Of a stretch of 64,000 bases of DNA, positions 1 to 64,000 are shown piece after piece. The stretch is from NCBI RefSeq assembly GCF_017742835.1, contig NZ_CP072392.1:707388-771387 (forward strand), written 5' to 3'. The notes under the pieces are model-generated. The model searched no databases, was not told the origin of the DNA, and was given only the letters and a program-made list of their open reading frames with translations. The stretch comes from Aquabacter sp. L1I39. Lineage in GTDB: Bacteria; Pseudomonadota; Alphaproteobacteria; Rhizobiales; Xanthobacteraceae. The position numbers and the translations under genes are program-made. Position 1 is the stretch's first letter, and the number at the start of each line of letters is the position of its first letter.

Positions 1-1
1 G

Positions 2-853
2 CGGGGCGAGGTGCTGCTGAGTTCCGGGCGCCGCAACTGGTCCGGCATGGCCGCCGAAGTGCGCAACCATCCCGCCGGCGAGATCCCGCCCCCCGTCCCC
101 CAGCAGATGGAAATCACCCTGGCCTTGTCCGGCTCGCCGACCGGCCGCGTGGAGCGGCGGGGAAATGGCGAGTGGCAGGACACCCCGGCGCGGCCCGGGA
201 CGCTCTGGCTCTGCCCGATCGGCGTGGTGGAGGAGTCCATCCGCATCACGGAGGATCTGAGCTCGATCCTGCACATCTTCATCGGCCATGAGGTCTTCAA
301 GGAGGTGTCGCGCACGGTGTCTCGGGCCGTCTCGCCCGAAAGCATCGCCTACCGCGCCGGCATCGACGATGAATTCGTGCGACAGGTGGGATACAGGATC
401 AGCGCCGAACTGGAGGAGGAGACCTGCGTCGGCGGCCTGCTTGTGGACAGCCTGTCGAGCGCCATGGCGGCCCATCTCGTCGCCACCTATAGCGGCGCCC
501 TGTTACAGGACCGGGAGAATCCGCGCATCGATCAGGTCCGGATGCGCCGGGTGGTGGATTACATCAACGACAATCTCGACGCCGATATCTCCTTGGCCGA
601 CCTGTCCGAAATCGCCTGCCTCAGCCACCATCATTTTGCGCGTGCGTTCCGCTCCGCTGTCGGGGTGCCACCCCACCGCTTCATCAGCACGCTGCGTCTG
701 AAGCGCGCGCAGGATCTGCTCGCCCACACCCAGGCCAACCTCGCAGACATCGCGTTTGCGTGCCGCTTCTCATCCCAATCCACCTTCACGCGCGCCTTCC
801 GGCGCCATATGGGCCTGTCGCCCGGAGAATATCGGCGCAAGGCCGGCCGCTGA
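2..853 (+). CDS. AraC-family transcriptional regulator, 5' end probably outside the window
   Basis: Transcriptional regulator of the AraC/XylS family. The last ~100 residues form the double helix-turn-helix: it begins near RRVVDYINDNLD, the first recognition region is around LADLSEIACLSHHHFARAFR, and the second ends with the typical F-x-RAFRRHMGLSPGEYR. The N-terminal ~170 residues are a variable effector domain that I cannot assign to a ligand. The reading frame is open to the first base, so the start is likely upstream; internal alternatives are GTG at 11 and ATG at 47. It converges on the alpha/beta hydrolase gene, with a GC-rich hairpin between them. Family assignment is firm; target genes are unknown. 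Confidence 0.85.
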   Translation, partial: RGEVLLSSGRRNWSGMAAEVRNHPAGEIPPPVPQQMEITLALSGSPTGRVERRGNGEWQDTPARPGTLWLCPIGVVEESIRITEDLSSILHIFIGHEVFKEVSRTVSRAVSPESIAYRAGIDDEFVRQVGYRISAELEEETCVGGLLVDSLSSAMAAHLVATYSGALLQDRENPRIDQVRMRRVVDYINDNLDADISLADLSEIACLSHHHFARAFRSAVGVPPHRFISTLRLKRAQDLLAHTQANLADIAFACRFSSQSTFTRAFRRHMGLSPGEYRRKAGR

Positions 854-893
854 GGCGCGTGCGGCTGGCCGTAGCGTCGGCTCTGCCCCTCGA

Positions 894-922
894 GGCGGAC
901 CACGGGAGGCCCGTGATCCGCC
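894..922. terminator. GC-rich hairpin between convergent genes
   Basis: GGCGGA-cc-ACGGG, a four-base loop, then CCGT-ga-TCCGCC forms a strong hairpin between the two convergent stop codons. There is no T-run, so it may act as a weak bidirectional terminator or as an mRNA 3'-end stabiliser. Confidence 0.4.
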
Positions 923-934
923 GGGGAGCAGGGA

Positions 935-960
935 TCAGCCCTTCACGTCAGCCCTTCACG
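935..960. repeat. 13-bp tandem direct duplication over the hydrolase stop codon
   Basis: TCAGCCCTTCACG occurs twice head to tail. On the minus strand each unit reads CGTGAAGGGCTGA, so the final codons and stop of the hydrolase are duplicated just behind the functional stop. This looks like a small slippage duplication. Confidence 0.8.
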
Positions 961-1916
961 AAGGCCAGGAGATCGGGATTGATGACGTCCGCATGGGTGG
1001 TCAGCATCCCATGGGGGAAGCCCGGATAGATCTTCAGGGTGCTGTTCTTGACGAGCTTGGCCTGAAGGATCGCCGCATCCTTGTAGGGCACCACCTGGTC
1101 GTCATCGCCCTGGAGCACGAGGGTGGGCACCGTGATGGCCTTCAGGTCCTCGGTCTGGTCGGTCTCCGAGAAGGCCTTGATGCCCTCATACTGGGCAAAC
1201 GCGCCGCCCATCATGCCCTGCCGCCACCAATTCTGGATGATGCCCTGGGACACCTTCGCGCCGGGACGATTGAAGCCGTAGAAGGGACCGGACGCCACGT
1301 CCAGGTAGAATTGCGAGCGGTTGGCCGCAAGGGCAGCGCGGAAGCCGTCGAACACCTCAATGGGGGTGCCTTCGGGATTGGCGGGGGTCTTCAGCATCAG
1401 CGGGGGAATGGCAGCCACCAGGACAGCCTTGGCCACGCGCCCCTGCGGCTGGCCGTAGCGGGCCACATAGCGGGCCACTTCGCCGCCGCCAGTGGAATGG
1501 CCGATATGGACGACATTGCGCAGGTCGAGATGCTCCACCACCGCCGAGGCATCCGCCGCGTAGCGGTCGATGGTGTTGCCGGTGTCCACCTGGCTGGAGC
1601 GGCCATGGCCGCGGCGGTCATGGGCGACCACCCGGTAGCCCTTGGAGAGGAAGAACAGGAGCTGCGCGTCCCAGTCATCGGACGACAGGGGCCAGCCATG
1701 GTGGAAATGGATGGTCTGGGCGTCCTTCGGGCCCCAATCCTTGAAGAAGATCTCAGTCCCGTCCGCCGTTTTCACGAAGCCGCTGCTCATCGAAGTCTCT
1801 CCGGTCCTGTGGTTCGCGCCGGAAGTGGCGCCCTTGGTGCTGGCACTGGCGCGAACGGGAAGCATCGTCGTCGCCGCGAGGCCCGCTGCGATGCCGAATA
1901 CCCCCCGTCGGGTCAT
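948..1916 (-). CDS. Tat-exported alpha/beta hydrolase, non-heme chloroperoxidase/arylesterase type
   Basis: Secreted alpha/beta-hydrolase of 322 residues. The N-terminus [12 protein letters not shown] followed by an Ala-rich hydrophobic stretch ending RASAS looks like a Tat signal peptide. The fold motifs are in order: [12 protein letters not shown] (oxyanion region), the nucleophile elbow GHSTGGGE, the acid in GDDDQVVP and the histidine in FPHGM. The S-T-GGGE elbow is typical of the cofactor-free haloperoxidase/arylesterase subgroup; the natural substrate is not visible. I chose the ATG at 1916 because GGAGGG lies about seven bases upstream and the signal peptide then starts at residue 1; an in-frame ATG at 2006 would add 30 residues. 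The upstream region carries two copies of the palindrome discussed in the findings. Confidence 0.85.
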
Positions 1917-2094
1917 GGAAAGACCCTCCGTCGGGACCGCGGCCGCCCCGACGGCACGGGTTTCTGTGTCGTGTGCCAGTCCGGGAACGATGGGGAACCT
2001 GCCCATGGCCGTGATCTCCTGCTGCCATTGCTTACGGGGTGAAAGCTAAAGGCAGACGGACACCGGCAAAATTGTACAGGCAGGTCGCCGACAC

Positions 2095-2106
2095 ATACCA
2101 AGGTTT
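2095..2106 (-). promoter_or_regulatory. AWAC-N4-GTWT palindrome, copy 1
   Basis: On the minus strand it reads AAAC-CTTG-GTAT, facing the hydrolase gene. It is a member of the recurrent intergenic motif family and shares the CTTG centre with the copy at 20864. Confidence 0.5.
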
Positions 2107-2182
2107 ATTCCGGTGATGAGTGATCTTGCGATCGCAGCCGACAGAAAAACATGCTCGAATCTGCGTTTTTCCTATCCGCAGC

Positions 2183-2194
2183 ATACCTTCGTAT
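2183..2194. promoter_or_regulatory. AWAC-N4-GTWT palindrome, copy 2
   Basis: ATAC-CTTC-GTAT, flanked as CATAC...GTATAGG, in the divergent hydrolase/AraC intergenic region. Confidence 0.55.
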
Positions 2195-2361
2195 AGGCGG
2201 ATCATAACAAGCGATACTTGCGGCGTATGATCGTAGAATGGGGCAAGCCCGGGCACTTTCCTAAATTCGAGACGATACCGGCGTCGGCCAAATGGGGGCT
2301 TCGCTTCCTCGGGGTCCCCCGCCGCGCGCCAATCATCCCCGACAGACCGAGAGGAAAGACC

Positions 2362-3273
2362 ATGTTCGAGGCCTCCCCTCCCCCTGATGCCGCAGGATCA
2401 AGCACGCGCATACCGGCTTCCGCCCTCCAGCCCCCGGCCAAAAGCGCGGAGCTGGCGGAGACCGGCTTTCTTATTGGCCTGCGGCTTGACGAGGTCGGGA
2501 TCGCCATCTCCTTGCCGCCCACAAGCGCGCGCGGGCGGACGCCGACCCTGTCGGTCCCGAAAAGCCTCGCGGTGCTGTTTCCAGGGGTCGCGCATAGTGT
2601 CGGCCTCCCCTCCCGCCGCGTGGACCTTGCCGCCTTCTTCGTCCGGCAGCGGGCCCGGCGCTGGCCAGACGGCGTCCTGATGGTGGATGTACGCGCGGGC
2701 GACGATGGCGAGCTTGCCGCGCTCGCGACCGCACTTCTGGCCGCCTTGTCGCGCGACCCGGCCACGGCGGACCTTTATGCCGATGCCATCTGCGCGACCC
2801 TCGCCGCGCGCTGCGCCGAAAGGCCCCCGGCCGAGGCCAAAGCCCGGCGCCGGCCCTGCGGCCAATTGCCGAAATGGCGACTGAAGCGGGTGATGGACTA
2901 TGTGGACGCCCATCTGGACGCGCCGATCACGCTCGCCGACATGGCCGCCGCGGCCCGGCTGACGCGCATGCATTTCGCCGCGCAATTCCGCGCCGCCACG
3001 GGCCTGCGGCCTCATGATTATCTGCAGCGCCAGCGGATCGCGCGCGCCAAGATCCTGCTGGAGGAGGACATGCCCCTTGTGGAGGTGGCGGTTTCCGTCG
3101 GCTTTCAGACCCACGCCCATTTCACCACGGTGTTCGGCCGCCTCGTGGGCGAGCCGCCGTCCCGGTGGCGGCAGGCCCGCATGGCCGAGCGGCGCCGCAT
3201 GCGGGAGGCGCGCCCCAGGGCTGAAATGCACCGGCCCGTCGCCTCGCCGGAGGGCTTCCCCGCCCCGGCTTGA
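2362..3273 (+). CDS. AraC-family transcriptional regulator
   Basis: 303-residue AraC/XylS regulator. The C-terminal double HTH starts near LKRVMDYVDAHLDAPITLAD and continues through MAAAARLTRMHFAAQFR and VAVSVGFQTHAHFTTVFGRLVGEPPSRWR. The N-terminal part is a poorly conserved sensor domain without a recognised ligand motif. The ATG at 2362 has GAGAGGAAAG just upstream; a longer frame from 2218 would add 48 unlikely residues and swallow the promoter region. It is transcribed divergently from the Tat-exported hydrolase, which is its most plausible target by position. A rho-independent terminator follows. Confidence 0.87.
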   Translation: MFEASPPPDAAGSSTRIPASALQPPAKSAELAETGFLIGLRLDEVGIAISLPPTSARGRTPTLSVPKSLAVLFPGVAHSVGLPSRRVDLAAFFVRQRARRWPDGVLMVDVRAGDDGELAALATALLAALSRDPATADLYADAICATLAARCAERPPAEAKARRRPCGQLPKWRLKRVMDYVDAHLDAPITLADMAAAARLTRMHFAAQFRAATGLRPHDYLQRQRIARAKILLEEDMPLVEVAVSVGFQTHAHFTTVFGRLVGEPPSRWRQARMAERRRMREARPRAEMHRPVASPEGFPAPA

Positions 3274-3336
3274 TCCAACTGCGCAAAAGTGTGGCGGCAG
3301 GCCCTTCAGGCCCGCAACCGGCATTGGGACAGGACA

Positions 3337-3364
3337 GGGCCGCCACAGCACCGGCGGCCCTTTT
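3337..3364 (+). terminator. Rho-independent terminator after the AraC gene
   Basis: GGGCCGCC, an eight-base loop, GGCGGCCC and then TTTT: a perfect 8-bp stem placed between the AraC gene and the convergent antiporter gene. Confidence 0.75.
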
Positions 3365-3391
3365 CGTTGCGCACTTCGTCAGACACGTCCT

Positions 3392-5020
3392 TCACTCCAC
3401 CAGCCAGGCCTCCTGGCCGTCCAGTTCAAGCAGAAGACGCCGGGCCGTTTCATTGTCGATCAGATGCTCGGCGACCATCTGTGCGATCTCTGTCCGCTGA
3501 GCGTGAAGCCCGGCAATGCGAAGACGCCGCTCGGCCCTGCCGCGCACGGCCGACGCCCCTGCGTCGGGCTCCGGCGCGCTGAGCCGCTCCATTTGCCGCC
3601 GATAGGTGGAGAGCACCGCCGCGGACGCCTCCTGCCAGGGGATTGACGGGCTTGCGGCGTCCGTCTCCTCTTTCATCAGACGCTCCACCGCGCGGATCGC
3701 GGCTTGCGCCGCGCGCAGGCGGGCGGCGTTCTGCTGGCGGACCTCCTCCCCCACGGCCGCCTCCGCCAGCGGAGCCGCCAGCAAAGGAAGGACGATATTG
3801 GCGAGGATCAGGGATGCCAGGATGACGCCGGCGGCGAGGGCAATGACCAGATCCCGCTCAGGGAATGGCGCGCCGCCTGGCAAGCTGAGCGGCAAGGCGA
3901 GGGCAGCCGCGAGGGTCACCGCGCCGCGCACGCCAGAGAAGGTCATGGCCAGGATCGTCGCCCAGCGCAACCGCCTGCCCCCGATCTGCGGCCGACGCCC
4001 CTCCTGCCAGGTCACCAAGGCTGTGATCCAGGCCAGACGGACGAGCGTCAGCGCCACCAGGGCCGCGAAGATGTAAAGCACCAGCCAAAGCCCGGTCCCC
4101 GGCCCGGCGTGGGGGGCATCGGACAGGACCTTCTGGACGATGCCCGGCAATTGCTCGCCCAGCAGCAGGAAGATGATGCCGTTGAGCGTGAATTCCAGCG
4201 TGTCCCAGATGGCCGCGCGGCGCAGGCGCGTCAGCGGAAGCGCCTTGCCGCCCAGTTCCCAGCGCCCCATCACCAGGCCCGCCGCGACGGGAGCCAGAAT
4301 GCCGGAGGCGCCCACCATCACGGCCGCATGATAGGCGGCATAGGGAAACAGCAGGCTGATGAGGATCTGGATCGCCGGCGTCTCGCCGAGCCGCGCCAGG
4401 ATGGCATTCTTGAGCAGGAGGATGACGACCCCCACGCAGAGCCCGCTCGCCAGCCCGCCGGCGCCCATCCACAACAGGTCCGCCAGCATGCCGGAACCGG
4501 GGGCGGCGGGGCGCGATCCGAGCACCAGCACGTAATGCAGGCAGATGAGCGCCGAGGCGTCGTTGAGCAACGCCTCCCCTTCCACGATGCGCGCGGCCCG
4601 CCGGGACAGGGGCGCCTGTTTCAGGAGCGATGTGCCGGCCACCGCATCGGTGGGCGAGAGCACCGCCACGAGGGCGAGGGTCGCCACCAGCGGCACGTTC
4701 GGCATCAGGACATGCAGGGCCGGCCCGACGCACAGGACGGTGATGAGCACGAGGCCGATGGCGAGCGAGCCGATGGGTCCCGCCCGCGAGAGCAGCTCAT
4801 GGCCGGAGAAGCGCCAGCCATCCACGAACAGGAGCGGCGGCAGGAAGAGGACGAAGAAGAGCTGCGGGTCGATGCTGACGGCATCGACGCCGAAATGCCC
4901 CATCGCCGCGCCAAGTGCGATCTGCACCAAAGGTGGCGCCACGAACGGCAGCAGGCGGCTCAGCCAGGTGCTGGCGACCACCGCGAGGACCAGAATGAGA
5001 ACGAGGTTGAGGGTCGCCAT
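3392..5020 (-). CDS. CPA1-family Na+/H+ antiporter
   Basis: Inner-membrane monovalent cation/proton antiporter of 542 residues. About twelve hydrophobic segments occupy roughly residues 1-410 and a polar, charged tail of ~120 residues follows. Family motifs are present: LSPTDAVAGTSLL in the middle of the membrane domain and EGEALLNDASALI, which carries the conserved acidic residues of the CPA1 ion path (family knowledge). Length and layout match bacterial YjcE/NhaP-like exchangers. It probably supports Na+ or K+ extrusion and pH homeostasis; ion specificity cannot be read from the sequence. Monocistronic, with about 260 bases free upstream. Confidence 0.85.
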   Translation of the reverse strand: MATLNLVLILVLAVVASTWLSRLLPFVAPPLVQIALGAAMGHFGVDAVSIDPQLFFVLFLPPLLFVDGWRFSGHELLSRAGPIGSLAIGLVLITVLCVGPALHVLMPNVPLVATLALVAVLSPTDAVAGTSLLKQAPLSRRAARIVEGEALLNDASALICLHYVLVLGSRPAAPGSGMLADLLWMGAGGLASGLCVGVVILLLKNAILARLGETPAIQILISLLFPYAAYHAAVMVGASGILAPVAAGLVMGRWELGGKALPLTRLRRAAIWDTLEFTLNGIIFLLLGEQLPGIVQKVLSDAPHAGPGTGLWLVLYIFAALVALTLVRLAWITALVTWQEGRRPQIGGRRLRWATILAMTFSGVRGAVTLAAALALPLSLPGGAPFPERDLVIALAAGVILASLILANIVLPLLAAPLAEAAVGEEVRQQNAARLRAAQAAIRAVERLMKEETDAASPSIPWQEASAAVLSTYRRQMERLSAPEPDAGASAVRGRAERRLRIAGLHAQRTEIAQMVAEHLIDNETARRLLLELDGQEAWLVE

Positions 5021-5283
5021 GGCAATGCCGTCCGGCGGCCGGGGATGGCCCCGCGCCCTGTTGGATATGCAGTGCTAAAAGGAAGCCTTGTCTCAATTGG
5101 ACCTGCGGGCGCTCGCAGCGCGGCCCACCCGCATTCCGTCCATGTCAGCGCCGCATCGCTCCCCTGCCGGCGCGCGAAGGCGTGGCGGGATTGGACGTGA
5201 AGCGGCGAGCGGTGCCCGAAGAAGGCTTCCCCTCGCCGCGGTCTCATGGACCCGCGCGTGTCTCATGGCCCCGCGCGGGGCGG

Positions 5284-6417
5284 TCAGCCCTTCATGACGG
5301 GCTGGCGGGTGGCGCGCAGCGACGACAACAGCGGTTCGCCCACATCCAGATGCCCCGCCACGAGATGCCTCGGGGTCAAGGCAAGCCAGTTGTTGAGCGA
5401 AACGTCCTTGTATTCGCTGGTGTGGAATACATTGATCACCCGCACCGGCTCATCGCCGGTATTCTCGATATAGTGGGCCAGCGTCTTGGGCACATAGCCC
5501 ACGTCGCCGGCCACGAAATCGAAGGTGCGCGCATTGTCCACCGCGTCGAAGACGGTCATCCGCGCCTTGCCGCTGATATAATACTGGATCTCATCGGCGT
5601 CGGGATGCCAGTGGATCTCGCGCATGCCACCCGGCTCCAGGTCGATGAACAAAGCCGCGAGGTTGGTGACGCCGAACGTCTTTGCATCCACCACCGTGGT
5701 GGCACCACCGGGAAACCGGGTGGCGGCGAGCTGCGAGGCGCGGAAGACGTATTTATCGGTGAAAGTCACCGCCCCCAGAGCCGCCTTCACCTCCGCGAGC
5801 GGCGGCGGGACGGGCTGGCGGAAGATATACTTCTCATGCGCCGGAATCCCCTCGAAGGCCTCCACCGGCACGCCGAAATTCTTGGCCAGAACGTCGCGCG
5901 GGGTATGGGCGAAGAGTTCCGTCACCAGGAGGGTCTGGTTCTCGGAGAAATTGCCGTCATTGAAGACGAGGACAAATTCGGTCCCCTCCTCCAGGCCCTG
6001 GATGGCATGGGGAAAGCCCGCGGGGGCGAGCCACAGGTCGCCGGGGCCGAGATCCTCCACCAGGGTCTGGCGCTGGTCGTCCACCAGGTAGAAGCGCACG
6101 CGGCCCTTGAGCACATAGGCCCATTCGGCCTCCTTGTGCCAGTGCAGCTCGCGCACCACGCCCGGCGGCAGGCGCATATTGACGATGGCCAGCTCCTTCA
6201 GGGCGCCTAGCTCGCGCTGTGTCACCTCCCGCGCCCAGCCGCCGTCTTCCAGACGGTTGTGGGCCATGGCGAAGGGAAATTTCAGGTTCGCAATGCCGCC
6301 ATGGTCGGTGGAGGGCGGGATCAGGATGTCCGGATTCTGGGCCTCGACCTCAGGGTTGCGGGGCCCGACAATGTCGGCGCCCCGGGTGCCGACGATGGGC
6401 TGCTTCAGCACGGGCAT
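5284..6417 (-). CDS. oxdC: Oxalate decarboxylase, bicupin
   Basis: Mn-dependent bicupin of 377 residues that should convert oxalate to formate and CO2. Cupin 1 has HWHKEAEW and the later GFPH histidine; cupin 2 has HWHPDADE and TLAHY, so both 3-His/1-Glu metal sites are complete. Between them lies SENQT, aligned with the flexible SENS lid whose Glu is the proton donor that separates decarboxylases from oxidases in Bacillus OxdC (established knowledge). No secretion signal is evident, suggesting a cytoplasmic enzyme. I prefer the ATG at 6417, with GAGGAG about seven bases upstream, over the in-frame ATG at 6435. It stands alone; formate produced could feed a formate-handling enzyme, but this is inference. 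Confidence 0.88.
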   Translation of the reverse strand: MPVLKQPIVGTRGADIVGPRNPEVEAQNPDILIPPSTDHGGIANLKFPFAMAHNRLEDGGWAREVTQRELGALKELAIVNMRLPPGVVRELHWHKEAEWAYVLKGRVRFYLVDDQRQTLVEDLGPGDLWLAPAGFPHAIQGLEEGTEFVLVFNDGNFSENQTLLVTELFAHTPRDVLAKNFGVPVEAFEGIPAHEKYIFRQPVPPPLAEVKAALGAVTFTDKYVFRASQLAATRFPGGATTVVDAKTFGVTNLAALFIDLEPGGMREIHWHPDADEIQYYISGKARMTVFDAVDNARTFDFVAGDVGYVPKTLAHYIENTGDEPVRVINVFHTSEYKDVSLNNWLALTPRHLVAGHLDVGEPLLSSLRATRQPVMKG

Positions 6418-6763
6418 CGGAAACTCCTCGTTCATTGGATCTTGTGAAGGACGACCCTATTTCGGCCCACGAAACCTGTGCCGCGTTGTGATGGCGCAAA
6501 ATCACGACACAAGCGGCAGGACGCGGCTCGAAGGACCGCACGGCGCAGATCATCGAAAAGTGCACCAATACTTGCAAACGGACGGCCATATAAATGGGCC
6601 ATCCATCGGTATAGGGATTCAAGACGCCTGCCCGGCCAGTTCCACCTTGCGGATGATGGACCGGGACCGCCTCCGACGGCAGCCTCGGTAGGGCGTGGCG
6701 CCCGCACCCTCTGGAGCAGGCCGCTCGCCTCGTCCCGTCCGTTCCCAGCACCAAAGGCACGCG
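6418..6763. promoter_or_regulatory. Divergent intergenic region upstream of oxdC and the DUF1275 gene
   Basis: Divergent gene-free region of about 345 bases. It contains an AT-rich imperfect palindrome, GGCCATATAAATGGGCC, near 6583-6600, which could be an operator. I find no full AWAC-N4-GTWT site here and no convincing ORF. Confidence 0.4.
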
Positions 6764-7486
6764 ATGACCTTGCCTGCAAAGGACCGTTCGCGACCTCCCG
6801 TTCCGGAGCCTTCCGCTGAAGCCGGAACAGCCTCCCGCGCGCCTGCCGCCCCCTCCCATCCCCTGGCCTTCGCCCTCACCCTCACGGGGCTCGCCGGCTT
6901 TCTGGATGCTGCCGCCTTCGTGCGCTTCAACCATCTCTATGTGTCCTTCATGAGCGGAAACAGCACGCATCTGGGCATGGCGGTGGCTGAGGGGACGGGC
7001 CCGGTCCTGGCGTCGGTGCTCGGCGTGGTCGGCGCCTTCGTCGCCGGCGCCACGGCCGGCACCTGGATCGCCGACCACGCGACTCCCCGCCTGGTGCCGC
7101 GTGTGCTCGGCCTGGAAGCGGGGCTTCTGGCTGCCGCGACCGGCGCCTTGCTGGGCGGGCGCCCTCTCGCCTGCGCAATGCTCGTGGCGCAGGCCATGGG
7201 CCTTCAGAATGTCCTGCACCAGGCGGTGGGGGGCGTGGATGTGGGCAAGGGCTTCGTCACCGGCATGCTGTTCCGCCTCGGCCAGTCCCTGGCGCGCCTG
7301 TGGTCCGGCAAGGCGACGGGCGGCCAGGCGCTGACTTCCCTGCTGAACTGGCTCGCCTTCGTGGGCGGGGCGGCGCTGGGCACTCGCGTCGTGCAGGGCT
7401 TCGGCTTTTCCGGGTGCCTGCTGGTGGCGCTGGCTGTCATCGGGACGTTGATGATCGTCTTGCCAAAATCTTTCGCCGCGCGATGA
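6764..7486 (+). CDS. DUF1275 (YoaK-type) membrane protein
   Basis: 240-residue integral membrane protein of the DUF1275 family. After a polar Pro-rich N-terminus come six hydrophobic segments. The family hallmark is visible in the first one and just after: GLAGFLDAAAF followed by FMSGNST, plus the later GLQN motif. The biochemical function of the family is unknown; a transport role is often assumed. The ATG at 6764 is chosen because an AAAGG-like site precedes it and the longer frame would begin with low-complexity sequence. It lies upstream of the peroxiredoxin operon, with a motif copy between them. Confidence 0.8.
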   Translation: MTLPAKDRSRPPVPEPSAEAGTASRAPAAPSHPLAFALTLTGLAGFLDAAAFVRFNHLYVSFMSGNSTHLGMAVAEGTGPVLASVLGVVGAFVAGATAGTWIADHATPRLVPRVLGLEAGLLAAATGALLGGRPLACAMLVAQAMGLQNVLHQAVGGVDVGKGFVTGMLFRLGQSLARLWSGKATGGQALTSLLNWLAFVGGAALGTRVVQGFGFSGCLLVALAVIGTLMIVLPKSFAAR

Positions 7487-7506
7487 CTGACAGCGTTAGA
7501 CCTTGA

Positions 7507-7518
7507 AAACCAAAGTAT
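7507..7518 (+). promoter_or_regulatory. AWAC-N4-GTWT palindrome, copy 3
   Basis: AAAC-CAAA-GTAT, about 140 bases upstream of the peroxiredoxin start codon. Confidence 0.45.
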
Positions 7519-7659
7519 GACCCGCCCAATCCAAGGGCCGATTTCACACCAAAGCCAGTCCTTCGACACTTGCAGGCCTGCGTGCCCCGCCTTGAAGCGG
7601 ACCATGCCTGGGATCGCCGATCCCCATCACCCGGCACGCACTGGAACAGGAGTGGCAAG

Positions 7660-8178
7660 ATGCAAGACATGACTGTGCCCGCCCCCGCCACCGCCCTTCA
7701 GCCGGGCGTGACGGCGCCGGATTTCACGCTTCCCGCAACGCCGGACCAGGCCCTTTCCCTGTCTGAGATGAAGGGCCATCCGGTGATCCTCGCCTTCTAC
7801 CCGGCCGACTGGAGCCCGGTGTGCGGCGACGAGATGAGCCTTCTCAACGCCGTGCTGCCGGAATTCCACAAGATGGGCGCGCAGCTGGTGGGCATCTCGA
7901 CGGACGGCGTGTGGTGTCACGCCGCCTTCGCGGCCGAGCGCAAGTTGCACTTCCCGCTCCTGGCCGACTTCGAGCCCAAGGGCGAGACGGCGCGGCGCTA
8001 TGGCGTCTATCGCCCGGTGGAAGGCGTGGCCGATCGCGCGTTGTTCGTCATCGACGCGCAAGGCGTCATCCGCTGGTCCTATGTCTCGCCGCTCGGCATC
8101 AATCCCGGAGCCGATGGCATCCTGGAGGCGCTGGACAAGCTCGCCGCCCATCCTCGTGCCGAAGGAGCGGCCGCATGA
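7660..8178 (+). CDS. Peroxiredoxin (AhpC/TSA family)
   Basis: Thiol peroxidase of 172 residues with a thioredoxin fold, reducing H2O2 or organic peroxides. The peroxidatic cysteine sits in FYPADWSPVCGDEM, where Ser replaces the usual Thr of the PxxxTxxC motif. I see no clear resolving cysteine in the C-terminal half, suggesting a 1-Cys mechanism (AhpE-like) that needs an external reductant. The start at 7660 has AGGAG nine bases upstream. Its stop codon overlaps the start of the DsbA-like gene (ATGA), so the two are translationally coupled and the partner could be its reductant. A motif copy lies upstream. Confidence 0.87.
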   Translation: MQDMTVPAPATALQPGVTAPDFTLPATPDQALSLSEMKGHPVILAFYPADWSPVCGDEMSLLNAVLPEFHKMGAQLVGISTDGVWCHAAFAAERKLHFPLLADFEPKGETARRYGVYRPVEGVADRALFVIDAQGVIRWSYVSPLGINPGADGILEALDKLAAHPRAEGAAA

Positions 8179-8705
8179 CCCGTCTCATCCCCCCGCTCGC
8201 TGGCGACGACCATGTTGCCGGGCCCGCCACCGCAGCCGTGACCCTGGTGGAATATGGCGACTATCAATGCCCCTATTGCGGCGAGGCTTACCCTGAACTG
8301 AAGGTGGTGCAGCGCGCCATGGGGCACGGCTTGCGCTTCGTGTTCCGGAACTTCCCGCTGGTGGAAGTCCATGCCCACGCCATGCGCGCGGCCCAGTTCG
8401 CCGAAGCGGCCGCCGAGGCCGGCCGGTTCTGGGAAGCCCATGATCTGCTTTATGAAAACCAGGATGCGCTCGATGACCAGAGCCTGCTCGCCTATGGCCA
8501 GCATCTCGGCCTCGACCGCGCCCTACTGATGGCCGCCTTCGAGGGGCGCCACGACGACAAGATCCAGCGGGATTTTCTTGGCGGGGTGCGCGGCGGCGTG
8601 AACGGAACGCCAAGCCTGTTCATCAACGGCCTTCTCTATGAGGGCCCGCGCGATGCGGCGAACCTCGTGGTGATCTTGCGGCAAGCCGCCAGCGTGCGTG
8701 CCTGA
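8175..8705 (+). CDS. DsbA-family thioredoxin-fold protein
   Basis: 176-residue thioredoxin-fold protein with the inserted helical domain of the DsbA family. The active site is CPYC in [17 protein letters not shown], and the cis-Pro loop is [10 protein letters not shown]. There is no signal peptide, so unlike periplasmic DsbA it should act in the cytoplasm. The ATG at 8175 overlaps the stop of the peroxiredoxin gene by four bases. Cytoplasmic DsbA-like proteins paired with peroxiredoxins may reduce or isomerise thiols under oxidative stress; that role here is inferred only from the coupling. Confidence 0.85.
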
Positions 8706-8784
8706 GCCGCCCGCTTCACGCGACCGAGCCGGAGCCAAGGGCGACCGGCATGCGCTCCTCTTTTCCTCATACGTGGTGACAGAC

Positions 8785-9987
8785 ATGACCCTTCAGCACA
8801 GCGTTCCCGCTCACTCGGCCCAGCCGCACGCGCATCCCGCGCTCGGCCAGGGGACCACATTCGCCATGGCCGCCGCGGCGGGCCTTGCGATCGCGAACAT
8901 CTATTACAACCAGCCCATGCTGGAACTGATCGAGCAGGACCTGCCCGGTCGCATCGCCGGCGCCATCCCCACCGCGACGCAGCTCGGCTATGCGGCGGGG
9001 TTGTTCCTGCTGGTGCCCCTGGGCGACCTGGTGGAGCGGCGGCGGCTCATCATCCTCCAGTTCGTCCTGCTCGCGCTGGCGCTGGCCAGTGCGGCCCTCG
9101 CGCCCAGCGCGCTCCTGCTGGTGGCCGCCTCGCTGGCGGTGGGGCTGCTTGCCACGGTGGCGCAGCAGATCGTGCCCTTTGCCGCCCATCTGGCCGCCCC
9201 CGAGCGGCGGGGCGCGACGGTGGGCACGGTGATGGCGGGCCTGCTCACCGGCATCCTGCTCAGCCGGACACTCGCCGGCTTCGTGGCGGCCCATGGGGGA
9301 TGGCGGGATATGTTCTGGCTCTCGGTGCCGCTGGCGCTCGCCGCCGCCGCGCTCATGGGCCTTGTGCTGCCCCACAGCAGGCCGGACTCGCGCATGGCCT
9401 ATGGCCGGCTGCTTCATTCCATCTGGCATTTGTGGCGGCAATATCCGACGCTGCGCCTCGCCGCGCTGACCCAGTCGGCGCTGTTTGCGGCCTTCACGGT
9501 GTTCTGGACCATCCTCGCCTTCCAGCTGGCGAGCCCCCGCTTCGGCTATGGCGCGGAGATTGCCGGCCTGTTCGGCCTCGTGGGCGCCGTGGGCATTCTG
9601 GCGGCGCCGCTGGCGGGCCGGTTCGCTGACCGGCACGGCCCTTCCCAGGCGGTGATCCTCGGCGTTGGCGTCACCCTCGCCTCCTTTCTGGTGTTCGGGC
9701 TCTGGACCTCGCTGGCCGGTCTGGTGGTGGGTGTGGTGCTGCTGGATTTCGGCATGCAGACGGCGCTCGTCTCCAACCAGCATATCGTGTTCGCCTTGCA
9801 TCCCGAGGCGCGCGCCCGGCTCAACACGGTGCTCATGGGCACCATGTTCCTGGGCGGGGCGCTGGGATCGGCGCTGGCGACGCTGGCCTGGCAGACGGGT
9901 GGATGGCTGCTGGTGAGCCTGCTCGGCATCGGCTTCGCCCTCTTCGCCACCGCCCTTCAGGCGCTCGCCTGGCTGCGGCGCGCCTGA
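8785..9987 (+). CDS. MFS transporter, drug:H+ antiporter type
   Basis: 400-residue major facilitator superfamily protein with about twelve hydrophobic segments. It carries the early IYYNQPML motif and the [12 protein letters not shown] loop between helices 2 and 3 that corresponds to the MFS motif A. It resembles YnfM/NepI-like exporters of small hydrophilic compounds or drugs; the substrate is not predictable. The start at 8785 was chosen because the first membrane helix then follows a His-rich polar leader; only a weak ribosome site precedes it. It ends in front of a very strong terminator. Confidence 0.8.
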
Positions 9988-10016
9988 GGGCTCACATCCG
10001 ACAGCGCTCTGTCCCG

Positions 10017-10055
10017 AAAAGGCCCTGGCCGGCTCTGCGCCCGCCAGGGCCTTTT
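10017..10055 (+). terminator. Strong rho-independent terminator after the MFS gene
   Basis: A perfect 13-bp inverted repeat, AAAAGGCCCTGGC and GCCAGGGCCTTTT, separated by 13 bases. Its A/T ends make it able to work in both directions. Confidence 0.85.
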
Positions 10056-10421
10056 CGCGTGCGCACGCCTTTCGCCCGGCGCCTGATCTGACTGAAGGAA
10101 CCGATGCTCCCGGGTTCAGCCACCCATGGCAGCGAGAGGTGACGGCGCTTCTGCCTTCAGATGGGCGCAGCGGCCGGCGGAGTGCCCCATGGATCTGGCC
10201 GGCGCCCCCGGCCGGATCATGATGCGTCGTACAAAAGAGTGGCGCAGCTGAGGCGCCTTCGGAAGCCCCACACCCTCGCGTCTCAGGACGTTGCTGCCCC
10301 CGGCGCGCGCCTCGACCAAGAGCGTCCACCAAGACCCTCGCCACAGGTGCGCATGCGCCTGCCAAGATCAATCCTTCACTTACGCCCCTTAGGTCGCGCC
10401 GCGCTTCCAAGCGCCCCACAT

Positions 10422-10455
10422 AAAAAGGCGGCCGCTCCGGGGAAGCGACCGCCTT
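10422..10455 (-). terminator. Rho-independent terminator after cydB
   Basis: On the minus strand AAGGCGGTCGCT, a short loop, AGCGGCCGCCTT and then a run of T. It lies about 50 bases behind the cydB stop and ends the leftward cyd transcript. Confidence 0.75.
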
Positions 10456-10506
10456 CGGTCTTGTGGCAGGGAATGAAACCCTCAGAGGGTGACACACCGC
10501 CCTTCG

Positions 10507-11496
10507 TCAGTATTCCCCCGTCTCGCGTGTCTTGCCGCGAAACACGAAATAGACCACCAGCGTATAGGCAAGGGTCAGCGGCAGGACGAAAACCCCCGCG
10601 CCCCAGAACAGGAAGCTCAGGGAGGCGTGCGGCGAGGCCGCCTGCCAGAGGGTGAGGGAGAAGGGCAGCATGTAGGGCAGGAAGGAGCCGGCCAGCGTCG
10701 CGAAGGCAGCCAGGAAGATGACCGCCCCGGCCAGGAACAAAAAGCGCTCCCTCCGCCGCCGCACCGCCAGCACCAGGCCAGCAAAGGCGAACATGCCGAG
10801 CAGCGGGCACAGGAGCAGGACGGGCCGCTCCATCCAGCGGTCGAGCACCGGCAGGCGGATCGCCACCGACCAGGCGAAGACTGCCACCAGGAAGGCGGCC
10901 AGCGCCGACATCAGCCCGGGAAGGATGCGGAAGCAGAAGTCGCGCAGGGCGCCGTCGGATTTTCCGGCAACCCAGCAGGCCCCCATCAGCGCATAGCCGA
11001 TGCACAGCCCCAACCCGCAGAAGAGCGCGAAGGGGCTCGCCCAGCCGAACGGGGTGCCGGCATAGATGCCGTTTGCGATGGGCAAGCCCTGGACGATGGC
11101 GCCCACCGCCGTGCCCTGCACGAAGGCCGCCACATAGGAGCCCGCCACAAAGCCGGCATCCCAGATGGGCCGGCTGGTGGTGGACTTGTAGCGGAACTCA
11201 AACGCCACGCCGCGCAGGATCAGCCCCGCCAGCATGAGGAAGAGCGGCAAATAGAAGGCCGACAGGATGATGGAAAACACCGCTGGAAAGGCGCCGAACA
11301 GCGTGGCGGCGGAGACCACAAGCCAGGTCTCGTTACCGTCCCAGACGGGCGAGATGGAGGCGAGCATGCGCCGGCGCTCCGGCTCGCCTGGGGCGAAAGG
11401 AAACAGCATGCCGACGCCGAGGTCGAAGCCGTCCAGCAGGATGTAGAGGAGGATGGAAAGCCCGAGGACACAGGCCCAGAATTCGACCATGGTCAT
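10507..11496 (-). CDS. cydB: Cytochrome bd-type quinol oxidase subunit II
   Basis: Subunit II of the bd-type terminal oxidase, which oxidises quinol and reduces O2 without pumping protons. 329 residues with about eight to nine hydrophobic helices. Family signatures are the N-terminal LLDGFDLGVGMLFPF and WDGNETWLV, followed by AFYLPLFLMLAGLILRG and FEFRYK. The ATG at 11496 overlaps the cydA stop (ATGA) and TTGGAG precedes it, so cydA and cydB are coupled. I do not find a cydX-like mini-gene between the cydB stop and the terminator. Confidence 0.93.
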   Translation of the reverse strand: MTMVEFWACVLGLSILLYILLDGFDLGVGMLFPFAPGEPERRRMLASISPVWDGNETWLVVSAATLFGAFPAVFSIILSAFYLPLFLMLAGLILRGVAFEFRYKSTTSRPIWDAGFVAGSYVAAFVQGTAVGAIVQGLPIANGIYAGTPFGWASPFALFCGLGLCIGYALMGACWVAGKSDGALRDFCFRILPGLMSALAAFLVAVFAWSVAIRLPVLDRWMERPVLLLCPLLGMFAFAGLVLAVRRRRERFLFLAGAVIFLAAFATLAGSFLPYMLPFSLTLWQAASPHASLSFLFWGAGVFVLPLTLAYTLVVYFVFRGKTRETGEY

Positions 11497-12905
11497 TCTC
11501 CAAGAGGGGCGGCGCCGGAAACGCCGGGGCTGGCGCCGGGCACGGACAGGGGACGCTTGGGATTGGTGGCGTAGAGGGAAATCTCGTTCGCAGGGATGGG
11601 GCCGGCGCGCAGCAGCCGGAAGAGGTAGAGGACGCCGAAGCCGAAGATCAGCGCATAGACCGCCGCAATCATCACGAAGGTGATCGCCACCTCGTGGGTG
11701 GTCAGGAAGGGCGTCACCGCATCCGCCGTGCGCAATTGGCCATAGACCACCCAGGGCTGGCGCCCCACCTCGGCGGTGAACCAGCCGGTGAGCGTGGCGA
11801 TGAACCCGAGCGGGAAGGACGAGGCGGTGGCCACCAGGAAAAGGCGCGCCTTGAGGATGCCCTCGCCGAAGCTGAGGACGGTGCCGGTCCAGGCCAAGGC
11901 CAGCATGAGGAGGCCGCAGCCCACCATGATGCGGAAGGCGAAGAAGGAAATGGCCACAGGCGGCCGATCTTCGGGCGGAAAGCTCTTGATGCCCAATTCC
12001 TTGGAGGTCAGGCTCATGGAGCCGATGATGGAGCCGAGATAGGGCACCGCCACCTCGAAGCGGTTGCGCTCGTTCGCCGGGTCGGGCCAGGCGATGAGGA
12101 TCTCGCTCGCCGGCTGCTGGTCGTTCCAGCGGCCCTCGATGGCGGCGAACTTGGCAGGCTGGCGGTCATGGACGAAATCGCCCACCAGATGGCCGAAACC
12201 GAGCTGCATCGGCACCAGGATGGCGGCAAGCCGCAGGCCCATGACGGCCATGGCGCGGCCCTCCTGCACCGCCGTGCCGCGCAGCATGTACCAGGCGCCC
12301 GTGGCCGCCACGCAGAAGGCGGAGGTCACATAGGCCGCCAGCACCATGTGCGGGAAGCGCGTCCAGACGGCTTCATTGAAGATGATGGCCGACCAGTCCG
12401 TGGGCACGAAGACGCCGTCCGGCGTCAGGCTGAAGCCGGTCGGATATTGCATCCAGCTGTTATTGACCATGATCCAGAAGGCCGACAGGCTGGTGCCCAG
12501 CGACACCATCAGGCACGCCACCAGATAGGCCCAGCGCGGCACGCGATCGCGCCCGAACATCAGCACGCCGAAAAAGGCGGCCTCGAGCGCGAAGGCGGTG
12601 AAGCTCTCATAGCCCAGGAGCGGCCCCTGGATGGGCCCGGTGCGGCGGGACAATTCGCTCCAATTGGTGCCGAACTGGAACGCCATCACGATGCCCGAGA
12701 CGACGCCGAGCCCGAAGGCCACGGCGAAGATCTTCATCCAGAAATCCGATAGGCGCCGATAGATGCGCTCCCCCGTGATGAGATGGCAGGCCTCCAGGAA
12801 GGTGAGCCAGGCGGCAAGGCCAATGGTGAAGGCCGGGAAGATGATGTGGAAGGAAATGGTGAAGGCGAATTGGATGCGCGACAGGAGAAGGGCGGAGATG
12901 TCCAT
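11493..12905 (-). CDS. cydA: Cytochrome bd-type quinol oxidase subunit I, short Q-loop type
   Basis: Subunit I, carrying haems b558, b595 and d and the quinol site. 470 residues with nine or so membrane helices. His20 in FAFTISFHIIFPAFT is the likely haem ligand; GRQPWVVYGQLRT is the family signature near the C-terminus. The Q-loop region is short, placing it with cyanide-insensitive-oxidase-like enzymes rather than the long-loop E. coli form. The start at 12905 gives the canonical MDISALLLSRIQFAFT; the longer frame from 13049 runs into poxB. Only 65 bases separate it from poxB, so poxB-cydA-cydB is probably one transcript joining pyruvate oxidation to quinol oxidation. Confidence 0.92.
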   Translation of the reverse strand: MDISALLLSRIQFAFTISFHIIFPAFTIGLAAWLTFLEACHLITGERIYRRLSDFWMKIFAVAFGLGVVSGIVMAFQFGTNWSELSRRTGPIQGPLLGYESFTAFALEAAFFGVLMFGRDRVPRWAYLVACLMVSLGTSLSAFWIMVNNSWMQYPTGFSLTPDGVFVPTDWSAIIFNEAVWTRFPHMVLAAYVTSAFCVAATGAWYMLRGTAVQEGRAMAVMGLRLAAILVPMQLGFGHLVGDFVHDRQPAKFAAIEGRWNDQQPASEILIAWPDPANERNRFEVAVPYLGSIIGSMSLTSKELGIKSFPPEDRPPVAISFFAFRIMVGCGLLMLALAWTGTVLSFGEGILKARLFLVATASSFPLGFIATLTGWFTAEVGRQPWVVYGQLRTADAVTPFLTTHEVAITFVMIAAVYALIFGFGVLYLFRLLRAGPIPANEISLYATNPKRPLSVPGASPGVSGAAPLGE

Positions 12906-12970
12906 GGCGATGTCCCGCGTTGGGAGGAACCGGCGTCGGGCGGCGGACCGGCCCCGAGGGGCCGTCCGGT

Positions 12971-14707
12971 TCAGCGCGGCAGGAGATTGGTGCCGGCGAG
13001 GTCGATGACCTCGGTGCCATGGCCACTCAGCACGGCGCGCAGCATCCACAGGCCGAAGCCGCGGGCCTGCTCGATGCCGATGGTGGGAGGCATGGAGAGC
13101 TCCTGCGTGGCGGTGACCACGTCCAGCACCGCCGGCCCCTCATGGGCGAGCACCGCGTCCAGCGCGTCCGGCAAGTCGCCGGGATCTTCCACGCGCAGGG
13201 CGAAAATGCCCATGGCGTTGGCCATCGCCGCAAAGTCCGGATTTTCAAGGTCCGTGCCCAGTTCCACGAAGCCGGCGGCCTTCATCTCCAGCGCCACGAA
13301 GCCGAGCACGCCATTGTTGAAGATCACCACCTTCACGGGGAGCTTTTCCTGCTTCAGCGTGATGAGATCGCCCATCAGCATGGAAAACCCGCCATCGCCG
13401 GAGAGCGAGATCACCTGGCGGGTGGGCTCGGCGGCCTGGATGCCGATGGCGTGCGGCAAGGCATTGGCCATGGAGCCGTGCACCAGCGAACCCACCATGC
13501 GGCGCTTGCCGTTCATCTTCAGATAGCGCGCCGCCCAGATGGTGGGGGTGCCCACATCGAAGGTGAAGGCGGTGTTGTCCTCGGCCTGCGCGCTGACGAG
13601 CCGCGCGAGATATTGGGGGTGGATCGGCTTGCGGCCGGGCGTTCCTTCCGCCAGGGCGTCCAGATCCTCCCGCGCGTGGTGATAGCGCGTCACTGCATCA
13701 TCCAGGTGCAGCCGGTCGGCCTTCACGTCCAGGCGCGGCAGCAGCGCCGTGAGGGTGGCCCTAACGTCGCCGACGATGCCGAGGTCGAGCTTGCAGCGGC
13801 GGCCCAGATTGGCCGGGCGGATGTCCACCTGGGCGATTTTCACGGCGGTGGGCAGGAACTGCTTGTAGGGGAAGTCCGTGCCCAGCATGAGCAGGACGTC
13901 GCAGGCATGCATGGCCTCGTAGCCGGACGAGAATCCGATGAAGCCGGTCATGCCCACATCGTAGGGATTGTCGTATTCCACCGCTTCCTTGCCGCCGAGC
14001 GCATGGACCATGGGGCTTTTCAGCGTCTCGGCGAGCTGCATGAGCTCGGCATGCGCCCCGGCGCATCCCCGGCCGCAGAAAAGAGTGACGCGCTCGGCGC
14101 CGTTCAAGAGGTCCGCCAGCGCGTCCAGTTCCCGGGCGGCGGGCACCACAACGGGCGCCGGCGGCAGAAGGCCCTGCGGCGCGGAAATGGCGCGCTCGGG
14201 GGCGGGCTTCAGGGCCACATCGCCGGGAATGACGATCACCGCGACGCCCCGCTGGCCCACCGCCGCGCGGATGGCGTTTTCCAGCACGAACGGCATCTGG
14301 GCGGGGTCGGAGACCAGTTCGCAATAGACGCTGCATTCCTGGAACAGGGTCTGGGGATGGGTCTCCTGGAAATAGCCGCCGCCAATCTCGGCGGAGGGGA
14401 TCTGCGCGGCGATGGCGAGCACCGGCGTGCGGCTGCGCTGGGCATCGAACAGGCCGTTGATGAGGTGCAGGTTGCCGGGCCCGCAGGAGCCGGCGCACAC
14501 CGCCAGCTTGCCGGTGATCTGCGCTTCTCCGGATGCCGCGAACGCCGCCACCTCCTCGTGCCGCACATGGAGCCAGCGCAGCTTGCCTGTGGTGCGCAGG
14601 GCCTCCGTGAGGCCGTTCAGGCTGTCGCCCACCACACCATAGATGCGCTCCACACCGGCCTCGGCCAGCGTGTCCACCATGAGGTCCGCAACGTTGCGCG
14701 AGAACAT
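12971..14707 (-). CDS. poxB: Pyruvate:quinone oxidoreductase (pyruvate oxidase)
   Basis: Thiamine-diphosphate/FAD flavoenzyme that decarboxylates pyruvate to acetate and CO2 and passes electrons to quinone. 578 residues, close to E. coli PoxB. Seen in order: [12 protein letters not shown] and [15 protein letters not shown] with the catalytic Glu at the N-terminus, [17 protein letters not shown], and the thiamine-binding GDGGFSM...NN segment near residue 410-440. AAGGAG lies six bases before the ATG at 14707, so I prefer it over ATG 14713, which abuts the ribosome site. It sits between its own upstream motif copy and cydAB, an arrangement that would deliver electrons straight to the bd oxidase. 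Confidence 0.88.
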
Positions 14708-14802
14708 GGCCATCTCCTTTCAAGTCATGACAAGCAATGGGGATGGCGAAACCTTAATTGGCGGGGCAATTCCAGGCTGTCAGACGTGACGGTGGACCGC
14801 TC

Positions 14803-14814
14803 ATACGTTGGGAT
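14803..14814. promoter_or_regulatory. AWAC-N4-GTWT palindrome, copy 4 (one mismatch)
   Basis: ATAC-GTTG-GGAT, preceded by C and followed by G. It lies about 95 bases upstream of poxB and downstream of the terminator that ends the YdeP-like gene, so it falls exactly in the poxB-cydAB promoter window. Confidence 0.4.
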
Positions 14815-14847
14815 GACGGGCCCCGGCCAGAAACGTGAGCTTTGCCA

Positions 14848-14900
14848 TAATAAAAGACCTCGACCCGTCCACCGCCAAGGGCCAGCGACAGGTCGAGGTC
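14848..14900 (-). terminator. Rho-independent terminator after the YdeP-like gene
   Basis: On the minus strand GACCTCGACC, a 25-base loop, GGTCGAGGTC and then TTTTATTAT. A perfect 10-bp stem with a T-rich tail separates the YdeP-like transcript from poxB. Confidence 0.75.
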
Positions 14901-14932
14901 CGGTCGGGGCGCCGCGTGCGGCCGCCCCTGTC

Positions 14933-17227
14933 TCACGCCGCGCGCGGGGGAGATTTCACCAGGCGGACGGGGACGCCTTTCGAGGCCGGGGTGAAGCTCT
15001 GCGGATCGTGCGCATAGAGCGGCACCAGCGGGTTGGTCTCGGGATAATAGGCGGCGCAACTCCCCTCCGGGAACGCATAGGGCACCACGCGGAACGCCCG
15101 CACCGCCCGCTCGATCCCATCGCGCGAGACCGTCACGATGTCCACGCGGTCCCCTTCCGCCAGTCCACGCCGCTCCATCTCGGCTTCAGCGAGGAAGATC
15201 ACGTCGCGCTGGCCATAGACGCCGCGATAACGATCGGAGAGCGAGTAGAGCGTGGTATTGTACTGGTCGTGGCTGCGCACGGTGGTGAGCCAGAGCACGT
15301 CGTCCACCCCCACCTGCGGGTCCTCGCAAAGCCCTTCGCAGACCAGGAAATTGGCCTTGCCCGTTGCCGTCGCCCAGATGCGCTCGCGGGCGAGCGAGGT
15401 GAGGTGGAAGCCGCCGGGGACGCGGATGCGGGTGTTGAAGCCCTGGAAGATGGGAAAGATGGCCTCGATCTCCTCCCGGATCAGCCCGTAGTCGGCCACC
15501 AGCGCTTCCCATTCCACCTTGGACCGCGTTCCGAGCGTTGCCCGCGCCAACCCGGCGATGATGGCGGGCTCGCTCTTCAGATGCTCCGAGGCGGGCGCAT
15601 TGTGGCCGATGGAGGCGTGCACCATGGACATGGTGTCTTCCACCGTCACCGACTGGGGGCCGCTCGCCTGCATGTCCACCTCGGTGCGCCCCAGGCACGG
15701 CAGGATCAGCGCATCGCGCCCATGGACGAGATGGCTGCGGTTGAGCTTGGTGGCGATGTGGACGGTGAGGTCCAGCTGGCGCATGGCCTCCTGCGTCAGC
15801 TGCCAGTCTGGAATGGCCGCGGCGAAATTGCCGCCAAGGCCGATAAAGACCTTGGCTTCGCCCTTCACCATGGCGTCCAGCGCCGTCACAACATTGTGGC
15901 CGGGGGCCTTGGGCGGGGTGAAGCCGTAGCGGGCTTCCAGCGCATCGAGCAGCGCCGGGGACGGAACCTCGGTGATCCCCACCGTCCGGTCGCCCTGCAC
16001 GTTGGAATGGCCGCGCACCGGGCAGATTCCCGTGCCCTCGCGCCCCACATTGCCCCGCAGCAGCGCCAGGTTCGCGATCTGCTGCACATTCTGCGTGCCG
16101 TGGCGATGCTGGGTGATGCCCATGCCATAGACGAGGATGGCCCGCTCGGCGCGCATATAGGCTTCGGCGGCAAAGATGATATCCGCGCGGGCAAGGCCAC
16201 TCTTGCGCACGATGTCGTCCCAGGAGGTGGCGTCGAGATCGGCGATGAGGGCATCGATGCCCTGGGTGTGGCCGCGAATGAAATCCCAATCGAGCACGGG
16301 GGCCTGGTCTTTGGCGCGGGCGTCGGCATCCGACGCCACCAGATGCTTCATGAGCCCCTTGATGAGCGCCACGTCGCCCCCCACCCGCACCTGGAACAGG
16401 CGGGACGAGATGGGCGTGGACGAGAGGGTCGCCATCTCCACCGGGCTCTGCGGCGCCTGGAAGCGCTCCAGCGCCCGCTCCCGGAAGGGATTGAAGGACA
16501 GGATGGTGGCGCCGCGCCGCGAGGCGTTGCGCAGCTCCGTCATCATGCGCGGCGAATTGGTGCCGGGATTCTGGCCGAAGATGAAGATGCAGTCGGCGCG
16601 TGCGAAGTCCTCCAGAACCACCGTGCCCTTGCCCACGCCGATGGACTGGGGCAAGCCGACGCTGGTGGCCTCGTGGCACATGTTGGAGCAGTCGGGAAAG
16701 TTGTTGGTCCCGTATTCGCGGGCAAACAGCTGGTAGAGAAACGCCGCCTCATTGGAGGCCCGGCCGGAGGTGTAGAAATCCGCCATGTTGGGGTCTGGCA
16801 GCGCGTTGAGATGCGCGCCCACCAGGGCGAACGCGTCCTCCCAGCTCACCGGCAGGTAGCGGTCGCTGGCCGCGTCATAGCGCATGGGATGAGTGAGGCG
16901 GCCCTCCATCTCCAGCTCATAGTCGTTCAGCGCCGCAAGCTCGGTAACCGTGTGGGCGGCGAAGAAATCGGGGGTGCAGCGGCGGGCGGTCATCTCCCAG
17001 GCCACCGCCTTGCCGCCATTCTCGCAATATTCAAAGGGCGAGGTGTGCTTGGGATCGCCCCAGCCGCAACCGGGGCAATCGAAGCCGCCGGGCTGGTTCA
17101 TGCGCGCCAAGGTCTCCATGCCGGCGACGGCCACATGCTGCTGCACCAGGGCCGTGCCCATGGCCTTGAGCGCGCCCCAGCCGCCGGCGGGCTGGTGATA
17201 GGGACGGATGGTCTTTGCGACGCCCAT
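14933..17227 (-). CDS. FdhF/YdeP-family molybdopterin oxidoreductase
   Basis: Cytoplasmic molybdenum bis-MGD oxidoreductase of 764 residues, almost the same length as E. coli YdeP. The N-terminal CPGCGWGDP and the YCENGGKAVAWE segment are typical of the family. NMCHEATSVGL aligns with the selenocysteine-His active site of formate dehydrogenase H, with Cys in place of Sec and the following His kept, so the active site looks competent. YdeP is linked to acid resistance in E. coli, but its reaction is unproven; a formate-dehydrogenase-like activity is possible. The ATG at 17227 has AGGAG seven bases upstream. A perfect motif copy sits about 150 bases upstream and a terminator follows. Confidence 0.85.
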   Translation of the reverse strand: MGVAKTIRPYHQPAGGWGALKAMGTALVQQHVAVAGMETLARMNQPGGFDCPGCGWGDPKHTSPFEYCENGGKAVAWEMTARRCTPDFFAAHTVTELAALNDYELEMEGRLTHPMRYDAASDRYLPVSWEDAFALVGAHLNALPDPNMADFYTSGRASNEAAFLYQLFAREYGTNNFPDCSNMCHEATSVGLPQSIGVGKGTVVLEDFARADCIFIFGQNPGTNSPRMMTELRNASRRGATILSFNPFRERALERFQAPQSPVEMATLSSTPISSRLFQVRVGGDVALIKGLMKHLVASDADARAKDQAPVLDWDFIRGHTQGIDALIADLDATSWDDIVRKSGLARADIIFAAEAYMRAERAILVYGMGITQHRHGTQNVQQIANLALLRGNVGREGTGICPVRGHSNVQGDRTVGITEVPSPALLDALEARYGFTPPKAPGHNVVTALDAMVKGEAKVFIGLGGNFAAAIPDWQLTQEAMRQLDLTVHIATKLNRSHLVHGRDALILPCLGRTEVDMQASGPQSVTVEDTMSMVHASIGHNAPASEHLKSEPAIIAGLARATLGTRSKVEWEALVADYGLIREEIEAIFPIFQGFNTRIRVPGGFHLTSLARERIWATATGKANFLVCEGLCEDPQVGVDDVLWLTTVRSHDQYNTTLYSLSDRYRGVYGQRDVIFLAEAEMERRGLAEGDRVDIVTVSRDGIERAVRAFRVVPYAFPEGSCAAYYPETNPLVPLYAHDPQSFTPASKGVPVRLVKSPPRAA

Positions 17228-17376
17228 GATGTGCTCCTGCCGAGGAAAGGTTTTCGGAAGTTGCCGCGCGGGGATATTCTGGATGGTGCGAATATCTTCG
17301 GTCGGCGGCTGGCATTTCACAGATGAGATACGCCGGGAGCGGCAGGGCCGTAATCAGATCCACATATGCGTGCCCC

Positions 17377-17388
17377 ATACATGGGTAT
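17377..17388. promoter_or_regulatory. AWAC-N4-GTWT palindrome, copy 5
   Basis: ATAC-ATGG-GTAT, extended to CATAC...GTATG. It is located between the end of the HlyD-like gene and the start of the YdeP-like gene, in the promoter region of the latter. Confidence 0.55.
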
Positions 17389-17415
17389 GCGGGCCGGATC
17401 TTGAGCACCCCCGCC

Positions 17416-18360
17416 TCAGCGGCGGAGGGGCGCCGGGGACGTCCCGCTGGCCGGCTGCGGCGCTTCATCCAGGATGGAGATGGTCGCGGTGAGCCCGGCC
17501 GAAAGGGTGAGGGAGGGCGGCACCTGGTCCAGCACCACGCGGACCGGCACGCGCTGGGCGAGGCGAACCCAGGTGAAGACGGGGTTCACGGTGGCCAGGC
17601 CAGAGCCGTCGGGCTGCGCGTTCGGCACGGCGATGCCGCGCCCGATGCCGGTGACATGGCCCGTAAGGCGCTCGGGATAGGCCATCAGCGTCACCTCGGC
17701 CCGATCGCCCACATGGATGGTGTTGAGCAAAGTCTCCTCGAAATAGCCGTCCACCCAAAAGCTGTCGGCATCCACCACCGACAAAGCGCGCTGGCCGGTG
17801 GTGGCGAAGTCGCCCACCTGGGTGAGCAGGTTGGTCACATAGCCATTCACCGGCGAGACGATGGTGGTGCGATGGAGGTCGAGCTTGGCCTTGTCGCGCG
17901 CGGCAAGGGCCTGCTGGTAGGCGGCAAGCGCCATGGCCGCGCTCGACGCGAAGATCTGCTTCTCCTCGTCGGAGACGGCCAATGTGGTCAGGTGCGCCCG
18001 CCGCTCCGCCTCGGCCTGCTTGTTGTCGAGGTCCGCCTTGGCGCGGGCGACCGCCGCCTCCGCATTGGCGAGGGCAATCTGGTAGTCGTCAGGCTCGATC
18101 ACCATGAGCACGTCGCCCTTATGGACGAACTGGTCGGCCTTCACCGGCAATTCGACGATGCGCCCGGACACTTGCGGGGCGAGGGTGACCACATAGGCGC
18201 GCACTGTGCCGTCGCGGGTCCAGGGCGTGGCCATGTAAGTGAGCCATATCTCCCAGCACAGCGCCCCGGCGATGGCAGCGACCGCCAGGGTTGCCAGGAC
18301 GCGCAGGACCGGCGCGAGGGGAGAGGTGCGGGCTTCGGCGGGAAGGTCGATGCTGGTCAT
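17416..18360 (-). CDS. HlyD/AaeA-type membrane fusion protein
   Basis: Periplasmic adaptor of 314 residues with one N-terminal membrane anchor (about residues 18-42). Next comes the biotinyl-lipoyl-like half motif VSGRIVELPVKADQFVHKGDVL, an Ala/Lys-rich alpha-helical hairpin (~80-150), the second lipoyl half SPVNGYVTNLLTQVGD, and a beta-barrel. Small size and context with FUSC and DUF1656 match the AaeA/fusaric-acid class of efflux pumps, which export aromatic acids. GGAG lies eight bases before the ATG. Last gene of the FUSC-DUF1656-HlyD unit; the separate outer-membrane channel is not in the window. Confidence 0.85.
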   Translation of the reverse strand: MTSIDLPAEARTSPLAPVLRVLATLAVAAIAGALCWEIWLTYMATPWTRDGTVRAYVVTLAPQVSGRIVELPVKADQFVHKGDVLMVIEPDDYQIALANAEAAVARAKADLDNKQAEAERRAHLTTLAVSDEEKQIFASSAAMALAAYQQALAARDKAKLDLHRTTIVSPVNGYVTNLLTQVGDFATTGQRALSVVDADSFWVDGYFEETLLNTIHVGDRAEVTLMAYPERLTGHVTGIGRGIAVPNAQPDGSGLATVNPVFTWVRLAQRVPVRVVLDQVPPSLTLSAGLTATISILDEAPQPASGTSPAPLRR

Positions 18361-18412
18361 GTGAGGCTCCAGGGAGGGTCAGGGACGAGGCGAAGGGGAA
18401 AGGGCGCGGCGG

Positions 18413-18619
18413 TCAGGTCCACGCGCTCCAGGCGCGCACGATCGCCGCCAGGACGATGACGTAGACGCAGAGCTTGAAGAGGCCGGGATGCCAGACATGG
18501 CGCAGGAGGCCCAGGCGCACGCTGATGAGGCTCAGCGGCATCATGGCGAGCCAGGCGAGCAGCAGCATCACGGCGAAGGGGGCCACATAGACACCCAGAA
18601 TGTTGATCTCGCTGAACAT
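18413..18619 (-). CDS. DUF1656 (AaeX-like) small membrane protein
   Basis: 68-residue protein with two hydrophobic helices. The N-terminus MFSEINILGVYVAPF is the family signature, and a PLSLISVRLGLLRHVWHP segment follows. DUF1656 proteins accompany FUSC/HlyD aromatic-acid exporters, but their role is unproven. Its ribosome site GAGGA overlaps the stop of the upstream FUSC gene, only 12 bases away, indicating coupled expression. Confidence 0.82.
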   Translation of the reverse strand: MFSEINILGVYVAPFAVMLLLAWLAMMPLSLISVRLGLLRHVWHPGLFKLCVYVIVLAAIVRAWSAWT

Positions 18620-18631
18620 GGGTTTGCTTCC

Positions 18632-20680
18632 TCAGGCGCGGGCGGGCGCGGTCATGGGCTCGCGCGGGCCCAAAAGCGCGGTGTGGGCGAGAATGGCCTC
18701 GGCGAGCACCGCCACCTCGGCCTGCACCTCCGCCCACACCAGGGCAGGCGCAGGCGTGGTGGCGGCGGGCGCCGTCAAGGCTTCGAGATGATGCAGGGCG
18801 GCTGTTGGACGGCCTTGGGCCAATGCGGCGAGGGCTTCGGCCAGCGTCCGGTCGCCCGCCCCGCCGCCCACGGCGGCCCGCAGCTTGATGACGGCAAGCC
18901 CCATGGCGAGAAGCGCCAGCAAGGTGCCGTCCTGCTCCAGGCTCGCCTGCGGGGGGAGGCTCTCCAGCCGGCGTGTCAACAATGCCTGCCAGCGCCGGGA
19001 AAGCGATCCGCCCGGATCGCGGCTGAGCCGCCGCAGGTCCCGCACGGACAAGCGGATCAGCCGGGCCGCGCGCTGCGCCGGCTCCATCACCGGCAGGATG
19101 ATGAAGAACAAGGTTCCCGCCGCGCTGCCGGCGAAGATGGCGAAGGCGACGTTGAAATAGCCTGCCGGATCATAGGCAACGGGATTGCCGATGCCCAGGA
19201 GCGGCAGCGCCGTGATGGACATGGCGAGGAAGACCGCGCTGTGCCAGGTGCCCACCTGCATCATGCCGAGCGGTACATAAAGGAGGAACAGCAGGGCCAT
19301 CAGCGCCGGGAAGGTGGAGAGCGCGGGAAGCACGAAGAAATAGATCCCGCTGCCCAGGAGCGTCATCGCCGCGACGCCGAGGCTGTAATCGCTCGCCCGC
19401 ATCCGCGCCTCATCGCCGAAGGAGGCGAAGATGAGGGTGGAGATCACCGCGAAGGCCACCGCAAAGGCGCCGCTCGGCCAGGCGGTGGCGATCCAGAAGG
19501 CGCTCACCACCAGCACCGACAGGACAGCGCGCGCGCCCGCTTGCCAGGCGGGCAAGCTGTCGGCGATGACCCAGGGCTGACGCGGCACTGGCTTGCGGTC
19601 GCCCGCCCCGGTGCGCAGGAACACCACCGCATCGATGAAGTGCGCGAGGCAGAGGGCCACATCGCGGGTGGCATCCGCCAAGAGACGATCGGATGGGTCG
19701 GCCTGCGCCACCTGCTGGCGCAGCGCCTCGATCTCCGCCACCGCCTGCCGCCCCACGGCCTGGGAGAGCAGGGCCTGCCGCTCGGGCGCCGCCGGATTGA
19801 TGCGCGCGAGCCGCGCGGCCAGCGCACGCCGGAACGCGCGGGTCGCCTCACCCGCAGCGGCCGCCCCGCGACCGGCATTGCGCCAACCCACGAGCGCCAG
19901 GGCCAAACTCGCCAAGGCCAGACGGAAATTGCCCCGCCGCGAATAAAGGACGGCCGCCTCGCCGGTCGCCGCGTCCACGGCTGCGCCCAGCGGGGTGAGG
20001 GCCTTGACCACTTTGCGCCGGGCCGCGGCCATGGCGGCGGTCTCAGTCCCGTTTTCGAGCGTCTCCAGGAAGCCGGCACGCAGTTGGAGAGCGGTGCGCT
20101 CCATCAGGCCCGCGAGGGAAAGCCGCGCGGCACCGGGCTCGGTGAGCAGCATGACCACGGCGGCGGCGGCGATCCCGATGCAGATCTCGCTCACCCGGCC
20201 AATCCCGAGGACGAAGGCGGTGGTGGGGTCGGCGATGGAATCGGCGAAAAGAATGGCGGCGGTGATGCCCGACAAGGCGGCGGCATAGGCGGCGGAATTG
20301 CGCAGCAGCACCACGGCGGCCCCGCACAGGCCACACCACAGGGCGAGACACAGGAGGAAGGCGATGCGCTGCTGGGGAAACAGCGCCAGCAGGGACACCA
20401 GCGCCAGCGCGCCGAGCACGGTGCCCAGGGCGCGGAAGCGGCCTTTCTGGAGGGAAGCTCCGAGATTGGGCTGGCAGACGATGGCCGCTGTGGTGGCCGC
20501 CCAGAACGGATTGGGCAGTTCCAGCATATAGGTGACATACAAAGCGAGGCAGACGGAGGATGCCAGCCGGACCCCGAACAGGAACCGGGGAACAAGTGCG
20601 CCGAGCCTGGTTCGGAATGCGAGCGGCACCAACCGCCCGAGGGTTCCCGCCCGGAAAAGGGTATCACTGTCCGCGCTCAT
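18632..20680 (-). CDS. FUSC-family (AaeB/fusaric acid resistance) inner-membrane transporter
   Basis: 682-residue transporter with the duplicated FUSC layout: an N-terminal membrane block of about six helices (roughly residues 20-180), a large cytoplasmic helical domain (180-360), a second membrane block (about 375-525) and a C-terminal helical domain. It should form the energised part of a tripartite efflux system with the HlyD-like adaptor downstream, exporting aromatic carboxylates or related weak acids; the substrate is inferred from the family. First gene of the leftward unit, divergent from the histidine kinase gene, with motif copies in the shared promoter region. Confidence 0.83.
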   Translation of the reverse strand: MSADSDTLFRAGTLGRLVPLAFRTRLGALVPRFLFGVRLASSVCLALYVTYMLELPNPFWAATTAAIVCQPNLGASLQKGRFRALGTVLGALALVSLLALFPQQRIAFLLCLALWCGLCGAAVVLLRNSAAYAAALSGITAAILFADSIADPTTAFVLGIGRVSEICIGIAAAAVVMLLTEPGAARLSLAGLMERTALQLRAGFLETLENGTETAAMAAARRKVVKALTPLGAAVDAATGEAAVLYSRRGNFRLALASLALALVGWRNAGRGAAAAGEATRAFRRALAARLARINPAAPERQALLSQAVGRQAVAEIEALRQQVAQADPSDRLLADATRDVALCLAHFIDAVVFLRTGAGDRKPVPRQPWVIADSLPAWQAGARAVLSVLVVSAFWIATAWPSGAFAVAFAVISTLIFASFGDEARMRASDYSLGVAAMTLLGSGIYFFVLPALSTFPALMALLFLLYVPLGMMQVGTWHSAVFLAMSITALPLLGIGNPVAYDPAGYFNVAFAIFAGSAAGTLFFIILPVMEPAQRAARLIRLSVRDLRRLSRDPGGSLSRRWQALLTRRLESLPPQASLEQDGTLLALLAMGLAVIKLRAAVGGGAGDRTLAEALAALAQGRPTAALHHLEALTAPAATTPAPALVWAEVQAEVAVLAEAILAHTALLGPREPMTAPARA

Positions 20681-20766
20681 GGGTTCGCCACAGGGTCTCG
20701 TTCTGGGAGAGCCCGAGCATAGGCGCGCAGCGGAAGGACGAAATTATACTTGGAATGCTGCGTATA

Positions 20767-20778
20767 GAACCTTGGTTT
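20767..20778. promoter_or_regulatory. AWAC-N4-GTWT palindrome, copy 6 (one mismatch)
   Basis: GAAC-CTTG-GTTT with a perfect AACCTTGGTT core, about 90 bases upstream of the FUSC start codon. Confidence 0.45.
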
Positions 20779-20863
20779 ATCAGGGCGTGCCCTGCCCGGG
20801 CCTTGGCCCTCCACGCCCCGATTCTGGCCGCTGGCGCCGTTCATATTCCAGGAGGGGGTGCGC

Positions 20864-20875
20864 ATACCTTGGTAT
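20864..20875. promoter_or_regulatory. AWAC-N4-GTWT palindrome, copy 7
   Basis: ATAC-CTTG-GTAT; the perfect palindrome extends to CATACC-TT-GGTATG. It lies in the divergent FUSC/histidine kinase region. Confidence 0.6.
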
Positions 20876-21158
20876 GGGAGCAACACTGCGGAAGGGCTGG
20901 CATACTGCCCCGCAGAATTCCGGCTGCGCCGTGAAAGGCGAAGGCCGGGCTCCGGCGAGCCGCGCGCCGGGCCAGAACGACACAAAGCCAGGGACCGGGA
21001 CGCATGAGGCGCAAGACAGGAGATGGAGGGTTCGACATGGCGCGCGATCCGCTGGGATCGCGGGATCGGAGAGGGGCGACGAACACTCTGGATTCTTGCC
21101 CGGATCCGGCGCGACGCGGCCCTTCTGCCCCTCACACTGGCCAATGATCGAGGACGCC

Positions 21159-22655
21159 ATGCCCGGCACGCGAAGCGCCCTGTTGCCTAAGCCCGAGCCG
21201 AAGGGAACCGGCTTTGTCGGGCAGCTGCTGGTGGCGTGCCTGTGCCTGGCGATCTTCCTGGTCGACACCGTGTCGCCCCTCGATATGGCCATCGCCGTGC
21301 TCTACGTGGTGGTAGTGCTGCTGTCATCGAACTGGTTCAAGAGCACCGGCCTGATGCTCATCGGTACCGGCTGCGTGGGGCTGGCGGTGATCAGCTTCTT
21401 TGTCATGCACGCGCAGGACTACAATCTGGCATCGGTCATGCGATGCGTGGTGAGCATCGCCGCCATCTCCGTGACGACCTTGCTATGCCTGCGCAACCTG
21501 GAGGCCACCGCTTCCCTGCGGGCGCAGGCCGCCCTGCTCGACCTCTCGCACGACGCCATCTTCGTGCGCGATCCCGCCGATGCCATCCTCTATTGGAACG
21601 TGGGCGCGGAGCGCCTCTATGGCTGGTCGCGGGACGAGGCGCTGGGCTTTGCGGCCACCAGCCTGCTGCGCACGGTGCTGCCGGCGCCGCGCGCCGAGAT
21701 CATGGCGACCCTGGAGGCCACCGCGCACTGGGAGGGCGAGGTGATCCACACCACGCGCGATGGGCGCAAGGTCACGTGCCTCAGCCGCTGGTCGCTCCAG
21801 CGGGACGCGCGGGGGCGCAGCCAGGGCATCATGGAGACGAACCACGACATCACGGCGCGCAAGGCGGCGGAGAACGACCTGCACCGAGCGCAGGCGGACC
21901 TGGCGCATGTGACGCGCGTGAGCACCATGGGGGAACTCACCGCCTCCATCGCCCATGAGGTGAACCAGCCGCTGGCGGCGGTTGTCACCAATGGGGAAGC
22001 GTGCCTGCGCTGGCTGCGCCGGCCGGTGCCCGATCTCGGCGAGGCGGAAAACACGGTCACCCGCATGATTGCCAATGCCCGCCGCGCCAGCGAGGTGGTG
22101 GCGCGGCTGCGCGCCCTGGTGCGCCGGGGGGAGCCCGATCACCACCCCATCGCCCCGGCCGAACTCGTGGAGGAAAGCGTGCTGCTGCTGGAGCGGGAGC
22201 TGGCCAATCACCGCGTCCGGCTGGAGCTGGAGCTCGACCCCGATTTGCCCCCCATAAAGGGCGACCGGATCCAGTTGCAGCAGGTTCTGATCAATCTGGG
22301 GCTCAATGCCATCCAGGCCATGGACGCGGTGCCCGAGCAAGCCCGCCTCCTGACCATTCGCGGAACCCTCGCGGACGCCAGCCTGGAGCCCGAGGGGGAT
22401 CGCCTGATCGCCCTGACGGTGGAGGATACGGGCCCCGGCGCGCAGTTGCAGCCCTTGGTCTCTCTTTTCACGCCCTTCGTCTCCACCAAGAAGGACGGGA
22501 TCGGCATCGGCCTGTCCATCTCGCGCTCCATCGTCGAGGCGCATGGCGGCCGGATCTCGGCCGACTCCGCGCCGCAGGGCGGGCTGCGCTTCACCTTCAC
22601 CCTGCCCGCCGCCGGCGAAACACCGCCGCCTCGCGCCAAGGAAACCCTGTCGTGA
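21159..22655 (+). CDS. Membrane-bound PAS sensor histidine kinase
   Basis: 498-residue sensor kinase. Three to four hydrophobic helices occupy about residues 18-115, without a sizeable periplasmic loop, so it probably senses a membrane or cytoplasmic signal. A PAS domain (~120-240) follows, with no obvious haem or flavin residues that I can assign. The HisKA H-box is TASIAHEVNQPLAAVV, and the HATPase has N (LINLGLNAIQAM), G1 (VEDTGPGA) and G2 (GIGIGLSISRSIVEAHGG) boxes. It is of the FixL/StyS-like group. GAGG precedes the ATG at 21159; a long upstream frame is rejected because it would cover the promoter region. It overlaps the response regulator gene by four bases. Confidence 0.85.
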   Translation: MPGTRSALLPKPEPKGTGFVGQLLVACLCLAIFLVDTVSPLDMAIAVLYVVVVLLSSNWFKSTGLMLIGTGCVGLAVISFFVMHAQDYNLASVMRCVVSIAAISVTTLLCLRNLEATASLRAQAALLDLSHDAIFVRDPADAILYWNVGAERLYGWSRDEALGFAATSLLRTVLPAPRAEIMATLEATAHWEGEVIHTTRDGRKVTCLSRWSLQRDARGRSQGIMETNHDITARKAAENDLHRAQADLAHVTRVSTMGELTASIAHEVNQPLAAVVTNGEACLRWLRRPVPDLGEAENTVTRMIANARRASEVVARLRALVRRGEPDHHPIAPAELVEESVLLLERELANHRVRLELELDPDLPPIKGDRIQLQQVLINLGLNAIQAMDAVPEQARLLTIRGTLADASLEPEGDRLIALTVEDTGPGAQLQPLVSLFTPFVSTKKDGIGIGLSISRSIVEAHGGRISADSAPQGGLRFTFTLPAAGETPPPRAKETLS

Positions 22656-23308
22656 TCAGCCGTCCGCACAGCCGAACCGCACCTGCCCCCGCAGCGCCCG
22701 TTGTGATCGTCGTCGACGACGACGCGGACCTGCGGGACGCCCTGTCCAGCCTGTTCCGGTCCATCGGGCTGGAGGTGGCGTCCTTCGCCTCCGCGGCGGA
22801 GCTTCTGGCCGCCAAGCTCCCCGACGCGCCCCGCTGCCTCGTGCTGGACATCCGCCTTCCCGGCGTCAGCGGCCTGGACTTCCAGAACCAGTTGACCAAG
22901 TCCGACCTGGACCTGCCCATCATCTTCATGACCGGGCACGGCGATATTCCCATGACGGTGCGGGCCATGAAGGCCGGCGCGGTGGACTTCCTCACCAAGC
23001 CCTTCCGCGACCAGGACATGCTGGACGCCGTCGCCGCGGCCATCGAGATCGACCGGGTCCGGCGCGCCGAGCGCGAGGCCGCCGCCCGGCTCCGCACGCT
23101 CTATGGGGGCCTGACCGAGCGCGAAAAGCAGATCATGGCGCTGGTGACATCCGGCCTCATGAACAAGCAGGTGGCCGGGGAAGTAGGGCTGAGCGAAATT
23201 ACCGTTAAGATTCATCGCGGTAACGTCATGCGCAAGATGGAGGCCCACTCCCTGGCCGATCTCGTGCGCATGGCCGAGGCCCTCGGCGTCCGGGTGGAAA
23301 AGAGCTAG
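22652..23308 (+). CDS. FixJ/StyR-type response regulator (receiver plus LuxR HTH)
   Basis: 218-residue two-component transcription factor. Receiver domain: acidic pocket in VVDDDAD, phospho-acceptor Asp in LDIRLPGVSG, Thr in MTGHGD, Lys in TKPF. LuxR-type HTH: LTEREKQIMALVTSG, then a recognition helix around LSEITVKIHRGNVMRKM. It is paired with the kinase: the GTG start at 22652 overlaps the kinase stop (GTGA). FixJ-family regulators such as StyR bind palindromes of the form AAAC-N4-GTTT (from memory), which closely resembles the intergenic motif repeated around this locus. It is therefore my candidate for the protein binding those sites. Confidence 0.87.
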   Translation: MISRPHSRTAPAPAAPVVIVVDDDADLRDALSSLFRSIGLEVASFASAAELLAAKLPDAPRCLVLDIRLPGVSGLDFQNQLTKSDLDLPIIFMTGHGDIPMTVRAMKAGAVDFLTKPFRDQDMLDAVAAAIEIDRVRRAEREAAARLRTLYGGLTEREKQIMALVTSGLMNKQVAGEVGLSEITVKIHRGNVMRKMEAHSLADLVRMAEALGVRVEKS

Positions 23309-23314
23309 TGCGAC

Positions 23315-23326
23315 AAACAAGTGTAT
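23315..23326 (+). promoter_or_regulatory. AWAC-N4-GTWT palindrome, copy 8
   Basis: AAAC-AAGT-GTAT immediately after the response regulator stop and about 80 bases upstream of the receiver gene. It runs into TATAAT, so the right half could also be a -10 box. Confidence 0.45.
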
Positions 23327-23407
23327 AATTCAGGTGATGGGCGTGGGGGCCTATATTGAGTGCAAGGCGGTGCTCCCGTAGCGCCGCAGGATAGAGGTGT
23401 GTCGCTC

Positions 23408-23794
23408 GTGTCCCATGTCCCGATGATCACGATCATCGATGATGACGAATCCGTTCGCCTGGCCACCGAGAGCCTCGTGCGCTCACTCGGCCTGGGCGCC
23501 AGCGTGTTCGCGTCCGCCGAAGCCTTCCTGCGGTCTCCGGAGCGGCACTGCACGGCGTGCGTCATCACCGATGTGCAAATGCCCGGCATGAGCGGCATCG
23601 ACCTTCAGGCGCGCCTGCGCACCGAAGGAGATCGGCTGCCCCTCATCTTCATCACCGCTTTCCCCGAAGAGCGAATCCGCAGCCAGGTGCAGGCGGCGGG
23701 CGCGGTGGGGTTCCTCGCCAAGCCCTTCGAGGGAGACGCCATGATTCAGTGCATCGACGACGCGCTGCGCGCCACGGGCCAGTCCCGCCCCTGA
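23408..23794 (+). CDS. Stand-alone receiver-domain protein
   Basis: About 128 residues comprising only a CheY-like receiver: IIDDDES acidic pocket, phospho-acceptor Asp in ITDVQMPGMSG, Thr in FITAF and Lys in LAKPF. It resembles the receiver half of FixJ without an output domain, so it may act as a phosphate sink, a competitor or a partner of the neighbouring kinase. The start is uncertain: GTG at 23408 has GAGG nine bases upstream, while GTG 23399 and ATG 23423 are alternatives. It has its own upstream motif copy, which suggests separate induction from the kinase operon. Confidence 0.8.
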   Translation: MSHVPMITIIDDDESVRLATESLVRSLGLGASVFASAEAFLRSPERHCTACVITDVQMPGMSGIDLQARLRTEGDRLPLIFITAFPEERIRSQVQAAGAVGFLAKPFEGDAMIQCIDDALRATGQSRP

Positions 23795-24099
23795 GCCTTC
23801 CGGTCACGATCGGCGTGCCACGGGCCCCGGCGCCCGGCGCCCGGCGGCGGCCCCGGGCTCTTCTGCTCCCCAATTGCAGCGCGGCATATTGGATTTGCAC
23901 ATCGACGCCATGCGTGCAGTCGATCCGCCCTCCCCTCTCGTAGAATCGGCGATCTGAGCTTCTAAACGATCGTATAGTCGCGCAAACCGATCGATCACTT
24001 ACGCCCCCTCCGCCCTTTTCCTAAGGTGTTCCTGCTCACCTCGCGGGATTTGAAAGTCACCGCCGGTCGGCCTGAAATTCTCACGCAGGAATGACCATC
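23795..24099. promoter_or_regulatory. Intergenic region upstream of dps
   Basis: About 305 bases. The left part is a very GC-rich stretch around 23820-23862 that can fold into long hairpins, perhaps ending the receiver transcript. The right part is less GC-rich and carries the motif copy at 23964. No credible gene is visible. Confidence 0.5.
23964..23975 (+). promoter_or_regulatory. AWAC-N4-GTWT palindrome, copy 9
   Basis: AAAC-GATC-GTAT followed by AG, about 125 bases upstream of the dps start codon. Confidence 0.5.
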
Positions 24100-24615
24100 A
24101 TGAACACCCCTCTCGTGAAGGAGCGCCAGAAGGCGCCCCTCGCCACGCCGACCGACCTCGGGTCCAATGCCACGCGCGACATCGCGCCGGCCCTCACCCT
24201 TCTGCTTGCGGACATGTTTGCTCTTTATTTGAAGACGAAGAATTTCCACTGGCACATGTCCGGCCCCCACTTCCGCGACTACCATCTCCTTCTCGACGAG
24301 CAGGGCGAACAGATCTTCGCCACCACCGACGACATCGCCGAGCGCGCCCGCAAGATCGGGGGCACCACGCTGAGGTCCATCGGACACATCGCCCGCCTGC
24401 AGCGGATCGCCGACAACGATGCCGATTATGTGGATGCGCAGGACATGCTCGCCGAGCTCTGCGAGAACAACAAGGCCATCGTCACCGCCCTGCGCGAAGT
24501 CCATGGCGTGTGCGACGAATATGGTGACGTCGCGACTGCGAGCCTCATCGAGAACTGGATCGACGAGGCCGAGCGGCGCACCTGGTTCCTTTACGAAGCC
24601 ACCCGCACCCGCTGA
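24100..24615 (+). CDS. dps: Dps-family ferritin-like DNA-protection protein
   Basis: 171-residue mini-ferritin that stores iron, consumes H2O2 and may bind DNA. The inter-subunit ferroxidase ligands are in the segment KNFHWHMSGPHFRDYHLLLDE and the following EQIF. The rest is a four-helix bundle with family-like length. I prefer the ATG at 24100, with GCAGGA at a normal distance, to the ATG at 24091, which directly abuts that site. Dps is often annotated as starvation- or peroxide-induced; here an upstream motif copy suggests control by the FixJ-type regulator. A strong terminator follows. Confidence 0.9.
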   Translation: MNTPLVKERQKAPLATPTDLGSNATRDIAPALTLLLADMFALYLKTKNFHWHMSGPHFRDYHLLLDEQGEQIFATTDDIAERARKIGGTTLRSIGHIARLQRIADNDADYVDAQDMLAELCENNKAIVTALREVHGVCDEYGDVATASLIENWIDEAERRTWFLYEATRTR

Positions 24616-24633
24616 CACCCTTCCTCCCGCCTG

Positions 24634-24666
24634 GCCCGCCGATCTCGCGTCGGCGGGCTTTTTTTT
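24634..24666 (+). terminator. Rho-independent terminator after dps
   Basis: GCCCGCCGA, a short loop, TCGGCGGGC, then eight T. It is a perfect 9-bp stem located 20 bases behind the dps stop. Confidence 0.92.
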
Positions 24667-24806
24667 GCCCGCCGCTCCAACTCTCGCACGCCGCGCGCGG
24701 CTTCATGGCGCCAGGACGGCGTGTGCGCGCAATTGGCGGCGCGCGCGCCTATCATCGCCCCCGTCCCCACAGGGCGAACGAAAGGCGGGCCATCCCGTCA
24801 AACGTC

Positions 24807-24843
24807 AAAAAAACAAAAACCTCGCCGATCGCTCGGCGAGGTT
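24807..24843 (-). terminator. Rho-independent terminator after the small secreted protein
   Basis: On the minus strand AAACCTCGCCGA, loop GCGA, TCGGCGAGGTTTT and then TGTTTTTTT. It ends the leftward small-gene transcript. Confidence 0.88.
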
Positions 24844-24897
24844 TGGCGGTGTTTCAAGGGGGCGCCGTGGTGCCCCCTTCGAGGGGCAGCCGTCGGC

Positions 24898-25185
24898 TCA
24901 GTCCATATCGGCGTCGTGCGCCGAGCCGGAATGAGGGTCGTTGGACTGGAACGGCGCCTCATTCACATAATAGGGACCGGGGGTGCCGAAGGTGCTGGGC
25001 CGCACCTGTTCGCGCTGCTGGCGAACGGTGGCGGTGTTGGCGGTGGGGAACAAGGTCTCCTGGGCGGAGACCGCATACTGCTCCTGGTTCTCCGGGCCGA
25101 TATAGATATCGGCGAAGGCCGCATTGGCCGAAGCAGCGAGGGTGAGAGCGATACCGGTGACGATGGTGAGGGTCTTGATGGACAT
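24898..25185 (-). CDS. Small secreted protein of unknown function
   Basis: 95-residue protein that I do not recognise. It has a clear Sec signal peptide (MSIKTLTIVTGIALTL with an ASANAAFA cleavage region) and a mature part of about 65 residues without cysteines, Gln/Thr/Pro-rich, ending in an acidic His/Asp tail. GGAG lies eight bases before the ATG at 25185; a GTG nine bases further upstream is less likely. It forms a single-gene unit with its own promoter region, containing a perfect motif copy, and a strong terminator, which argues that it is a real, regulated gene. Periplasmic location is inferred. Confidence 0.72.
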   Translation of the reverse strand: MSIKTLTIVTGIALTLAASANAAFADIYIGPENQEQYAVSAQETLFPTANTATVRQQREQVRPSTFGTPGPYYVNEAPFQSNDPHSGSAHDADMD

Positions 25186-25286
25186 ATCGAACACTCCGTT
25201 GTCGATGGATGTAATGTGCCATCAGCCGCTCATCCGGAGTATTCTATGGACGTTCAGAGAAGTTATACGCGGATTTTCTCAATCCT

Positions 25287-25298
25287 ATACGGGCGTAT
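25287..25298. promoter_or_regulatory. AWAC-N4-GTWT palindrome, copy 10
   Basis: ATAC-GGGC-GTAT, about 100 bases upstream of the small secreted protein gene. On the minus strand it continues as GTATAGG, like copy 2. Confidence 0.55.
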
Positions 25299-25337
25299 GC
25301 TTCGCCGCCCCTCAAGGTCAATAAGCATGCGCCCCCC

Positions 25338-25709
25338 TTACGGGGGTGGTGCAAAGGGGGGCTCAAGGGCCGGCTCAGCCCCCTTGAGCGCGCAGGGCCA
25401 GGGCGAAAAGGCGGTGGGGAGGAGAATGCGGTTTTCCATGGTCATGATCATAGGGCGAATTTTCGCGAGGCAGGCTTGCCAGGCGGGCTGCTGGGCCAGC
25501 TTTTCGCGACGCATGCGGCGCTCCTCCAGGTCCTCATAGGCCCAGAAATGGACGAGCTGGTTCTGCGTGCCGATTTCGGTGGTGAAGTATCCAAGAAAAC
25601 CGCCCAGAATCTCCTTCTGCAGCGGCAAGCCCTCGGCGGCGTAGATCCGCAGATAGTCCGCCAGCACCGCATGGGTGTGCAGCACATACATCCGTTCTTC
25701 GACGATCAT
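25338..25709 (-). CDS. NIPSNAP-family protein
   Basis: 123-residue protein with a NIPSNAP (dimeric alpha/beta-barrel) domain. The N-terminus MIVEERMYVLHTHAVLADYL and the mid segment GFLGYFTTEIGTQNQLVHFWAYEDLEER are characteristic. Proteins of this fold often accompany catabolic or oxygenase genes, but their reaction is mostly unknown. The last ~25 residues are Pro/Ala-rich and not part of the domain. GAGGAG lies close to the ATG. Last gene of a leftward set with a solute-binding protein and a cupin. Confidence 0.78.
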   Translation of the reverse strand: MIVEERMYVLHTHAVLADYLRIYAAEGLPLQKEILGGFLGYFTTEIGTQNQLVHFWAYEDLEERRMRREKLAQQPAWQACLAKIRPMIMTMENRILLPTAFSPWPCALKGAEPALEPPFAPPP

Positions 25710-25810
25710 GGGGGCTCCTCGCCCTTGGCTTTGGGATGACGGGCGTTGCGATGTCAGGCGTGTGGGAAGGCGGGCGGCGAGGCCCGCCCCGATCGCGTCT
25801 GCTCCAGCGC

Positions 25811-26212
25811 CTATTTCAGTTCCTGGCCGGCCAGGTCCCCGTCCAGGAACTTGTTGGGACGCAAGAACATGGACAGGACGAGCGCGCCGTTGGGAGAGCG
25901 GGCCACATGCTGGTTGCCCGCCGGACGCCAGACATAATTGCCGGCCAGCGCCTCGCCCTCGCCATCCACGATGCTGCCTTCCAGCACATAGGTCTGCTCG
26001 ATCTCCACATGCTCGTGGCGGGGCAGCACGGTGCCCGGCTCCCAGCGGAACAGGGCGGTCATCAGGCCGGTCTCCTCGTCGATGAGGAGGATCTTCATGT
26101 CGATGCCCTTGGTGGGCGTGGGCTTCCACGGCAGGCGCGACACGTCCACGTAGCGGGAATCCGTCGGCGCGAGCTTGTCCTCGCCGGCAAGGCCGGGGGT
26201 GATGGCGACCAT
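25811..26212 (-). CDS. Small cupin protein (ChrR/Dke1-like)
   Basis: 133-residue single-domain cupin. The first cupin motif contains PRHEHVEIEQTYVLEG, providing two His and a Glu, and the second contains GNYVWRPAGNQH, providing the third His. The arrangement is like ChrR-type cupins and acetylacetone-cleaving dioxygenases, which bind Fe or Zn. A catabolic C-C cleaving role is possible given the neighbours, but the substrate is not known. AGGAG lies seven bases before the ATG. It sits between the solute-binding protein and NIPSNAP genes in one likely transcript. Confidence 0.75.
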   Translation of the reverse strand: MVAITPGLAGEDKLAPTDSRYVDVSRLPWKPTPTKGIDMKILLIDEETGLMTALFRWEPGTVLPRHEHVEIEQTYVLEGSIVDGEGEALAGNYVWRPAGNQHVARSPNGALVLSMFLRPNKFLDGDLAGQELK

Positions 26213-26311
26213 GATCTGCTCCTGAAAGGGTGCGGGGTTGGGATGTGCAGGGCCTTCGGCCGGGGGCGCGATCCCCGGCCGCGCCTGTGTTCGGGCTGCG
26301 GGCCGCCGGTG

Positions 26312-27541
26312 TCAGTTCGGCTTCACGAGAGCGCACGCCGGATCAAGCGCCTTGAAGGCCTGATCGGCAGGGGTCTCGCCGATCTTGGCATAGAGGTCCC
26401 AGGGCCCGTGGGATTCCGCCGGCGTCTTCACCTTGAACAGATACATGGGGTGGAGCTTGCGGCCGTCGATGCGCACGGAACCCTTGCCGAAAGCGGGATC
26501 GTCGGTGGGCAAGTCCTTCATCTTGGCGACGATGGCGCGCCCGTCCGCATCGCTGTTCAGGGCGGCAACCGCTTTGAGATAATGCAGCACGCCGGAATAG
26601 ACGCCGGCCTGGAAGGAGGTGGGCATGGCGCCGCCATGGCGCTCGGCGAATTTCTTGGCGAAGGCCCGTGTCTGGTCATTGAGGTCCCAGTAGAAGGGCT
26701 CGCTGAGATAGAGCCCCTGCCCGCTGGTGAGGCCGAGCGACTTGATGTCGGTGAGATAAACCGCCAGGGCCGCGAGCTTCTGGTTGCCCTTGGTGATGCC
26801 GAACTCGGCGGCCTGCTTCATGGAATTGGTGAAGTCGCTGCCCGAATTGGCAAAGCCGATCACCTGCGCGCCCGAACCCTGGGCCTGGAGCAGGAAGGAG
26901 GACAGGTCAGACGTGCTTAAGGGGTGGCGCACGGAGCCCACCACCTTGCCGCCAGCCGCCTTCACGATCTGCCCGGCCTCGCGCTCCATGTCGTGGCCGA
27001 AGGCATAGTCCACGGTCACGAAATACCAGCTCTTGCCGCCGGATTTGAGCACCTCGGTGGCCGTGCTCTTGGCCAGCGCATAATTGTCCAGCGTCCAGTG
27101 CACATGGTTGGGGGTGCAGGAATCCCCCGTCAGGCGATTGCTGTTGGAGGTGGCGATGACGGCCACCTTGTTCTTGTCCTTCACCAATTGGACGATGGCG
27201 AGCGAAATGGAGGAATTGGGGATGTCGGCGATCATGTCCACGCCGTCCACGTCCAGCCATTTGCGGGCGATGTTGAGCCCCACGTCCGGCTTGTTCTGGT
27301 GGTCGCCGACGATCACCTCAATGGGCGTATTGCCGATCTTGCCGCCGAACTCCTCCACCGCCATCTTGGCCGCCACCACCGAGCCCGGCCCCGCCATGTC
27401 CGCATAGATGCCGGACTGGTCGTTGAGCACGCCGATGCGCAGGACGCCATCGGTGAACTGAGCGTGAGCCGCGGACGCGGCGAACAGCGAAAGGGTGCCC
27501 ACCGCCATGGACATCCATGTGCGGGCCGATACGCGCTTCAT
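26312..27541 (-). CDS. Periplasmic solute-binding protein, branched-chain amino acid/amide type
   Basis: 409-residue ABC-type periplasmic binding protein of the Leu/Ile/Val (Peripla_BP_6) class. The N-terminal signal peptide ends ASAAHAQ; the mature protein begins FTDGVLRIGVLNDQSG, and ADMAGPGSVVAAKMAVEEFGG follows. These proteins bind amino acids, amides, urea or aromatic acids, so the ligand is open. No permease or ATPase genes are adjacent, so the transporter must be encoded elsewhere or have been lost. I use ATG 27541, with GGGGAGGA upstream, not ATG 27559. Divergent from the IclR gene, with a perfect palindrome between them. Confidence 0.83.
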   Translation of the reverse strand: MKRVSARTWMSMAVGTLSLFAASAAHAQFTDGVLRIGVLNDQSGIYADMAGPGSVVAAKMAVEEFGGKIGNTPIEVIVGDHQNKPDVGLNIARKWLDVDGVDMIADIPNSSISLAIVQLVKDKNKVAVIATSNSNRLTGDSCTPNHVHWTLDNYALAKSTATEVLKSGGKSWYFVTVDYAFGHDMEREAGQIVKAAGGKVVGSVRHPLSTSDLSSFLLQAQGSGAQVIGFANSGSDFTNSMKQAAEFGITKGNQKLAALAVYLTDIKSLGLTSGQGLYLSEPFYWDLNDQTRAFAKKFAERHGGAMPTSFQAGVYSGVLHYLKAVAALNSDADGRAIVAKMKDLPTDDPAFGKGSVRIDGRKLHPMYLFKVKTPAESHGPWDLYAKIGETPADQAFKALDPACALVKPN

Positions 27542-27634
27542 CTTCAAGTCCTCCCCCAACCATGGACCGCCTGAGGACGCTCCATGCTCACCCGTCTGCG
27601 CGGGCCGTTTCGCTCATTGGACGGCGAATAATTC

Positions 27635-27659
27635 AAAAATCTCAATATAAGAGATTTTT
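27635..27659. promoter_or_regulatory. Perfect 9-bp inverted repeat, likely IclR operator
   Basis: AAAAATCTC-AATATAA-GAGATTTTT lies between the divergent binding-protein and IclR genes. The half-site AAAAATCTC recurs upstream of the SDR gene at 28796-28804, linking the three promoters. Confidence 0.65.
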
Positions 27660-27822
27660 GTCAATCTCTCCTACACCCCTTCTGCGCCGGTTTTTTCCGC
27701 CTCCCACTGCGATCCATCAGGGCGGAAGGGGCACCCAGCCGCACAGACACCGTCTCGCCTGTGGTACGCGGCCGCCGATTTGCAACTCTTCGCAAATTTC
27801 AATTGCCGGAGGGGCGGCTATA

Positions 27823-28701
27823 ATGACCGGCAAGGGTGCGTCCCGTGCGCGCCGGCCCCGCCAGCCGAGGAACGGTGCCATGAGCAGTCTCGACAAGATG
27901 CTGAAGGTCCTCGACCTGTTCGGCGAGGATCGCATGAGCATCCAGCTGGAGGATGTGCAGGCCACCGGCGCCTCCCGCGCCACGGCTTATCGCTACATCC
28001 AGTCTCTGTGCGATGCCGGGCTGCTGGCCCCCACCACCGGCGGCTCCTATGTGCTGGGGCCGCGCATCATCGAGATGGACCGCCTGGTGCGCCGGGCCGA
28101 TCCGCTGCTCACCGGCGCCGGCGGCCCCATGCGGGATGTGAGCGCGCGGCTCGGCATCAATGTGATGCTGTGCAGCTATTATGGCGACAAGGTCATGTGC
28201 GCCGACATTGTCTGGCCCGAGCGTTCGGTGCCGGAATATTACGAGCGGGGCCGGCCCATGCCCATGTTCCGGGGCGCCATGGCCAAGACCATCCTGGCCC
28301 ATCTTACGCCCTATCAGCTGCGCAACATCATGCTCTGGCACGGGGACCAGGTGCGCGAGGCCGGGCTGGGGGAGAATTGGGAGCAGTTCCGCGCCAACAT
28401 GTCCCGGCTGCGGCGCGACGGTCATTGCATCACCCAGAGCGAGGTGATTCCCAATCTCGTGGGCATTGGTGCTCCGGTGTTTGATGCGGAACGGCGCATC
28501 CTCGGCAGCGTGGTGTTCGCGGTGCCCCTGGCGCGGTTCGATGCCGCCGACAAGGAGGCCCTGGTGAACGAGATCAAGCAATTGGCGGCGCGCATCACCA
28601 GCGCCATCGCCGGCGAGGCCGGCGCGCGCCCGGCCCAGAGGGCCGCCCGCCCCCGCAAGATCCGCACGCCGCCAGTGGAGGAGGGTTCGGCTGCCGAGTG
28701 A
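27823..28701 (+). CDS. IclR-family transcriptional regulator
   Basis: 292-residue IclR-type regulator. The winged HTH is at about residues 24-85 (MLKVLDLFGEDRMSIQLEDVQATGASRATAYRYI in part), and the effector domain at ~95-265 contains VWPERSVPEYYERGRPMP and the HCITQSEV segment typical of the family. IclR proteins usually control adjacent catabolic genes in response to a small organic acid. GGAGG precedes the ATG at 27823; the longer frame overlaps the divergent promoter. It lies between the binding-protein/cupin/NIPSNAP unit and the SDR gene, both of which share an operator half-site. Confidence 0.85.
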   Translation: MTGKGASRARRPRQPRNGAMSSLDKMLKVLDLFGEDRMSIQLEDVQATGASRATAYRYIQSLCDAGLLAPTTGGSYVLGPRIIEMDRLVRRADPLLTGAGGPMRDVSARLGINVMLCSYYGDKVMCADIVWPERSVPEYYERGRPMPMFRGAMAKTILAHLTPYQLRNIMLWHGDQVREAGLGENWEQFRANMSRLRRDGHCITQSEVIPNLVGIGAPVFDAERRILGSVVFAVPLARFDAADKEALVNEIKQLAARITSAIAGEAGARPAQRAARPRKIRTPPVEEGSAAE

Positions 28702-28785
28702 GCTGCGCCCCCTGGCGAAGCAAGACAAGGCCCCGCCGCCGCGGCCGAAATCCACCGCCAGGGAGTGCCAAAGGCGGGGATGCAA

Positions 28786-28835
28786 AGGTTAAATTAAAAA
28801 TCTCCTATTGTGCGATAATTGTTTTATCTTAACCT
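28786..28835. promoter_or_regulatory. SDR promoter region with operator half-site inside an inverted repeat
   Basis: AGGTTAA (28786-28792) and TTAACCT (28829-28835) form a perfect inverted repeat. They flank an AT-rich segment that contains AAAAATCTC at 28796-28804, the same half-site as in the palindrome at 27635. A degenerate second arm, ATAATTGTTTT, follows. Confidence 0.5.
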
Positions 28836-28989
28836 GAGGCATCAGTCGGCTTCTGTGCGTCGCGTCTCACGGTTTGATCCGCCCCATTGATCGGGGCCAT
28901 CGCCGACGCACCGCAGGCCGGCTGGACCGAAACTGTCGGCGCAGACGCCTGAAGAAACAGGCGCGGGGCCTAGGGGGAGAAGGCACATC

Positions 28990-29766
28990 ATGAGCGAACT
29001 GCAGGGGCGCGTCGCGCTGGTCACCGGGGCGGCGCGCGGCCAGGGCGCGGCGGAAGCGCGGCTGTTCGGCCGGCAAGGCGCCACCGTGATGGTCTGCGAC
29101 GTGCTCGCCGCCGAGGGCGAAGCCTTCGTGCAGGAGCTGGCCGCGGAGGGGATAGAGGCCCGCTTCCGCCCCCTCGACGTCACCGACGAAGCGGACTGGG
29201 ACGCCACCGTGGAGGCGATCCGGGCCTGGAAGGGCCGCCTCGACATTCTCGTCAACAATGCCGGCATCATCAATCGCAGCACCGTCGCCGATACTGCGCT
29301 CGCCGCCTGGGAGCGCCTGCTCAAGGTGAACCTCACCGGCGCCTTCCTGGGGATCCGGGCCGTTGCGCCGCTGATGGAAGCCTCCGACGGCGGCAGCATC
29401 GTCAACATCTCGTCCAACAGCGCCTTTTCCGGCCATTACGACCCGGCCTACACCGCCAGCAAATGGGGCCTGCGCGGCCTCACCCGCAGCGCCGCCATGG
29501 AATATGCCGCGCGCGGCATCCGCGTGAACGCGGTGTGCCCGGGCCTGGTGGTGACCGCGCTGAACGCCACGAGCCCGCATCTCCAGCCCATGATCGGCAT
29601 GACGCCCATGGGCCGCAGCGGCACGCCGGAGGAGATTGCCGAACTGGTGCTCTTCCTCGCCTCCCCCCGCTCGGCCTTCATCACGGGGGAGGATTTCGTC
29701 ATCGATGGCGGGTTTACCGCCGGGGCCGCCTATCGGCGCGTGGCGGTGGAGACCGGGATCTATTGA
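28990..29766 (+). CDS. Short-chain dehydrogenase/reductase
   Basis: 258-residue classical SDR. The cofactor motif is TGAARGQGAAEA (TGxxxGxG), with Asp following the second strand in MVCDVLA, which favours NAD(H). NNAGI, then the catalytic Ser (ISSNSAFSG), Tyr and Lys (YTASKWG), and the C-terminal EDFVIDGGFT are all present, so it should be active on a hydroxy/keto compound. GGGGGAGAAGG lies upstream. The operator half-site shared with the divergent IclR region suggests it belongs to the same pathway as the cupin and binding protein. Confidence 0.88.
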   Translation: MSELQGRVALVTGAARGQGAAEARLFGRQGATVMVCDVLAAEGEAFVQELAAEGIEARFRPLDVTDEADWDATVEAIRAWKGRLDILVNNAGIINRSTVADTALAAWERLLKVNLTGAFLGIRAVAPLMEASDGGSIVNISSNSAFSGHYDPAYTASKWGLRGLTRSAAMEYAARGIRVNAVCPGLVVTALNATSPHLQPMIGMTPMGRSGTPEEIAELVLFLASPRSAFITGEDFVIDGGFTAGAAYRRVAVETGIY

Positions 29767-29811
29767 GAGGCCGTGTGAGCCGGGCTGGGCGTTCGCCCGC
29801 CGGTGTGGCTC

Positions 29812-30507
29812 TCACTCGGGGCCGTCGATGAGCGGGTTCGGCCGCGCGAACGCGGCAAGGGCCTCCGGCTCCCCGATGCGGATGGCGGGGCCGACGCTGG
29901 TGACGCCATAATCCCGCAGGGTCGAGAAGGCGCGGGAGAGGTTTTCCGGCGTCATGCCGAGGAGCGCGGCGAGCTTGCGCTTCTCCACGTCCAGCTCCAC
30001 TGCCGCGCCGGCGCCGCTCCTGGCGCTCTCCTGGAGCAGCCAATTGGCGAGGCGCTCAGCGCCGGAGCGCAGCTTCTGGTTCTTCACCTCCTTGATGGTG
30101 CAGCGATAGCCCCGCGCCAGCTCCGCCACCACCGCACGCGTGAACCCCTCGTCCGTCCCCATCGCGGCCCGCACATGGGCGGCGGGAATCATCAGGAGGC
30201 GGGATTTCAGCACCGTGCGGGCGGATTGCAGATAGACCTGATCGGTGAGCACAGCTGCCAGGATGAAGGTGCCCACCGGCCGCACCAGGGAAAGCGTCGT
30301 CTCGCGCCCGCCATGGGTGGCGAACATCTCCACCAGCCCGTCCACCACCACATGCAGGAAATCGGCGGTATCGCTTTCGGTGATGAGCGTGACGCCGGGG
30401 GGAAAGCGTTGCAGGAGCACGCCCCGCATGATCTTCGCAAAGGTCTCCTTGCGGGCATCCTGGAACAGCGGAAGCTGCCGGACGGCATCCACATCCTCGG
30501 TCTTCAT
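29812..30507 (-). CDS. Crp/Fnr-family regulator without an Fe-S cluster
   Basis: 231-residue Crp/Fnr protein with a cyclic-nucleotide-like beta-roll (about residues 12-120), a dimer helix and a winged HTH (~165-215). The recognition helix TPENLSRAF has the E..SR pattern that reads TTGAT/ATCAA half-sites. The N-terminal cysteines of FNR are absent, so it is of the DNR/NnrR/NarR kind, sensing NO, nitrite or another signal. GGGGAGGTGGA precedes the ATG. It diverges from narK, and a perfect TTGAT-N4-ATCAA site lies between them, so it probably controls the nar operon and perhaps itself. Confidence 0.85.
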   Translation of the reverse strand: MKTEDVDAVRQLPLFQDARKETFAKIMRGVLLQRFPPGVTLITESDTADFLHVVVDGLVEMFATHGGRETTLSLVRPVGTFILAAVLTDQVYLQSARTVLKSRLLMIPAAHVRAAMGTDEGFTRAVVAELARGYRCTIKEVKNQKLRSGAERLANWLLQESARSGAGAAVELDVEKRKLAALLGMTPENLSRAFSTLRDYGVTSVGPAIRIGEPEALAAFARPNPLIDGPE

Positions 30508-30658
30508 TCCACCTCCCCGGCGCGCGGCACGATTAGAAGCCGATCTCCGGCATAAGAATCAAGCCGGGGCGACAAGTTCCCTGCGCAGGGCACAGCCGGA
30601 CATTCTGCGCGGGGCCGGCGCCCGGGGCGGGACCGGGGATAGCCAGGACCACGGATGA

Positions 30659-30672
30659 TTGATAAAGATCAA
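30659..30672. promoter_or_regulatory. FNR/DNR-type operator
   Basis: TTGAT-AAAG-ATCAA is a perfect match to the FNR-family consensus TTGAT-N4-ATCAA. It lies about 150 bases upstream of the divergent Crp/Fnr start and 290 bases upstream of narK. Confidence 0.85.
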
Positions 30673-30771
30673 TCAATACATAAAGATAAGTCAATCTTTA
30701 GTTTTAAGTAATATAATTGACGCACAAACCAAATATAACTCTCATAAAATTCGTAAAACTATTCATTCAAC

Positions 30772-30785
30772 CTGATACAAATCAA
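30772..30785. promoter_or_regulatory. Second FNR-type site, one mismatch
   Basis: CTGAT-ACAA-ATCAA differs from the consensus at the first base only. It lies closer to narK, within an AT-rich segment. Confidence 0.55.
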
Positions 30786-30963
30786 AGTTAGGCCCACAGA
30801 TATCCGCCATTTTGCTTCCGCACGCCGCAAACGTGCGTTTCGGGCGCGATCGGATCGTGGCGCCGCCTCAGGGCCTGCCATGATCGCCCATCGGCCACCA
30901 ACATCTTGAACGGGTTCGGACTTCCGCTCTTGGGGAGGCCGGCTCCGAGCGCGAGATCGAGCC

Positions 30964-33732
30964 ATGCAGACATCTTCGGATGTGACCCCCGCCGACCAGC
31001 GGACCTCTCTCACCCTAAGTACACTCGCCTTCACCGTCTGCTTTGCGGTGTGGACGATCTTCTCCATCATCGGCATCCGCATCCGCCAGGATCTGGGGCT
31101 GACCGATACGCAATTCGGCCTCCTGATCGGCACGCCCATCCTCACGGGCTCCCTGATCCGGGTGGCGCTCGGCATCTGGACCGACCTTTATGGTGGCCGC
31201 GTCGTCTTCACGCTCACCATGCTGGCGGCGGCGGTGGCCACCTTCCTGCTCACCTATGCCGGAACCTATCCGCAATTCCTGTTGGCGGCGCTGGGGGTTG
31301 GCATTGCCGGCGGCTCTTTCGCGGTGGGCGTCGCCTATGTCTCGCGCTGGTATCCGGCGGAAAAGCAGGGCACGGCACTCGGCATATTCGGCGCCGGAAA
31401 CGTGGGTGCGGCGGTCACAAAGTTCCTGGCGCCCTTCGTGCTGGTCGCCTTCGGCTGGCAAATGGTGGCGCAGGTCTGGGCCGCCGCCTTGGTGGTCATG
31501 GCCCTCATCTTCTTCGCCTTCACGAAGGATGATCCAGTCCTGGTGGAGCGGCGACGCCTGAAGATCCGCCCCAAGAGCGCCTGGCTCGAGCTGGAGCCGC
31601 TCAAGAATGTCCAGGTGTGGCGCTTCTCGCTCTACTATTTCTTCGTCTTCGGCGCTTTCGTCGCCCTGGCACTGTGGCTGCCGCAATATCTGGTGAAAGT
31701 CTACGGGCTGGACATCAAGACAGCCGGTATGATCGCGGCCTTCTTCTCGGTGCCGGCCAGCATCTTCCGTGCCTATGGCGGGCATCTGTCCGACGTCTAT
31801 GGCGCCCGGCGGGTCATGTACTGGACCTTCCTGGTGGCGGTGGCCGCCACCTTCGTCCTGTCCTATCCGCCCACCGATTATGTGGTGCGCGGCATCAACG
31901 GCCCCATTGCCTTTCATATGGAAATGGGGGTGGTCGGCTTCACCGTGGCGGTGTTTGTGCTCGGCTTCTTCATGGCGCTGGGCAAGGCGGCCGTCTACAA
32001 GCACATCCCCGTCTATTACCCGAAGAATGTGGGCGCCGTGGGCGGCCTCGTGGGCATGATCGGCGGCCTCGGCGGATTCGTCCTGCCGCTGATGTTCGGG
32101 GTGCTGAACGACCTGACCGGGCTTTGGACGAGTTGCTTCATGCTGCTCTTCGTCATCGCCGTGATGGCGCTCACCTGGATGCACCTATCCATCCGCCAGA
32201 TGGAGAAGGAAGCCTCCGGCGACGTCCTCAAGGCGCTGCCTGAACTGCCGGAGATGCAGGGCCTCGCGCCCGTGCCGCCCGCCCCTCTCCCCGCCAAGGC
32301 CAAGGCGCGCGGCGCCGTCCTCGTCGACTGGCGGCCGGAGGATCCCGCTTTCTGGCAGACGACCGGCCGGTCCATCGCGCGGCGCAATCTGTGGCTCTCC
32401 ATCCCCGCGCTGCTCTTGTCCTTCGCCATCTGGCAGGTCTGGTCGGTGGTGGTGGCCAAGCTCCCGCTGGTGGGCTTCCGCTTTACCACCGAAGAGCTGT
32501 TCTGGCTCGCCGCCTTGCCAGGGCTGACCGGCGCGACGCTGCGCATCTTCTATTCCTTCATGGTGCCCATCTTCGGCGGGCGGCTCTGGACGACGCTCAC
32601 CACCTGGTCGCTCATCATCCCCGCGCTCGGCATCGGCTATGCCGTGCAAAATCCCGACACGCCCTATGTGGTGCTGCTGATCCTGGCGCTCCTGTGCGGC
32701 TTTGGCGGCGGCAATTTCGCCTCCTCCATGGCCAACATTTCCTTCTTCTTTCCCAAGAAGGAGAAGGGCAACGCGCTCGCGCTCAATGCCGGCCTCGGCA
32801 ATCTTGGGGTCAGCGTGGTGCAGTTCGTGGTGCCGCTCGTCATCACCCTGGGGCTGTTCGGCGGCCTCGGCGGCGATCCGGCGCTGGTGAAGACGGCGGC
32901 GGGCCCGGCGCCGGTCTGGCTGCAGAATGCCGGCTTCGTCTTCGTGCCCTTCATCGCCCTGTCGGCGTTTGCCGCCTGGTTCGGCATGAACGACATCGCC
33001 TCCGCCAAGGCCTCCTTCCGCGAGCAGTCGGTGATCTTCCAGCGCAAGCACAATTGGATCATGTGCTGGCTCTACACGGGCACGTTCGGCTCCTTCATCG
33101 GCTATTCCGCCGGCTTCCCGCTGCTCACCAACATCCTCTTCCCGGATGTGAACGCCCTCCAATACGCCTTTCTCGGCCCGCTGGTGGGGGCGCTCGCCCG
33201 TTCCGGAACGGGGTGGCTGGCGGATCGCTATGGCGGCGGGCGGGTGACCCTCTATGTCTTCCTGCTCTCCATGGCGGGGGTGAGCGGCGTGCTGTGGTCT
33301 ATCGGCATGCGGGCCGAGCCCTGGGCCTTCTCCACCTTCTTTGGCTCCTTCCTGGTGCTGTTCTTCGCCACCGGGGTGGGCAATGCCTCCACCTTCCAGA
33401 TGATTCCGGCCATCATGGCCAAGGAGATGGAGCGCCTCCTGCCCAATGCCGACGCGGAGACGCGGCGCCGGCAGGCGGAAAAGGAGGCGGCGGCCATCAC
33501 CGGCTTCACCTCCGCCATCGCCGCCTTCGGGGCCTTCTTCATCCCCAAGGGCTACGGCACCTCCATCGCCCTGACCGGCTCGCCGGAGGCCGCGCTCTGG
33601 GCCTTCCTGATCTTCTATGTGAGCTGCCTCCTGATCACCTTCGCCGTCTACACCCGCAAGGGCGGCCTCCTGCATGACATCGAGCGCGGGATCACCCCGC
33701 GCGCCATCCCCCGTCCGGCCACGGCCGCGTAA
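30964..33732 (+). CDS. narK: NarK1-NarK2 fused nitrate/nitrite transporter
   Basis: 922-residue fusion of two MFS nitrate transporters, each with about twelve helices. The N-terminal half (~1-430) is NarK1-like (proton-coupled nitrate import in Paracoccus), with the signature GIFGAGNVGAAVT. A Pro/Ala/Lys-rich linker (~430-460) follows. The C-terminal half (~480-905) is NarK2-like (nitrate/nitrite exchange) with GGGNFASSMANISFFFP and GLGNLGVS. Fused NarK is known from Paracoccus and relatives, so this is not novel but is diagnostic of denitrifiers. It is the first gene of the operon, 14 bases before narG. The ribosome site is weak (GAG). Confidence 0.93.
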   Translation: MQTSSDVTPADQRTSLTLSTLAFTVCFAVWTIFSIIGIRIRQDLGLTDTQFGLLIGTPILTGSLIRVALGIWTDLYGGRVVFTLTMLAAAVATFLLTYAGTYPQFLLAALGVGIAGGSFAVGVAYVSRWYPAEKQGTALGIFGAGNVGAAVTKFLAPFVLVAFGWQMVAQVWAAALVVMALIFFAFTKDDPVLVERRRLKIRPKSAWLELEPLKNVQVWRFSLYYFFVFGAFVALALWLPQYLVKVYGLDIKTAGMIAAFFSVPASIFRAYGGHLSDVYGARRVMYWTFLVAVAATFVLSYPPTDYVVRGINGPIAFHMEMGVVGFTVAVFVLGFFMALGKAAVYKHIPVYYPKNVGAVGGLVGMIGGLGGFVLPLMFGVLNDLTGLWTSCFMLLFVIAVMALTWMHLSIRQMEKEASGDVLKALPELPEMQGLAPVPPAPLPAKAKARGAVLVDWRPEDPAFWQTTGRSIARRNLWLSIPALLLSFAIWQVWSVVVAKLPLVGFRFTTEELFWLAALPGLTGATLRIFYSFMVPIFGGRLWTTLTTWSLIIPALGIGYAVQNPDTPYVVLLILALLCGFGGGNFASSMANISFFFPKKEKGNALALNAGLGNLGVSVVQFVVPLVITLGLFGGLGGDPALVKTAAGPAPVWLQNAGFVFVPFIALSAFAAWFGMNDIASAKASFREQSVIFQRKHNWIMCWLYTGTFGSFIGYSAGFPLLTNILFPDVNALQYAFLGPLVGALARSGTGWLADRYGGGRVTLYVFLLSMAGVSGVLWSIGMRAEPWAFSTFFGSFLVLFFATGVGNASTFQMIPAIMAKEMERLLPNADAETRRRQAEKEAAAITGFTSAIAAFGAFFIPKGYGTSIALTGSPEAALWAFLIFYVSCLLITFAVYTRKGGLLHDIERGITPRAIPRPATAA

Positions 33733-33746
33733 CGGAAGGCATTCCC

Positions 33747-36700
33747 ATGTCCCATTTCCTTGATCGCCTGACCTTTTTCCGCCGGCCCACGGAGCCCTTC
33801 GCCAATGGCCACGGCATCGTCACCCACGAGGATCGCTCCTGGGAGGACGGCTATCGCAAGCGCTGGCAGCACGACAAGATCGTGCGCTCCACCCATGGGG
33901 TGAATTGCACGGGGTCGTGCTCCTGGAAGATCTACGTGAAGGGCGGGATCGTCACCTGGGAGACCCAGCAGACCGACTATCCCCGCACCCGCCCGGACCT
34001 GCCCAACCACGAGCCGCGCGGCTGCGCCCGGGGCGCGTCCTATAGCTGGTACCTATATTCCGGCGCGCGGGTGAAGCATCCCATGGTGCGCGGGCGCCTC
34101 CTGAAGCTGTGGCGGGAGGCGCGGGCGACCTTGCCGCCCGTGGCGGCCTGGGCCTCCATCGTGGGGGATGCGGAAAAGCGCGCCGCCTACACTTCCATTC
34201 GCGGTCATGGCGGGCTGGTGCGCGCCACCTGGGACGAGGTGAACGAGCTCATCGCCGCCGCCAATGCCCACACCATCCGCAAGCATGGGCCGGACCGCGT
34301 GGCGGGATTCTCGCCGATCCCGGCCATGTCCATGGTCTCTTATGCGGCGGGGGCGCGTTATCTCTCGCTGCTGGGCGGCGTGTGCCTGTCCTTCTATGAC
34401 TGGTATTGCGACCTGCCGCCCGCCTCGCCCCAGACCTGGGGCGAGCAGACCGACGTGCCGGAAAGCGCCGACTGGTACAATGCGGGCTTCATCATCGTGT
34501 GGGGCTCCAATGTGCCCCAGACCCGCACGCCAGATGCCCATTTCTACACCGAGGTCCGCTACAAGGGCACCAAGAGCGCGGTGGTGACGCCCGATTATGC
34601 CGAGGCCACCAAGTTCGCCGACATCTGGCTGAACCCCAAGCAGGGCACGGACGCGGCCCTGGCCTTGGCCATGGGCCATGTGATCCTCAGGGAATATCAC
34701 CTCGACCGGCAGGTGCCTTATTTCGACGATTACCTGCGCCGCTATTCCGACATGCCCTTCCTGGTACGGCTGGCGGAGCGGGACGGGCGGCTCGTGCCGG
34801 AACGTCTCCTGCGCGCTTCCGACCTGCCCGGCGCGCTCGGAGAGGCCAACAATCCCGACTGGAAGACGGTGGCCTTCGATGCGGCGAGCGGCGACCTCGT
34901 GGCGCCGGTCGGCTCCATCGGCCACCGCTGGGGCGAAAATGCCAAGTGGAACCTGGAGGAGAAGGACGGCGCGGGCCGCGACATCCGCCTGAAGTTGACC
35001 CTGGCGGGGTCCGAGGACGAGATCGCCGCCGTGGACTTCCCCTATTTTGGCGGGCGGGCCACCGCGCATTTCGTCGCGACCGATCATGGCGAGGTCCTCA
35101 CCCGCAATCTGCCGGTGCGCCTCATCCAAGGGGCGGACGGAGCGGTGATGAAGGTTGCCACCGTCCATGACCTCATGATGGCCAATTACGGCCTCGACCG
35201 GGGCTTTGGCGGCGCGAATGTCGCCACCTGCTATGACGACGACGTGCCCTTCACCCCGGCCTGGGCGGAGCGCATCACGGGCGTGAAGCGCGATGCCATC
35301 ATCACCGTCGCCCGTGAATTCGCCACCAATGCGGAGAAGACCAACGGCCGGTCCATGGTCATCATCGGCGCGGCCATGAACCATTGGTACCACATGGACA
35401 TGAACTATCGGGGGGTGATCAATCTCCTGGTGTTCTGCGGCTGCATCGGCCAGTCCGGCGGCGGCTGGTCCCATTATGTGGGCCAGGAGAAGCTGCGCCC
35501 GCAGACCGGCTGGCAGCCGCTGGCCTTCGGCCTCGACTGGTCCCGCCCGCCCCGGCACCAGAACGCCACCTCCTTCTGGTACGCCCACACGGACCAGTGG
35601 CGCTACGAGACCCTGACCGCCGGCGAGATCCTCTCCCCCACCGCCCCCAAGGGCGACTGGGACCAGAGCTTCATCGACTACAATGTCCGCGCCGAGCGCA
35701 TGGGCTGGCTGCCCTCCGCCCCGCAGTTGCGGCAAAACCCGCTCGACATATCCAAGCGCGCAAAGGCCGCCGGTCAGGAGGTGAAGGACTACGTGGCCAC
35801 CGCGCTGAAGAGCGGCGCGCTGGACCTGTCCTGCCACGATCCCGACCATCCCGACAACTGGCCCCGTAACCTGTTCATCTGGCGCTCCAATCTTCTGGGC
35901 TCATCGGGCAAGGGGCACGAATATTTCCTCAAACACCTGCTGGGCACCCAGCACGGCGTCATGGGCAAGGACCTCGGCGCGGAGGGCGCCGTGCGCAACA
36001 CGGAGGTGGAATGGCGGGACGAGGCACCCCAGGGCAAGCTCGACCTGCTGGTGACTTTGGACTTCCGCATGTCCACCACCTGCGTCTATTCCGACATCGT
36101 CCTTCCCACTGCCACCTGGTACGAGAAGAACGACCTCAACACCTCGGACATGCATCCCTTCATCCATCCGCTCTCGGCGGCGGTGGACCCGGCCTGGGAG
36201 GCCCGCTCCGACTGGGACATCTATAAAGGCATCGCCCGCGCCTTCTCCAAGGTGGCCCCGGAAGTCCTGGGCGTGGAGGAGGATACCGTCCTCACCCCCA
36301 TCCTGCACGACACCCCGGCCGAGATCGCCCAGGCCATGGACGTGAAGGACTGGAAGCGCGGCGAGGTGGAGCCCATCCCCGGCAAGACCATGCCGGCCGT
36401 CACGGTGGTCACCCGCGACTATCCCGCCACCTATGCCCGCTTCACGTCCCTCGGTCCGCTGATGGAGACCATCGGCAATGGCGGCAAGGGCATTGCCTGG
36501 AAAACCGGCCATGAGGTGGACGCGCTGCGGGCCCTGAACGGCGTGCATCGCGAGGACCCGGCCAAGGGGCTGGCCAAGATCGAGACCGACATCGACGCCG
36601 CCGAGGTCATCCTCATGCTGGCGCCGGAGACCAATGGCGAAGTGGCGGTGAAGGCCTGGGAGGCCCTCTCCCGCAACACCGGCCGCGACCATGCCCATCT

Positions 36701-37502
36701 CGCCCTGCCCAAGGAGGACGAGAAGATCCGCTATCGCGACGTACAGGCCCAGCCGCGCAAGATCATCTCCTCCCCCACCTGGTCGGGCATCGAGAGCGAG
36801 AAGGTCTGCTACAATGCCGGCTATACCAATGTCCACGAACTGATCCCCTGGCGCACGCTCACCGGGCGCCAGCAGCTCTACCAGGATCATCTGTGGATGC
36901 GGGCTTTCGGCGAGGAACTCGTCACCTGGAAGCCGCCCGTCGACCTGAAAACCATCGCCGGGCACAAGGATGCGCGGCCCAACGGGCACACGGAAATCGT
37001 CCTCAACTTCATCACCCCGCACCAGAAATGGGGCATCCACTCCACCTATACGGACAATCTCTTGATGCTCACCCTCAACCGGGGCGGGCCGGTGGTGTGG
37101 ATCTCCGAGGACGACGCCAAGAGGGCCGGCCTCGTCGACAATGACTGGGTGGAAGTCTTCAACGCCAACGGGGCGCTCACGGCCCGGGCGGTGGTCTCCC
37201 AGCGCGTCATGCCGGGCATGGCGATGATGTATCACGCCCAGGAAAAGATCATTAATACGCCCGGCTCCGAGCAGACCGGCAAGCGCGGCGGCATCCATAA
37301 TTCGGTGACGCGCACGGTGCTCAAACCCACCCACATGATCGGTGGCTATGCCCAGCAGTCCTACGGTTTCAACTATTACGGAACCGTCGGCTCCAACCGC
37401 GATGAATTCGTCGTCATCCGCAAGATGAGCAAGGTGGACTGGCTTGAAGACGAGCTCCAGCCCGCCGCATCCACCTCTTCGGCCAAGGAGACGGCCCAAT
37501 GA
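33747..37502 (+). CDS. narG: Respiratory nitrate reductase alpha subunit
   Basis: Catalytic subunit of the membrane-bound, cytoplasm-facing nitrate reductase, reducing nitrate to nitrite. 1251 residues, the usual length. FS0 cluster ligands are His50, Cys54, Cys58 and Cys93 (HGVNCTGSC and EPRGC). The molybdenum ligand is Asp222 in FYDWYCD, at the same number as in E. coli NarG. Other family segments include WGSNVPQTRTPDAHF. GGAAGG lies upstream of the ATG. The last codons overlap the narH start (ATGA). Confidence 0.96.
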   Translation: MSHFLDRLTFFRRPTEPFANGHGIVTHEDRSWEDGYRKRWQHDKIVRSTHGVNCTGSCSWKIYVKGGIVTWETQQTDYPRTRPDLPNHEPRGCARGASYSWYLYSGARVKHPMVRGRLLKLWREARATLPPVAAWASIVGDAEKRAAYTSIRGHGGLVRATWDEVNELIAAANAHTIRKHGPDRVAGFSPIPAMSMVSYAAGARYLSLLGGVCLSFYDWYCDLPPASPQTWGEQTDVPESADWYNAGFIIVWGSNVPQTRTPDAHFYTEVRYKGTKSAVVTPDYAEATKFADIWLNPKQGTDAALALAMGHVILREYHLDRQVPYFDDYLRRYSDMPFLVRLAERDGRLVPERLLRASDLPGALGEANNPDWKTVAFDAASGDLVAPVGSIGHRWGENAKWNLEEKDGAGRDIRLKLTLAGSEDEIAAVDFPYFGGRATAHFVATDHGEVLTRNLPVRLIQGADGAVMKVATVHDLMMANYGLDRGFGGANVATCYDDDVPFTPAWAERITGVKRDAIITVAREFATNAEKTNGRSMVIIGAAMNHWYHMDMNYRGVINLLVFCGCIGQSGGGWSHYVGQEKLRPQTGWQPLAFGLDWSRPPRHQNATSFWYAHTDQWRYETLTAGEILSPTAPKGDWDQSFIDYNVRAERMGWLPSAPQLRQNPLDISKRAKAAGQEVKDYVATALKSGALDLSCHDPDHPDNWPRNLFIWRSNLLGSSGKGHEYFLKHLLGTQHGVMGKDLGAEGAVRNTEVEWRDEAPQGKLDLLVTLDFRMSTTCVYSDIVLPTATWYEKNDLNTSDMHPFIHPLSAAVDPAWEARSDWDIYKGIARAFSKVAPEVLGVEEDTVLTPILHDTPAEIAQAMDVKDWKRGEVEPIPGKTMPAVTVVTRDYPATYARFTSLGPLMETIGNGGKGIAWKTGHEVDALRALNGVHREDPAKGLAKIETDIDAAEVILMLAPETNGEVAVKAWEALSRNTGRDHAHLALPKEDEKIRYRDVQAQPRKIISSPTWSGIESEKVCYNAGYTNVHELIPWRTLTGRQQLYQDHLWMRAFGEELVTWKPPVDLKTIAGHKDARPNGHTEIVLNFITPHQKWGIHSTYTDNLLMLTLNRGGPVVWISEDDAKRAGLVDNDWVEVFNANGALTARAVVSQRVMPGMAMMYHAQEKIINTPGSEQTGKRGGIHNSVTRTVLKPTHMIGGYAQQSYGFNYYGTVGSNRDEFVVIRKMSKVDWLEDELQPAASTSSAKETAQ

Positions 37503-39022
37503 AGATCCGCGCGCAAATCGCCATGGTGCTGAACCTCGACAAATGCATCGGGTGTCACACCTGCTCCGTCACCTGCAAGAACGTGTGGACCAGCCGGCAG
37601 GGCGTCGAATACGCCTGGTTCAACAATGTGGAGACCAAGCCCGGCATCGGCTATCCCCGCGAATGGGAGAACCAGAAGAAGTGGAATGGCGGCTGGCGGC
37701 GCAAGGCCAACGGCAAGATCGAGCCGCGCATGGGGGCGAAGTGGCGCATCCTCGCCAACATCTTCGCCAATCCCGATTTGCCGGAGATCGATGATTATTA
37801 CGAGCCCTTCACCTTCGACTATGAACATCTGCACAACGCCAAGGAGTCCAAGGCCTTCCCCACCGCGCGCCCGCGCTCCCTCGTCTCCGGCGAGCGGATG
37901 GAGAAGATCGAATGGGGGCCGAACTGGGAGGAGATCCTGGGCGGCGAATTCGCCAAGCGCCGGAAGGATGTGAATTTCGAGGGTGTGCAGGCCGACATCT
38001 ACGGCCAGTTTGAGAACACCTTCATGATGTACCTGCCGCGCCTGTGTGAGCACTGCCTCAACCCCACCTGCGCCGCCGCCTGCCCTTCGGGCGCCATCTA
38101 TAAGCGGGAGGAGGACGGCATCGTCCTCATCGACCAGGAGAAGTGCCGGGGCTGGCGCATGTGCGTCTCGGGCTGCCCCTATAAGAAGATCTACTACAAT
38201 TGGTCTTCGGGAAAATCCGAGAAGTGCATCTTCTGCTATCCGCGCATCGAGGCGGGACAGCCGACCGTGTGCTCGGAAACCTGCGTCGGGCGCATCCGCT
38301 ATCTCGGCGTGCTGCTTTATGATGCGGACCGCATTGAGGAGGCCGCCAGCGTCAAGGACGAGAGGAAGCTCTACCAGGCCCAGCTCGACCTCTTCCTGGA
38401 CCCGAAGGACCCCGCCGTGGTGGCGCAGGCCCGCGCGGATGGCGTGCCCGACGCTTGGATCGAGGCGGCGCGCCATTCGCCCATCTGGAAGATGGCCATG
38501 GAGTGGAAGGTGGCCTTCCCCCTCCATCCCGAATACCGCACCTTGCCCATGGTCTGGTACGTGCCGCCGCTCTCCCCCATCCAGTCCGCCGCCGCGGCCG
38601 GCAAGATGGGCATGGACGGCGACATGCCGGATGTGCGCTCGCTCCGCATCCCGCTGAAATACCTCGCCAATCTCTTGACCGCCGGGAATGAGGAGCCGGT
38701 CGCCCGGGCGCTGGAGCGCATGCTGGCCATGCGCGCCTTCATGCGGGCCAAGACCGTGGACGGGCGCCTCGACGAAGCGATCGCAACGCGTGTGGGCCTC
38801 ACCGGCGCGGCCATTGAGGACATGTACCAGGTGATGGCCATCGCCAATTACGAGGACCGCTTCGTCATCCCCACCGCCCACCGCGAAATGGGGGAGGACA
38901 CGTTCGACCTGCGGGGTTCCTGCGGCTTTTCCTTCGGCAATGGCTGCTCGGGCGGGGAGAGCGATCTCAACCTCTTCGGCAGCCCGGCCCGCAAAGCCCG
39001 CACCCCCATGGAAGTGGAGTGA
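37499..39022 (+). CDS. narH: Respiratory nitrate reductase beta subunit
   Basis: Electron-transfer subunit of 507 residues binding three [4Fe-4S] and one [3Fe-4S] cluster. Cysteine groups seen are CIGCHTCSVTCKN near the N-terminus, CEHCLNPTCAAACP and CRGWRMCVSGCP in the middle, and CIFC...CSETC later. Trp in CRGW replaces a ligand, as is standard for the [3Fe-4S] site of NarH. It links the NarI haems to NarG. The ATG overlaps the narG stop, and narJ follows within six bases of the stop. Confidence 0.96.
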   Translation: MKIRAQIAMVLNLDKCIGCHTCSVTCKNVWTSRQGVEYAWFNNVETKPGIGYPREWENQKKWNGGWRRKANGKIEPRMGAKWRILANIFANPDLPEIDDYYEPFTFDYEHLHNAKESKAFPTARPRSLVSGERMEKIEWGPNWEEILGGEFAKRRKDVNFEGVQADIYGQFENTFMMYLPRLCEHCLNPTCAAACPSGAIYKREEDGIVLIDQEKCRGWRMCVSGCPYKKIYYNWSSGKSEKCIFCYPRIEAGQPTVCSETCVGRIRYLGVLLYDADRIEEAASVKDERKLYQAQLDLFLDPKDPAVVAQARADGVPDAWIEAARHSPIWKMAMEWKVAFPLHPEYRTLPMVWYVPPLSPIQSAAAAGKMGMDGDMPDVRSLRIPLKYLANLLTAGNEEPVARALERMLAMRAFMRAKTVDGRLDEAIATRVGLTGAAIEDMYQVMAIANYEDRFVIPTAHREMGEDTFDLRGSCGFSFGNGCSGGESDLNLFGSPARKARTPMEVE

Positions 39023-39027
39023 AGGCC

Positions 39028-39741
39028 ATGACCACCGCGACCCCGCACGATCTGACCTTACGCACCCTGTCCGCCCTCCTCACCTATCCCCAGCCCGCCC
39101 TCATCGCGGCGGTGCCGGAGCTTTCGGCCGCGCTGCGGGGGGAGGGTCGGCTCGGCACCGCGCAGCTTGACGCCCTCGCCCCGCTGCTGGAGAGGCTGGC
39201 GACGGCGGACCTCTATGCGCTCGAAGAGGAGTATGTGGCCCTCTTCGACCGCACCCGCCGCCTCAGCCTGCATCTGTTCGAGCATGTGCACGGCGAGAGC
39301 CGGGACCGGGGCCAGGCCATGGTGGATCTCGCCGCGCTCTATGAGCAAGGCGGGCTCCTCATGGCGGCCAACGAGTTGCCGGACTTCCTGCCGCTGTTCC
39401 TGGAATATGCCGCCACCCGCCCCCGCGCCGAGGCGGATGGCCTCCTCATCGACGTGGACCACATCCTCGCCGGCCTTGAAGAGCGCCTGACGGCGCGCGC
39501 CACCGCCTATGCGGCTGTCATCACCGCATTGCGCAGCCTTGCCGGCACGGCGCACCTTGTCTCCACCACGCCCGCCGAGGCCCTGCCCTCGCCCGCCGAT
39601 GAGCTCGCCGCCCTCGACAAGGAATGGGAGGAGACCGCCGTCACCTTCGGCCCGGGCGACGCCATGGGCGGCTGCTCCGTGGACCGCTTCCGCACCCAAT
39701 TGCGCGCCGCCCAGCGGGACGTGCGCCATTCCGCCGCCTGA
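39028..39741 (+). CDS. narJ: Nitrate reductase assembly chaperone
   Basis: 237-residue cytoplasmic chaperone of the NarJ/TorD helical family that holds apo-NarGH for molybdenum cofactor insertion and membrane attachment. Seen: LTYPQPALI near the N-terminus and the conserved YVALFDRTRRLSLHLFEHVHGESRDRGQAM segment in part. I prefer ATG 39028, with GGAG/AAGG spaced upstream, over the GTG at 39019 that overlaps the narH stop. Confidence 0.93.
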   Translation: MTTATPHDLTLRTLSALLTYPQPALIAAVPELSAALRGEGRLGTAQLDALAPLLERLATADLYALEEEYVALFDRTRRLSLHLFEHVHGESRDRGQAMVDLAALYEQGGLLMAANELPDFLPLFLEYAATRPRAEADGLLIDVDHILAGLEERLTARATAYAAVITALRSLAGTAHLVSTTPAEALPSPADELAALDKEWEETAVTFGPGDAMGGCSVDRFRTQLRAAQRDVRHSAA

Positions 39742-39753
39742 AGGAGGCCGGAC

Positions 39754-40527
39754 ATGTCAAACGCCATCAACGCCGCCTTGTTCGGCTGGTACCCCTATCT
39801 GTGCCTCACCATCTTCCTGGTGGGCAGCCTGATGCGGTTCGACCGGGAGCAATACACCTGGAAGACCGGCTCATCGCAATTGCTGCGCAAGCGGCAATTG
39901 CGATGGGGATCCAATCTCTTCCATGTGGGCATCCTGGTCATCTTCCTCGGCCATGCGGGCGGGCTGCTCACCCCCATCTGGGTGTTCGATGCGCTTGGCA
40001 TCTCCCATTCCTTCAAGCAGGGGCTCGCGATCACGGTGGGCGGCATCGCCGGGGTGGCGTGCTTCATCGGCATTTGCCTGCTTGCCCACCGCCGGCTGTT
40101 CGATCCGCGCATCCGCGCCACTTCCAGTTTCGGCGACACGGCCATCCTGCTCATCCTGTGGGCGCAGCTCACCCTCGGCCTGTCCACCATCCTCCTCTCG
40201 CTCCACCACATGGATGGGCATGAGATGGTGAAGTTCATGAACTGGGCGCAGGGCATCCTCACCCTCCAGCCGTCGGCGGCCGCCTATGTGGCGGACGTGG
40301 ACCTCGTCTTCAAGGCGCACCTCCTTTTGGGCATGACGATCTTCCTCGTCTTCCCCTTCACCCGCCTCGTCCATGTGTGGAGCGCCCCGGTCTGGTACCT
40401 CGGCCGCACCGGCTACCAGGTGGTGCGGACCCGCCGGCCTTTGCGCCGCGCGGGGCCGGTCGTCGCGGGCCACCCCATCGCGGCCGCCCGCCCGGCGACG
40501 CAGCCCGCGCGCCGTCCTGCGGAGTGA
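39754..40527 (+). CDS. narI: Respiratory nitrate reductase gamma subunit (cytochrome b)
   Basis: 257-residue membrane subunit with five hydrophobic helices. It oxidises quinol and carries two haems b; candidate ligands are His in FHVGILVIFLGHAGG and His in the C-terminal FKAHLLLGMTIFLVFPFTRLVHVWSAP segment. The last ~35 residues are an Arg/Ala/Pro-rich cytoplasmic tail. An excellent ribosome site, AAGGAGG, precedes the ATG. The isomerase gene starts six bases after its stop. Confidence 0.95.
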   Translation: MSNAINAALFGWYPYLCLTIFLVGSLMRFDREQYTWKTGSSQLLRKRQLRWGSNLFHVGILVIFLGHAGGLLTPIWVFDALGISHSFKQGLAITVGGIAGVACFIGICLLAHRRLFDPRIRATSSFGDTAILLILWAQLTLGLSTILLSLHHMDGHEMVKFMNWAQGILTLQPSAAAYVADVDLVFKAHLLLGMTIFLVFPFTRLVHVWSAPVWYLGRTGYQVVRTRRPLRRAGPVVAGHPIAAARPATQPARRPAE

Positions 40528-40532
40528 GCGTC

Positions 40533-41378
40533 ATGACTGAGATCATCAGCCCCCGCATGCCGCGCCCCGTCCGCGCCGCCCGCACCGAGGAAGTGTCGGT
40601 GAACGGCGTCCTCATCTCCCGCGCCGAGATCGCGCGGGAGATCCAGAACCATGAGGCCCGCACGCCGGCGGAGGCCTGGCACGCAGCCGCCCGCGCGCTG
40701 GTGGTGCGCGAGCTGCTGCTCGCCGAGGCCGCGCGCCTGGGCATCGCGGCAGAGCCCGCCCGCCATGGGGACGGCTCCCGCGAGACCGATGAGGAGGCCA
40801 CCATCCGCGCCTTGCTGGCCCAGGAGGTGAAAGTGCCCACTGCCGACACCGCAACCTGCCGGCGCCATTTCGAGCGCAACCGCGCCAGCTTCCGCTCGGG
40901 CGACCTCTATGAAGTGGCCCACATCCTCCTCCCCGCCGCGCCCGACGACATGGCCGGCCGCGCCGCTGCGCGTGCGCAGGCCGAGGCGATCCTCGCGGAC
41001 ATCCTGGCGGGCCGCGCCGCCTTCGCCGACATGGCGCGGGCCCATTCCGCCTGCCCGTCCCGGGAGGTGGGCGGGAGCCTCGGCCAGATCGGCCGTGGCC
41101 AGACGGTGGCCGAGTTCGAGGCGGCGTTGGCGCAGATGGTTCCGGGCGCCGTGCATCCCGCCCCCGTGGAAAGCCGCTACGGCTTCCATCTCGTCGTCCT
41201 CGCCCACCGCATCGAGGGGCGGGACCTGCCCTTCGAGATGGCGGAGGCAGCCATTGCCGGCCATCTGGAGTTGACCGCCTGGCATGTGGCCACCCGGCAA
41301 TATCTCAGCCTGCTCATCGGCCGCGCCGACATCCGGGGCGTCACGCTGGAGGGGGCGGCCTCGCCCCTCGTGCAATAG
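40533..41378 (+). CDS. Parvulin-type peptidyl-prolyl isomerase of the nar operon
   Basis: 281-residue NifM/PpiC-like protein without signal peptide. The N-terminal ~130 residues form a helical chaperone-like part (NGVLISRAEIAREIQNHE); the parvulin domain at ~140-235 contains AHILLPAAP, FADMARAHSACPSREVGGSLGQIGRGQTV and SRYGFHLV. A parvulin gene directly after narI also occurs in Pseudomonas aeruginosa (PA3871, from memory), where it precedes moaA. It probably helps fold or assemble a Nar subunit in the cytoplasm. GGAG at the narI stop serves as ribosome site. Confidence 0.87.
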   Translation: MTEIISPRMPRPVRAARTEEVSVNGVLISRAEIAREIQNHEARTPAEAWHAAARALVVRELLLAEAARLGIAAEPARHGDGSRETDEEATIRALLAQEVKVPTADTATCRRHFERNRASFRSGDLYEVAHILLPAAPDDMAGRAAARAQAEAILADILAGRAAFADMARAHSACPSREVGGSLGQIGRGQTVAEFEAALAQMVPGAVHPAPVESRYGFHLVVLAHRIEGRDLPFEMAEAAIAGHLELTAWHVATRQYLSLLIGRADIRGVTLEGAASPLVQ

Positions 41379-41388
41379 GGAGCCCGCC

Positions 41389-41763
41389 ATGCTTCTGGGA
41401 ACCCTTCTCAAGCAGCTCCAGGATGACCGCTTCGCGGCGGAGATCCTGTTCGGGCTGGGCGACATCACCCTTTCCCGGCGGGCCGGGGAGGCGGGCGCGC
41501 CTTATGGCGAGAGCGCCGGAGCATATGCCGCCTCCGCCTGCGCCCGTTTCAGCGCGGACGCCTCCGACGAGGATTGGCTTGCCTTGATGACGGCGCTGGA
41601 AAAGGGCGCGGACCCCGCCGCCACCTGCCTGCGCACCATGGTCGACTGGTCCATTCGCCAGGATGCGGAAGAGGCAGCCGAAGGGGCGCAGGCCGCAGCC
41701 GAGGGCGGCTGCGGATGCGGCGGCGCGGGTGGCTGCGGGGGCCGTGCCCATGGGCCGGCCTGA
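41389..41763 (+). CDS. Small protein with Gly/Cys-rich tail in the nar operon
   Basis: 124-residue protein without a family name known to me. Residues ~1-100 look alpha-helical and acidic (MLLGTLLKQLQDDRFAAEILFGLGD at the start), and a GCGCGGAGGCGG stretch supplies four closely spaced cysteines near the end. The tail could bind a metal or an Fe-S cluster, or be redox-active. It starts 11 bases after the isomerase stop with GGAG upstream, and its end overlaps the carbonic anhydrase start by 14 bases. Tight packing inside the operon supports a real gene with a role in nitrate reductase maturation or regulation; this is inference. Confidence 0.75.
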   Translation: MLLGTLLKQLQDDRFAAEILFGLGDITLSRRAGEAGAPYGESAGAYAASACARFSADASDEDWLALMTALEKGADPAATCLRTMVDWSIRQDAEEAAEGAQAAAEGGCGCGGAGGCGGRAHGPA

Positions 41764-42583
41764 CGCGCGCCCCCGCCGGCCGGACACGGTGCTGGACGAA
41801 TTGTTCGACAACAATCTCGCCTGGGCCAATGCCAAGCATGCGGCGGACCCCACCTTCTTCCGTCGCCTCGCCGAGCAGCAGGCGCCCCGCTTCCTGTGGG
41901 TGGGCTGCTCCGACAGCCGGGTGCCGGCCAATGACGTGGTGGGTCTTGATCCCGGCGAGATCTTCGTCCACCGCAACATCGCCAATGTCGTCCATTCCAG
42001 CGACATGAACCTCCTGGCGGTGCTGGAATTTGCCGTGGACGTGCTGGCGGTGCGCCACATCATCGTGTGCGGCCATTATGGCTGCGGCGGAGTGCGGCGG
42101 GTCATCGAGAATGGCCAGGGCGCGGGCGGCGGCGGGCTGGTGGACCATTGGCTCGCGCCCATCGTGGAGCTTTATGCCCGCCATCGCGCCGCTCTCGACA
42201 CCCTGCGTGATGCCTCCGCCCGCCTGGACCGGCTGTGCGAGTTGAATGTGGCGCTCCAGATGCGCCGCCTCGCCGCCACCCCGGTCTTGCGCGCCGCCTG
42301 GGCGCGAAACGCGCCCCTTACCCTTCACGGCTGGATCTACGGCATCGGCGACGGGCTGCTGCGGGACCTTGGGTCGACCGTTTCCTGCGCCGCCGATTGC
42401 GCCGCCCTTCCCGCCCTGGAGGCGCTGGCGCCAGAGGGTGGCGAGCCGCTGAGCGCCCGCCGCCTCCATGCCATCGCCGCCTTTCTGGAACTGGACGCGG
42501 GCGCGCTCGCGCCCTGCGGGCCGGCCTGCACCTGCGGCGCCTTTTCCGCCGCCCTCCCCGACCGCGCCGGCCGGGATCTTTGA
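41750..42583 (+). CDS. Beta-class carbonic anhydrase with a Cys-containing C-terminal extension
   Basis: 277-residue zinc enzyme interconverting CO2 and bicarbonate. The zinc ligands and dyad are intact: CSDSRVPAN (Cys, with Asp-Arg) at about residue 50 and HYGCGG at about 110. The core ends near residue 215; the remaining ~60 residues are an unusual extension ending with two close cysteines in CGPACTCG. The ATG at 41750 lies within the tail of the preceding gene, so translation is coupled. Its position in a nar operon is unexpected; it might supply bicarbonate for anaplerosis or pH control during anaerobic growth, but I cannot show this. Confidence 0.87.
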
Positions 42584-42596
42584 CCCGGAGACCGCC

Positions 42597-43619
42597 ATGC
42601 CCAATCCCAGCCTTTCCTCCCCCGCCGGCTGCGCCATGGTGGATCTGTTCGGCCGACGCATCCGCTATCTGCGCCTGTCCGTCACGGACCGCTGCGACCT
42701 GCGCTGCGTCTATTGCATGGGGGAGGACATGACCTTCATGCCCCGCGACCAGGTGCTGTCGCTCGAAGAGCTGGACCGGCTGGCCTCCGCCTTCATCGCC
42801 CTCGGCGTCACCAAGCTGCGCCTCACCGGCGGCGAACCCTTGGTGCGGCGGGGCATCCTCGACCTCATCGCCAGCCTCTCCCGCCATCTGAACAGCGGCG
42901 CACTGCAGGAACTCACCCTCACCACCAACGGCACCCAGCTCGCCCGCCACGCCGAGGCGCTGGCCTTGTGCGGGGTGCGGCGCCTCAATGTCTCCCTTGA
43001 TACCCTCGATGCCGCCCGCTTCCACGCCCTCACCCGGCGCGGATCGCTGGCGCAGGTGCTGGACGGCATCGCCGCCGCCCGCGCGGCGGGGCTCAAGGTG
43101 AAGCTGAATGCGGTGGCGCTGGCCGGCTCCACGGAGCAGGAAGTCTTCAACCTCATCGCCTTCGCCCATGGCCAGGGCATGGACCTCACTTTCATCGAGA
43201 CCATGCCGCTCGGCGATGTGGGCGTCGACCGCATCGACCAATATCTGCCCCTCAACGTGCTGCGCGCCCGCATCGAGACGCGGCTGTCCCTCACCGACAC
43301 GTCCGAGCGCACCGGCGGCCCGGCGCGCTATGTGCGGGTGGCGGAAACCGGCGGACGGATCGGCTTCATCACCCCCATGAGCCATTCCTTCTGCGAGAGC
43401 TGCAATCGCGTGCGGGTGAGCGCCACGGGCGTGCTGCACACCTGCCTCGGCCAGGAGGACGCGGTGGACCTGAAGGGCCCGCTGCGCGCGCGGGGCGAAG
43501 AAGGGCTGCGCGCGGCCATTGCCGGTGCCATAAAGGCCAAGCCCAAGGGGCATGATTTCGTCATCAGCCGCGGCGGCGCGCCGGCGCTGGCGCGGCATAT
43601 GTCGGTTCTTGGAGGTTGA
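42597..43619 (+). CDS. moaA: GTP 3',8-cyclase, molybdenum cofactor biosynthesis
   Basis: Radical-SAM enzyme performing the first step of molybdopterin synthesis from GTP. 340 residues. The N-terminal SAM cluster motif is CDLRCVYC at about residue 30-40; the second cluster cysteines are CESC and, 13 residues on, the Cys in LHTC near residue 265-280. [11 protein letters not shown] is the SAM-binding segment, and the chain ends in Gly-Gly as required for activity. GGAG precedes the ATG. Its place in the operon couples cofactor supply to NarG. Confidence 0.93.
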
Positions 43620-43620
43620 C

Positions 43621-44148
43621 GTGGTTCGCATCGGCATTCTGACCATTTCCGATCGCGCCAGCGCGGGCACCTATGCGGATCTCAGCGGACCGGCCATCGA
43701 AGCCTGGCTCAAGGGCGTCATCACCTCGCCGTGGGAGGTCCATCGCCTCATCATTCCGGACGGGCAGGAGAGCGTCGCCGCCACCTTGCGCCATCTGTGC
43801 GATGACGAGGGGCTGGACCTCATCCTCACCACCGGCGGCACCGGCCCCGCGCCCCGCGACCTCACTCCGGAGGCCATGGCGGATGTGATCGAGAAGCCCC
43901 TGCCGGGCTTTGGCGAGCGCATGCGGCTGGTGAGCTTTGCGGAGGTGCCCACCGCCATCCTTTCGCGCCAGGAAGCGGGCGTGCGTGGGCGTACCCTGAT
44001 CATCAATCTGCCGGGCAAGCCGGCGGCCATCGCCACCTGCCTCTATGCGGTGTTCGCCGCCGTGCCCTATTGCCTGGACCTCATCGGCGCCGGCCGCATC
44101 GAGACCGACCCGGCGCGCCTCGCCGCCTTCCGCCCGAAGGGGGCGTGA
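43621..44148 (+). CDS. MoaB/Mog-family molybdopterin protein
   Basis: 175-residue MoCF-domain protein, probably molybdopterin adenylyltransferase (Mog-type). The signature TTGGTGPAPRDLTPEA is present near residue 75 and NLPGKP lies in the C-terminal half. E. coli-like MoaB and Mog cannot be separated safely by eye; the DLTPEA form and length favour Mog. It begins with GTG at 43621, with GGAGG four bases further up, directly behind moaA. It acts after MoaA on the way to the cofactor of NarG. Confidence 0.87.
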   Translation: MVRIGILTISDRASAGTYADLSGPAIEAWLKGVITSPWEVHRLIIPDGQESVAATLRHLCDDEGLDLILTTGGTGPAPRDLTPEAMADVIEKPLPGFGERMRLVSFAEVPTAILSRQEAGVRGRTLIINLPGKPAAIATCLYAVFAAVPYCLDLIGAGRIETDPARLAAFRPKGA

Positions 44149-44206
44149 CCCGCAACACATGCGCCGGCGCCCCTGGGACGCGGCCGAGCCGAGACAGGGA
44201 CCCGCC

Positions 44207-44902
44207 ATGGGATTGGACCAAAGCCGCCTCAGCGGCCTGCCGTTGTTCGCGCAGATGGACGTGCAGGATCGCGCCCGCCTGTGCCGGGGCGCCGCGACCC
44301 GCCATGTGCCGCGCAATGGGACGGTGTTCCGCCAGGGCGAGGACGCCGCCGCCTTCTTCCTGCTGCTCCACGGCCGGCTGAAGGTGACGCAAGTGACGCC
44401 CGCCGGCGCGCAGATCATGGTGCGCATCGTCCATCCCGGCGACCTGTTCGGCATTGTGAAGGCGCTGGGGCGGGCGGACTATCCCGGCACGGCGATCGCC
44501 GCCGTGGACAGCCTCGTGGCCTTCTGGCCGACACCCGCCTGGGAGACCTTCCTCGCCGCCAGCCCCAGCCTCGCCTTGGGCGCCCTGCGCATGATGGGGC
44601 AACGCCTGGAGGAGGCGCGGGCGCGCATTCTCGACGTGTCCACCGCGGCGGTGGAGCGTCGGGTGGCGCATCTCGTCCTGCGCCTTGCCGAACAGGCCGG
44701 CGCGCCGGAGGCGGACGGCGTGCGCATCGACTTTCCCCTCTCCCGCCGCGACATTGCGGAACTCACCGGCACCACCCTCCACACCGTCTCCCGCATTCTG
44801 AGCGCCTGGGAAGCCAAGGGCCTGGTGCGCGGCGGACGGCGGACGCTCGTCCTCACCGACATGTCGGGCCTTGCCCGGCAGGTGGAAGACACCGCCCCTT
44901 GA
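44207..44902 (+). CDS. Second Crp/Fnr-family regulator of the nar cluster
   Basis: 231-residue Crp/Fnr protein with a beta-roll sensor (~10-120) and a winged HTH (~165-215) whose recognition helix is TTLHTVSRILSAWE. His stands where FNR has Glu, so its DNA preference may differ from the divergent regulator at 29812. Only one cysteine is seen in the N-terminal part, so no FNR-type cluster. NarR-like nitrate/nitrite sensing is a reasonable guess. It ends the rightward nar operon and converges on nnrS with a gap of 14 bases. Confidence 0.83.
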   Translation: MGLDQSRLSGLPLFAQMDVQDRARLCRGAATRHVPRNGTVFRQGEDAAAFFLLLHGRLKVTQVTPAGAQIMVRIVHPGDLFGIVKALGRADYPGTAIAAVDSLVAFWPTPAWETFLAASPSLALGALRMMGQRLEEARARILDVSTAAVERRVAHLVLRLAEQAGAPEADGVRIDFPLSRRDIAELTGTTLHTVSRILSAWEAKGLVRGGRRTLVLTDMSGLARQVEDTAP

Positions 44903-44916
44903 GGGCCCGGCGCCCG

Positions 44917-46140
44917 TCATCGGGCTGCCGGTACCGAGCAGCCGGCCGGGCCGCTCGGTACTTTCTGCGCCGCACGGGGGCCGGTGAGGACAGGCCAATA
45001 GGCGGCCGCGAACACGAGGAAGCCGAGCGACCAGGCAAGGCCTGCCACGTCCAAAAGCGCCGGCGGTCCGAGATTCAGCGCTGATGCCACGCGCGCAAGG
45101 CTTCCCAGCACCACCAGGACATAGCAGGCCTGTGTCAGGGCGCCTGCCTTGAGCGGGCGGCCCGTATGTCCAAGGCTCGCCCGCGACATGACGGCGAGCG
45201 TCAGGGTGCCGAAGGCGCCGGCTGTCCAGGCGTGCAGCCCCGCGCCCGGCAGCACCCAGCCGAGGCTTGCGGCGGCGCCAAGGCCAAAGCCCAGCGGCAC
45301 GAACAGATAGGACACGTGCAGGATCACGAGCAGCGGATTGCGCCAGGTGCGATCCCCCGCCCAGCGCATCAGCCGCGCCAGATGCAGGCCGGCGCACAGG
45401 GCGAGCAGCCCCCCGCTCACGGCGGAAGCCGGCGCCGCCACCCATACGAGGCAAGTCAAAACCGTCGCTCCCAGCACCGCCTTGTCGAAGGCGCCGAACG
45501 GCACCGGAAGGCGTCCCAGCCCGCTTGGGGCGAGCCAGTTGCGGGTGAAGCTCGGAATGATCCGCCCGCCGATCAGCGACACCAGCACCAGAATGGCGGC
45601 AATGGCGCCCCGCCGCGCATAGGCCGCCTCGCCCGTAAAGTGCGCCTCCAGATGAAAGGCGAGGTTGGCCGCCCCGATGAGGCCGAGGAGCACCACCACG
45701 CCGAGATTGCGCCAGTTCCTGCCCGCCACGATCTCCCGCACACAGGCGGCGGCCAGAAGGATGAGGAAGGCCATGTCGAGGGCCAGGGCAAGGTCCCAAC
45801 CGATACGGGCCGAAAAGGCCACCGCCAGCCGCCCGGCGATCCAGGCCAGCACCAGCCCCAGGAGCGGCGCGCCCCGCACCGGCAGGCGCCCGGTCCAATT
45901 GGGAATGGCGGTCAACAGGAAACCGCCAATGGCCGCTGCCTGGAAGCCGAACAGCATCTCATGGACATGCCAGTCCACCGGCGCGAACGCCGTGGGCACC
46001 GCGATCCGCCCGGTCACGAAGCCGATCCAGACGAGGATCGTCAGCCCCGCCTGGAGCGCCGCGAGAAGGAAGAACGGCCGGAAGCCGTAGGACAGGAAAG
46101 CGAGGCCCTCATGGGCCCGCAGGCGGGAGATGGCCGGCAT
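44917..46140 (-). CDS. nnrS: NnrS-family haem-copper membrane protein
   Basis: 407-residue membrane protein with about twelve hydrophobic helices. The N-terminal FLSYGFRPFFLLAALQA and the segment around DWHVHEMLFGF are NnrS hallmarks, with several histidines likely to bind haem or copper. NnrS proteins occur with denitrification genes and are thought to relieve nitric-oxide stress. AAGGAG lies nine bases before the ATG at 46140; a longer frame reaching 46764 runs antisense into the T6SS and is rejected. Transcribed leftward toward the end of the nar operon. Confidence 0.88.
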   Translation of the reverse strand: MPAISRLRAHEGLAFLSYGFRPFFLLAALQAGLTILVWIGFVTGRIAVPTAFAPVDWHVHEMLFGFQAAAIGGFLLTAIPNWTGRLPVRGAPLLGLVLAWIAGRLAVAFSARIGWDLALALDMAFLILLAAACVREIVAGRNWRNLGVVVLLGLIGAANLAFHLEAHFTGEAAYARRGAIAAILVLVSLIGGRIIPSFTRNWLAPSGLGRLPVPFGAFDKAVLGATVLTCLVWVAAPASAVSGGLLALCAGLHLARLMRWAGDRTWRNPLLVILHVSYLFVPLGFGLGAAASLGWVLPGAGLHAWTAGAFGTLTLAVMSRASLGHTGRPLKAGALTQACYVLVVLGSLARVASALNLGPPALLDVAGLAWSLGFLVFAAAYWPVLTGPRAAQKVPSGPAGCSVPAAR

Positions 46141-46352
46141 GGGGCGCGGCTCCTTGCTCTGGAGGCGCCCCGCCCGCGATGGCGCAGGGGGCGCACAGTG
46201 CAGTCCTATCCGCCCCGCAGCGCTCCGAGTGTGTGCCAGCGCAAACTCCCAGGTGAAAGCAGGAGGGCGCGGCTCTCCCGCCGCAGGCACTGGCCCCGCT
46301 GCAGCCGGCGCAGCGTGGGCTGCCGCGTGGGCGCCCGCTCCCATTCGCGCGT

Positions 46353-47051
46353 TCAGGCGGCGCGATCCGGCGGGCGCGGGCGGAGGGACCAGTCCCCCGT
46401 CAGCATGCCGGAGAAGGTGTCCGCGTCGGGAAAGGTGCGCCCGCACAGGGCCGCAGCGGGAAAGGCGGCGCCCCCCACGGTCCACCAGAAGGAGGAGAAG
46501 ACCGCCCCCAGATGGGCATCGGCTTGCGCCACAGTTTCCTGAGGCGCCTCCACAAAGGCCTGCCCGAGCACGGCCAGGGTGCCGCTGAGCGCGGTGACGG
46601 CCTCCGGCAGTGGCGGCTGATCCACATGGGTCGGCGCGTCCAGTGCGGCCCGTGAAGACAGGATCCGCGCGAAGTCGCCAATGTCCAGGGTGGACAGCAG
46701 GAAGCCTTCCAGGGCCTCGAACCAGGGTCCCTGGGGATCGGCCAGCGGCGAGGGAAAGGTGCATCCCTCGGGGGCGGCAGCGAAGGCCACCAATGGAAAG
46801 GGCCGGCCCACGCCATCAACGGAGGGCATGAGCGCACCCAGCAAGGCCCGCCCGCAATGACCAGGTCCAAGATGGAAGCGCCAGAGCGGCGCCCCATAGA
46901 AAAGCCGCTGCCACTCGGTCCCGAGCCGCAACCGGCTGGCCGCCAGCATGCCTTGCAGCCAGGGTTCAAACGTGTCGAGAAAGCCCCGCGGGACCGCCTC
47001 GGCGATGAAGTCCCGCTTGGCCGGAAGCTTGCCATAGAGTGCGATGGGCAT
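46353..47051 (-). CDS. tagF: T6SS accessory protein TagF
   Basis: About 232 residues, TagF family (DUF2094). The N-terminal IALYGKLPAKRDFIAE is diagnostic and a WQRLFYGAPLWRF-like core follows. TagF represses or tunes T6SS firing post-translationally, acting with the Fha/threonine phosphorylation branch in other bacteria. The start is ambiguous: ATG 47051 lies just after the tssM stop, and GTG 47078 would overlap tssM by 22 bases; neither has a good ribosome site, so reinitiation from tssM translation is likely. Last gene of the leftward T6SS operon. Confidence 0.85.
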   Translation of the reverse strand: MPIALYGKLPAKRDFIAEAVPRGFLDTFEPWLQGMLAASRLRLGTEWQRLFYGAPLWRFHLGPGHCGRALLGALMPSVDGVGRPFPLVAFAAAPEGCTFPSPLADPQGPWFEALEGFLLSTLDIGDFARILSSRAALDAPTHVDQPPLPEAVTALSGTLAVLGQAFVEAPQETVAQADAHLGAVFSSFWWTVGGAAFPAAALCGRTFPDADTFSGMLTGDWSLRPRPPDRAA

Positions 47052-47056
47052 GGCGG

Positions 47057-50000
47057 CTATTGCAGGGTGGTCGGACACTGGAACTCGCGCAGGGCGGTGA
47101 GCGTCAGCGGATTGATGGCGGAGGCCACATTGAACTGATAGCGGATGTCACGCGCGCTCTCGGACCCCGCCCGCATGGCAAGCACCGTATCATTCCCCTG
47201 GCGGATCACCTTGCTGGCGTCGAAGGCACGAAACAGGGCCCAGGTGCCGGTCTTCTCGAACAGCGTGTAGGGATTGGCGGTGCTGACCACCGGCGTGGCG
47301 ATCAAGCTCACGCGCGAGGCGCCGACCGGGCCAGGCCACTGCAGCGTGACCGGAGCCGGCGGGGCGGCGGCAGGCGCCGGCTGCGGGCGGGGTGCGAACA
47401 GGCCGGCCGCCTGGGGTTGGGCCGGGGCCGCCGGAGAGACGATCCGCGTGCCATTGATGTCGAGGATGATCTGCGTCATCGGGTCATTGGCAGTCAGCGG
47501 CAAGACGGAGAAAGTGAAGGAGGGTTGGTTTCCGCCCGCCGCAAAAAAGGCGTCGCGGATCAAGGCCGCGCGCTGGAAGTGCTGGAGCGCCGCCGGCGAC
47601 AGGAGAGCCCCCACTTTGCTTTCGCGCCTCCAGACCATGTCCGTTCCCCGCTGCTCCACCAAGGGCGCAAGCTCCTCCTTGAAGAAGCGGTCCATGATGC
47701 CGCCAGGGCTGAAGAGGCGGCCGAACTCGATCGGCTGAACCTCAAGCTCGGCATTCCGGCTGAAGGGGTAGCGGCCGGCAATGATCTGCTGGCAGGCCTG
47801 CGTGACCGTCTCGGACAGGGACTTCTGCAGATCGCCCAGAACGACGCTGGCCACATTGCCTTCCAGGTCGTCCGTCGCCGCCCGCAGCATTTGCGCGAAG
47901 GGCGCGGGGAAGCGCGTGGCCAGAACACGCAGATTGCGGATGCTCTCGCGCGTGGCGGCCGTCATCTGGTTGGAGCGGGACGCATCGTTCAAGGTCCCAA
48001 CCAGGCCGTTATAGATGTCGCTGAAATAGCCCACCGCCAGATCCACGGGCCTGCCGCCCTGTCCCTGGTCGAGCATCGCGTAGAAGGGGCGGAAATAATC
48101 CTCGATGGCCCGTCCGGCCGACATGCCGGTGGAAAAGACGACCGGCGGTCGCGCCGGCGCTGCACCCGCAGCGGCATCCGGCGCCTTGGCCGGGCGGGAG
48201 AGCTGGGTCTGGGTGCGGATCTCCTCGAATATCTGCTTGAACGGCGAGGCCGCTGCGGAAATGGCGTAGAGCACCGCATATTGGGGCTTGTCCGCCGTCA
48301 GCGGCCGGATGCGCAGGCGGTTGAGGGCGTCCGCCCAGGCCTTGATGAAGTCCCTCGCGTAAAGCTTCAGGATGTCGTCCGACAAGGTGTCGAACTGCGC
48401 GCCGACGACCGCCATCTGGCCGCCCTCTCCCAGGACCCAACGGTCCTTCTCCAACTGGGCGGAGATGCCGGGCAGGGCCTCGATCAGGCCCACCTGGAAA
48501 CCGTCATAAGTGAAGAAGCCGGGCACGCGCACCGTGTCGATGCCGGAGCCGTTGACGGTGGCGAAGACGGAAGCGGCATCGGTGACGGACTTGCCGAGGA
48601 CCCAGTCAGAGACCCGCCCGGAGTGGGTGCGCGACCGCAGGATCTGGTAGGCGCGCTCGGCCACATTCATGCGGATGAGCATCCGGCGCACGTCCTCAAT
48701 CAGCGGGCCATTGAGCGGGATATTGGCTGCGGTACCCGTGTCGAGCTCAAGCATGGCGCCGATGTGGTCTTCCAGCGCTAGGCGCATGCCGGCCTTTTCG
48801 GGCCCGGGATAGAGCACATTGGCGAAGTCCTCGCGGGCCCAGTCCAGGATGATGCCCTTGTCCACCGGGCCTTGGCCGCCGAGCATGAGATAGACTTTGA
48901 ACGGCTCGTAAAGCTTGCTCTGCACGGCAGAGGGCCCGGCGGCGCTGGCGGCATTGAGCTGCTCCTCCAACCGGTACAGGAGACGCGGGCGCAGGTATCG
49001 CTCCAGTCCGGCCCGATAGGCGGCAAGGCCCGACGACGTGAGCCGGTCGCGCTGGGACAAGCCGAACTGCTCTGCGAGCGGGGTGGGCTCGTCCTTGGAG
49101 GCATATCCCGCCGGCAGTCGGCGCAGTTCCTCCAGCCGTGGCAGGATCTGCTCGAACTTCCGGTCGTTCACCACCTTGGTGTCGAGCTGGGCGGCGGCGT
49201 TGCGCTTATAGGTGGCGGCTTCGTCCTGCGTGCGGGCGATCAATTGCTCATTGCGGGTATAGCTGGTGGTCCACGCCGCCACCGCACCGGCGGTCGCCAA
49301 AGCCAGAACACCATAGCCGCAGGCGGTGAGAATGAAATTACGGCGCACGGCGGCGCGGTCCGTGGAGACCCAGGCGGCTTCGCCGATGATGACCTTGCGC
49401 ACGAGATCGTTGAGGAAGAAGCTGCGGCCCGTTCCCGACAGATAGCCCTCCCCGAGTGCCTGTGCCCCGAAGGATTGGGAGAGCGACCCGATGATGCGGT
49501 CGATGGGCGTGCCCTGCTGGGTGCCGGACGTGAAATAGAAGCCGCGCAGGGTGGCGTTGGAATGGTAGCGGGTCGGCTCGAAGATCCGGCCCAGGAACGT
49601 GACGATGGGTGTCTTGAGCGTGACGAACTGTGCCGGGAAGCCGAAGATGCGCAGCCGCGCGGTGGGGTCATTCTCGGCCTGAAGGCGGTCGGGCAGGAAT
49701 TCAGAGAGGCGCTCCAGCAGCGCGTCGAATTCCTCGGGCACGCGGCCGACCAAGTTCTGGTTCTTCTTGGGGTCCTGGAAGGTGGCGCCCCAGACCCTGC
49801 GCCGCTGCATCTCGCCAAGGTCGGCGAAAAACTCGGTAAAGCCCGCGATCAAGTCCATCTTGGTGAAGAGCACATAGACCGGGAAATCGATCTTCAGCAG
49901 CTCATGCAGTTCCGTGAGCCGGCTGCGCACCGCGCCGGCATGGGCGGTGCTTTCGGCCTCGTCGAGCGACACCAGATCGGCGATGGACAGGGCGATGATG

Positions 50001-50632
50001 ACGCCGTTGATGGGCTGGCGGGGGCGGTGCTTTTTCAGCAGCCCCAGGAAGGACAGCCAGCTGCGCCGATCGAGCGCCGCATTGCTGTCCTGCGTGGTGT
50101 AGCGGCCGGCCGTGTCCACCAGGACCGCATCCTCGGTGAACCACCAGTCGCAATAGCGCGTGCCGCCTATGCCGGCGATGGCCGCGGGCGTCTGCCCTCC
50201 CGCCAGCGGGAATTTCAGCCCACTATTGACCAGCGCCGTGGTCTTGCCCGAGCCGGGCGGCCCGATGATGATGTACCAGGGCAGATCATAAAGATAATCG
50301 GCCTTGGCCTTGCCGGAGGCGCGCAAGGTCTCCAGGGCCTCCTTCATGCGGGTGCGTAGGACCGCGCTGTCGTCGTCTTCCTGGCCCTCGGCCATGGCCG
50401 AGCCCAGCGCGCGGCTGGCCTTGATGCTGCTATAGGCCATCCAGGCCGCAGAGCCCATGCCGCACAGGCTCACGACCAGGACGGAGATCAGGCGCACCCC
50501 TTCGCTCTCGAAGGGGTGGACACCGGCAATCGCCAGCAATGGCGCCGCAAACCAGATCACGGCCGAAAGCGCCACCACGCCCGCTGCGATCACGGCCATG
50601 TTGATCCACAGATTGCGCGTCATGTTCGACAT
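47057..50632 (-). CDS. tssM: T6SS inner-membrane complex protein TssM (IcmF)
   Basis: About 1191 residues. Two N-terminal membrane helices (~8-65), a cytoplasmic GTPase-like domain with an intact Walker A motif GPPGSGKTT near residue 130, a third membrane helix at ~430-450, and a large periplasmic IcmF/DUF1215 domain to the end. With TssL it forms the trans-envelope complex. I use ATG 50632 (MSNMTRN); ATG 50623 is close, and the open frame continues upstream to 50692 through a 12-bp tandem repeat encoding repeated GAWD units, which I regard as leader. About 90 bases separate it from tssL. Confidence 0.92.
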   Translation of the reverse strand: MSNMTRNLWINMAVIAAGVVALSAVIWFAAPLLAIAGVHPFESEGVRLISVLVVSLCGMGSAAWMAYSSIKASRALGSAMAEGQEDDDSAVLRTRMKEALETLRASGKAKADYLYDLPWYIIIGPPGSGKTTALVNSGLKFPLAGGQTPAAIAGIGGTRYCDWWFTEDAVLVDTAGRYTTQDSNAALDRRSWLSFLGLLKKHRPRQPINGVIIALSIADLVSLDEAESTAHAGAVRSRLTELHELLKIDFPVYVLFTKMDLIAGFTEFFADLGEMQRRRVWGATFQDPKKNQNLVGRVPEEFDALLERLSEFLPDRLQAENDPTARLRIFGFPAQFVTLKTPIVTFLGRIFEPTRYHSNATLRGFYFTSGTQQGTPIDRIIGSLSQSFGAQALGEGYLSGTGRSFFLNDLVRKVIIGEAAWVSTDRAAVRRNFILTACGYGVLALATAGAVAAWTTSYTRNEQLIARTQDEAATYKRNAAAQLDTKVVNDRKFEQILPRLEELRRLPAGYASKDEPTPLAEQFGLSQRDRLTSSGLAAYRAGLERYLRPRLLYRLEEQLNAASAAGPSAVQSKLYEPFKVYLMLGGQGPVDKGIILDWAREDFANVLYPGPEKAGMRLALEDHIGAMLELDTGTAANIPLNGPLIEDVRRMLIRMNVAERAYQILRSRTHSGRVSDWVLGKSVTDAASVFATVNGSGIDTVRVPGFFTYDGFQVGLIEALPGISAQLEKDRWVLGEGGQMAVVGAQFDTLSDDILKLYARDFIKAWADALNRLRIRPLTADKPQYAVLYAISAAASPFKQIFEEIRTQTQLSRPAKAPDAAAGAAPARPPVVFSTGMSAGRAIEDYFRPFYAMLDQGQGGRPVDLAVGYFSDIYNGLVGTLNDASRSNQMTAATRESIRNLRVLATRFPAPFAQMLRAATDDLEGNVASVVLGDLQKSLSETVTQACQQIIAGRYPFSRNAELEVQPIEFGRLFSPGGIMDRFFKEELAPLVEQRGTDMVWRRESKVGALLSPAALQHFQRAALIRDAFFAAGGNQPSFTFSVLPLTANDPMTQIILDINGTRIVSPAAPAQPQAAGLFAPRPQPAPAAAPPAPVTLQWPGPVGASRVSLIATPVVSTANPYTLFEKTGTWALFRAFDASKVIRQGNDTVLAMRAGSESARDIRYQFNVASAINPLTLTALREFQCPTTLQ

Positions 50633-50645
50633 TCCATCCCGTTCA

Positions 50646-50712
50646 TCCCCATCCCAGGCCCCGTCCCAGGCCCCATCCCAGGCCCCGTCCAAGGCCCCGT
50701 CTCAGGCACCTG
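50646..50712. repeat. 12-bp tandem repeat in the tssL-tssM gap
   Basis: About five copies of GGCCCCRTCCCA with small changes (GGCCCCGTCCAA, GGCCCCGTCTCA, GGCACCTGTCCC). They fill the region just upstream of the tssM ribosome-binding area. Confidence 0.85.
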
Positions 50713-50724
50713 TCCCGTCAGCGG

Positions 50725-52212
50725 TCAGTCGGCCCGGTCGATCCAGATTTCGACCCGGCGGTTCTTGGCCATGTTGGCGGCATTGGTATTGGGCGCCACC
50801 GGCTCGTCCTCGCCGCGACCTTCTGCAACCACACGGTCGGGCGGGGAGATCAGCTGGCGCAGGTCCTTCTGCACCGCCTTCGCCCGCGCCACGGAGAGCT
50901 CGAAATTGGATTTGAAGCGGGCGCCGGAGACCGGCTCATTGTCCGTGTGTCCGACCACCTTGATGGGGCCGGGCTCCGGGTTGAGGACCTCAGCCAGCTT
51001 GCCGGCCATGGCAGAGAATTGCGGTTTCACCTGCGCCTTGCCGGACTCGAACAGGAGACCGTTGGAAACGCGGATGATGATATGGCCGCCCACCGCCGTG
51101 GCCGACACCTCTCCGGCGGCGATCTCCGGAGCGAACTGCAGGCGGATGCGCTGCAACTGGGTCAGCGTCTGCGTCGGCCCGGGAGGCGGCTCCGGAGGCG
51201 GAGGCGGAGGCGGCGGAGGCGGCACCGGCGCCCGCCGGAACAGAGCAAGCTCCACCGGCGGGTGAAGGCCGGCAAGATCCCGCGCAGCCAGTTCCGCGTC
51301 GCCCGATAGCAGGGTCCAGTAGGTGACGAACAGCGCCACCAAAGCGGCGGAGACGAGTGCGCCGGACACCCAGAAGGGCACCCGCGCCCGGCCGTGCCGG
51401 GACTTCAGGTCAAGCCCCACCCAGCGCGGCGAAAGCTCCTCGGGCGTCTGGCGGCGCACGCCTTTCATGACCTCATAGGTCCGCCTCTGCAGCGATTGCA
51501 GGGTCGCCTGACCATTGGCCATGGTCCGGTACTTGCCCTGGAAGCCCAGGGCGAGGCAGGCGTGCAGCAGCTCCAGCAGATCGGCATTATGGACGGGATC
51601 GGCGACCGCCTTGTCCAGCTCTTCAAAGAAACGCACGCCGCCGATACGCTCGCCGAAGAAGCGGCTGAGCATGGAATACTGCGCCCAGAGCTGCCGATCC
51701 TCATTGGGGATGTGCTGGACGATGTCGTCGGCCGTCGCGCACAAAATATACTTGGCGGCGGTCGCCTGGGCGGGCGGAACCTGCGCGCGCTTCATCTCCG
51801 CGTCGAAAACCGTGATGGTCTCCGCCGCCGTCTCCATGAGTTCGGCGAAGGACGCCCGCATGAGGGCGATGCGCAACCGCCCGAGCAGGAGCAGGAGGGG
51901 ACCTGCCGACCGCATGATCGGGTTCTGATGCGGCAGGATCATCTGCTCCCGCTCGAGCAGGGCCGGTCGGGCGAAGGAGGCCCTTGGCGCCCCCTCCGCA
52001 TCTGGCGCGCCCCACTGGTCCTGCGGTGCTCCGGCCTGGCCGGGATGCACGGCCGCCACCGGGGCTTGGGGTGCCGCGATGGGCGCGGACTGCGCCGCCC
52101 AGCCCGATGGCCCCGGTGCCTCCTGGGGGCCGGACGGAGGGGGCGTTCGCCGCCCTCCCGGATTGGGTCGGAAAACGGTGCGATCCCCTGGCTCGTTGAA
52201 CGGATCGTTCAT
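50725..52212 (-). CDS. tssL: T6SS protein TssL (DotU) with C-terminal OmpA peptidoglycan-binding domain
   Basis: 495 residues. A Pro/Ala-rich cytoplasmic leader (~1-85), a DotU domain (~100-250), one membrane helix VSGALVSAALVALFVTYWTL (~280-300), a poly-Pro linker around residue 335, then an OmpA-like domain with VVGHTDNEPVSG and NRRVEIWI. The extended form anchors the complex directly to peptidoglycan, so no separate TagL is needed. It overlaps the tssK stop by four bases (ATGA), giving coupled translation. Confidence 0.93.
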   Translation of the reverse strand: MNDPFNEPGDRTVFRPNPGGRRTPPPSGPQEAPGPSGWAAQSAPIAAPQAPVAAVHPGQAGAPQDQWGAPDAEGAPRASFARPALLEREQMILPHQNPIMRSAGPLLLLLGRLRIALMRASFAELMETAAETITVFDAEMKRAQVPPAQATAAKYILCATADDIVQHIPNEDRQLWAQYSMLSRFFGERIGGVRFFEELDKAVADPVHNADLLELLHACLALGFQGKYRTMANGQATLQSLQRRTYEVMKGVRRQTPEELSPRWVGLDLKSRHGRARVPFWVSGALVSAALVALFVTYWTLLSGDAELAARDLAGLHPPVELALFRRAPVPPPPPPPPPPEPPPGPTQTLTQLQRIRLQFAPEIAAGEVSATAVGGHIIIRVSNGLLFESGKAQVKPQFSAMAGKLAEVLNPEPGPIKVVGHTDNEPVSGARFKSNFELSVARAKAVQKDLRQLISPPDRVVAEGRGEDEPVAPNTNAANMAKNRRVEIWIDRAD

Positions 52213-53546
52213 CGCCGGTCCTCAAGCACGGCCCAGAGCTCCAGTGCGAGCCCCGGCCAGTCGCCGGAAAAGTGCATGCCGATGGAAGTGGCGGTGCTGA
52301 AGTCGCCCCAGAGCGGGGACGACTTGTCCAAGTAGAAATAAACATGGTTCGTCAGCGCCCGGATCTGCTGGGGCGGCGTCGGCATGTGCAGCAGCGCGAT
52401 GCCGGGCAGGTGGGCATTGACGATCTCGTTCATCTTCGAGTTCGGGCCGATCTTGAACAGATGCGGGAACTGCGTCTGGATGTCCGCCAGCGGCCGGTCG
52501 GCGCCCACCTCAAGGACGAAGGTGGCAGTGCGGAACAAAGACCGGTCGCGAATGATGGAGATGAAGGCGTTGGCGGCCCGTTCGACGATTTCCAGCCGAA
52601 TGACCCGGCGGCCGAGCCGCGCACTCAGATAATCCTGGATGTCCCGCAGCACCGGGGCGAAAATGCCCTCCAAATCATCATGGTCATAGGGCGCATAGAC
52701 GCGCGCGCGCCGATCGGGCGCGGCAAAGGTGGCCAGTTCGCCCGCCAGGCGCAGGAGTTCAATATAAAGCCGCTCGGGATGCACGTAGGCCGAGCCGCGC
52801 ATGTGGCGGAACACCGGCAGGCTGCGGTTGAGCAATTGCAGGATGAGATAGTCGACGCTCTGCAGCCCCCCACCCGCGGTCGGGTCGGCCGCGTAGCGTG
52901 CCAATTCCTCCAGCTTGGTGTCCAGCCAGCCGATGACCCGGTCGATCCACCCCGTCACCACCGGGCTTGCCATGGTGACCAGCAGCGGCGGCACGAATTT
53001 CTCGTCGATCAGCACGGTCCGGTCGCGCACCTCCAGGATGCGCGCCACGGCTATGTTGACATAGCCCGCCTTGGGCGCGCGCCCGAGCTTGAGGGCCAGG
53101 CGCGGATGGGCGACATCGATCTCTTCTTCCTGGCGCAGGTCGGCGGTGGAATCGATGAAGATCTCGGGCGCTGAAAAATAACGCGAGGCGCTCTCGCGGT
53201 CCTTGTGATCCACCTCCCGCGTATTGACCGCTTCCATGGGCAAGGTCAGCCAGACGAGCTGGTTGGATGCCTCGGCGGTGATGTCGATGGGATCCAGGGC
53301 GGGACTGTTGCTCGGCAGGTCGAAGGGCGTCCCGTCCGGCAGGATGCCGCACGCCCGGCGCAAGCCGAACTTGGAGCGCTGCGCCAGGTCCCGGTCGATC
53401 TCGATGTCCGAGAAGCCCCAGGGATAAGGCGTTGTGTGGGAGACGCGGGACTTCACCAAGCCTTCCACATATCGGTCGGCCTGTTGAAAATGCTGGGGCT
53501 TCAAGAACAGCCCTTCAGACCACAAGACCTTGCTGTGCCAAGACAT
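52209..53546 (-). CDS. tssK: T6SS baseplate protein TssK
   Basis: 445-residue baseplate adaptor that links the TssEFG wedge to the TssLM membrane complex. The N-terminal MSWHSKVLWSEGLFLKPQHF is a strong family signature, and the C-terminal domain contains FYLDKSSPLW. GAGGGGAG lies about six bases before the ATG at 53546; the longer frame from 53639 is rejected on this ground. It lies 58 bases after tagH. Confidence 0.93.
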   Translation of the reverse strand: MSWHSKVLWSEGLFLKPQHFQQADRYVEGLVKSRVSHTTPYPWGFSDIEIDRDLAQRSKFGLRRACGILPDGTPFDLPSNSPALDPIDITAEASNQLVWLTLPMEAVNTREVDHKDRESASRYFSAPEIFIDSTADLRQEEEIDVAHPRLALKLGRAPKAGYVNIAVARILEVRDRTVLIDEKFVPPLLVTMASPVVTGWIDRVIGWLDTKLEELARYAADPTAGGGLQSVDYLILQLLNRSLPVFRHMRGSAYVHPERLYIELLRLAGELATFAAPDRRARVYAPYDHDDLEGIFAPVLRDIQDYLSARLGRRVIRLEIVERAANAFISIIRDRSLFRTATFVLEVGADRPLADIQTQFPHLFKIGPNSKMNEIVNAHLPGIALLHMPTPPQQIRALTNHVYFYLDKSSPLWGDFSTATSIGMHFSGDWPGLALELWAVLEDRR

Positions 53547-53604
53547 CAATGCTCCCCTCGCGTCCGCACCGCTGGTCTCGGCCATCGCGGCGAACCATGC
53601 GCGT

Positions 53605-55005
53605 TCATCTCCTGCCGTCGTCCCGCCCGTTCTGAGCAAGCCGGTCGTAGCATTCCGCGAAATAGATCATGAAGAGCCCCGCCATCCCCTCCTCCGTACG
53701 CTGCGTCTTCGCGCGCCACGTGGTGCAATACGTGTCCCAGAGCCGGGTTTTGCGAGACGAGAGCAGGGATGACATGGATTTATCTTCGCGGGCGCCCGCC
53801 TCTATTGATGCGGGATCGAGATCCTCCAGCAGCATCTTCATCGCCTGCTGCATGGCGCTGAAGATCCGCAATTGGTGGCCGGCAATATCCTCGAAGCCCT
53901 GCTTGAAGGCGGTCCGGCCATGGAGATAGCTGCGCGTGGCGGACCCGAAGGTCAGGCGCAGCGCATCCTCCGCGGTGGGCGAGAATTTGAACGGGTTGTT
54001 GTCGAAGGCGCCGATGGTGGTGTGGTCGGAGCTGCGCATGGAGCGCTTGGCGCTCGAACGGGCCGACAGGAGCTGCATCAGTTGCTCGCTGACCACCCGC
54101 AAGCTGGCGCCGATCTCGCCCAGAAGCTCCGCGCCGTCCCGGCGGGCGAAGGCATCTGCGGGCAGTCCCGCCCCGCGCGAGATCAGCGCCAGCGCCTCCT
54201 GGAGGTCGGCGCTGGACCGCGGTGCGCCGGAAGCCGCGGGCGCAGCCTCGGGCGGGCGCGGCTCGGGTGGCGGCTGGGCGGCGACAGCCCGCCGGTCCGG
54301 CTCGTGGAGCGCGAGGGGCTGCGCCGCCGGAGGGGGCGCCTCCTGGCGCATGGCTTCGCCATCGGCAGCCGGCGCCCGCCCCGGCCGCGCCTCCCGGTCA
54401 CCCAGCGCCCACGCGCCGGTGGGGCTGGAATCCACCCAGACGGAACGGCGGGGCGGCTCGGCAGGCGGGGGAGCTTGCGGCGGGGGGGCTTGTGGCGGGG
54501 GAGCAGGCTCCGGCCGCACCGCCGGCAAATCCATGGCCCATTCAAGAAAATCCGGCTCGACCGGCCGCGCGCTGGCGCGCGGCACGATCTCGCTGCGGCT
54601 GGCGGGGGGCGCGGCACCGGTCGCTTCCCACAAATCCCCGCCGGCCAGCGCGGGCGGGGCAGAGGGTGGCGGCACCGCACTCCCCTGCCCCCCGAGCGCT
54701 GCAACGATGATGTAGTTTCCGATCAGAATTCGATCGCCATTGCGCAGCACATGGGGGCCGTGCATGCGCCGGTCATTACCATTCAGGAAGGTTCCATTGG
54801 TGGAAACGTCGTATAGAACATAGTCGCCATTCTGATAGCGCACTTCGCAATGCTTGCCAGAAATATAGCGGGTGGGGTCCGGCAGGGTCCAATCCAGGTA
54901 GGTGTCGCGACCCACATCAAAGCCGCGCGCTCCCGTGACGGTGAACGTCACCGGCCCGCCATCGGGCAAGGTCTTGAAATTCTCAATGGTCAACGTCAGC
55001 GCCAT
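53605..55005 (-). CDS. tagH: FHA-domain T6SS protein TagH/Fha
   Basis: 466 residues. An N-terminal FHA phosphothreonine-binding domain (~20-100) has SGKHCEV and STNGTFLNG, a long Pro/Ala-rich disordered linker spans ~110-270, and a C-terminal VI_FHA domain (~330-455) contains FKQGFEDIAGHQ. FHA proteins promote assembly after phosphorylation by a PpkA/TagE kinase, but no kinase or PppA phosphatase gene is in this window. TAAGG precedes the ATG. First gene of the leftward tagH-tssK-tssL-tssM-tagF operon, divergent from PAAR. Confidence 0.9.
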   Translation of the reverse strand: MALTLTIENFKTLPDGGPVTFTVTGARGFDVGRDTYLDWTLPDPTRYISGKHCEVRYQNGDYVLYDVSTNGTFLNGNDRRMHGPHVLRNGDRILIGNYIIVAALGGQGSAVPPPSAPPALAGGDLWEATGAAPPASRSEIVPRASARPVEPDFLEWAMDLPAVRPEPAPPPQAPPPQAPPPAEPPRRSVWVDSSPTGAWALGDREARPGRAPAADGEAMRQEAPPPAAQPLALHEPDRRAVAAQPPPEPRPPEAAPAASGAPRSSADLQEALALISRGAGLPADAFARRDGAELLGEIGASLRVVSEQLMQLLSARSSAKRSMRSSDHTTIGAFDNNPFKFSPTAEDALRLTFGSATRSYLHGRTAFKQGFEDIAGHQLRIFSAMQQAMKMLLEDLDPASIEAGAREDKSMSSLLSSRKTRLWDTYCTTWRAKTQRTEEGMAGLFMIYFAECYDRLAQNGRDDGRR

Positions 55006-55143
55006 GAGTCGCCTTACCAGAAAGTTGGAGCTTCACTTTTAAAAAGTAACGACTTGCCAGAGACTACCACCCTCAAAGCAGCTCGATCCTATCATCTATC
55101 GCACACGCGAACGGATTGGATATGCCAAATTTTCCCGTCCGGC

Positions 55144-55160
55144 CTCCAAGTTTTTTGGAG
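55144..55160. promoter_or_regulatory. CTCCAA-GTTTT-TTGGAG inverted repeat in the tagH/PAAR divergent region
   Basis: A 6-bp inverted repeat that includes TTTTTTGGAG. The same ten bases occur upstream of tssB at 60036, at a similar distance from the start codon (about 120-130 bases). It is a candidate shared T6SS control element. Confidence 0.4.
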
Positions 55161-55278
55161 CGATCTGTACCATGATTTACATGAAACGACGCCTTGCGCG
55201 GAGCAAATGGCACCGCTAGCCTCGACGGCAAGGGTGAGCTTTGCGCTCTCCCGCAGGGAAGCGCAGGACATTTGAGGC

Positions 55279-55776
55279 ATGTCGCGGCCGGCTGCGAGGG
55301 TGATGGATCCGGTTGCCCACCCGATGCCCGGCATGCTGTCACCGGGCCCCGGCAGCACGGATGTGATCATCGGCGGCAAGCCCGCCTGGCGCGGAGTGCC
55401 CGCCGCCACCGCGGCCGCCATACAATCGGCGAAAGCCGCATCGGACGCCACCATCCAGGCGGCGGAAATGGCGACGCTTGCGGCCTCGGGAACGCCGGGC
55501 TTTCCCGCAGCCAAGGCCGCCGAAGAGGCGGTGAAGGCTGCGGCGGCGGCCAATATGGGCGCCACCATTGCCAACGCCGCTGGCGGCGCGGACCTTCATG
55601 CCTGCACCACCCCCTTGCCTATGCCGCCCCACGGCCCCGGCGTGGTGGTCGACGGCTCGCAAACCGTCTTCATCAATGGCCTCCAGGCTTGCCGGCAGGG
55701 CGATACGATCATCGAACCGGTGGGGCCGCCCGATAAGATTGTGGCGGGTCTGCCGACCGTGCTGATCGGCGGCTAG
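55279..55776 (+). CDS. PAAR-repeat T6SS spike tip protein with Ala-rich insertion
   Basis: 165 residues. It should cap the VgrG spike. The PAAR-type beta repeats are split: the first piece (MSRPAARVMDPVAHPMPG to TDVIIGGKPAWRG) and the last piece (CTTPLPMPPHGPG through FINGLQACRQGDTI to TVLIGG) surround about 70 residues of Ala-rich, probably helical sequence (~45-110). A Cys/His set for zinc can be picked out (HPM early, HAC and ACRQGD late). GAGG precedes the ATG. It is the only rightward gene between the two leftward units. No effector domain is attached. Confidence 0.85.
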   Translation: MSRPAARVMDPVAHPMPGMLSPGPGSTDVIIGGKPAWRGVPAATAAAIQSAKAASDATIQAAEMATLAASGTPGFPAAKAAEEAVKAAAAANMGATIANAAGGADLHACTTPLPMPPHGPGVVVDGSQTVFINGLQACRQGDTIIEPVGPPDKIVAGLPTVLIGG

Positions 55777-55881
55777 AGCATGTGCGAGCGAAGGGGCGCG
55801 TGAAGGACATCAGCCACAACAGAGCGGGAGATCGCTTCCGGGTTTCTTTGAATCCGTGAAGCGCTCTCGGCCGCCGCCAAG

Positions 55882-55914
55882 CCTATGCCTGGCCTATGCC
55901 AGGCCTACGCCAGA
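55882..55914. repeat. 11-bp tandem repeat across the 3' end of the small T6SS gene
   Basis: CCTATGCCTGG, CCTATGCCAGG and CCTACGCCAGA in direct succession, with a more degenerate fourth unit behind. The array starts outside and runs into the stop codon region of the leftward 186-residue gene. Confidence 0.75.
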
Positions 55915-56465
55915 TCTAGCGCCAGGTCCGACGCCAGCGCGATGCACGCTGCGCAGGGCGCCGCGGCGGCGGCGGGCGGCACTTGCGCCAGCACCAGGAA
56001 CATGCCGGTCCGCACCGCCCGCGCCGTCTGCTCGGGCGGTGCCCGCAAATGGGGAAATTCAGGCGGACCGATGCTGCCCCCCGACCACCCCGCCGCCAGT
56101 GCCATCCAGGTCTCCGGCTCGCCGGCATCGGCCTTCGTCCCAAGGTCCAGCGCCAGGCGACGCAGCCCCTCCTCGGGCCGTGCCGCCCACGCCTCGGCCA
56201 CCTTCAGCGCCTGCTCGGCTCCCGGCGGCGGGGCTGGCCGTGCGCCTGAAAACCGGCGAAGGGACTGGCAACCCCAGGCCACCGCATCCCGGCGAGACAA
56301 GAGATACGCGGCGAGGGAGATGGCCGCCGGCCACGCCTCCTCCCGCGCTAGGCCGGCCAGGACCTGCACGCAATCCGCCGCGCTGGCGGGCAGCCCGATA
56401 TCCGCAGCTGCGGACGGGAAGGCCTCATAAAGCCCCGCGAGGGACGGAAAGCGCGGACCCGCCAT
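55905..56465 (-). CDS. VgrG-linked helical protein, possibly DUF6931
   Basis: 186 residues, soluble, Ala/Leu-rich, probably all-helical, without signal peptide. It resembles small proteins that follow vgrG in rhizobial T6SS loci (DUF6931 in my memory, not verified). GAGGG at the vgrG end serves as ribosome site; only 10 bases separate the two genes, so it is co-expressed with vgrG. Possible roles: an adaptor/chaperone that loads cargo on VgrG, or an immunity-like partner. No catalytic motif is seen. An 11-bp tandem repeat overlaps its 3' end. Confidence 0.65.
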   Translation of the reverse strand: MAGPRFPSLAGLYEAFPSAAADIGLPASAADCVQVLAGLAREEAWPAAISLAAYLLSRRDAVAWGCQSLRRFSGARPAPPPGAEQALKVAEAWAARPEEGLRRLALDLGTKADAGEPETWMALAAGWSGGSIGPPEFPHLRAPPEQTARAVRTGMFLVLAQVPPAAAAAPCAACIALASDLALDLA

Positions 56466-56475
56466 GGCCGCGCCC

Positions 56476-58269
56476 TCAGTTGATCTTCACGGGCACGCCC
56501 TGGATGACGCACGTGGTCCCGGCCTTGATGGTGATGGTGGGCGCATTCAGGGTGATGCCGCTGGGGTCCAAGGTCAGCGTGCTCGGCCCGACCTTGAGGG
56601 TGATCTTCATCTTCGCGGACACCGACATCTCACCCTTGGCCACATCGATCTCAAGGTCGCCGTTCTGGACCCGCGTGCTGTGGGACGGGCTGCCCGTGGC
56701 GGGCTTGAACTTCTCGCCCACGGTCTCCGCGCGGGCGTTGAGGATGGTGCCCGTGAAGTTGCGCTGCGCGTGCAGGCGCACCTCTTCCGCCGCCTTCCGG
56801 TCCTCGAAGATCAATTCGTTATAACCGCTGCCACCCTTGGACGAATTGGTCTTCCACCCGCTGATGGTCTTGTTGGCGGGCAGATCGTAGGGAACGGCAT
56901 TGTTGCCGTTATAGAGCGCACCGACCACCAGCGGCCGGTCGGGATCCCCCTCCAGGAACTCAACGACCACCTCCTGCCCGATCCGGGGCCGGAACACCCC
57001 CCCCCATCCCGCGCCCGCATACACATCCGCCACGCGCACCCAGCAGGACTGCTTCTTCTGCCGATCCCAATGAAATTGCAGCTTGATGCGGCCATAGCGA
57101 TCGACCGTGATCTCCTCGCCGCCATCCCCCACCACCTTCGCGGTCTGGATGCCGTGGACCACCGGCTTGGGCGTGGTCAACGGCGCGCGATAGGGCCGGT
57201 CCGCGGGCACCAGGACATAGGTCCCCTGATAATGGGTCTGTCCTGCGGAGGCTCGGCCGGTGGAAACGTAGGACTGCTCTGAAATGGTATGGGTCGCCCG
57301 CACGGCCATGTACTCGGCATTCTCCGCGGCGCGATGATGCTCTTGCAGCGTGAACTTCGCCCCCGCGGAGAGGCTGGCGGCATCGCCAAAGGCCACGCGT
57401 CGATGATCGAAGGCCTGCTCAGCCTCAAGCCGGACCTTGGCCAGGACTTCTCCCTGGCTGGCGTCCTTGTAGCGGCCGGGATAATCATAAATCTCCACGC
57501 TGGACCGCTCGTATTTCTCGTTCGCCTGCCGGAAAGACAGAAGCTTGGCTTCCGGCCTCTCAAAATCATAGTCATTCAATGCGAATTTGCCGGCCCGGAA
57601 CCGCCTTTCGCTGTTCCATTGCTGGATATGCTCGCGGTCGCGAAGATAGGCCCCCACCAGCGGGATGAGCGGCAGCTTGCCGTCTCCCTCCACGGTGGGA
57701 TGGGCGCCCATCGCATCGGCCAGGATCAGGAGATGCTTCTCTGCACTGTGCTTGAAGAAGTAATAAATGCCGAACTCTTCCATCAGACGGGAGACGAAAT
57801 TGAAATGCGTCTCCCGGTACTGCACGCAAAACTCAAGCTTTGGATAATTCTGCGCGAGCCGGAACTCATAGTCCGAGAAGCCGGCCTCCTCGAACACCTT
57901 GCGAATGATGTCGGGCGCCGTCATCTCCTGGAAGAAGCGACAGTCGGCAAAGCGGGTCAGCAGCCACAGCCAGGGGCGCAGAACCAGACGATAGCTGTAG
58001 AGCCCATCCCGGACGCCCGACCAATGCGCCTCAGTCAGGAGGCCGTGGAAGAACCGGTTTCGGCCATGGGTCTCCAGCGTCACGAGACAGGGGCGGGCAA
58101 GGACCGGGTCGAAATCGAGGCCTTCTTCAACACTGAGAGCCTCCACCGACACCTCGAACGGCTCGCTGACGGCCTCCTGCGCCTGGAACCGCGAGAGCAC
58201 AAGCGTATCCTCGCCGAGCGGGGTCCGAAGACGCGCCAAGCGATTCTTCTGGTCAAGACCTGTGGCCAT
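56476..58269 (-). CDS. vgrG: T6SS spike protein VgrG
   Basis: 597 residues, phage gp27/gp5-like. The N-terminal gp27-like part (~20-370) includes DVSVEALS-type beta structure and HFNFVSRLMEEFGIYYFF; the OB-fold/gp5 part (~390-480) contains RVADVYAGAGWGG and GQEVVVEFLEGDPDRP; a beta-helix needle with repeated short strands ends at VIQGVPVKIN. There is no extra C-terminal effector domain, so cargo would be bound non-covalently. The ATG at 58269 has GAGG nine bases upstream. It heads a two-gene leftward unit with the 186-residue protein. Confidence 0.93.
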   Translation of the reverse strand: MATGLDQKNRLARLRTPLGEDTLVLSRFQAQEAVSEPFEVSVEALSVEEGLDFDPVLARPCLVTLETHGRNRFFHGLLTEAHWSGVRDGLYSYRLVLRPWLWLLTRFADCRFFQEMTAPDIIRKVFEEAGFSDYEFRLAQNYPKLEFCVQYRETHFNFVSRLMEEFGIYYFFKHSAEKHLLILADAMGAHPTVEGDGKLPLIPLVGAYLRDREHIQQWNSERRFRAGKFALNDYDFERPEAKLLSFRQANEKYERSSVEIYDYPGRYKDASQGEVLAKVRLEAEQAFDHRRVAFGDAASLSAGAKFTLQEHHRAAENAEYMAVRATHTISEQSYVSTGRASAGQTHYQGTYVLVPADRPYRAPLTTPKPVVHGIQTAKVVGDGGEEITVDRYGRIKLQFHWDRQKKQSCWVRVADVYAGAGWGGVFRPRIGQEVVVEFLEGDPDRPLVVGALYNGNNAVPYDLPANKTISGWKTNSSKGGSGYNELIFEDRKAAEEVRLHAQRNFTGTILNARAETVGEKFKPATGSPSHSTRVQNGDLEIDVAKGEMSVSAKMKITLKVGPSTLTLDPSGITLNAPTITIKAGTTCVIQGVPVKIN

Positions 58270-58658
58270 GCACCACCACCTCACATCAGGAAATCTTGAA
58301 GGACGTCAGGCAGGAAGGACGTCAGGCCGGCATTCTGTCTTGCACTCAGGTCATCCCGGGGCGTTCCGGTCCGCCGGGCCCATGGTGCTCGGCGGATGTC
58401 CGCAAACTCCAGGCGGAAAACTCCAGGCGGAAAACTCCAGGCGCAAAACTCCATGAAAGAGACCCAGAGCCCGCCCCCAGCCGACAGACCCTGCAAGCGG
58501 ATGGGAGGAAGGCCCACCATTTGCGATAATGCAGCCAAGAATGCTCGCAGCACCAGCAAGAATCAAGCGTGTATTTGTGACGGAAAAATATTGACCTTTC
58601 AGCAGAATGAAAGCAAGGCTTTGCCCCTCGCACGGGACCGGTGGTGGAGGAATGGGCG
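58270..58658. promoter_or_regulatory. Divergent vgrG/tssA region
   Basis: About 390 gene-free bases. It contains the 14-bp tandem repeat at 58407 and an AT-rich stretch with TTGACC near 58590 that could be a -35 box for tssA, though I see no convincing -10. No real ORF is visible. Confidence 0.5.
58407..58448. repeat. 14-bp tandem repeat between vgrG and tssA
   Basis: CTCCAGGCGGAAAA twice exactly, then CTCCAGGCGCAAAA with one change; a truncated fourth unit, CTCCATG, follows. The unit length is not a multiple of three. Confidence 0.88.
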
Positions 58659-59969
58659 ATGGCGCAGCTCAACGCGGACGCTTTTTTGGAGGCGCTGTCG
58701 CCCGACCAGCCATGCGGGCCAGACCTCGAGCGCGCATTCGATAACGACTTTACCGGCCTTGTGGTCAATGCCGAAGGTCTCCTGCCCCTGTCGTTTTTCG
58801 AATTCAAGCGGGATGAGACGGCCCTTCAGCAGCAACTGGACAGTATCATCGCCCTCACTGGACGGACGCGCGACCTTCGCCTGCTCGCCCTCTACGCCAA
58901 GTTTTCGATCCTCAACCGAGACCTGGCCACGTTTTCCAACACGCTCGCGCTCATTGCCGATGCACTGGAGCGCCGGTGGGATGACATCCACCCGCAGGCC
59001 GAGGACGGCGATTTCAGCTTGCGCAGCGCGGCCCTCGCCAGCCTGGACGACACGCCCCACGTCGTCATGCCGCTGCAGCACGCCGTGCTGCTGCGCCATC
59101 GGGCGCTCGGGGACATTTCCTACCGCAGCATTCAGCTGGCCCGCGGCGTCATGGCGCCCCGGGCCTCAGAACCCGTTCTCGACCTGTCCGCCGTCGAGCG
59201 CGCCTTGGAGGCCGCAGACGCGGAGCAGTTCGCGGCGCTCCGGGACCTGTTCCGATCCATCGGCCAATCGGTGAAGCGGATGGCCGCAGCGTGCGTCGAC
59301 AAGCCGGGCATGCCACTATTTTCTCTGCCGAAACTCTCTTCCCTGGCGACCGCCATCGCCGATCTGATCGGGAGCCACCTGCCACCGCCCCCCTCGGACG
59401 AGGCCGCCCTGCCGGCCGCCGAAGACGCCGAAGATGGAGAGCCAGGCGACGGCATGAGGTCAGGCATCCCTCCCAAGCCTCAGTCCGGGCTCCAGACCCG
59501 AGCCGATGCGGTCGCGGCGTTGCGAAGAATAGAGCACTATTTCCAGCGTTTCGAGCCGTCAAGCCCAGCACTGGCGTTGGTTGCCTTTGCAACTCGGGTC
59601 ATGGATCGCCCCTTCTACGAAGTTCTGAAGATGATTACCCCCGACTATGCATCGGACGCGGAATTGAAAATCGCTGGGAATACGATCAGCATGTCTGTGA
59701 GCCGGATTGCTGCCGCGCTCGATGAACCCGCGCCAATATCCTATGACGTGGCGGAGGGGGACGATGACACCCCTTCCATCGAGACGCGCCGCGATGCCTT
59801 GCAGCAAATGTCGGAGCTTTCGCGCTACCTGCGCACGGCCGAGCCCGCCAGCCCCATCCCCCTGCTTCTGGGCCGTGCGGCAGATCTGGCCGGAAAGGAT
59901 TTTTCCTCCCTGCTCAAGGAGTTGTACACTGATGCCGCGCTGCGATCCTTGAAGGGGGGCGACACCTAG
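58659..59969 (+). CDS. tssA: T6SS cap/priming protein TssA
   Basis: 436 residues. The N-terminal ImpA domain (~10-130) has PCGPDLE and a predicted C-terminal helical region (~300-430) contains RRIEHYFQRFEPSSPA, typical of TssA proteins that prime and cap tail sheath growth. A variable acidic linker lies at ~235-290. GGAGG precedes the ATG at 58659; the GTG at 58641 is less likely. It is separated from tssB by about 187 bases with its own regulatory features. Confidence 0.9.
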   Translation: MAQLNADAFLEALSPDQPCGPDLERAFDNDFTGLVVNAEGLLPLSFFEFKRDETALQQQLDSIIALTGRTRDLRLLALYAKFSILNRDLATFSNTLALIADALERRWDDIHPQAEDGDFSLRSAALASLDDTPHVVMPLQHAVLLRHRALGDISYRSIQLARGVMAPRASEPVLDLSAVERALEAADAEQFAALRDLFRSIGQSVKRMAAACVDKPGMPLFSLPKLSSLATAIADLIGSHLPPPPSDEAALPAAEDAEDGEPGDGMRSGIPPKPQSGLQTRADAVAALRRIEHYFQRFEPSSPALALVAFATRVMDRPFYEVLKMITPDYASDAELKIAGNTISMSVSRIAAALDEPAPISYDVAEGDDDTPSIETRRDALQQMSELSRYLRTAEPASPIPLLLGRAADLAGKDFSSLLKELYTDAALRSLKGGDT

Positions 59970-60010
59970 CAGCGCCCCATGCCGAGCTAGGAAAAGGTAG
60001 CCTCAAGAGC

Positions 60011-60025
60011 TACAATACTATTGTA
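60011..60025. promoter_or_regulatory. Palindrome upstream of tssB
   Basis: TACAAT-ACT-ATTGTA is a perfect 6-bp inverted repeat, 130-145 bases before the tssB start codon. It lies just upstream of the TTTTTTGGAG element at 60036-60045 in an AT-rich island. Confidence 0.5.
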
Positions 60026-60156
60026 AGGCACAAAATTTTTTGGAGATCTACACTTAAAAATGAGACCATCCAGCGACGGCACTCAACGGACTTACGCTTG
60101 CATTACTTAGGCGCGCCGCTACCATACGCGTTGGGTGAGGTAATGGGGGCGGGTCA

Positions 60157-60690
60157 ATGGCGGCTGATAGCGGTCAGAAGTTCATCTCACGCAATCGCAA
60201 GCCAAGGGTCCACGTCACCTATGAGGACCCTTATGACGCCAATCGGCAGGTGGAACTGCCTTTCGTCATGGGCGTCCTTGCCGATCTCTCCGGCAATGCG
60301 TCCGACGTGCCTCGCCCGGACGTGAACGATCGTTCCTTCCTCGACATCGACATGGACAATTTCGAGCGCCGGATGGCTGCCATTGGTCCTGCGGCGACCT
60401 TTCGTGTGCCCAATCGCTTGGTCGAGGGCTCTGGTGAGGAGCTTCCGGTCAAGCTGAACTTCAACCGGATGGACGATTTCGGTCCGGCTGCGGTGGCGCG
60501 CCAGGTTCCTGCCCTCGCCAAGCTTCTGGAGGCGCGCACGCAACTGGCAAATCTTCTGCGTTACATGGACGGGAAAGTGTCCGCCGAGGATGCACTGAAA
60601 AAACTTCTGTCCGACAAGGATCTGATGCAGGCGCTCAGCGGGCGGCCTCAGGGCAAGGCCGCGGACGTGTCCGGGGAGCAAGACCAATGA
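60157..60690 (+). CDS. tssB: T6SS contractile sheath small subunit TssB
   Basis: 177 residues, VipA family. The N-terminal RPRVHVTYED-like segment reads KPRVHVTYEDPYDANRQVELP, and LPFVMGVLADLSG follows, the family hallmark. The C-terminal helix that pairs with TssC is present. The stop overlaps the tssC ATG (ATGA). The proposed start at 60157 gives the standard length. Confidence 0.95.
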   Translation: MAADSGQKFISRNRKPRVHVTYEDPYDANRQVELPFVMGVLADLSGNASDVPRPDVNDRSFLDIDMDNFERRMAAIGPAATFRVPNRLVEGSGEELPVKLNFNRMDDFGPAAVARQVPALAKLLEARTQLANLLRYMDGKVSAEDALKKLLSDKDLMQALSGRPQGKAADVSGEQDQ

Positions 60691-62168
60691 GCGTGGCATC
60701 CGTTCAGCAGGGAACCGGGGTCGTCGGCGAGCACCTGGACGACTTCGACCAATTGCTCAAGCAGAGCTTCAAGCCGCGGACCGAGCGGGATGTCACCGAG
60801 GTCGAGAATGCGGTGGGAACGCTCGTCGCCGAGGCCTTGAAGGACGCAAGCGTCATCAAGGAGGATGTGCTCGAAACCATCGAGGGGATCATCGCCAGCC
60901 TTGACCGCAAGCTTTCCGAGCAGGTCAACGAAATTCTTCATGCGCCTGAATTTCAGCAGATCGAGAGCGCATGGCGCGGGCTTCATTACCTTGTCTATAA
61001 TTCCGAGACCGACGCCAATCTCAAAATCCGGGTCATGAACGTCTCCAAGTCGGAGCTTTACCGCAACCTGCGCACCTATCCGGGTGCGAAGTGGGACCAG
61101 AGCCCCCTCTTCAAGAAGGTGTATGAGCAGGAGTTCGGCCAATTGGGCGGGGAACCCTATGGCTGTCTCATCTGCGACTATTCTTTCAGCCATGTTCCGG
61201 TGGACGTGCAATTGATGCGGGATCTTTCCCGGATCGCCTCCGCCGCCCATGCGCCACTCTTCGCCGCCGCCGAGCCGACCTTGCTTGGCATGGACAGCTG
61301 GCGCGAATTGTCGAACCCGCGAGACCTGTCGAAGATCTTTGATACGCCCGCTTATGCGCAGTGGAAGAGCCTGCGGGACTCGCCCGATGCCCGTTATCTC
61401 GGGCTGTGCCTGCCGCGCGTGCTGGCCCGGGTGCCTTATGGCGCCAAAAGCGAGCCGGTGGAGGAATTTGCCTTCGAGGAGGAGACGGACGGCCACGGCG
61501 GCGAGAAATATGCCTGGATGAGTGCGGCCTATGCCATGGCCGTCAATGTGAACCGCGCCTTCAAGGAAGTGGGCTGGTGCACGCGCATTCGCGGTGTCCA
61601 GTCGGGGGGCGAGGTGGTCAACCTCCCCACCCATACCTTCCCGACCGATGATGGCGGGTGGGACATGAAATGCCCCACGGAGATCGCCATCAGTGACCGC
61701 CGGGAGGCCGAGCTTTCCCAATCGGGCCTCATCCCCCTCATCCATCGCAAGAATACGGACAAGGCGGCGTTCATCGGGGCCCAGTCCGTCTATAAGCCGC
61801 ACAAATATGACGATGTGGACGCGACCGCGTCGGACAATATGTCGGCGCGCCTGCCCTACATGTTCGCCGTTTCGCGCTTCGCCCATTATTTGAAATGCAT
61901 GGTCCGCGACAAGGTCGGAACGACCATGGAGCGGGAAGATCTGGAGCGGTGGCTGCAATCCTGGATTTCCAATTATGTGGAATCCAATCCCTCGCTGGCG
62001 TCCGAGATTCAGAAGGCTCGGCGCCCCCTCTCGGCCGCCAAGGTGACCGTGGCTGAGGATGAGGAAAATCCCGGCTATTACAGCGCGCGCTTCCATTTGC
62101 GTCCGCACTTCCAGTTGGAAGGGGTGGATGTGGGTCTCAGCCTCGTCTCGCGCCTGCGTGCCCCCTAG
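60687..62168 (+). CDS. tssC: T6SS contractile sheath large subunit TssC
   Basis: 493 residues, VipB family. Core signatures include FQQIESAWRGLHYLV, KSELYRNL, and LPRVLARVPYG; the C-terminal gp18-like domain contains RFAHYLKCMVRDK and ENPGYYSARFHLRPHFQLEGVD. It forms the sheath with TssB; contraction drives the Hcp tube. A GGGGCC/GGCCCC hairpin follows the stop. Confidence 0.96.
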   Translation: MSVASVQQGTGVVGEHLDDFDQLLKQSFKPRTERDVTEVENAVGTLVAEALKDASVIKEDVLETIEGIIASLDRKLSEQVNEILHAPEFQQIESAWRGLHYLVYNSETDANLKIRVMNVSKSELYRNLRTYPGAKWDQSPLFKKVYEQEFGQLGGEPYGCLICDYSFSHVPVDVQLMRDLSRIASAAHAPLFAAAEPTLLGMDSWRELSNPRDLSKIFDTPAYAQWKSLRDSPDARYLGLCLPRVLARVPYGAKSEPVEEFAFEEETDGHGGEKYAWMSAAYAMAVNVNRAFKEVGWCTRIRGVQSGGEVVNLPTHTFPTDDGGWDMKCPTEIAISDRREAELSQSGLIPLIHRKNTDKAAFIGAQSVYKPHKYDDVDATASDNMSARLPYMFAVSRFAHYLKCMVRDKVGTTMEREDLERWLQSWISNYVESNPSLASEIQKARRPLSAAKVTVAEDEENPGYYSARFHLRPHFQLEGVDVGLSLVSRLRAP

Positions 62169-62602
62169 GGGGCCTTTGGAGGCCCCGGCTTGGCCCCTCC
62201 CCCGCAGAATGTGGTGGGCGCTCGGGGCGCGGCCGGCAAGATGATGCGCCGCGCAGCGGGCTGAGGGGCGTGTGTCCAGCGGAAGCGGCCGGCCAATCGG
62301 TTGTTCGTCCGCTGCACGAGGAAGGCCTGACAGCCTGGAGACAAGACCCTTTTCATGTCGCGGACCAGACGTCTTCCCGGCGTTGAAAGCGGATCATGCG
62401 GCGGGGGCAAGGCTTGCGGGTGTTCGAGCGCAACGAGAAACGTGGACGTCACCTTTGAGGGCGCCGGCAGTGAGGGGCACAGGACGGGACCGTTCGACCG
62501 GCACCGGCCTGGCCGCTTTGCTCTGGCAAACCGGCGGAACGGGCAACACTCCGTCGGTGCGTCCGCACCATCTGACACGTTATGGGGTAATGGAGATCTG
62601 TA
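62169..62602. promoter_or_regulatory. Intergenic region between tssC and hcp
   Basis: About 434 bases. It begins with the hairpin GGGGCC-TTTGGA-GGCCCC at 62169-62186, which lacks a T-run. I see no confident promoter; TGGCAAACC and GGAACGGG near 62525-62540 only loosely recall sigma-54 or EcfG elements. No credible gene lies here. Confidence 0.45.
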
Positions 62603-63097
62603 ATGGCCGACGCTGTTTGCGGATATATCAAGATCGGATCGCTGGAAGGCGAATCTCAGGATTCCGATCATCCGAAGTGGATCGATGTCCTCGCCTGGAG
62701 CTGGGGCATGGACAATCCCACCAATCCTCATGCGGGCAGCGGCTCCGGGGCCACGCTGGCGCATGTGCACAATTTTTCGATCACCAAGCAGGTGGATGCA
62801 TCGAGCGTGAAGCTCGCCCAGTTCCTGCTCAAGGGTGCCCATTTCGACAAGGCCACCTTCAAGCTGCCAAAGACCGGCGGCGACGGGAAGGCCATGATTT
62901 ATTACAAAGTGGAATTTGAGGAAGTGGTGGTGTCTTCCATGAATTTCGGTGGCGGCGGGGGACCCGGCGTCTTTACTGAAAACATCACATTCAGCTTTGC
63001 CAAGTTCAAGGCGACCTACAGCAAGCAGAGCGCCAAGGGCGCCTCCGATGGTGGCGATTCCCTGGGCTGGGATTGCAAGAAAAACCAGGAAGTCTGA
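62603..63097 (+). CDS. hcp: T6SS tube protein Hcp (TssD)
   Basis: 164 residues. Begins MADAVCGYIKIGSLEGESQD and contains HNFSITKQVDASS and an aromatic IYYKVEFEEVVVSS strand, all typical of Hcp. It forms hexameric rings of the expelled tube and can chaperone small effectors. GGAG precedes the ATG. The separation by >350 bases on both sides suggests independent, high-level expression. Confidence 0.94.
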   Translation: MADAVCGYIKIGSLEGESQDSDHPKWIDVLAWSWGMDNPTNPHAGSGSGATLAHVHNFSITKQVDASSVKLAQFLLKGAHFDKATFKLPKTGGDGKAMIYYKVEFEEVVVSSMNFGGGGGPGVFTENITFSFAKFKATYSKQSAKGASDGGDSLGWDCKKNQEV

Positions 63098-63124
63098 CGC
63101 CCGGCTCAATACATCCTGATGCGC

Positions 63125-63150
63125 CGCCGGCCGGATCTTCTCGGCCGGCG
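63125..63150 (+). terminator. GC hairpin after hcp
   Basis: A 9-bp perfect stem with an eight-base loop, 28 bases behind the hcp stop. It has no T-run, so it may be an attenuator or mRNA stabiliser rather than a full terminator. Confidence 0.45.
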
Positions 63151-63325
63151 ATGGCAGGAGACGCGTTCGCTCCAGGCTCCCGGCGACTGCTGCTGGGCGG
63201 CTGAAGGCAGCCTGGGTCGGGCGGATTTCTCGGGGGGACTTTTCGGCGGGAGGACATGGCGGGAGCAAGGGGCAAGGCTCCTTCGCCACCGCCAGCGGCG
63301 GCGGGTCGCCGCGATCCCCCGGATT

Positions 63326-63361
63326 GCTCCTGCGGACGAACATGCTCCTGCGGACAAACAT
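63326..63361. repeat. 18-bp tandem duplication upstream of tssE
   Basis: GCTCCTGCGGACGAACAT followed directly by GCTCCTGCGGACAAACAT, one base different, then a further GCT. Confidence 0.8.
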
Positions 63362-63466
63362 GCTGTCTCGCAAACACGATGGTTCGGCGGTGAATCCACT
63401 GCCGACTTCTCCAGGGCAGGGCAAAAGGCCGTCGGGCCTCTTTGCGAAATCGGGGGCAACAAGGCA

Positions 63467-64000
63467 ATGCGCAGGCGACGCGATTCCATTCGCACCGGCA
63501 TCCCCCTGATGCACGCCTTTCGCACAGCCTTCGTCCATCGCGATGCCAAGATCCCCGCCGACGAACGCGATGCCTTTGGCCGGCGGGTGATCTCTGGCCG
63601 GCGGACCACCGCACGGAGCGCCGTCAGTGAAGCTGTGATGCGCGAGGAAATCGTCCGCGACGTGGAAACCCTCCTCAATACGGTCGCCTTGGCCTCGACC
63701 ATCCCGCTGGATGGCTGCGAGGAAGTTTCCCGCTCGATCGTCAATTTCGGCATCCCCGACCTGGTTCACCGGACCATCGACGATGCGGATCTGGGCGAGG
63801 TGGTCGAGGAGATCGAGACCGCCTTCGGCCACTTCGAGCCGCGCATCGAGCGCTCGTCCCTGGATGTACGCCGCGATCCCGACGTGGATCCGGGCAGCCT
63901 GAAGATCCGCTTTGTCATCGCCTGCGAAGTGCAGCTCAGCGAGCAGAATGCCGCGCTCGAATTCTTCGCCGACATCGCGCTCGACACCGACAAAATCGTC
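63467..64000 (+). CDS. tssE: T6SS baseplate protein TssE (gp25-like), 3' end outside the window
   Basis: 178 codons are visible and the frame is still open at the window edge. The lysozyme-like gp25 wedge domain is recognisable: FGRRVISGRR near residue 38, an acidic helix AVMREEIVRDVETLLNT, then SRSIVNFGIPDLV, the TssE hallmark, and EIETAFGHFEPRI and VDPGSLKIRFVIACEVQ. The start is ATG 63467, with AAGG close upstream; ATG 63509 would cut the conserved leader. tssF, tssG and tssH are expected downstream. Confidence 0.9.
   Translation, partial: MRRRRDSIRTGIPLMHAFRTAFVHRDAKIPADERDAFGRRVISGRRTTARSAVSEAVMREEIVRDVETLLNTVALASTIPLDGCEEVSRSIVNFGIPDLVHRTIDDADLGEVVEEIETAFGHFEPRIERSSLDVRRDPDVDPGSLKIRFVIACEVQLSEQNAALEFFADIALDTDKIV

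Follow-up and report, generated by a model that had tools for sequence, protein, structure and literature searches.

A palindrome predicted to be the operator of a StyR-related response regulator in an energy and stress gene island of Aquabacter sp. L1I39

The palindrome AWAC-N4-GTWT recurs between the genes of a 23.2-kb island (positions 2095-25298) of the window, i.e., the 64,000-nucleotide stretch of Aquabacter sp. L1I39 DNA analysed here. A StyR-related response regulator, encoded at 22652-23308, probably uses it as its operator; this protein would be autoregulated and would activate the energy and stress genes of the island. The best reading of the island as a regulon of this adjacent FixJ-family response regulator is supported, at the level of sequence, by the sites themselves, by how they cluster and are conserved, by their link to the regulator and to a stand-alone receiver, and by a preferred spacing to -10-like hexamers. 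Because the palindrome is conserved beside the kinase-regulator pair in many relatives, the pair is suggested to control the entire block, its own genes among them.

Sites and neighbouring genes in the island

The window contains nine exact matches to AWAC-N4-GTWT versus 0.21 +/- 0.43 expected from 100 dinucleotide shuffles, none of which reaches nine. At the scale of the genome, the motif is not enriched, with 42 sites versus 47 for the reversed control pattern, and a genome-wide regulon is rejected on these counts. Genome-wide enrichment, which an earlier note on this DNA had proposed as a check of its regulon, fails as worded, the sites being gathered in the island: 8 of the 42 lie in this 0.43% of the genome, versus 0.15 expected (P ~5e-12, or ~1e-9 once multiplied by the number of such windows). 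The excess being confined to the island, with none genome-wide, the regulon would be local. Outside the window, 13 of the 33 genome sites are intergenic. Of the better-scoring sites outside the island, two were inspected, one (5177139) directly upstream of an frr-like gene and one (4883691) upstream of a dehydrogenase-like gene that clusters with an IclR-like gene; these genes were named by eye from their translations, and neither site was counted as marking a target.

A site profile built from 106 sites of named relatives, used with a threshold of 9, gives the operator consensus TCATACCTAGGTATGA, with AWAC-N4-GTWT as its core. Eleven matches in the window score at least 9, and none does in the reversed window. 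Nine of them score at least 11, are all intergenic and all lie inside 2095-25298, while the other two, at 6601 and 30693, score 9.4. The ninth exact match of the window, at 30829, has different flanks and a profile score below 9, and was dropped as a probable chance occurrence. The ten copies listed in the earlier note are all real and intergenic when compared with the called genes, and divide as it described into eight exact sites (2095, 2183, 7507, 17377, 20864, 23315, 23964 and 25287) and two with one mismatch (14803 and 20767); the list had missed the one-mismatch site at 6601.

On the left side of the island, the predicted operator 2095..2106 (minus strand, on which it reads AAACCTTGGTAT) precedes an alpha/beta hydrolase gene (948..2006, minus), a proposed target, with TACAAT 24.5 bp from the site centre; its counterparts lie at the matching place in genomes G018 (39480) and G013 (264). 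The predicted operator 2183..2194 (plus), with TAGAAT 45.5 bp from its centre, precedes the gene of an AraC-type HTH regulator (2362..3273, plus), also a proposed target. The candidate site 6601..6612 (plus) lies between a DUF1275 gene and the gene of a bicupin of the oxalate decarboxylase family (5284..6435, minus; TIGR03404, 502.1 bits, cut-off 254.2), which is a possible target through this site; G018 and G013 have exact sites at this position. The predicted operator 7507..7518 (plus), whose place is likewise occupied in G018 and G013, precedes the proposed target pair of peroxiredoxin and DsbA-like genes (7660..8705, plus); the peroxiredoxin genes of G041, G010 and G057 are without a site.

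The central sites precede genes of energy metabolism and efflux. The one-mismatch predicted operator 14803..14814 (minus; profile score 13.5) stands before poxB, the ubiquinone-dependent pyruvate dehydrogenase gene (NF006591, 991.6 bits, cut-off 792), which forms a probable operon with cydA-cydB (10507..14707, minus) and is a proposed target. Its counterpart in G018 (28438) scores 15.5, and G013 has, ahead of poxB, a one-mismatch copy, ATCC-N4-GTAT, with a profile score below threshold. The predicted operator 17377..17388 (minus) precedes ydeP, another proposed target encoding an FdhF/YdeP-family molybdopterin oxidoreductase (14933..17227, minus), whose product scores 986.8 bits against TIGR01701 (cut-off 582.15) and 976.5 bits against the YdeP equivalog NF007406, under the cut-off of 1473. 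The candidate site 20767..20778 (minus), a one-mismatch copy (GAACCTTGGTTT, reading GAAC-CTTG-GTTT) with a profile score below 9, precedes the FUSC-DUF1656-HlyD efflux operon (17416..20680, minus), a probable target; by eye, TATAAT is found 24.5 bp from its centre.

On the right side, the predicted operator 20864..20875 (plus; profile score 20.2) precedes a histidine kinase gene, and 23315..23326 (plus), with TATATT 31.5 bp from its centre, lies between the response regulator and stand-alone receiver genes. The predicted operator 23964..23975 (plus) precedes dps, a Dps/ferritin-like gene (24100..24615, plus), and 25287..25298 (minus) precedes the gene of a small predicted secreted protein (24898..25185, minus) with a signal-like N-terminus read by eye and no Pfam match; both genes are proposed targets. 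Taken as a whole, the site-bearing block looks like a response to weak-acid and redox stress.

The regulator and the conservation of its predicted operator

The kinase (21147..22655, plus) has PAS, HisKA and HATPase_c domains and a hydrophobic N-terminus without a Pfam domain; it scores 194.6 bits against the FixL equivalog NF041777, below the cut-off of 850. The response regulator (22652..23308, plus), the proposed binder of the palindrome, combines a receiver with a GerE/LuxR HTH and scores 198.8 bits against the FixJ equivalog NF006900, below the cut-off of 255. Its best match among solved structures is 1YIO, which we take to be StyR, with 215.5 bits versus 142.7 bits for FixJ (5XSO); by bit scores, it is closer to StyR than to FixJ, and the FixJ-type regulon of the earlier note is supported with this amendment. 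Lys175, Val176 and His179 are the StyR recognition residues, common to TodT, TutB and TmoT (PMC5874301, in part). In the alignment with 1YIO, Lys175 is identical, Val176 is replaced by Ile and His179 by Gly, and the helices listed for the named orthologues have Gly at the His179 position, once Ala (one row was misread). Because of this glycine, the protein is better described as StyR-related than as a member of the StyR/TodT group. The stand-alone receiver (23399..23794, plus), with the phosphorylation residues D14, D15, D58, T86 and K108, is a proposed feedback element.

An initial genome search gave matches in 56 of 61 genomes, and 22 long locus groups were taken from among the matches listed; G012a, G012b and G058 of these groups have no exact site. 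A second set comprises the loci around the best 80 of 516 regulator orthologues, which are named. There, the N4 spacing yields 168 sites versus 7-23 for every other spacing between 0 and 12, twelve in all. In 62 of the 80 loci, a site directly follows the regulator gene, always before the stand-alone receiver gene, and the reversed pattern has no match in the same interval. A site is present in 62 of the 69 receiver-bearing loci, the other seven having no exact site, versus none of the 10 loci without a receiver, one further locus being too short (Fisher 1.3e-8); the loci are related, many of them from Bradyrhizobium, so that these counts are not independent.

The site is also kept before ydeP, at -129 to -161 in all five orthologues of 81-100% identity, two of which stand away from the regulator (in G041 on another contig, in G022 on the same contig but at a distance of ~37 kb). 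None of the 14 ydeP-like genes of 75% identity or less has a site, including that of G024 (75%), ~19 kb from a regulator orthologue. Conservation before orthologous genes, on which the earlier note had also made its regulon depend, is found at the island sites shared with G018 and G013, at the receiver and at close ydeP orthologues. In the comparison with the same-genus genome, 78 of 80 core bases are identical versus 412 of 800 flank bases (8/8 versus 41/80 for site 2095), with core identity inflated because most G018 sites were picked by the motif itself.

The view of the sites as -10 boxes or fortuitous AT-rich palindromes, which the AT-richness of intergenic DNA and a genome-wide frequency no higher than that of the reversed control might suggest, is scarcely credible. 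Island clustering and the zero reversed-pattern matches in the 80 loci argue against this, and the specificity for N4, the association of site and receiver and the conservation before ydeP, also away from the regulator, in practice refute it.

The genes that most often bear a site in the pooled loci are the signalling genes, namely the receiver, kinase and AraC-type genes. In a pool of the 80 named loci, the 22 locus groups and the window, a site is found for the AraC-type family in 47/50 loci, the kinase in 60/91, the peroxiredoxin in 8/10, dps in 7/17 and the small secreted protein in 4/4, counts that do not represent independent genomes because the pool overlaps (apparently G022 = L128, G048 = L141 and G010 = L186). 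The frequency at the AraC-type gene, which adjoins the kinase gene in many genomes, and the partial retention of the StyR recognition residues would fit binding of the palindrome by another island regulator, with the divergent AraC-type protein (2362-3273) as chief candidate and the response regulator a mere neighbour. This appears distinctly improbable, since of the 69 among 80 named loci with a site within 420 bases of a receiver gene, only 32 also have a site at the AraC-type gene. AraC sites are, moreover, usually direct repeats, unlike the palindrome. The palindrome core resembles the published StyR/TodT operator (PMC5874301, in part), and the site tracks the recognition helix of the regulator, which has a lysine where FixJ-like relatives have a glutamate: in 29 short loci, a site adjoins 14 of 21 regulators with a lysine-type helix versus none of eight with a glutamate-type helix (Fisher 0.002). 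Among VTVK- or ATVK-type helices, L027-L030 and L035 have no site nearby and L032 has one.

Promoter geometry and mode of action

The StyR-related regulator, phosphorylated by the kinase, would bind the palindrome as a dimer and activate rather than repress transcription. The centre of the bound dimer would lie ~36, 43, 57 or 64 bp before the transcription start, distances that assume that the -10 hexamer begins at -12. Strong -10-like hexamers peak 24.5 bp from the site centre (13/77), with other peaks at 31.5 (7), 45.5 (8), 46.5 (7) and 52.5 (8); the remaining offsets mostly have 0-3, the highest being 6 at 14.5. At the 49 kinase-promoter sites, TANNNT is found at 45.5 on the AraC side in 24, and no hexamer offset reaches 30% on the kinase side. 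The -10 candidates in the peroxiredoxin and dps promoters of the window are no more than modest (6.9 and 7.6 at 52.5). Of the 60 receiver promoters, 37 carry YANNNT at 31.5 or 32.5, versus a mean of 1.8 for other offset pairs, one of which reaches 19/60. At 31.5, the hexamer is TANNNT in only 2/60, and the rest are weak CANNNT.

The right half of the receiver sites extends to GTATRATT (A or G in half each, then 78% A, 93% T and 93% T), which could itself be a -10 box lying under the dimer. In that case, the regulator would bind the palindrome but act as a repressor, at the receiver gene if not elsewhere; the R-A-T-T extension and the mostly weak downstream hexamer found there favour such an arrangement. 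Repression is nevertheless rather unlikely, given the frequent YANNNT hexamer at the preferred downstream distance in these same promoters and the arrangement at the other targets, where the extension is missing and a -10-like box lies at 24.5 or 45.5. The earlier note had considered that some right halves are simply -10 boxes; the hexamers at preferred distances disfavour this in general, and it is possible at the receiver promoter.

Under the preferred reading, activation by the regulator, the widest targets would be the promoter of its own kinase, the divergent AraC-type gene and the adjacent stand-alone receiver, which probably damps the kinase by analogy with the action of FixT on FixL. 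Members of the Xanthobacter-Azorhizobium lineage would also use this operator for the neighbouring genes that encode YdeP, PoxB-cytochrome bd, peroxiredoxin-DsbA, FUSC efflux, the oxalate-decarboxylase-like bicupin, Dps and the small secreted protein. The signal sensed may be acid or redox in nature.

Relation to known systems and significance

The StyR, TodT and TmoT regulators of Pseudomonas aromatic catabolism share with the present regulator a receiver joined to a FixJ-family HTH, as well as Lys175. StyR-like regulators may recognise ATAAACN4GTTTAT (PMC5874301, in part), the core of which, AAAC-N4-GTTT, fits AWAC-N4-GTWT, and the STY2 site at about -40 (PMC2442086, in part) resembles the -43 class described here. 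However, only the core is common, as the half-sites here favour ATAC with an outer C/G over ATAAAC. The present system also differs by its small PAS kinase and extra stand-alone receiver, and its site-bearing genes concern energy, efflux, stress and signalling, with no aromatic catabolic operon.

The FixLJ-FixT systems of Sinorhizobium and Caulobacter likewise combine a FixL-like kinase core, a FixJ-family regulator and a single receiver, FixT being induced by FixLJ and inhibiting FixL autophosphorylation (PMC7078487, in part). They differ in that the kinase and regulator here fall below the FixL and FixJ equivalog cut-offs, the recognition helix is another one and the receiver directly follows the regulator gene; reported FixJ sites are unlike the palindrome (PMC4999443, in part). 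The four-cysteine motif of Caulobacter FixT is unlikely here because, in the 89 receivers aligned (all site-bearing and taken from the pooled loci), Cys exceeds 10% in only three columns.

EvgA of E. coli belongs to the NarL/FixJ class, and the efflux and oxalate enzymes that EvgSA controls are of other families than those of the island. The EvgSA regulator controls ydeP, the emrKY efflux operon and an oxalate-decarboxylating operon, and evgAS reportedly lacks autoregulation (PMC3720670 and PMC8174306, both in part). The ydeP, efflux and oxalate-decarboxylating functions recur in the island, a likeness of function, whereas the module described here would, judging by its sites, be autoregulatory. 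AcfR of Azorhizobium caulinodans ORS571 is a regulator of the same broad FixJ family, with a reported 44.02% similarity to A. caulinodans FixJ; the portions of PMC7945327 covered report no AcfR binding site. Its published primers (PMC7945327, in part) match neither 40-kb locus of close orthologues in G013, so that AcfR is another gene if G013 is ORS571. Among the matches listed, the open-licence literature holds no description of the operator or regulon, and those found with consensus-like site letters look unrelated by title.

A broader reading, tentative but plausible, is that the AraC-type gene, the kinase, the StyR-related regulator and the receiver, with the palindrome at each promoter, form a self-wired cassette with a transcriptionally driven brake, widespread in Rhizobiales and relatives. 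In the Xanthobacter-Azorhizobium lineage, this cassette may have annexed the neighbouring block to become a master switch of acid and redox stress, independent of E. coli EvgSA.

The regulator gains from this analysis a predicted operator, binder and target list. Its close relatives, the best 80 of 516, are found in Xanthobacter, Azorhizobium, Ancylobacter, Bradyrhizobium and Mesorhizobium, genera with plant symbionts among their members. The findings point to a relative of the StyR/TodT operator in use outside aromatic catabolism, where one switch, with a predicted built-in feedback receiver, would tie together cytochrome bd, pyruvate oxidase, YdeP, efflux and peroxide defence.

Distribution of the palindrome in the window, the genome and close relatives

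The ten AWAC-N4-GTWT palindromes that the earlier note placed between genes are all present and all intergenic, the sites at 14803 and 20767 being one-mismatch forms; site 6601 is an extra copy overlooked there. Exact sites number 9 in the window, against 0.21 expected. Genome-wide enrichment, in contrast, was not borne out: over the single contig scanned (5,388,224 bases, with the window at 707388-771387), the motif occurs 42 times and the reversed pattern 47 times. Of these 42 sites, 8 lie within 23.2 kb (about 2095-25298), where the remaining genome predicts 0.15, and 20,000 random placements gave no cluster larger than 6; 13 of the 33 sites beyond the window are intergenic. With a total no higher than the control and a local cluster, the palindrome is thus a feature of one island rather than of the genome as a whole.

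Genes in this island code for an alpha/beta hydrolase, an AraC-type regulator, a Na+/H+ exchanger, an oxalate-decarboxylase-family bicupin and DUF1275, followed by peroxiredoxin-DsbA, an MFS transporter, cydB-cydA-poxB, an FdhF/YdeP-family oxidoreductase and HlyD-DUF1656-FUSC, and finally a PAS histidine kinase, a response regulator (22652-23308, +), a stand-alone receiver (23399-23794, +), Dps and a small protein predicted to be secreted. The exchanger, MFS and DUF1275 genes each lack an exact site within the window. A congeneric genome (G018) carries nearly the same block and G013 a similar one, with dps and the small gene missing from the stretch fetched there; in both, palindromes precede most equivalent genes. 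Ten sites paired between the window and G018 agree at 78/80 core positions (eight each) and 412/800 flank positions, the core figure being favoured since most pairs were picked by the motif itself.

Three other sequences were recorded. The ninth exact site in the window, 30829-30840 (AAACGTGCGTTT), has flanks unlike the other sites and a profile score <9, and its 12-mer is present in G018 too. A perfect palindrome at G000:C1:4883691 (L071), GCATACTTTTGTATGC, lies upstream of a dehydrogenase-like gene, its inner 12-mer also being found in G018. An AT-rich inverted repeat seen by eye at 27635-27659, AAAAATCTC-N7-GAGATTTTT, between transporter-like and IclR-like genes, is likely a separate operator.

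Association of the sites with the signalling genes and ydeP

Regulator relatives came both from 60 other genomes of the family (matches listed) and from named genomes (best 80 of 516). In the 22 locus groups outside the window, N4 spacing accounts for 53 sites, against 6-19 for each of twelve other spacings (0-12); three groups (G012a, G012b, G058) have zero N4 sites. With the window included, 54/62 sites are intergenic, though intergenic DNA makes up 14% of the sequence; the reversed pattern is intergenic 7 times and coding 8 times. The named loci (best 80 of 516) hold 168 N4 sites against 7-23 for other spacings. In 62 of these 80, a site lies <=150 bases downstream of the regulator match, where the reversed pattern occurs in none, and a stand-alone receiver gene follows in all 62; the rest have a receiver without an exact site (7), neither (10) or too short a sequence (1). 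Sites also precede the AraC-type gene in 47/50 and the kinase in 60/91 (overlapping) loci, so that the signalling module appears to be its own main target.

Orthologues of the oxidoreductase gene ydeP with 81-100% identity keep the site in 5/5 cases, including G041, where the regulator sits on a different contig, and G022, where ~37 kb separate the two; ydeP-like genes of <=75% identity have it in 0/14, and that of G024 lacks it though a regulator orthologue lies ~19 kb off. This distribution fits an operator used in trans. A second ydeP-like gene of the Aquabacter genome (L212, G000:C1:4696099-4698348; 51% identity) is without a site. Outside the Xanthobacter-Azorhizobium group, a Reyranella MAG (L188) has the palindrome at a ydeP-like gene near a regulator relative (66% identity). 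Conservation upstream of orthologous genes is therefore found at the receiver gene (the 62 named loci) and at ydeP. The proposed FixJ/StyR-type regulon stands insofar as sites track the regulator and its receiver gene; its genome-wide extent does not, the sites being concentrated in the island.

The putative binding protein and the direction of control

The top solved-structure match of the regulator is 1YIO, which we take to be StyR. In this alignment, Lys175 is identical, Val176 is replaced by Ile and His179 by Gly. According to the portion consulted of PMC5874301, StyR-like regulators have these three recognition-helix residues in common and may recognise ATAAACN4GTTTAT. That operator fits the core of the palindrome here, whereas its outer bases differ from the consensus of a 106-site profile, TCATACCTAGGTATGA; we would guess that altered residues and altered operator are tied. 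Among 29 loci compared from the matches listed, Lys-type helices accompany an adjacent site in 14/21 relatives and helices with Glu at the lysine place in 0/8, one Glu-type relative having a site 1.4 kb distant. Regulator relatives L027-L030 and L035, whose helices are of the VTVK or ATVK type, have no AWAC-N4-GTWT nearby, and their operator may differ; L032 has a VTVK helix, yet is an exception to the missing site. As binder, the AraC-type protein is less likely than the response regulator, because only 32/69 named loci with a site before the receiver gene (best 80 of 516) also have one at the AraC gene.

Across 77 site-to-gene pairings (divergent pairs counted both ways), strong -10-like hexamers are commonest at distances of 24.5, 31.5, 45.5, 46.5 and 52.5 bases, measured from the centre of the palindrome; the 21-base difference between 24.5 and 45.5, and between 31.5 and 52.5, equals two helical turns. 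At kinase-promoter sites, TANNNT stands at 45.5 on the AraC side in 24/49, and the kinase side shows no preferred hexamer offset. Receiver promoters carry YANNNT at 31.5 or 32.5 in 37/60 (next best offset pair, 19), at 31.5 almost always the weak -10 CANNNT (TANNNT, 2/60). A regulator dimer would thus be centred at about -36, -43, -57 or -64, positions at which activators act. Judged from this promoter geometry, activation is favoured, with repression possible at the receiver gene, whose sites carry a RATT extension. The inferred placement is comparable to that of the StyR site STY2, at about -40 in the part of PMC2442086 consulted.

Proposed feedback and physiological role

Across 89 aligned sequences, the phosphorylation residues of the stand-alone receiver are conserved at 98-100%. 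FixT offers an analogy: FixLJ induces it and it in turn inhibits FixL (PMC7078487, seen in part), and the receiver may likewise limit the response. A Cys four residues before its phospho-accepting Asp, present in 89/89 aligned relatives, is possibly a family trait and possibly redox-related. The kinase N-terminus has no Pfam domain; one Bradyrhizobium kinase (L171) has a hydrophobic N-terminus of similar kind, and another (L133) different sensor parts.

Operator type and regulator family are already known, and the regulator is placed as StyR-related, outside the StyR/TodT group proper. No description of the regulon, the operator variant or the autoregulated receiver was found among the top entries listed in searches of an open-access library, which does not prove absence. 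In E. coli, the acid regulator EvgA controls YdeP, an operon for efflux and oxalate decarboxylation, according to the excerpts consulted of PMC3720670 and PMC8174306. These functions recur in the island and, together with PoxB, cytochrome bd, the Na+/H+ exchanger, peroxiredoxin and Dps, they lead us to read it as a probable weak-acid and redox stress response.
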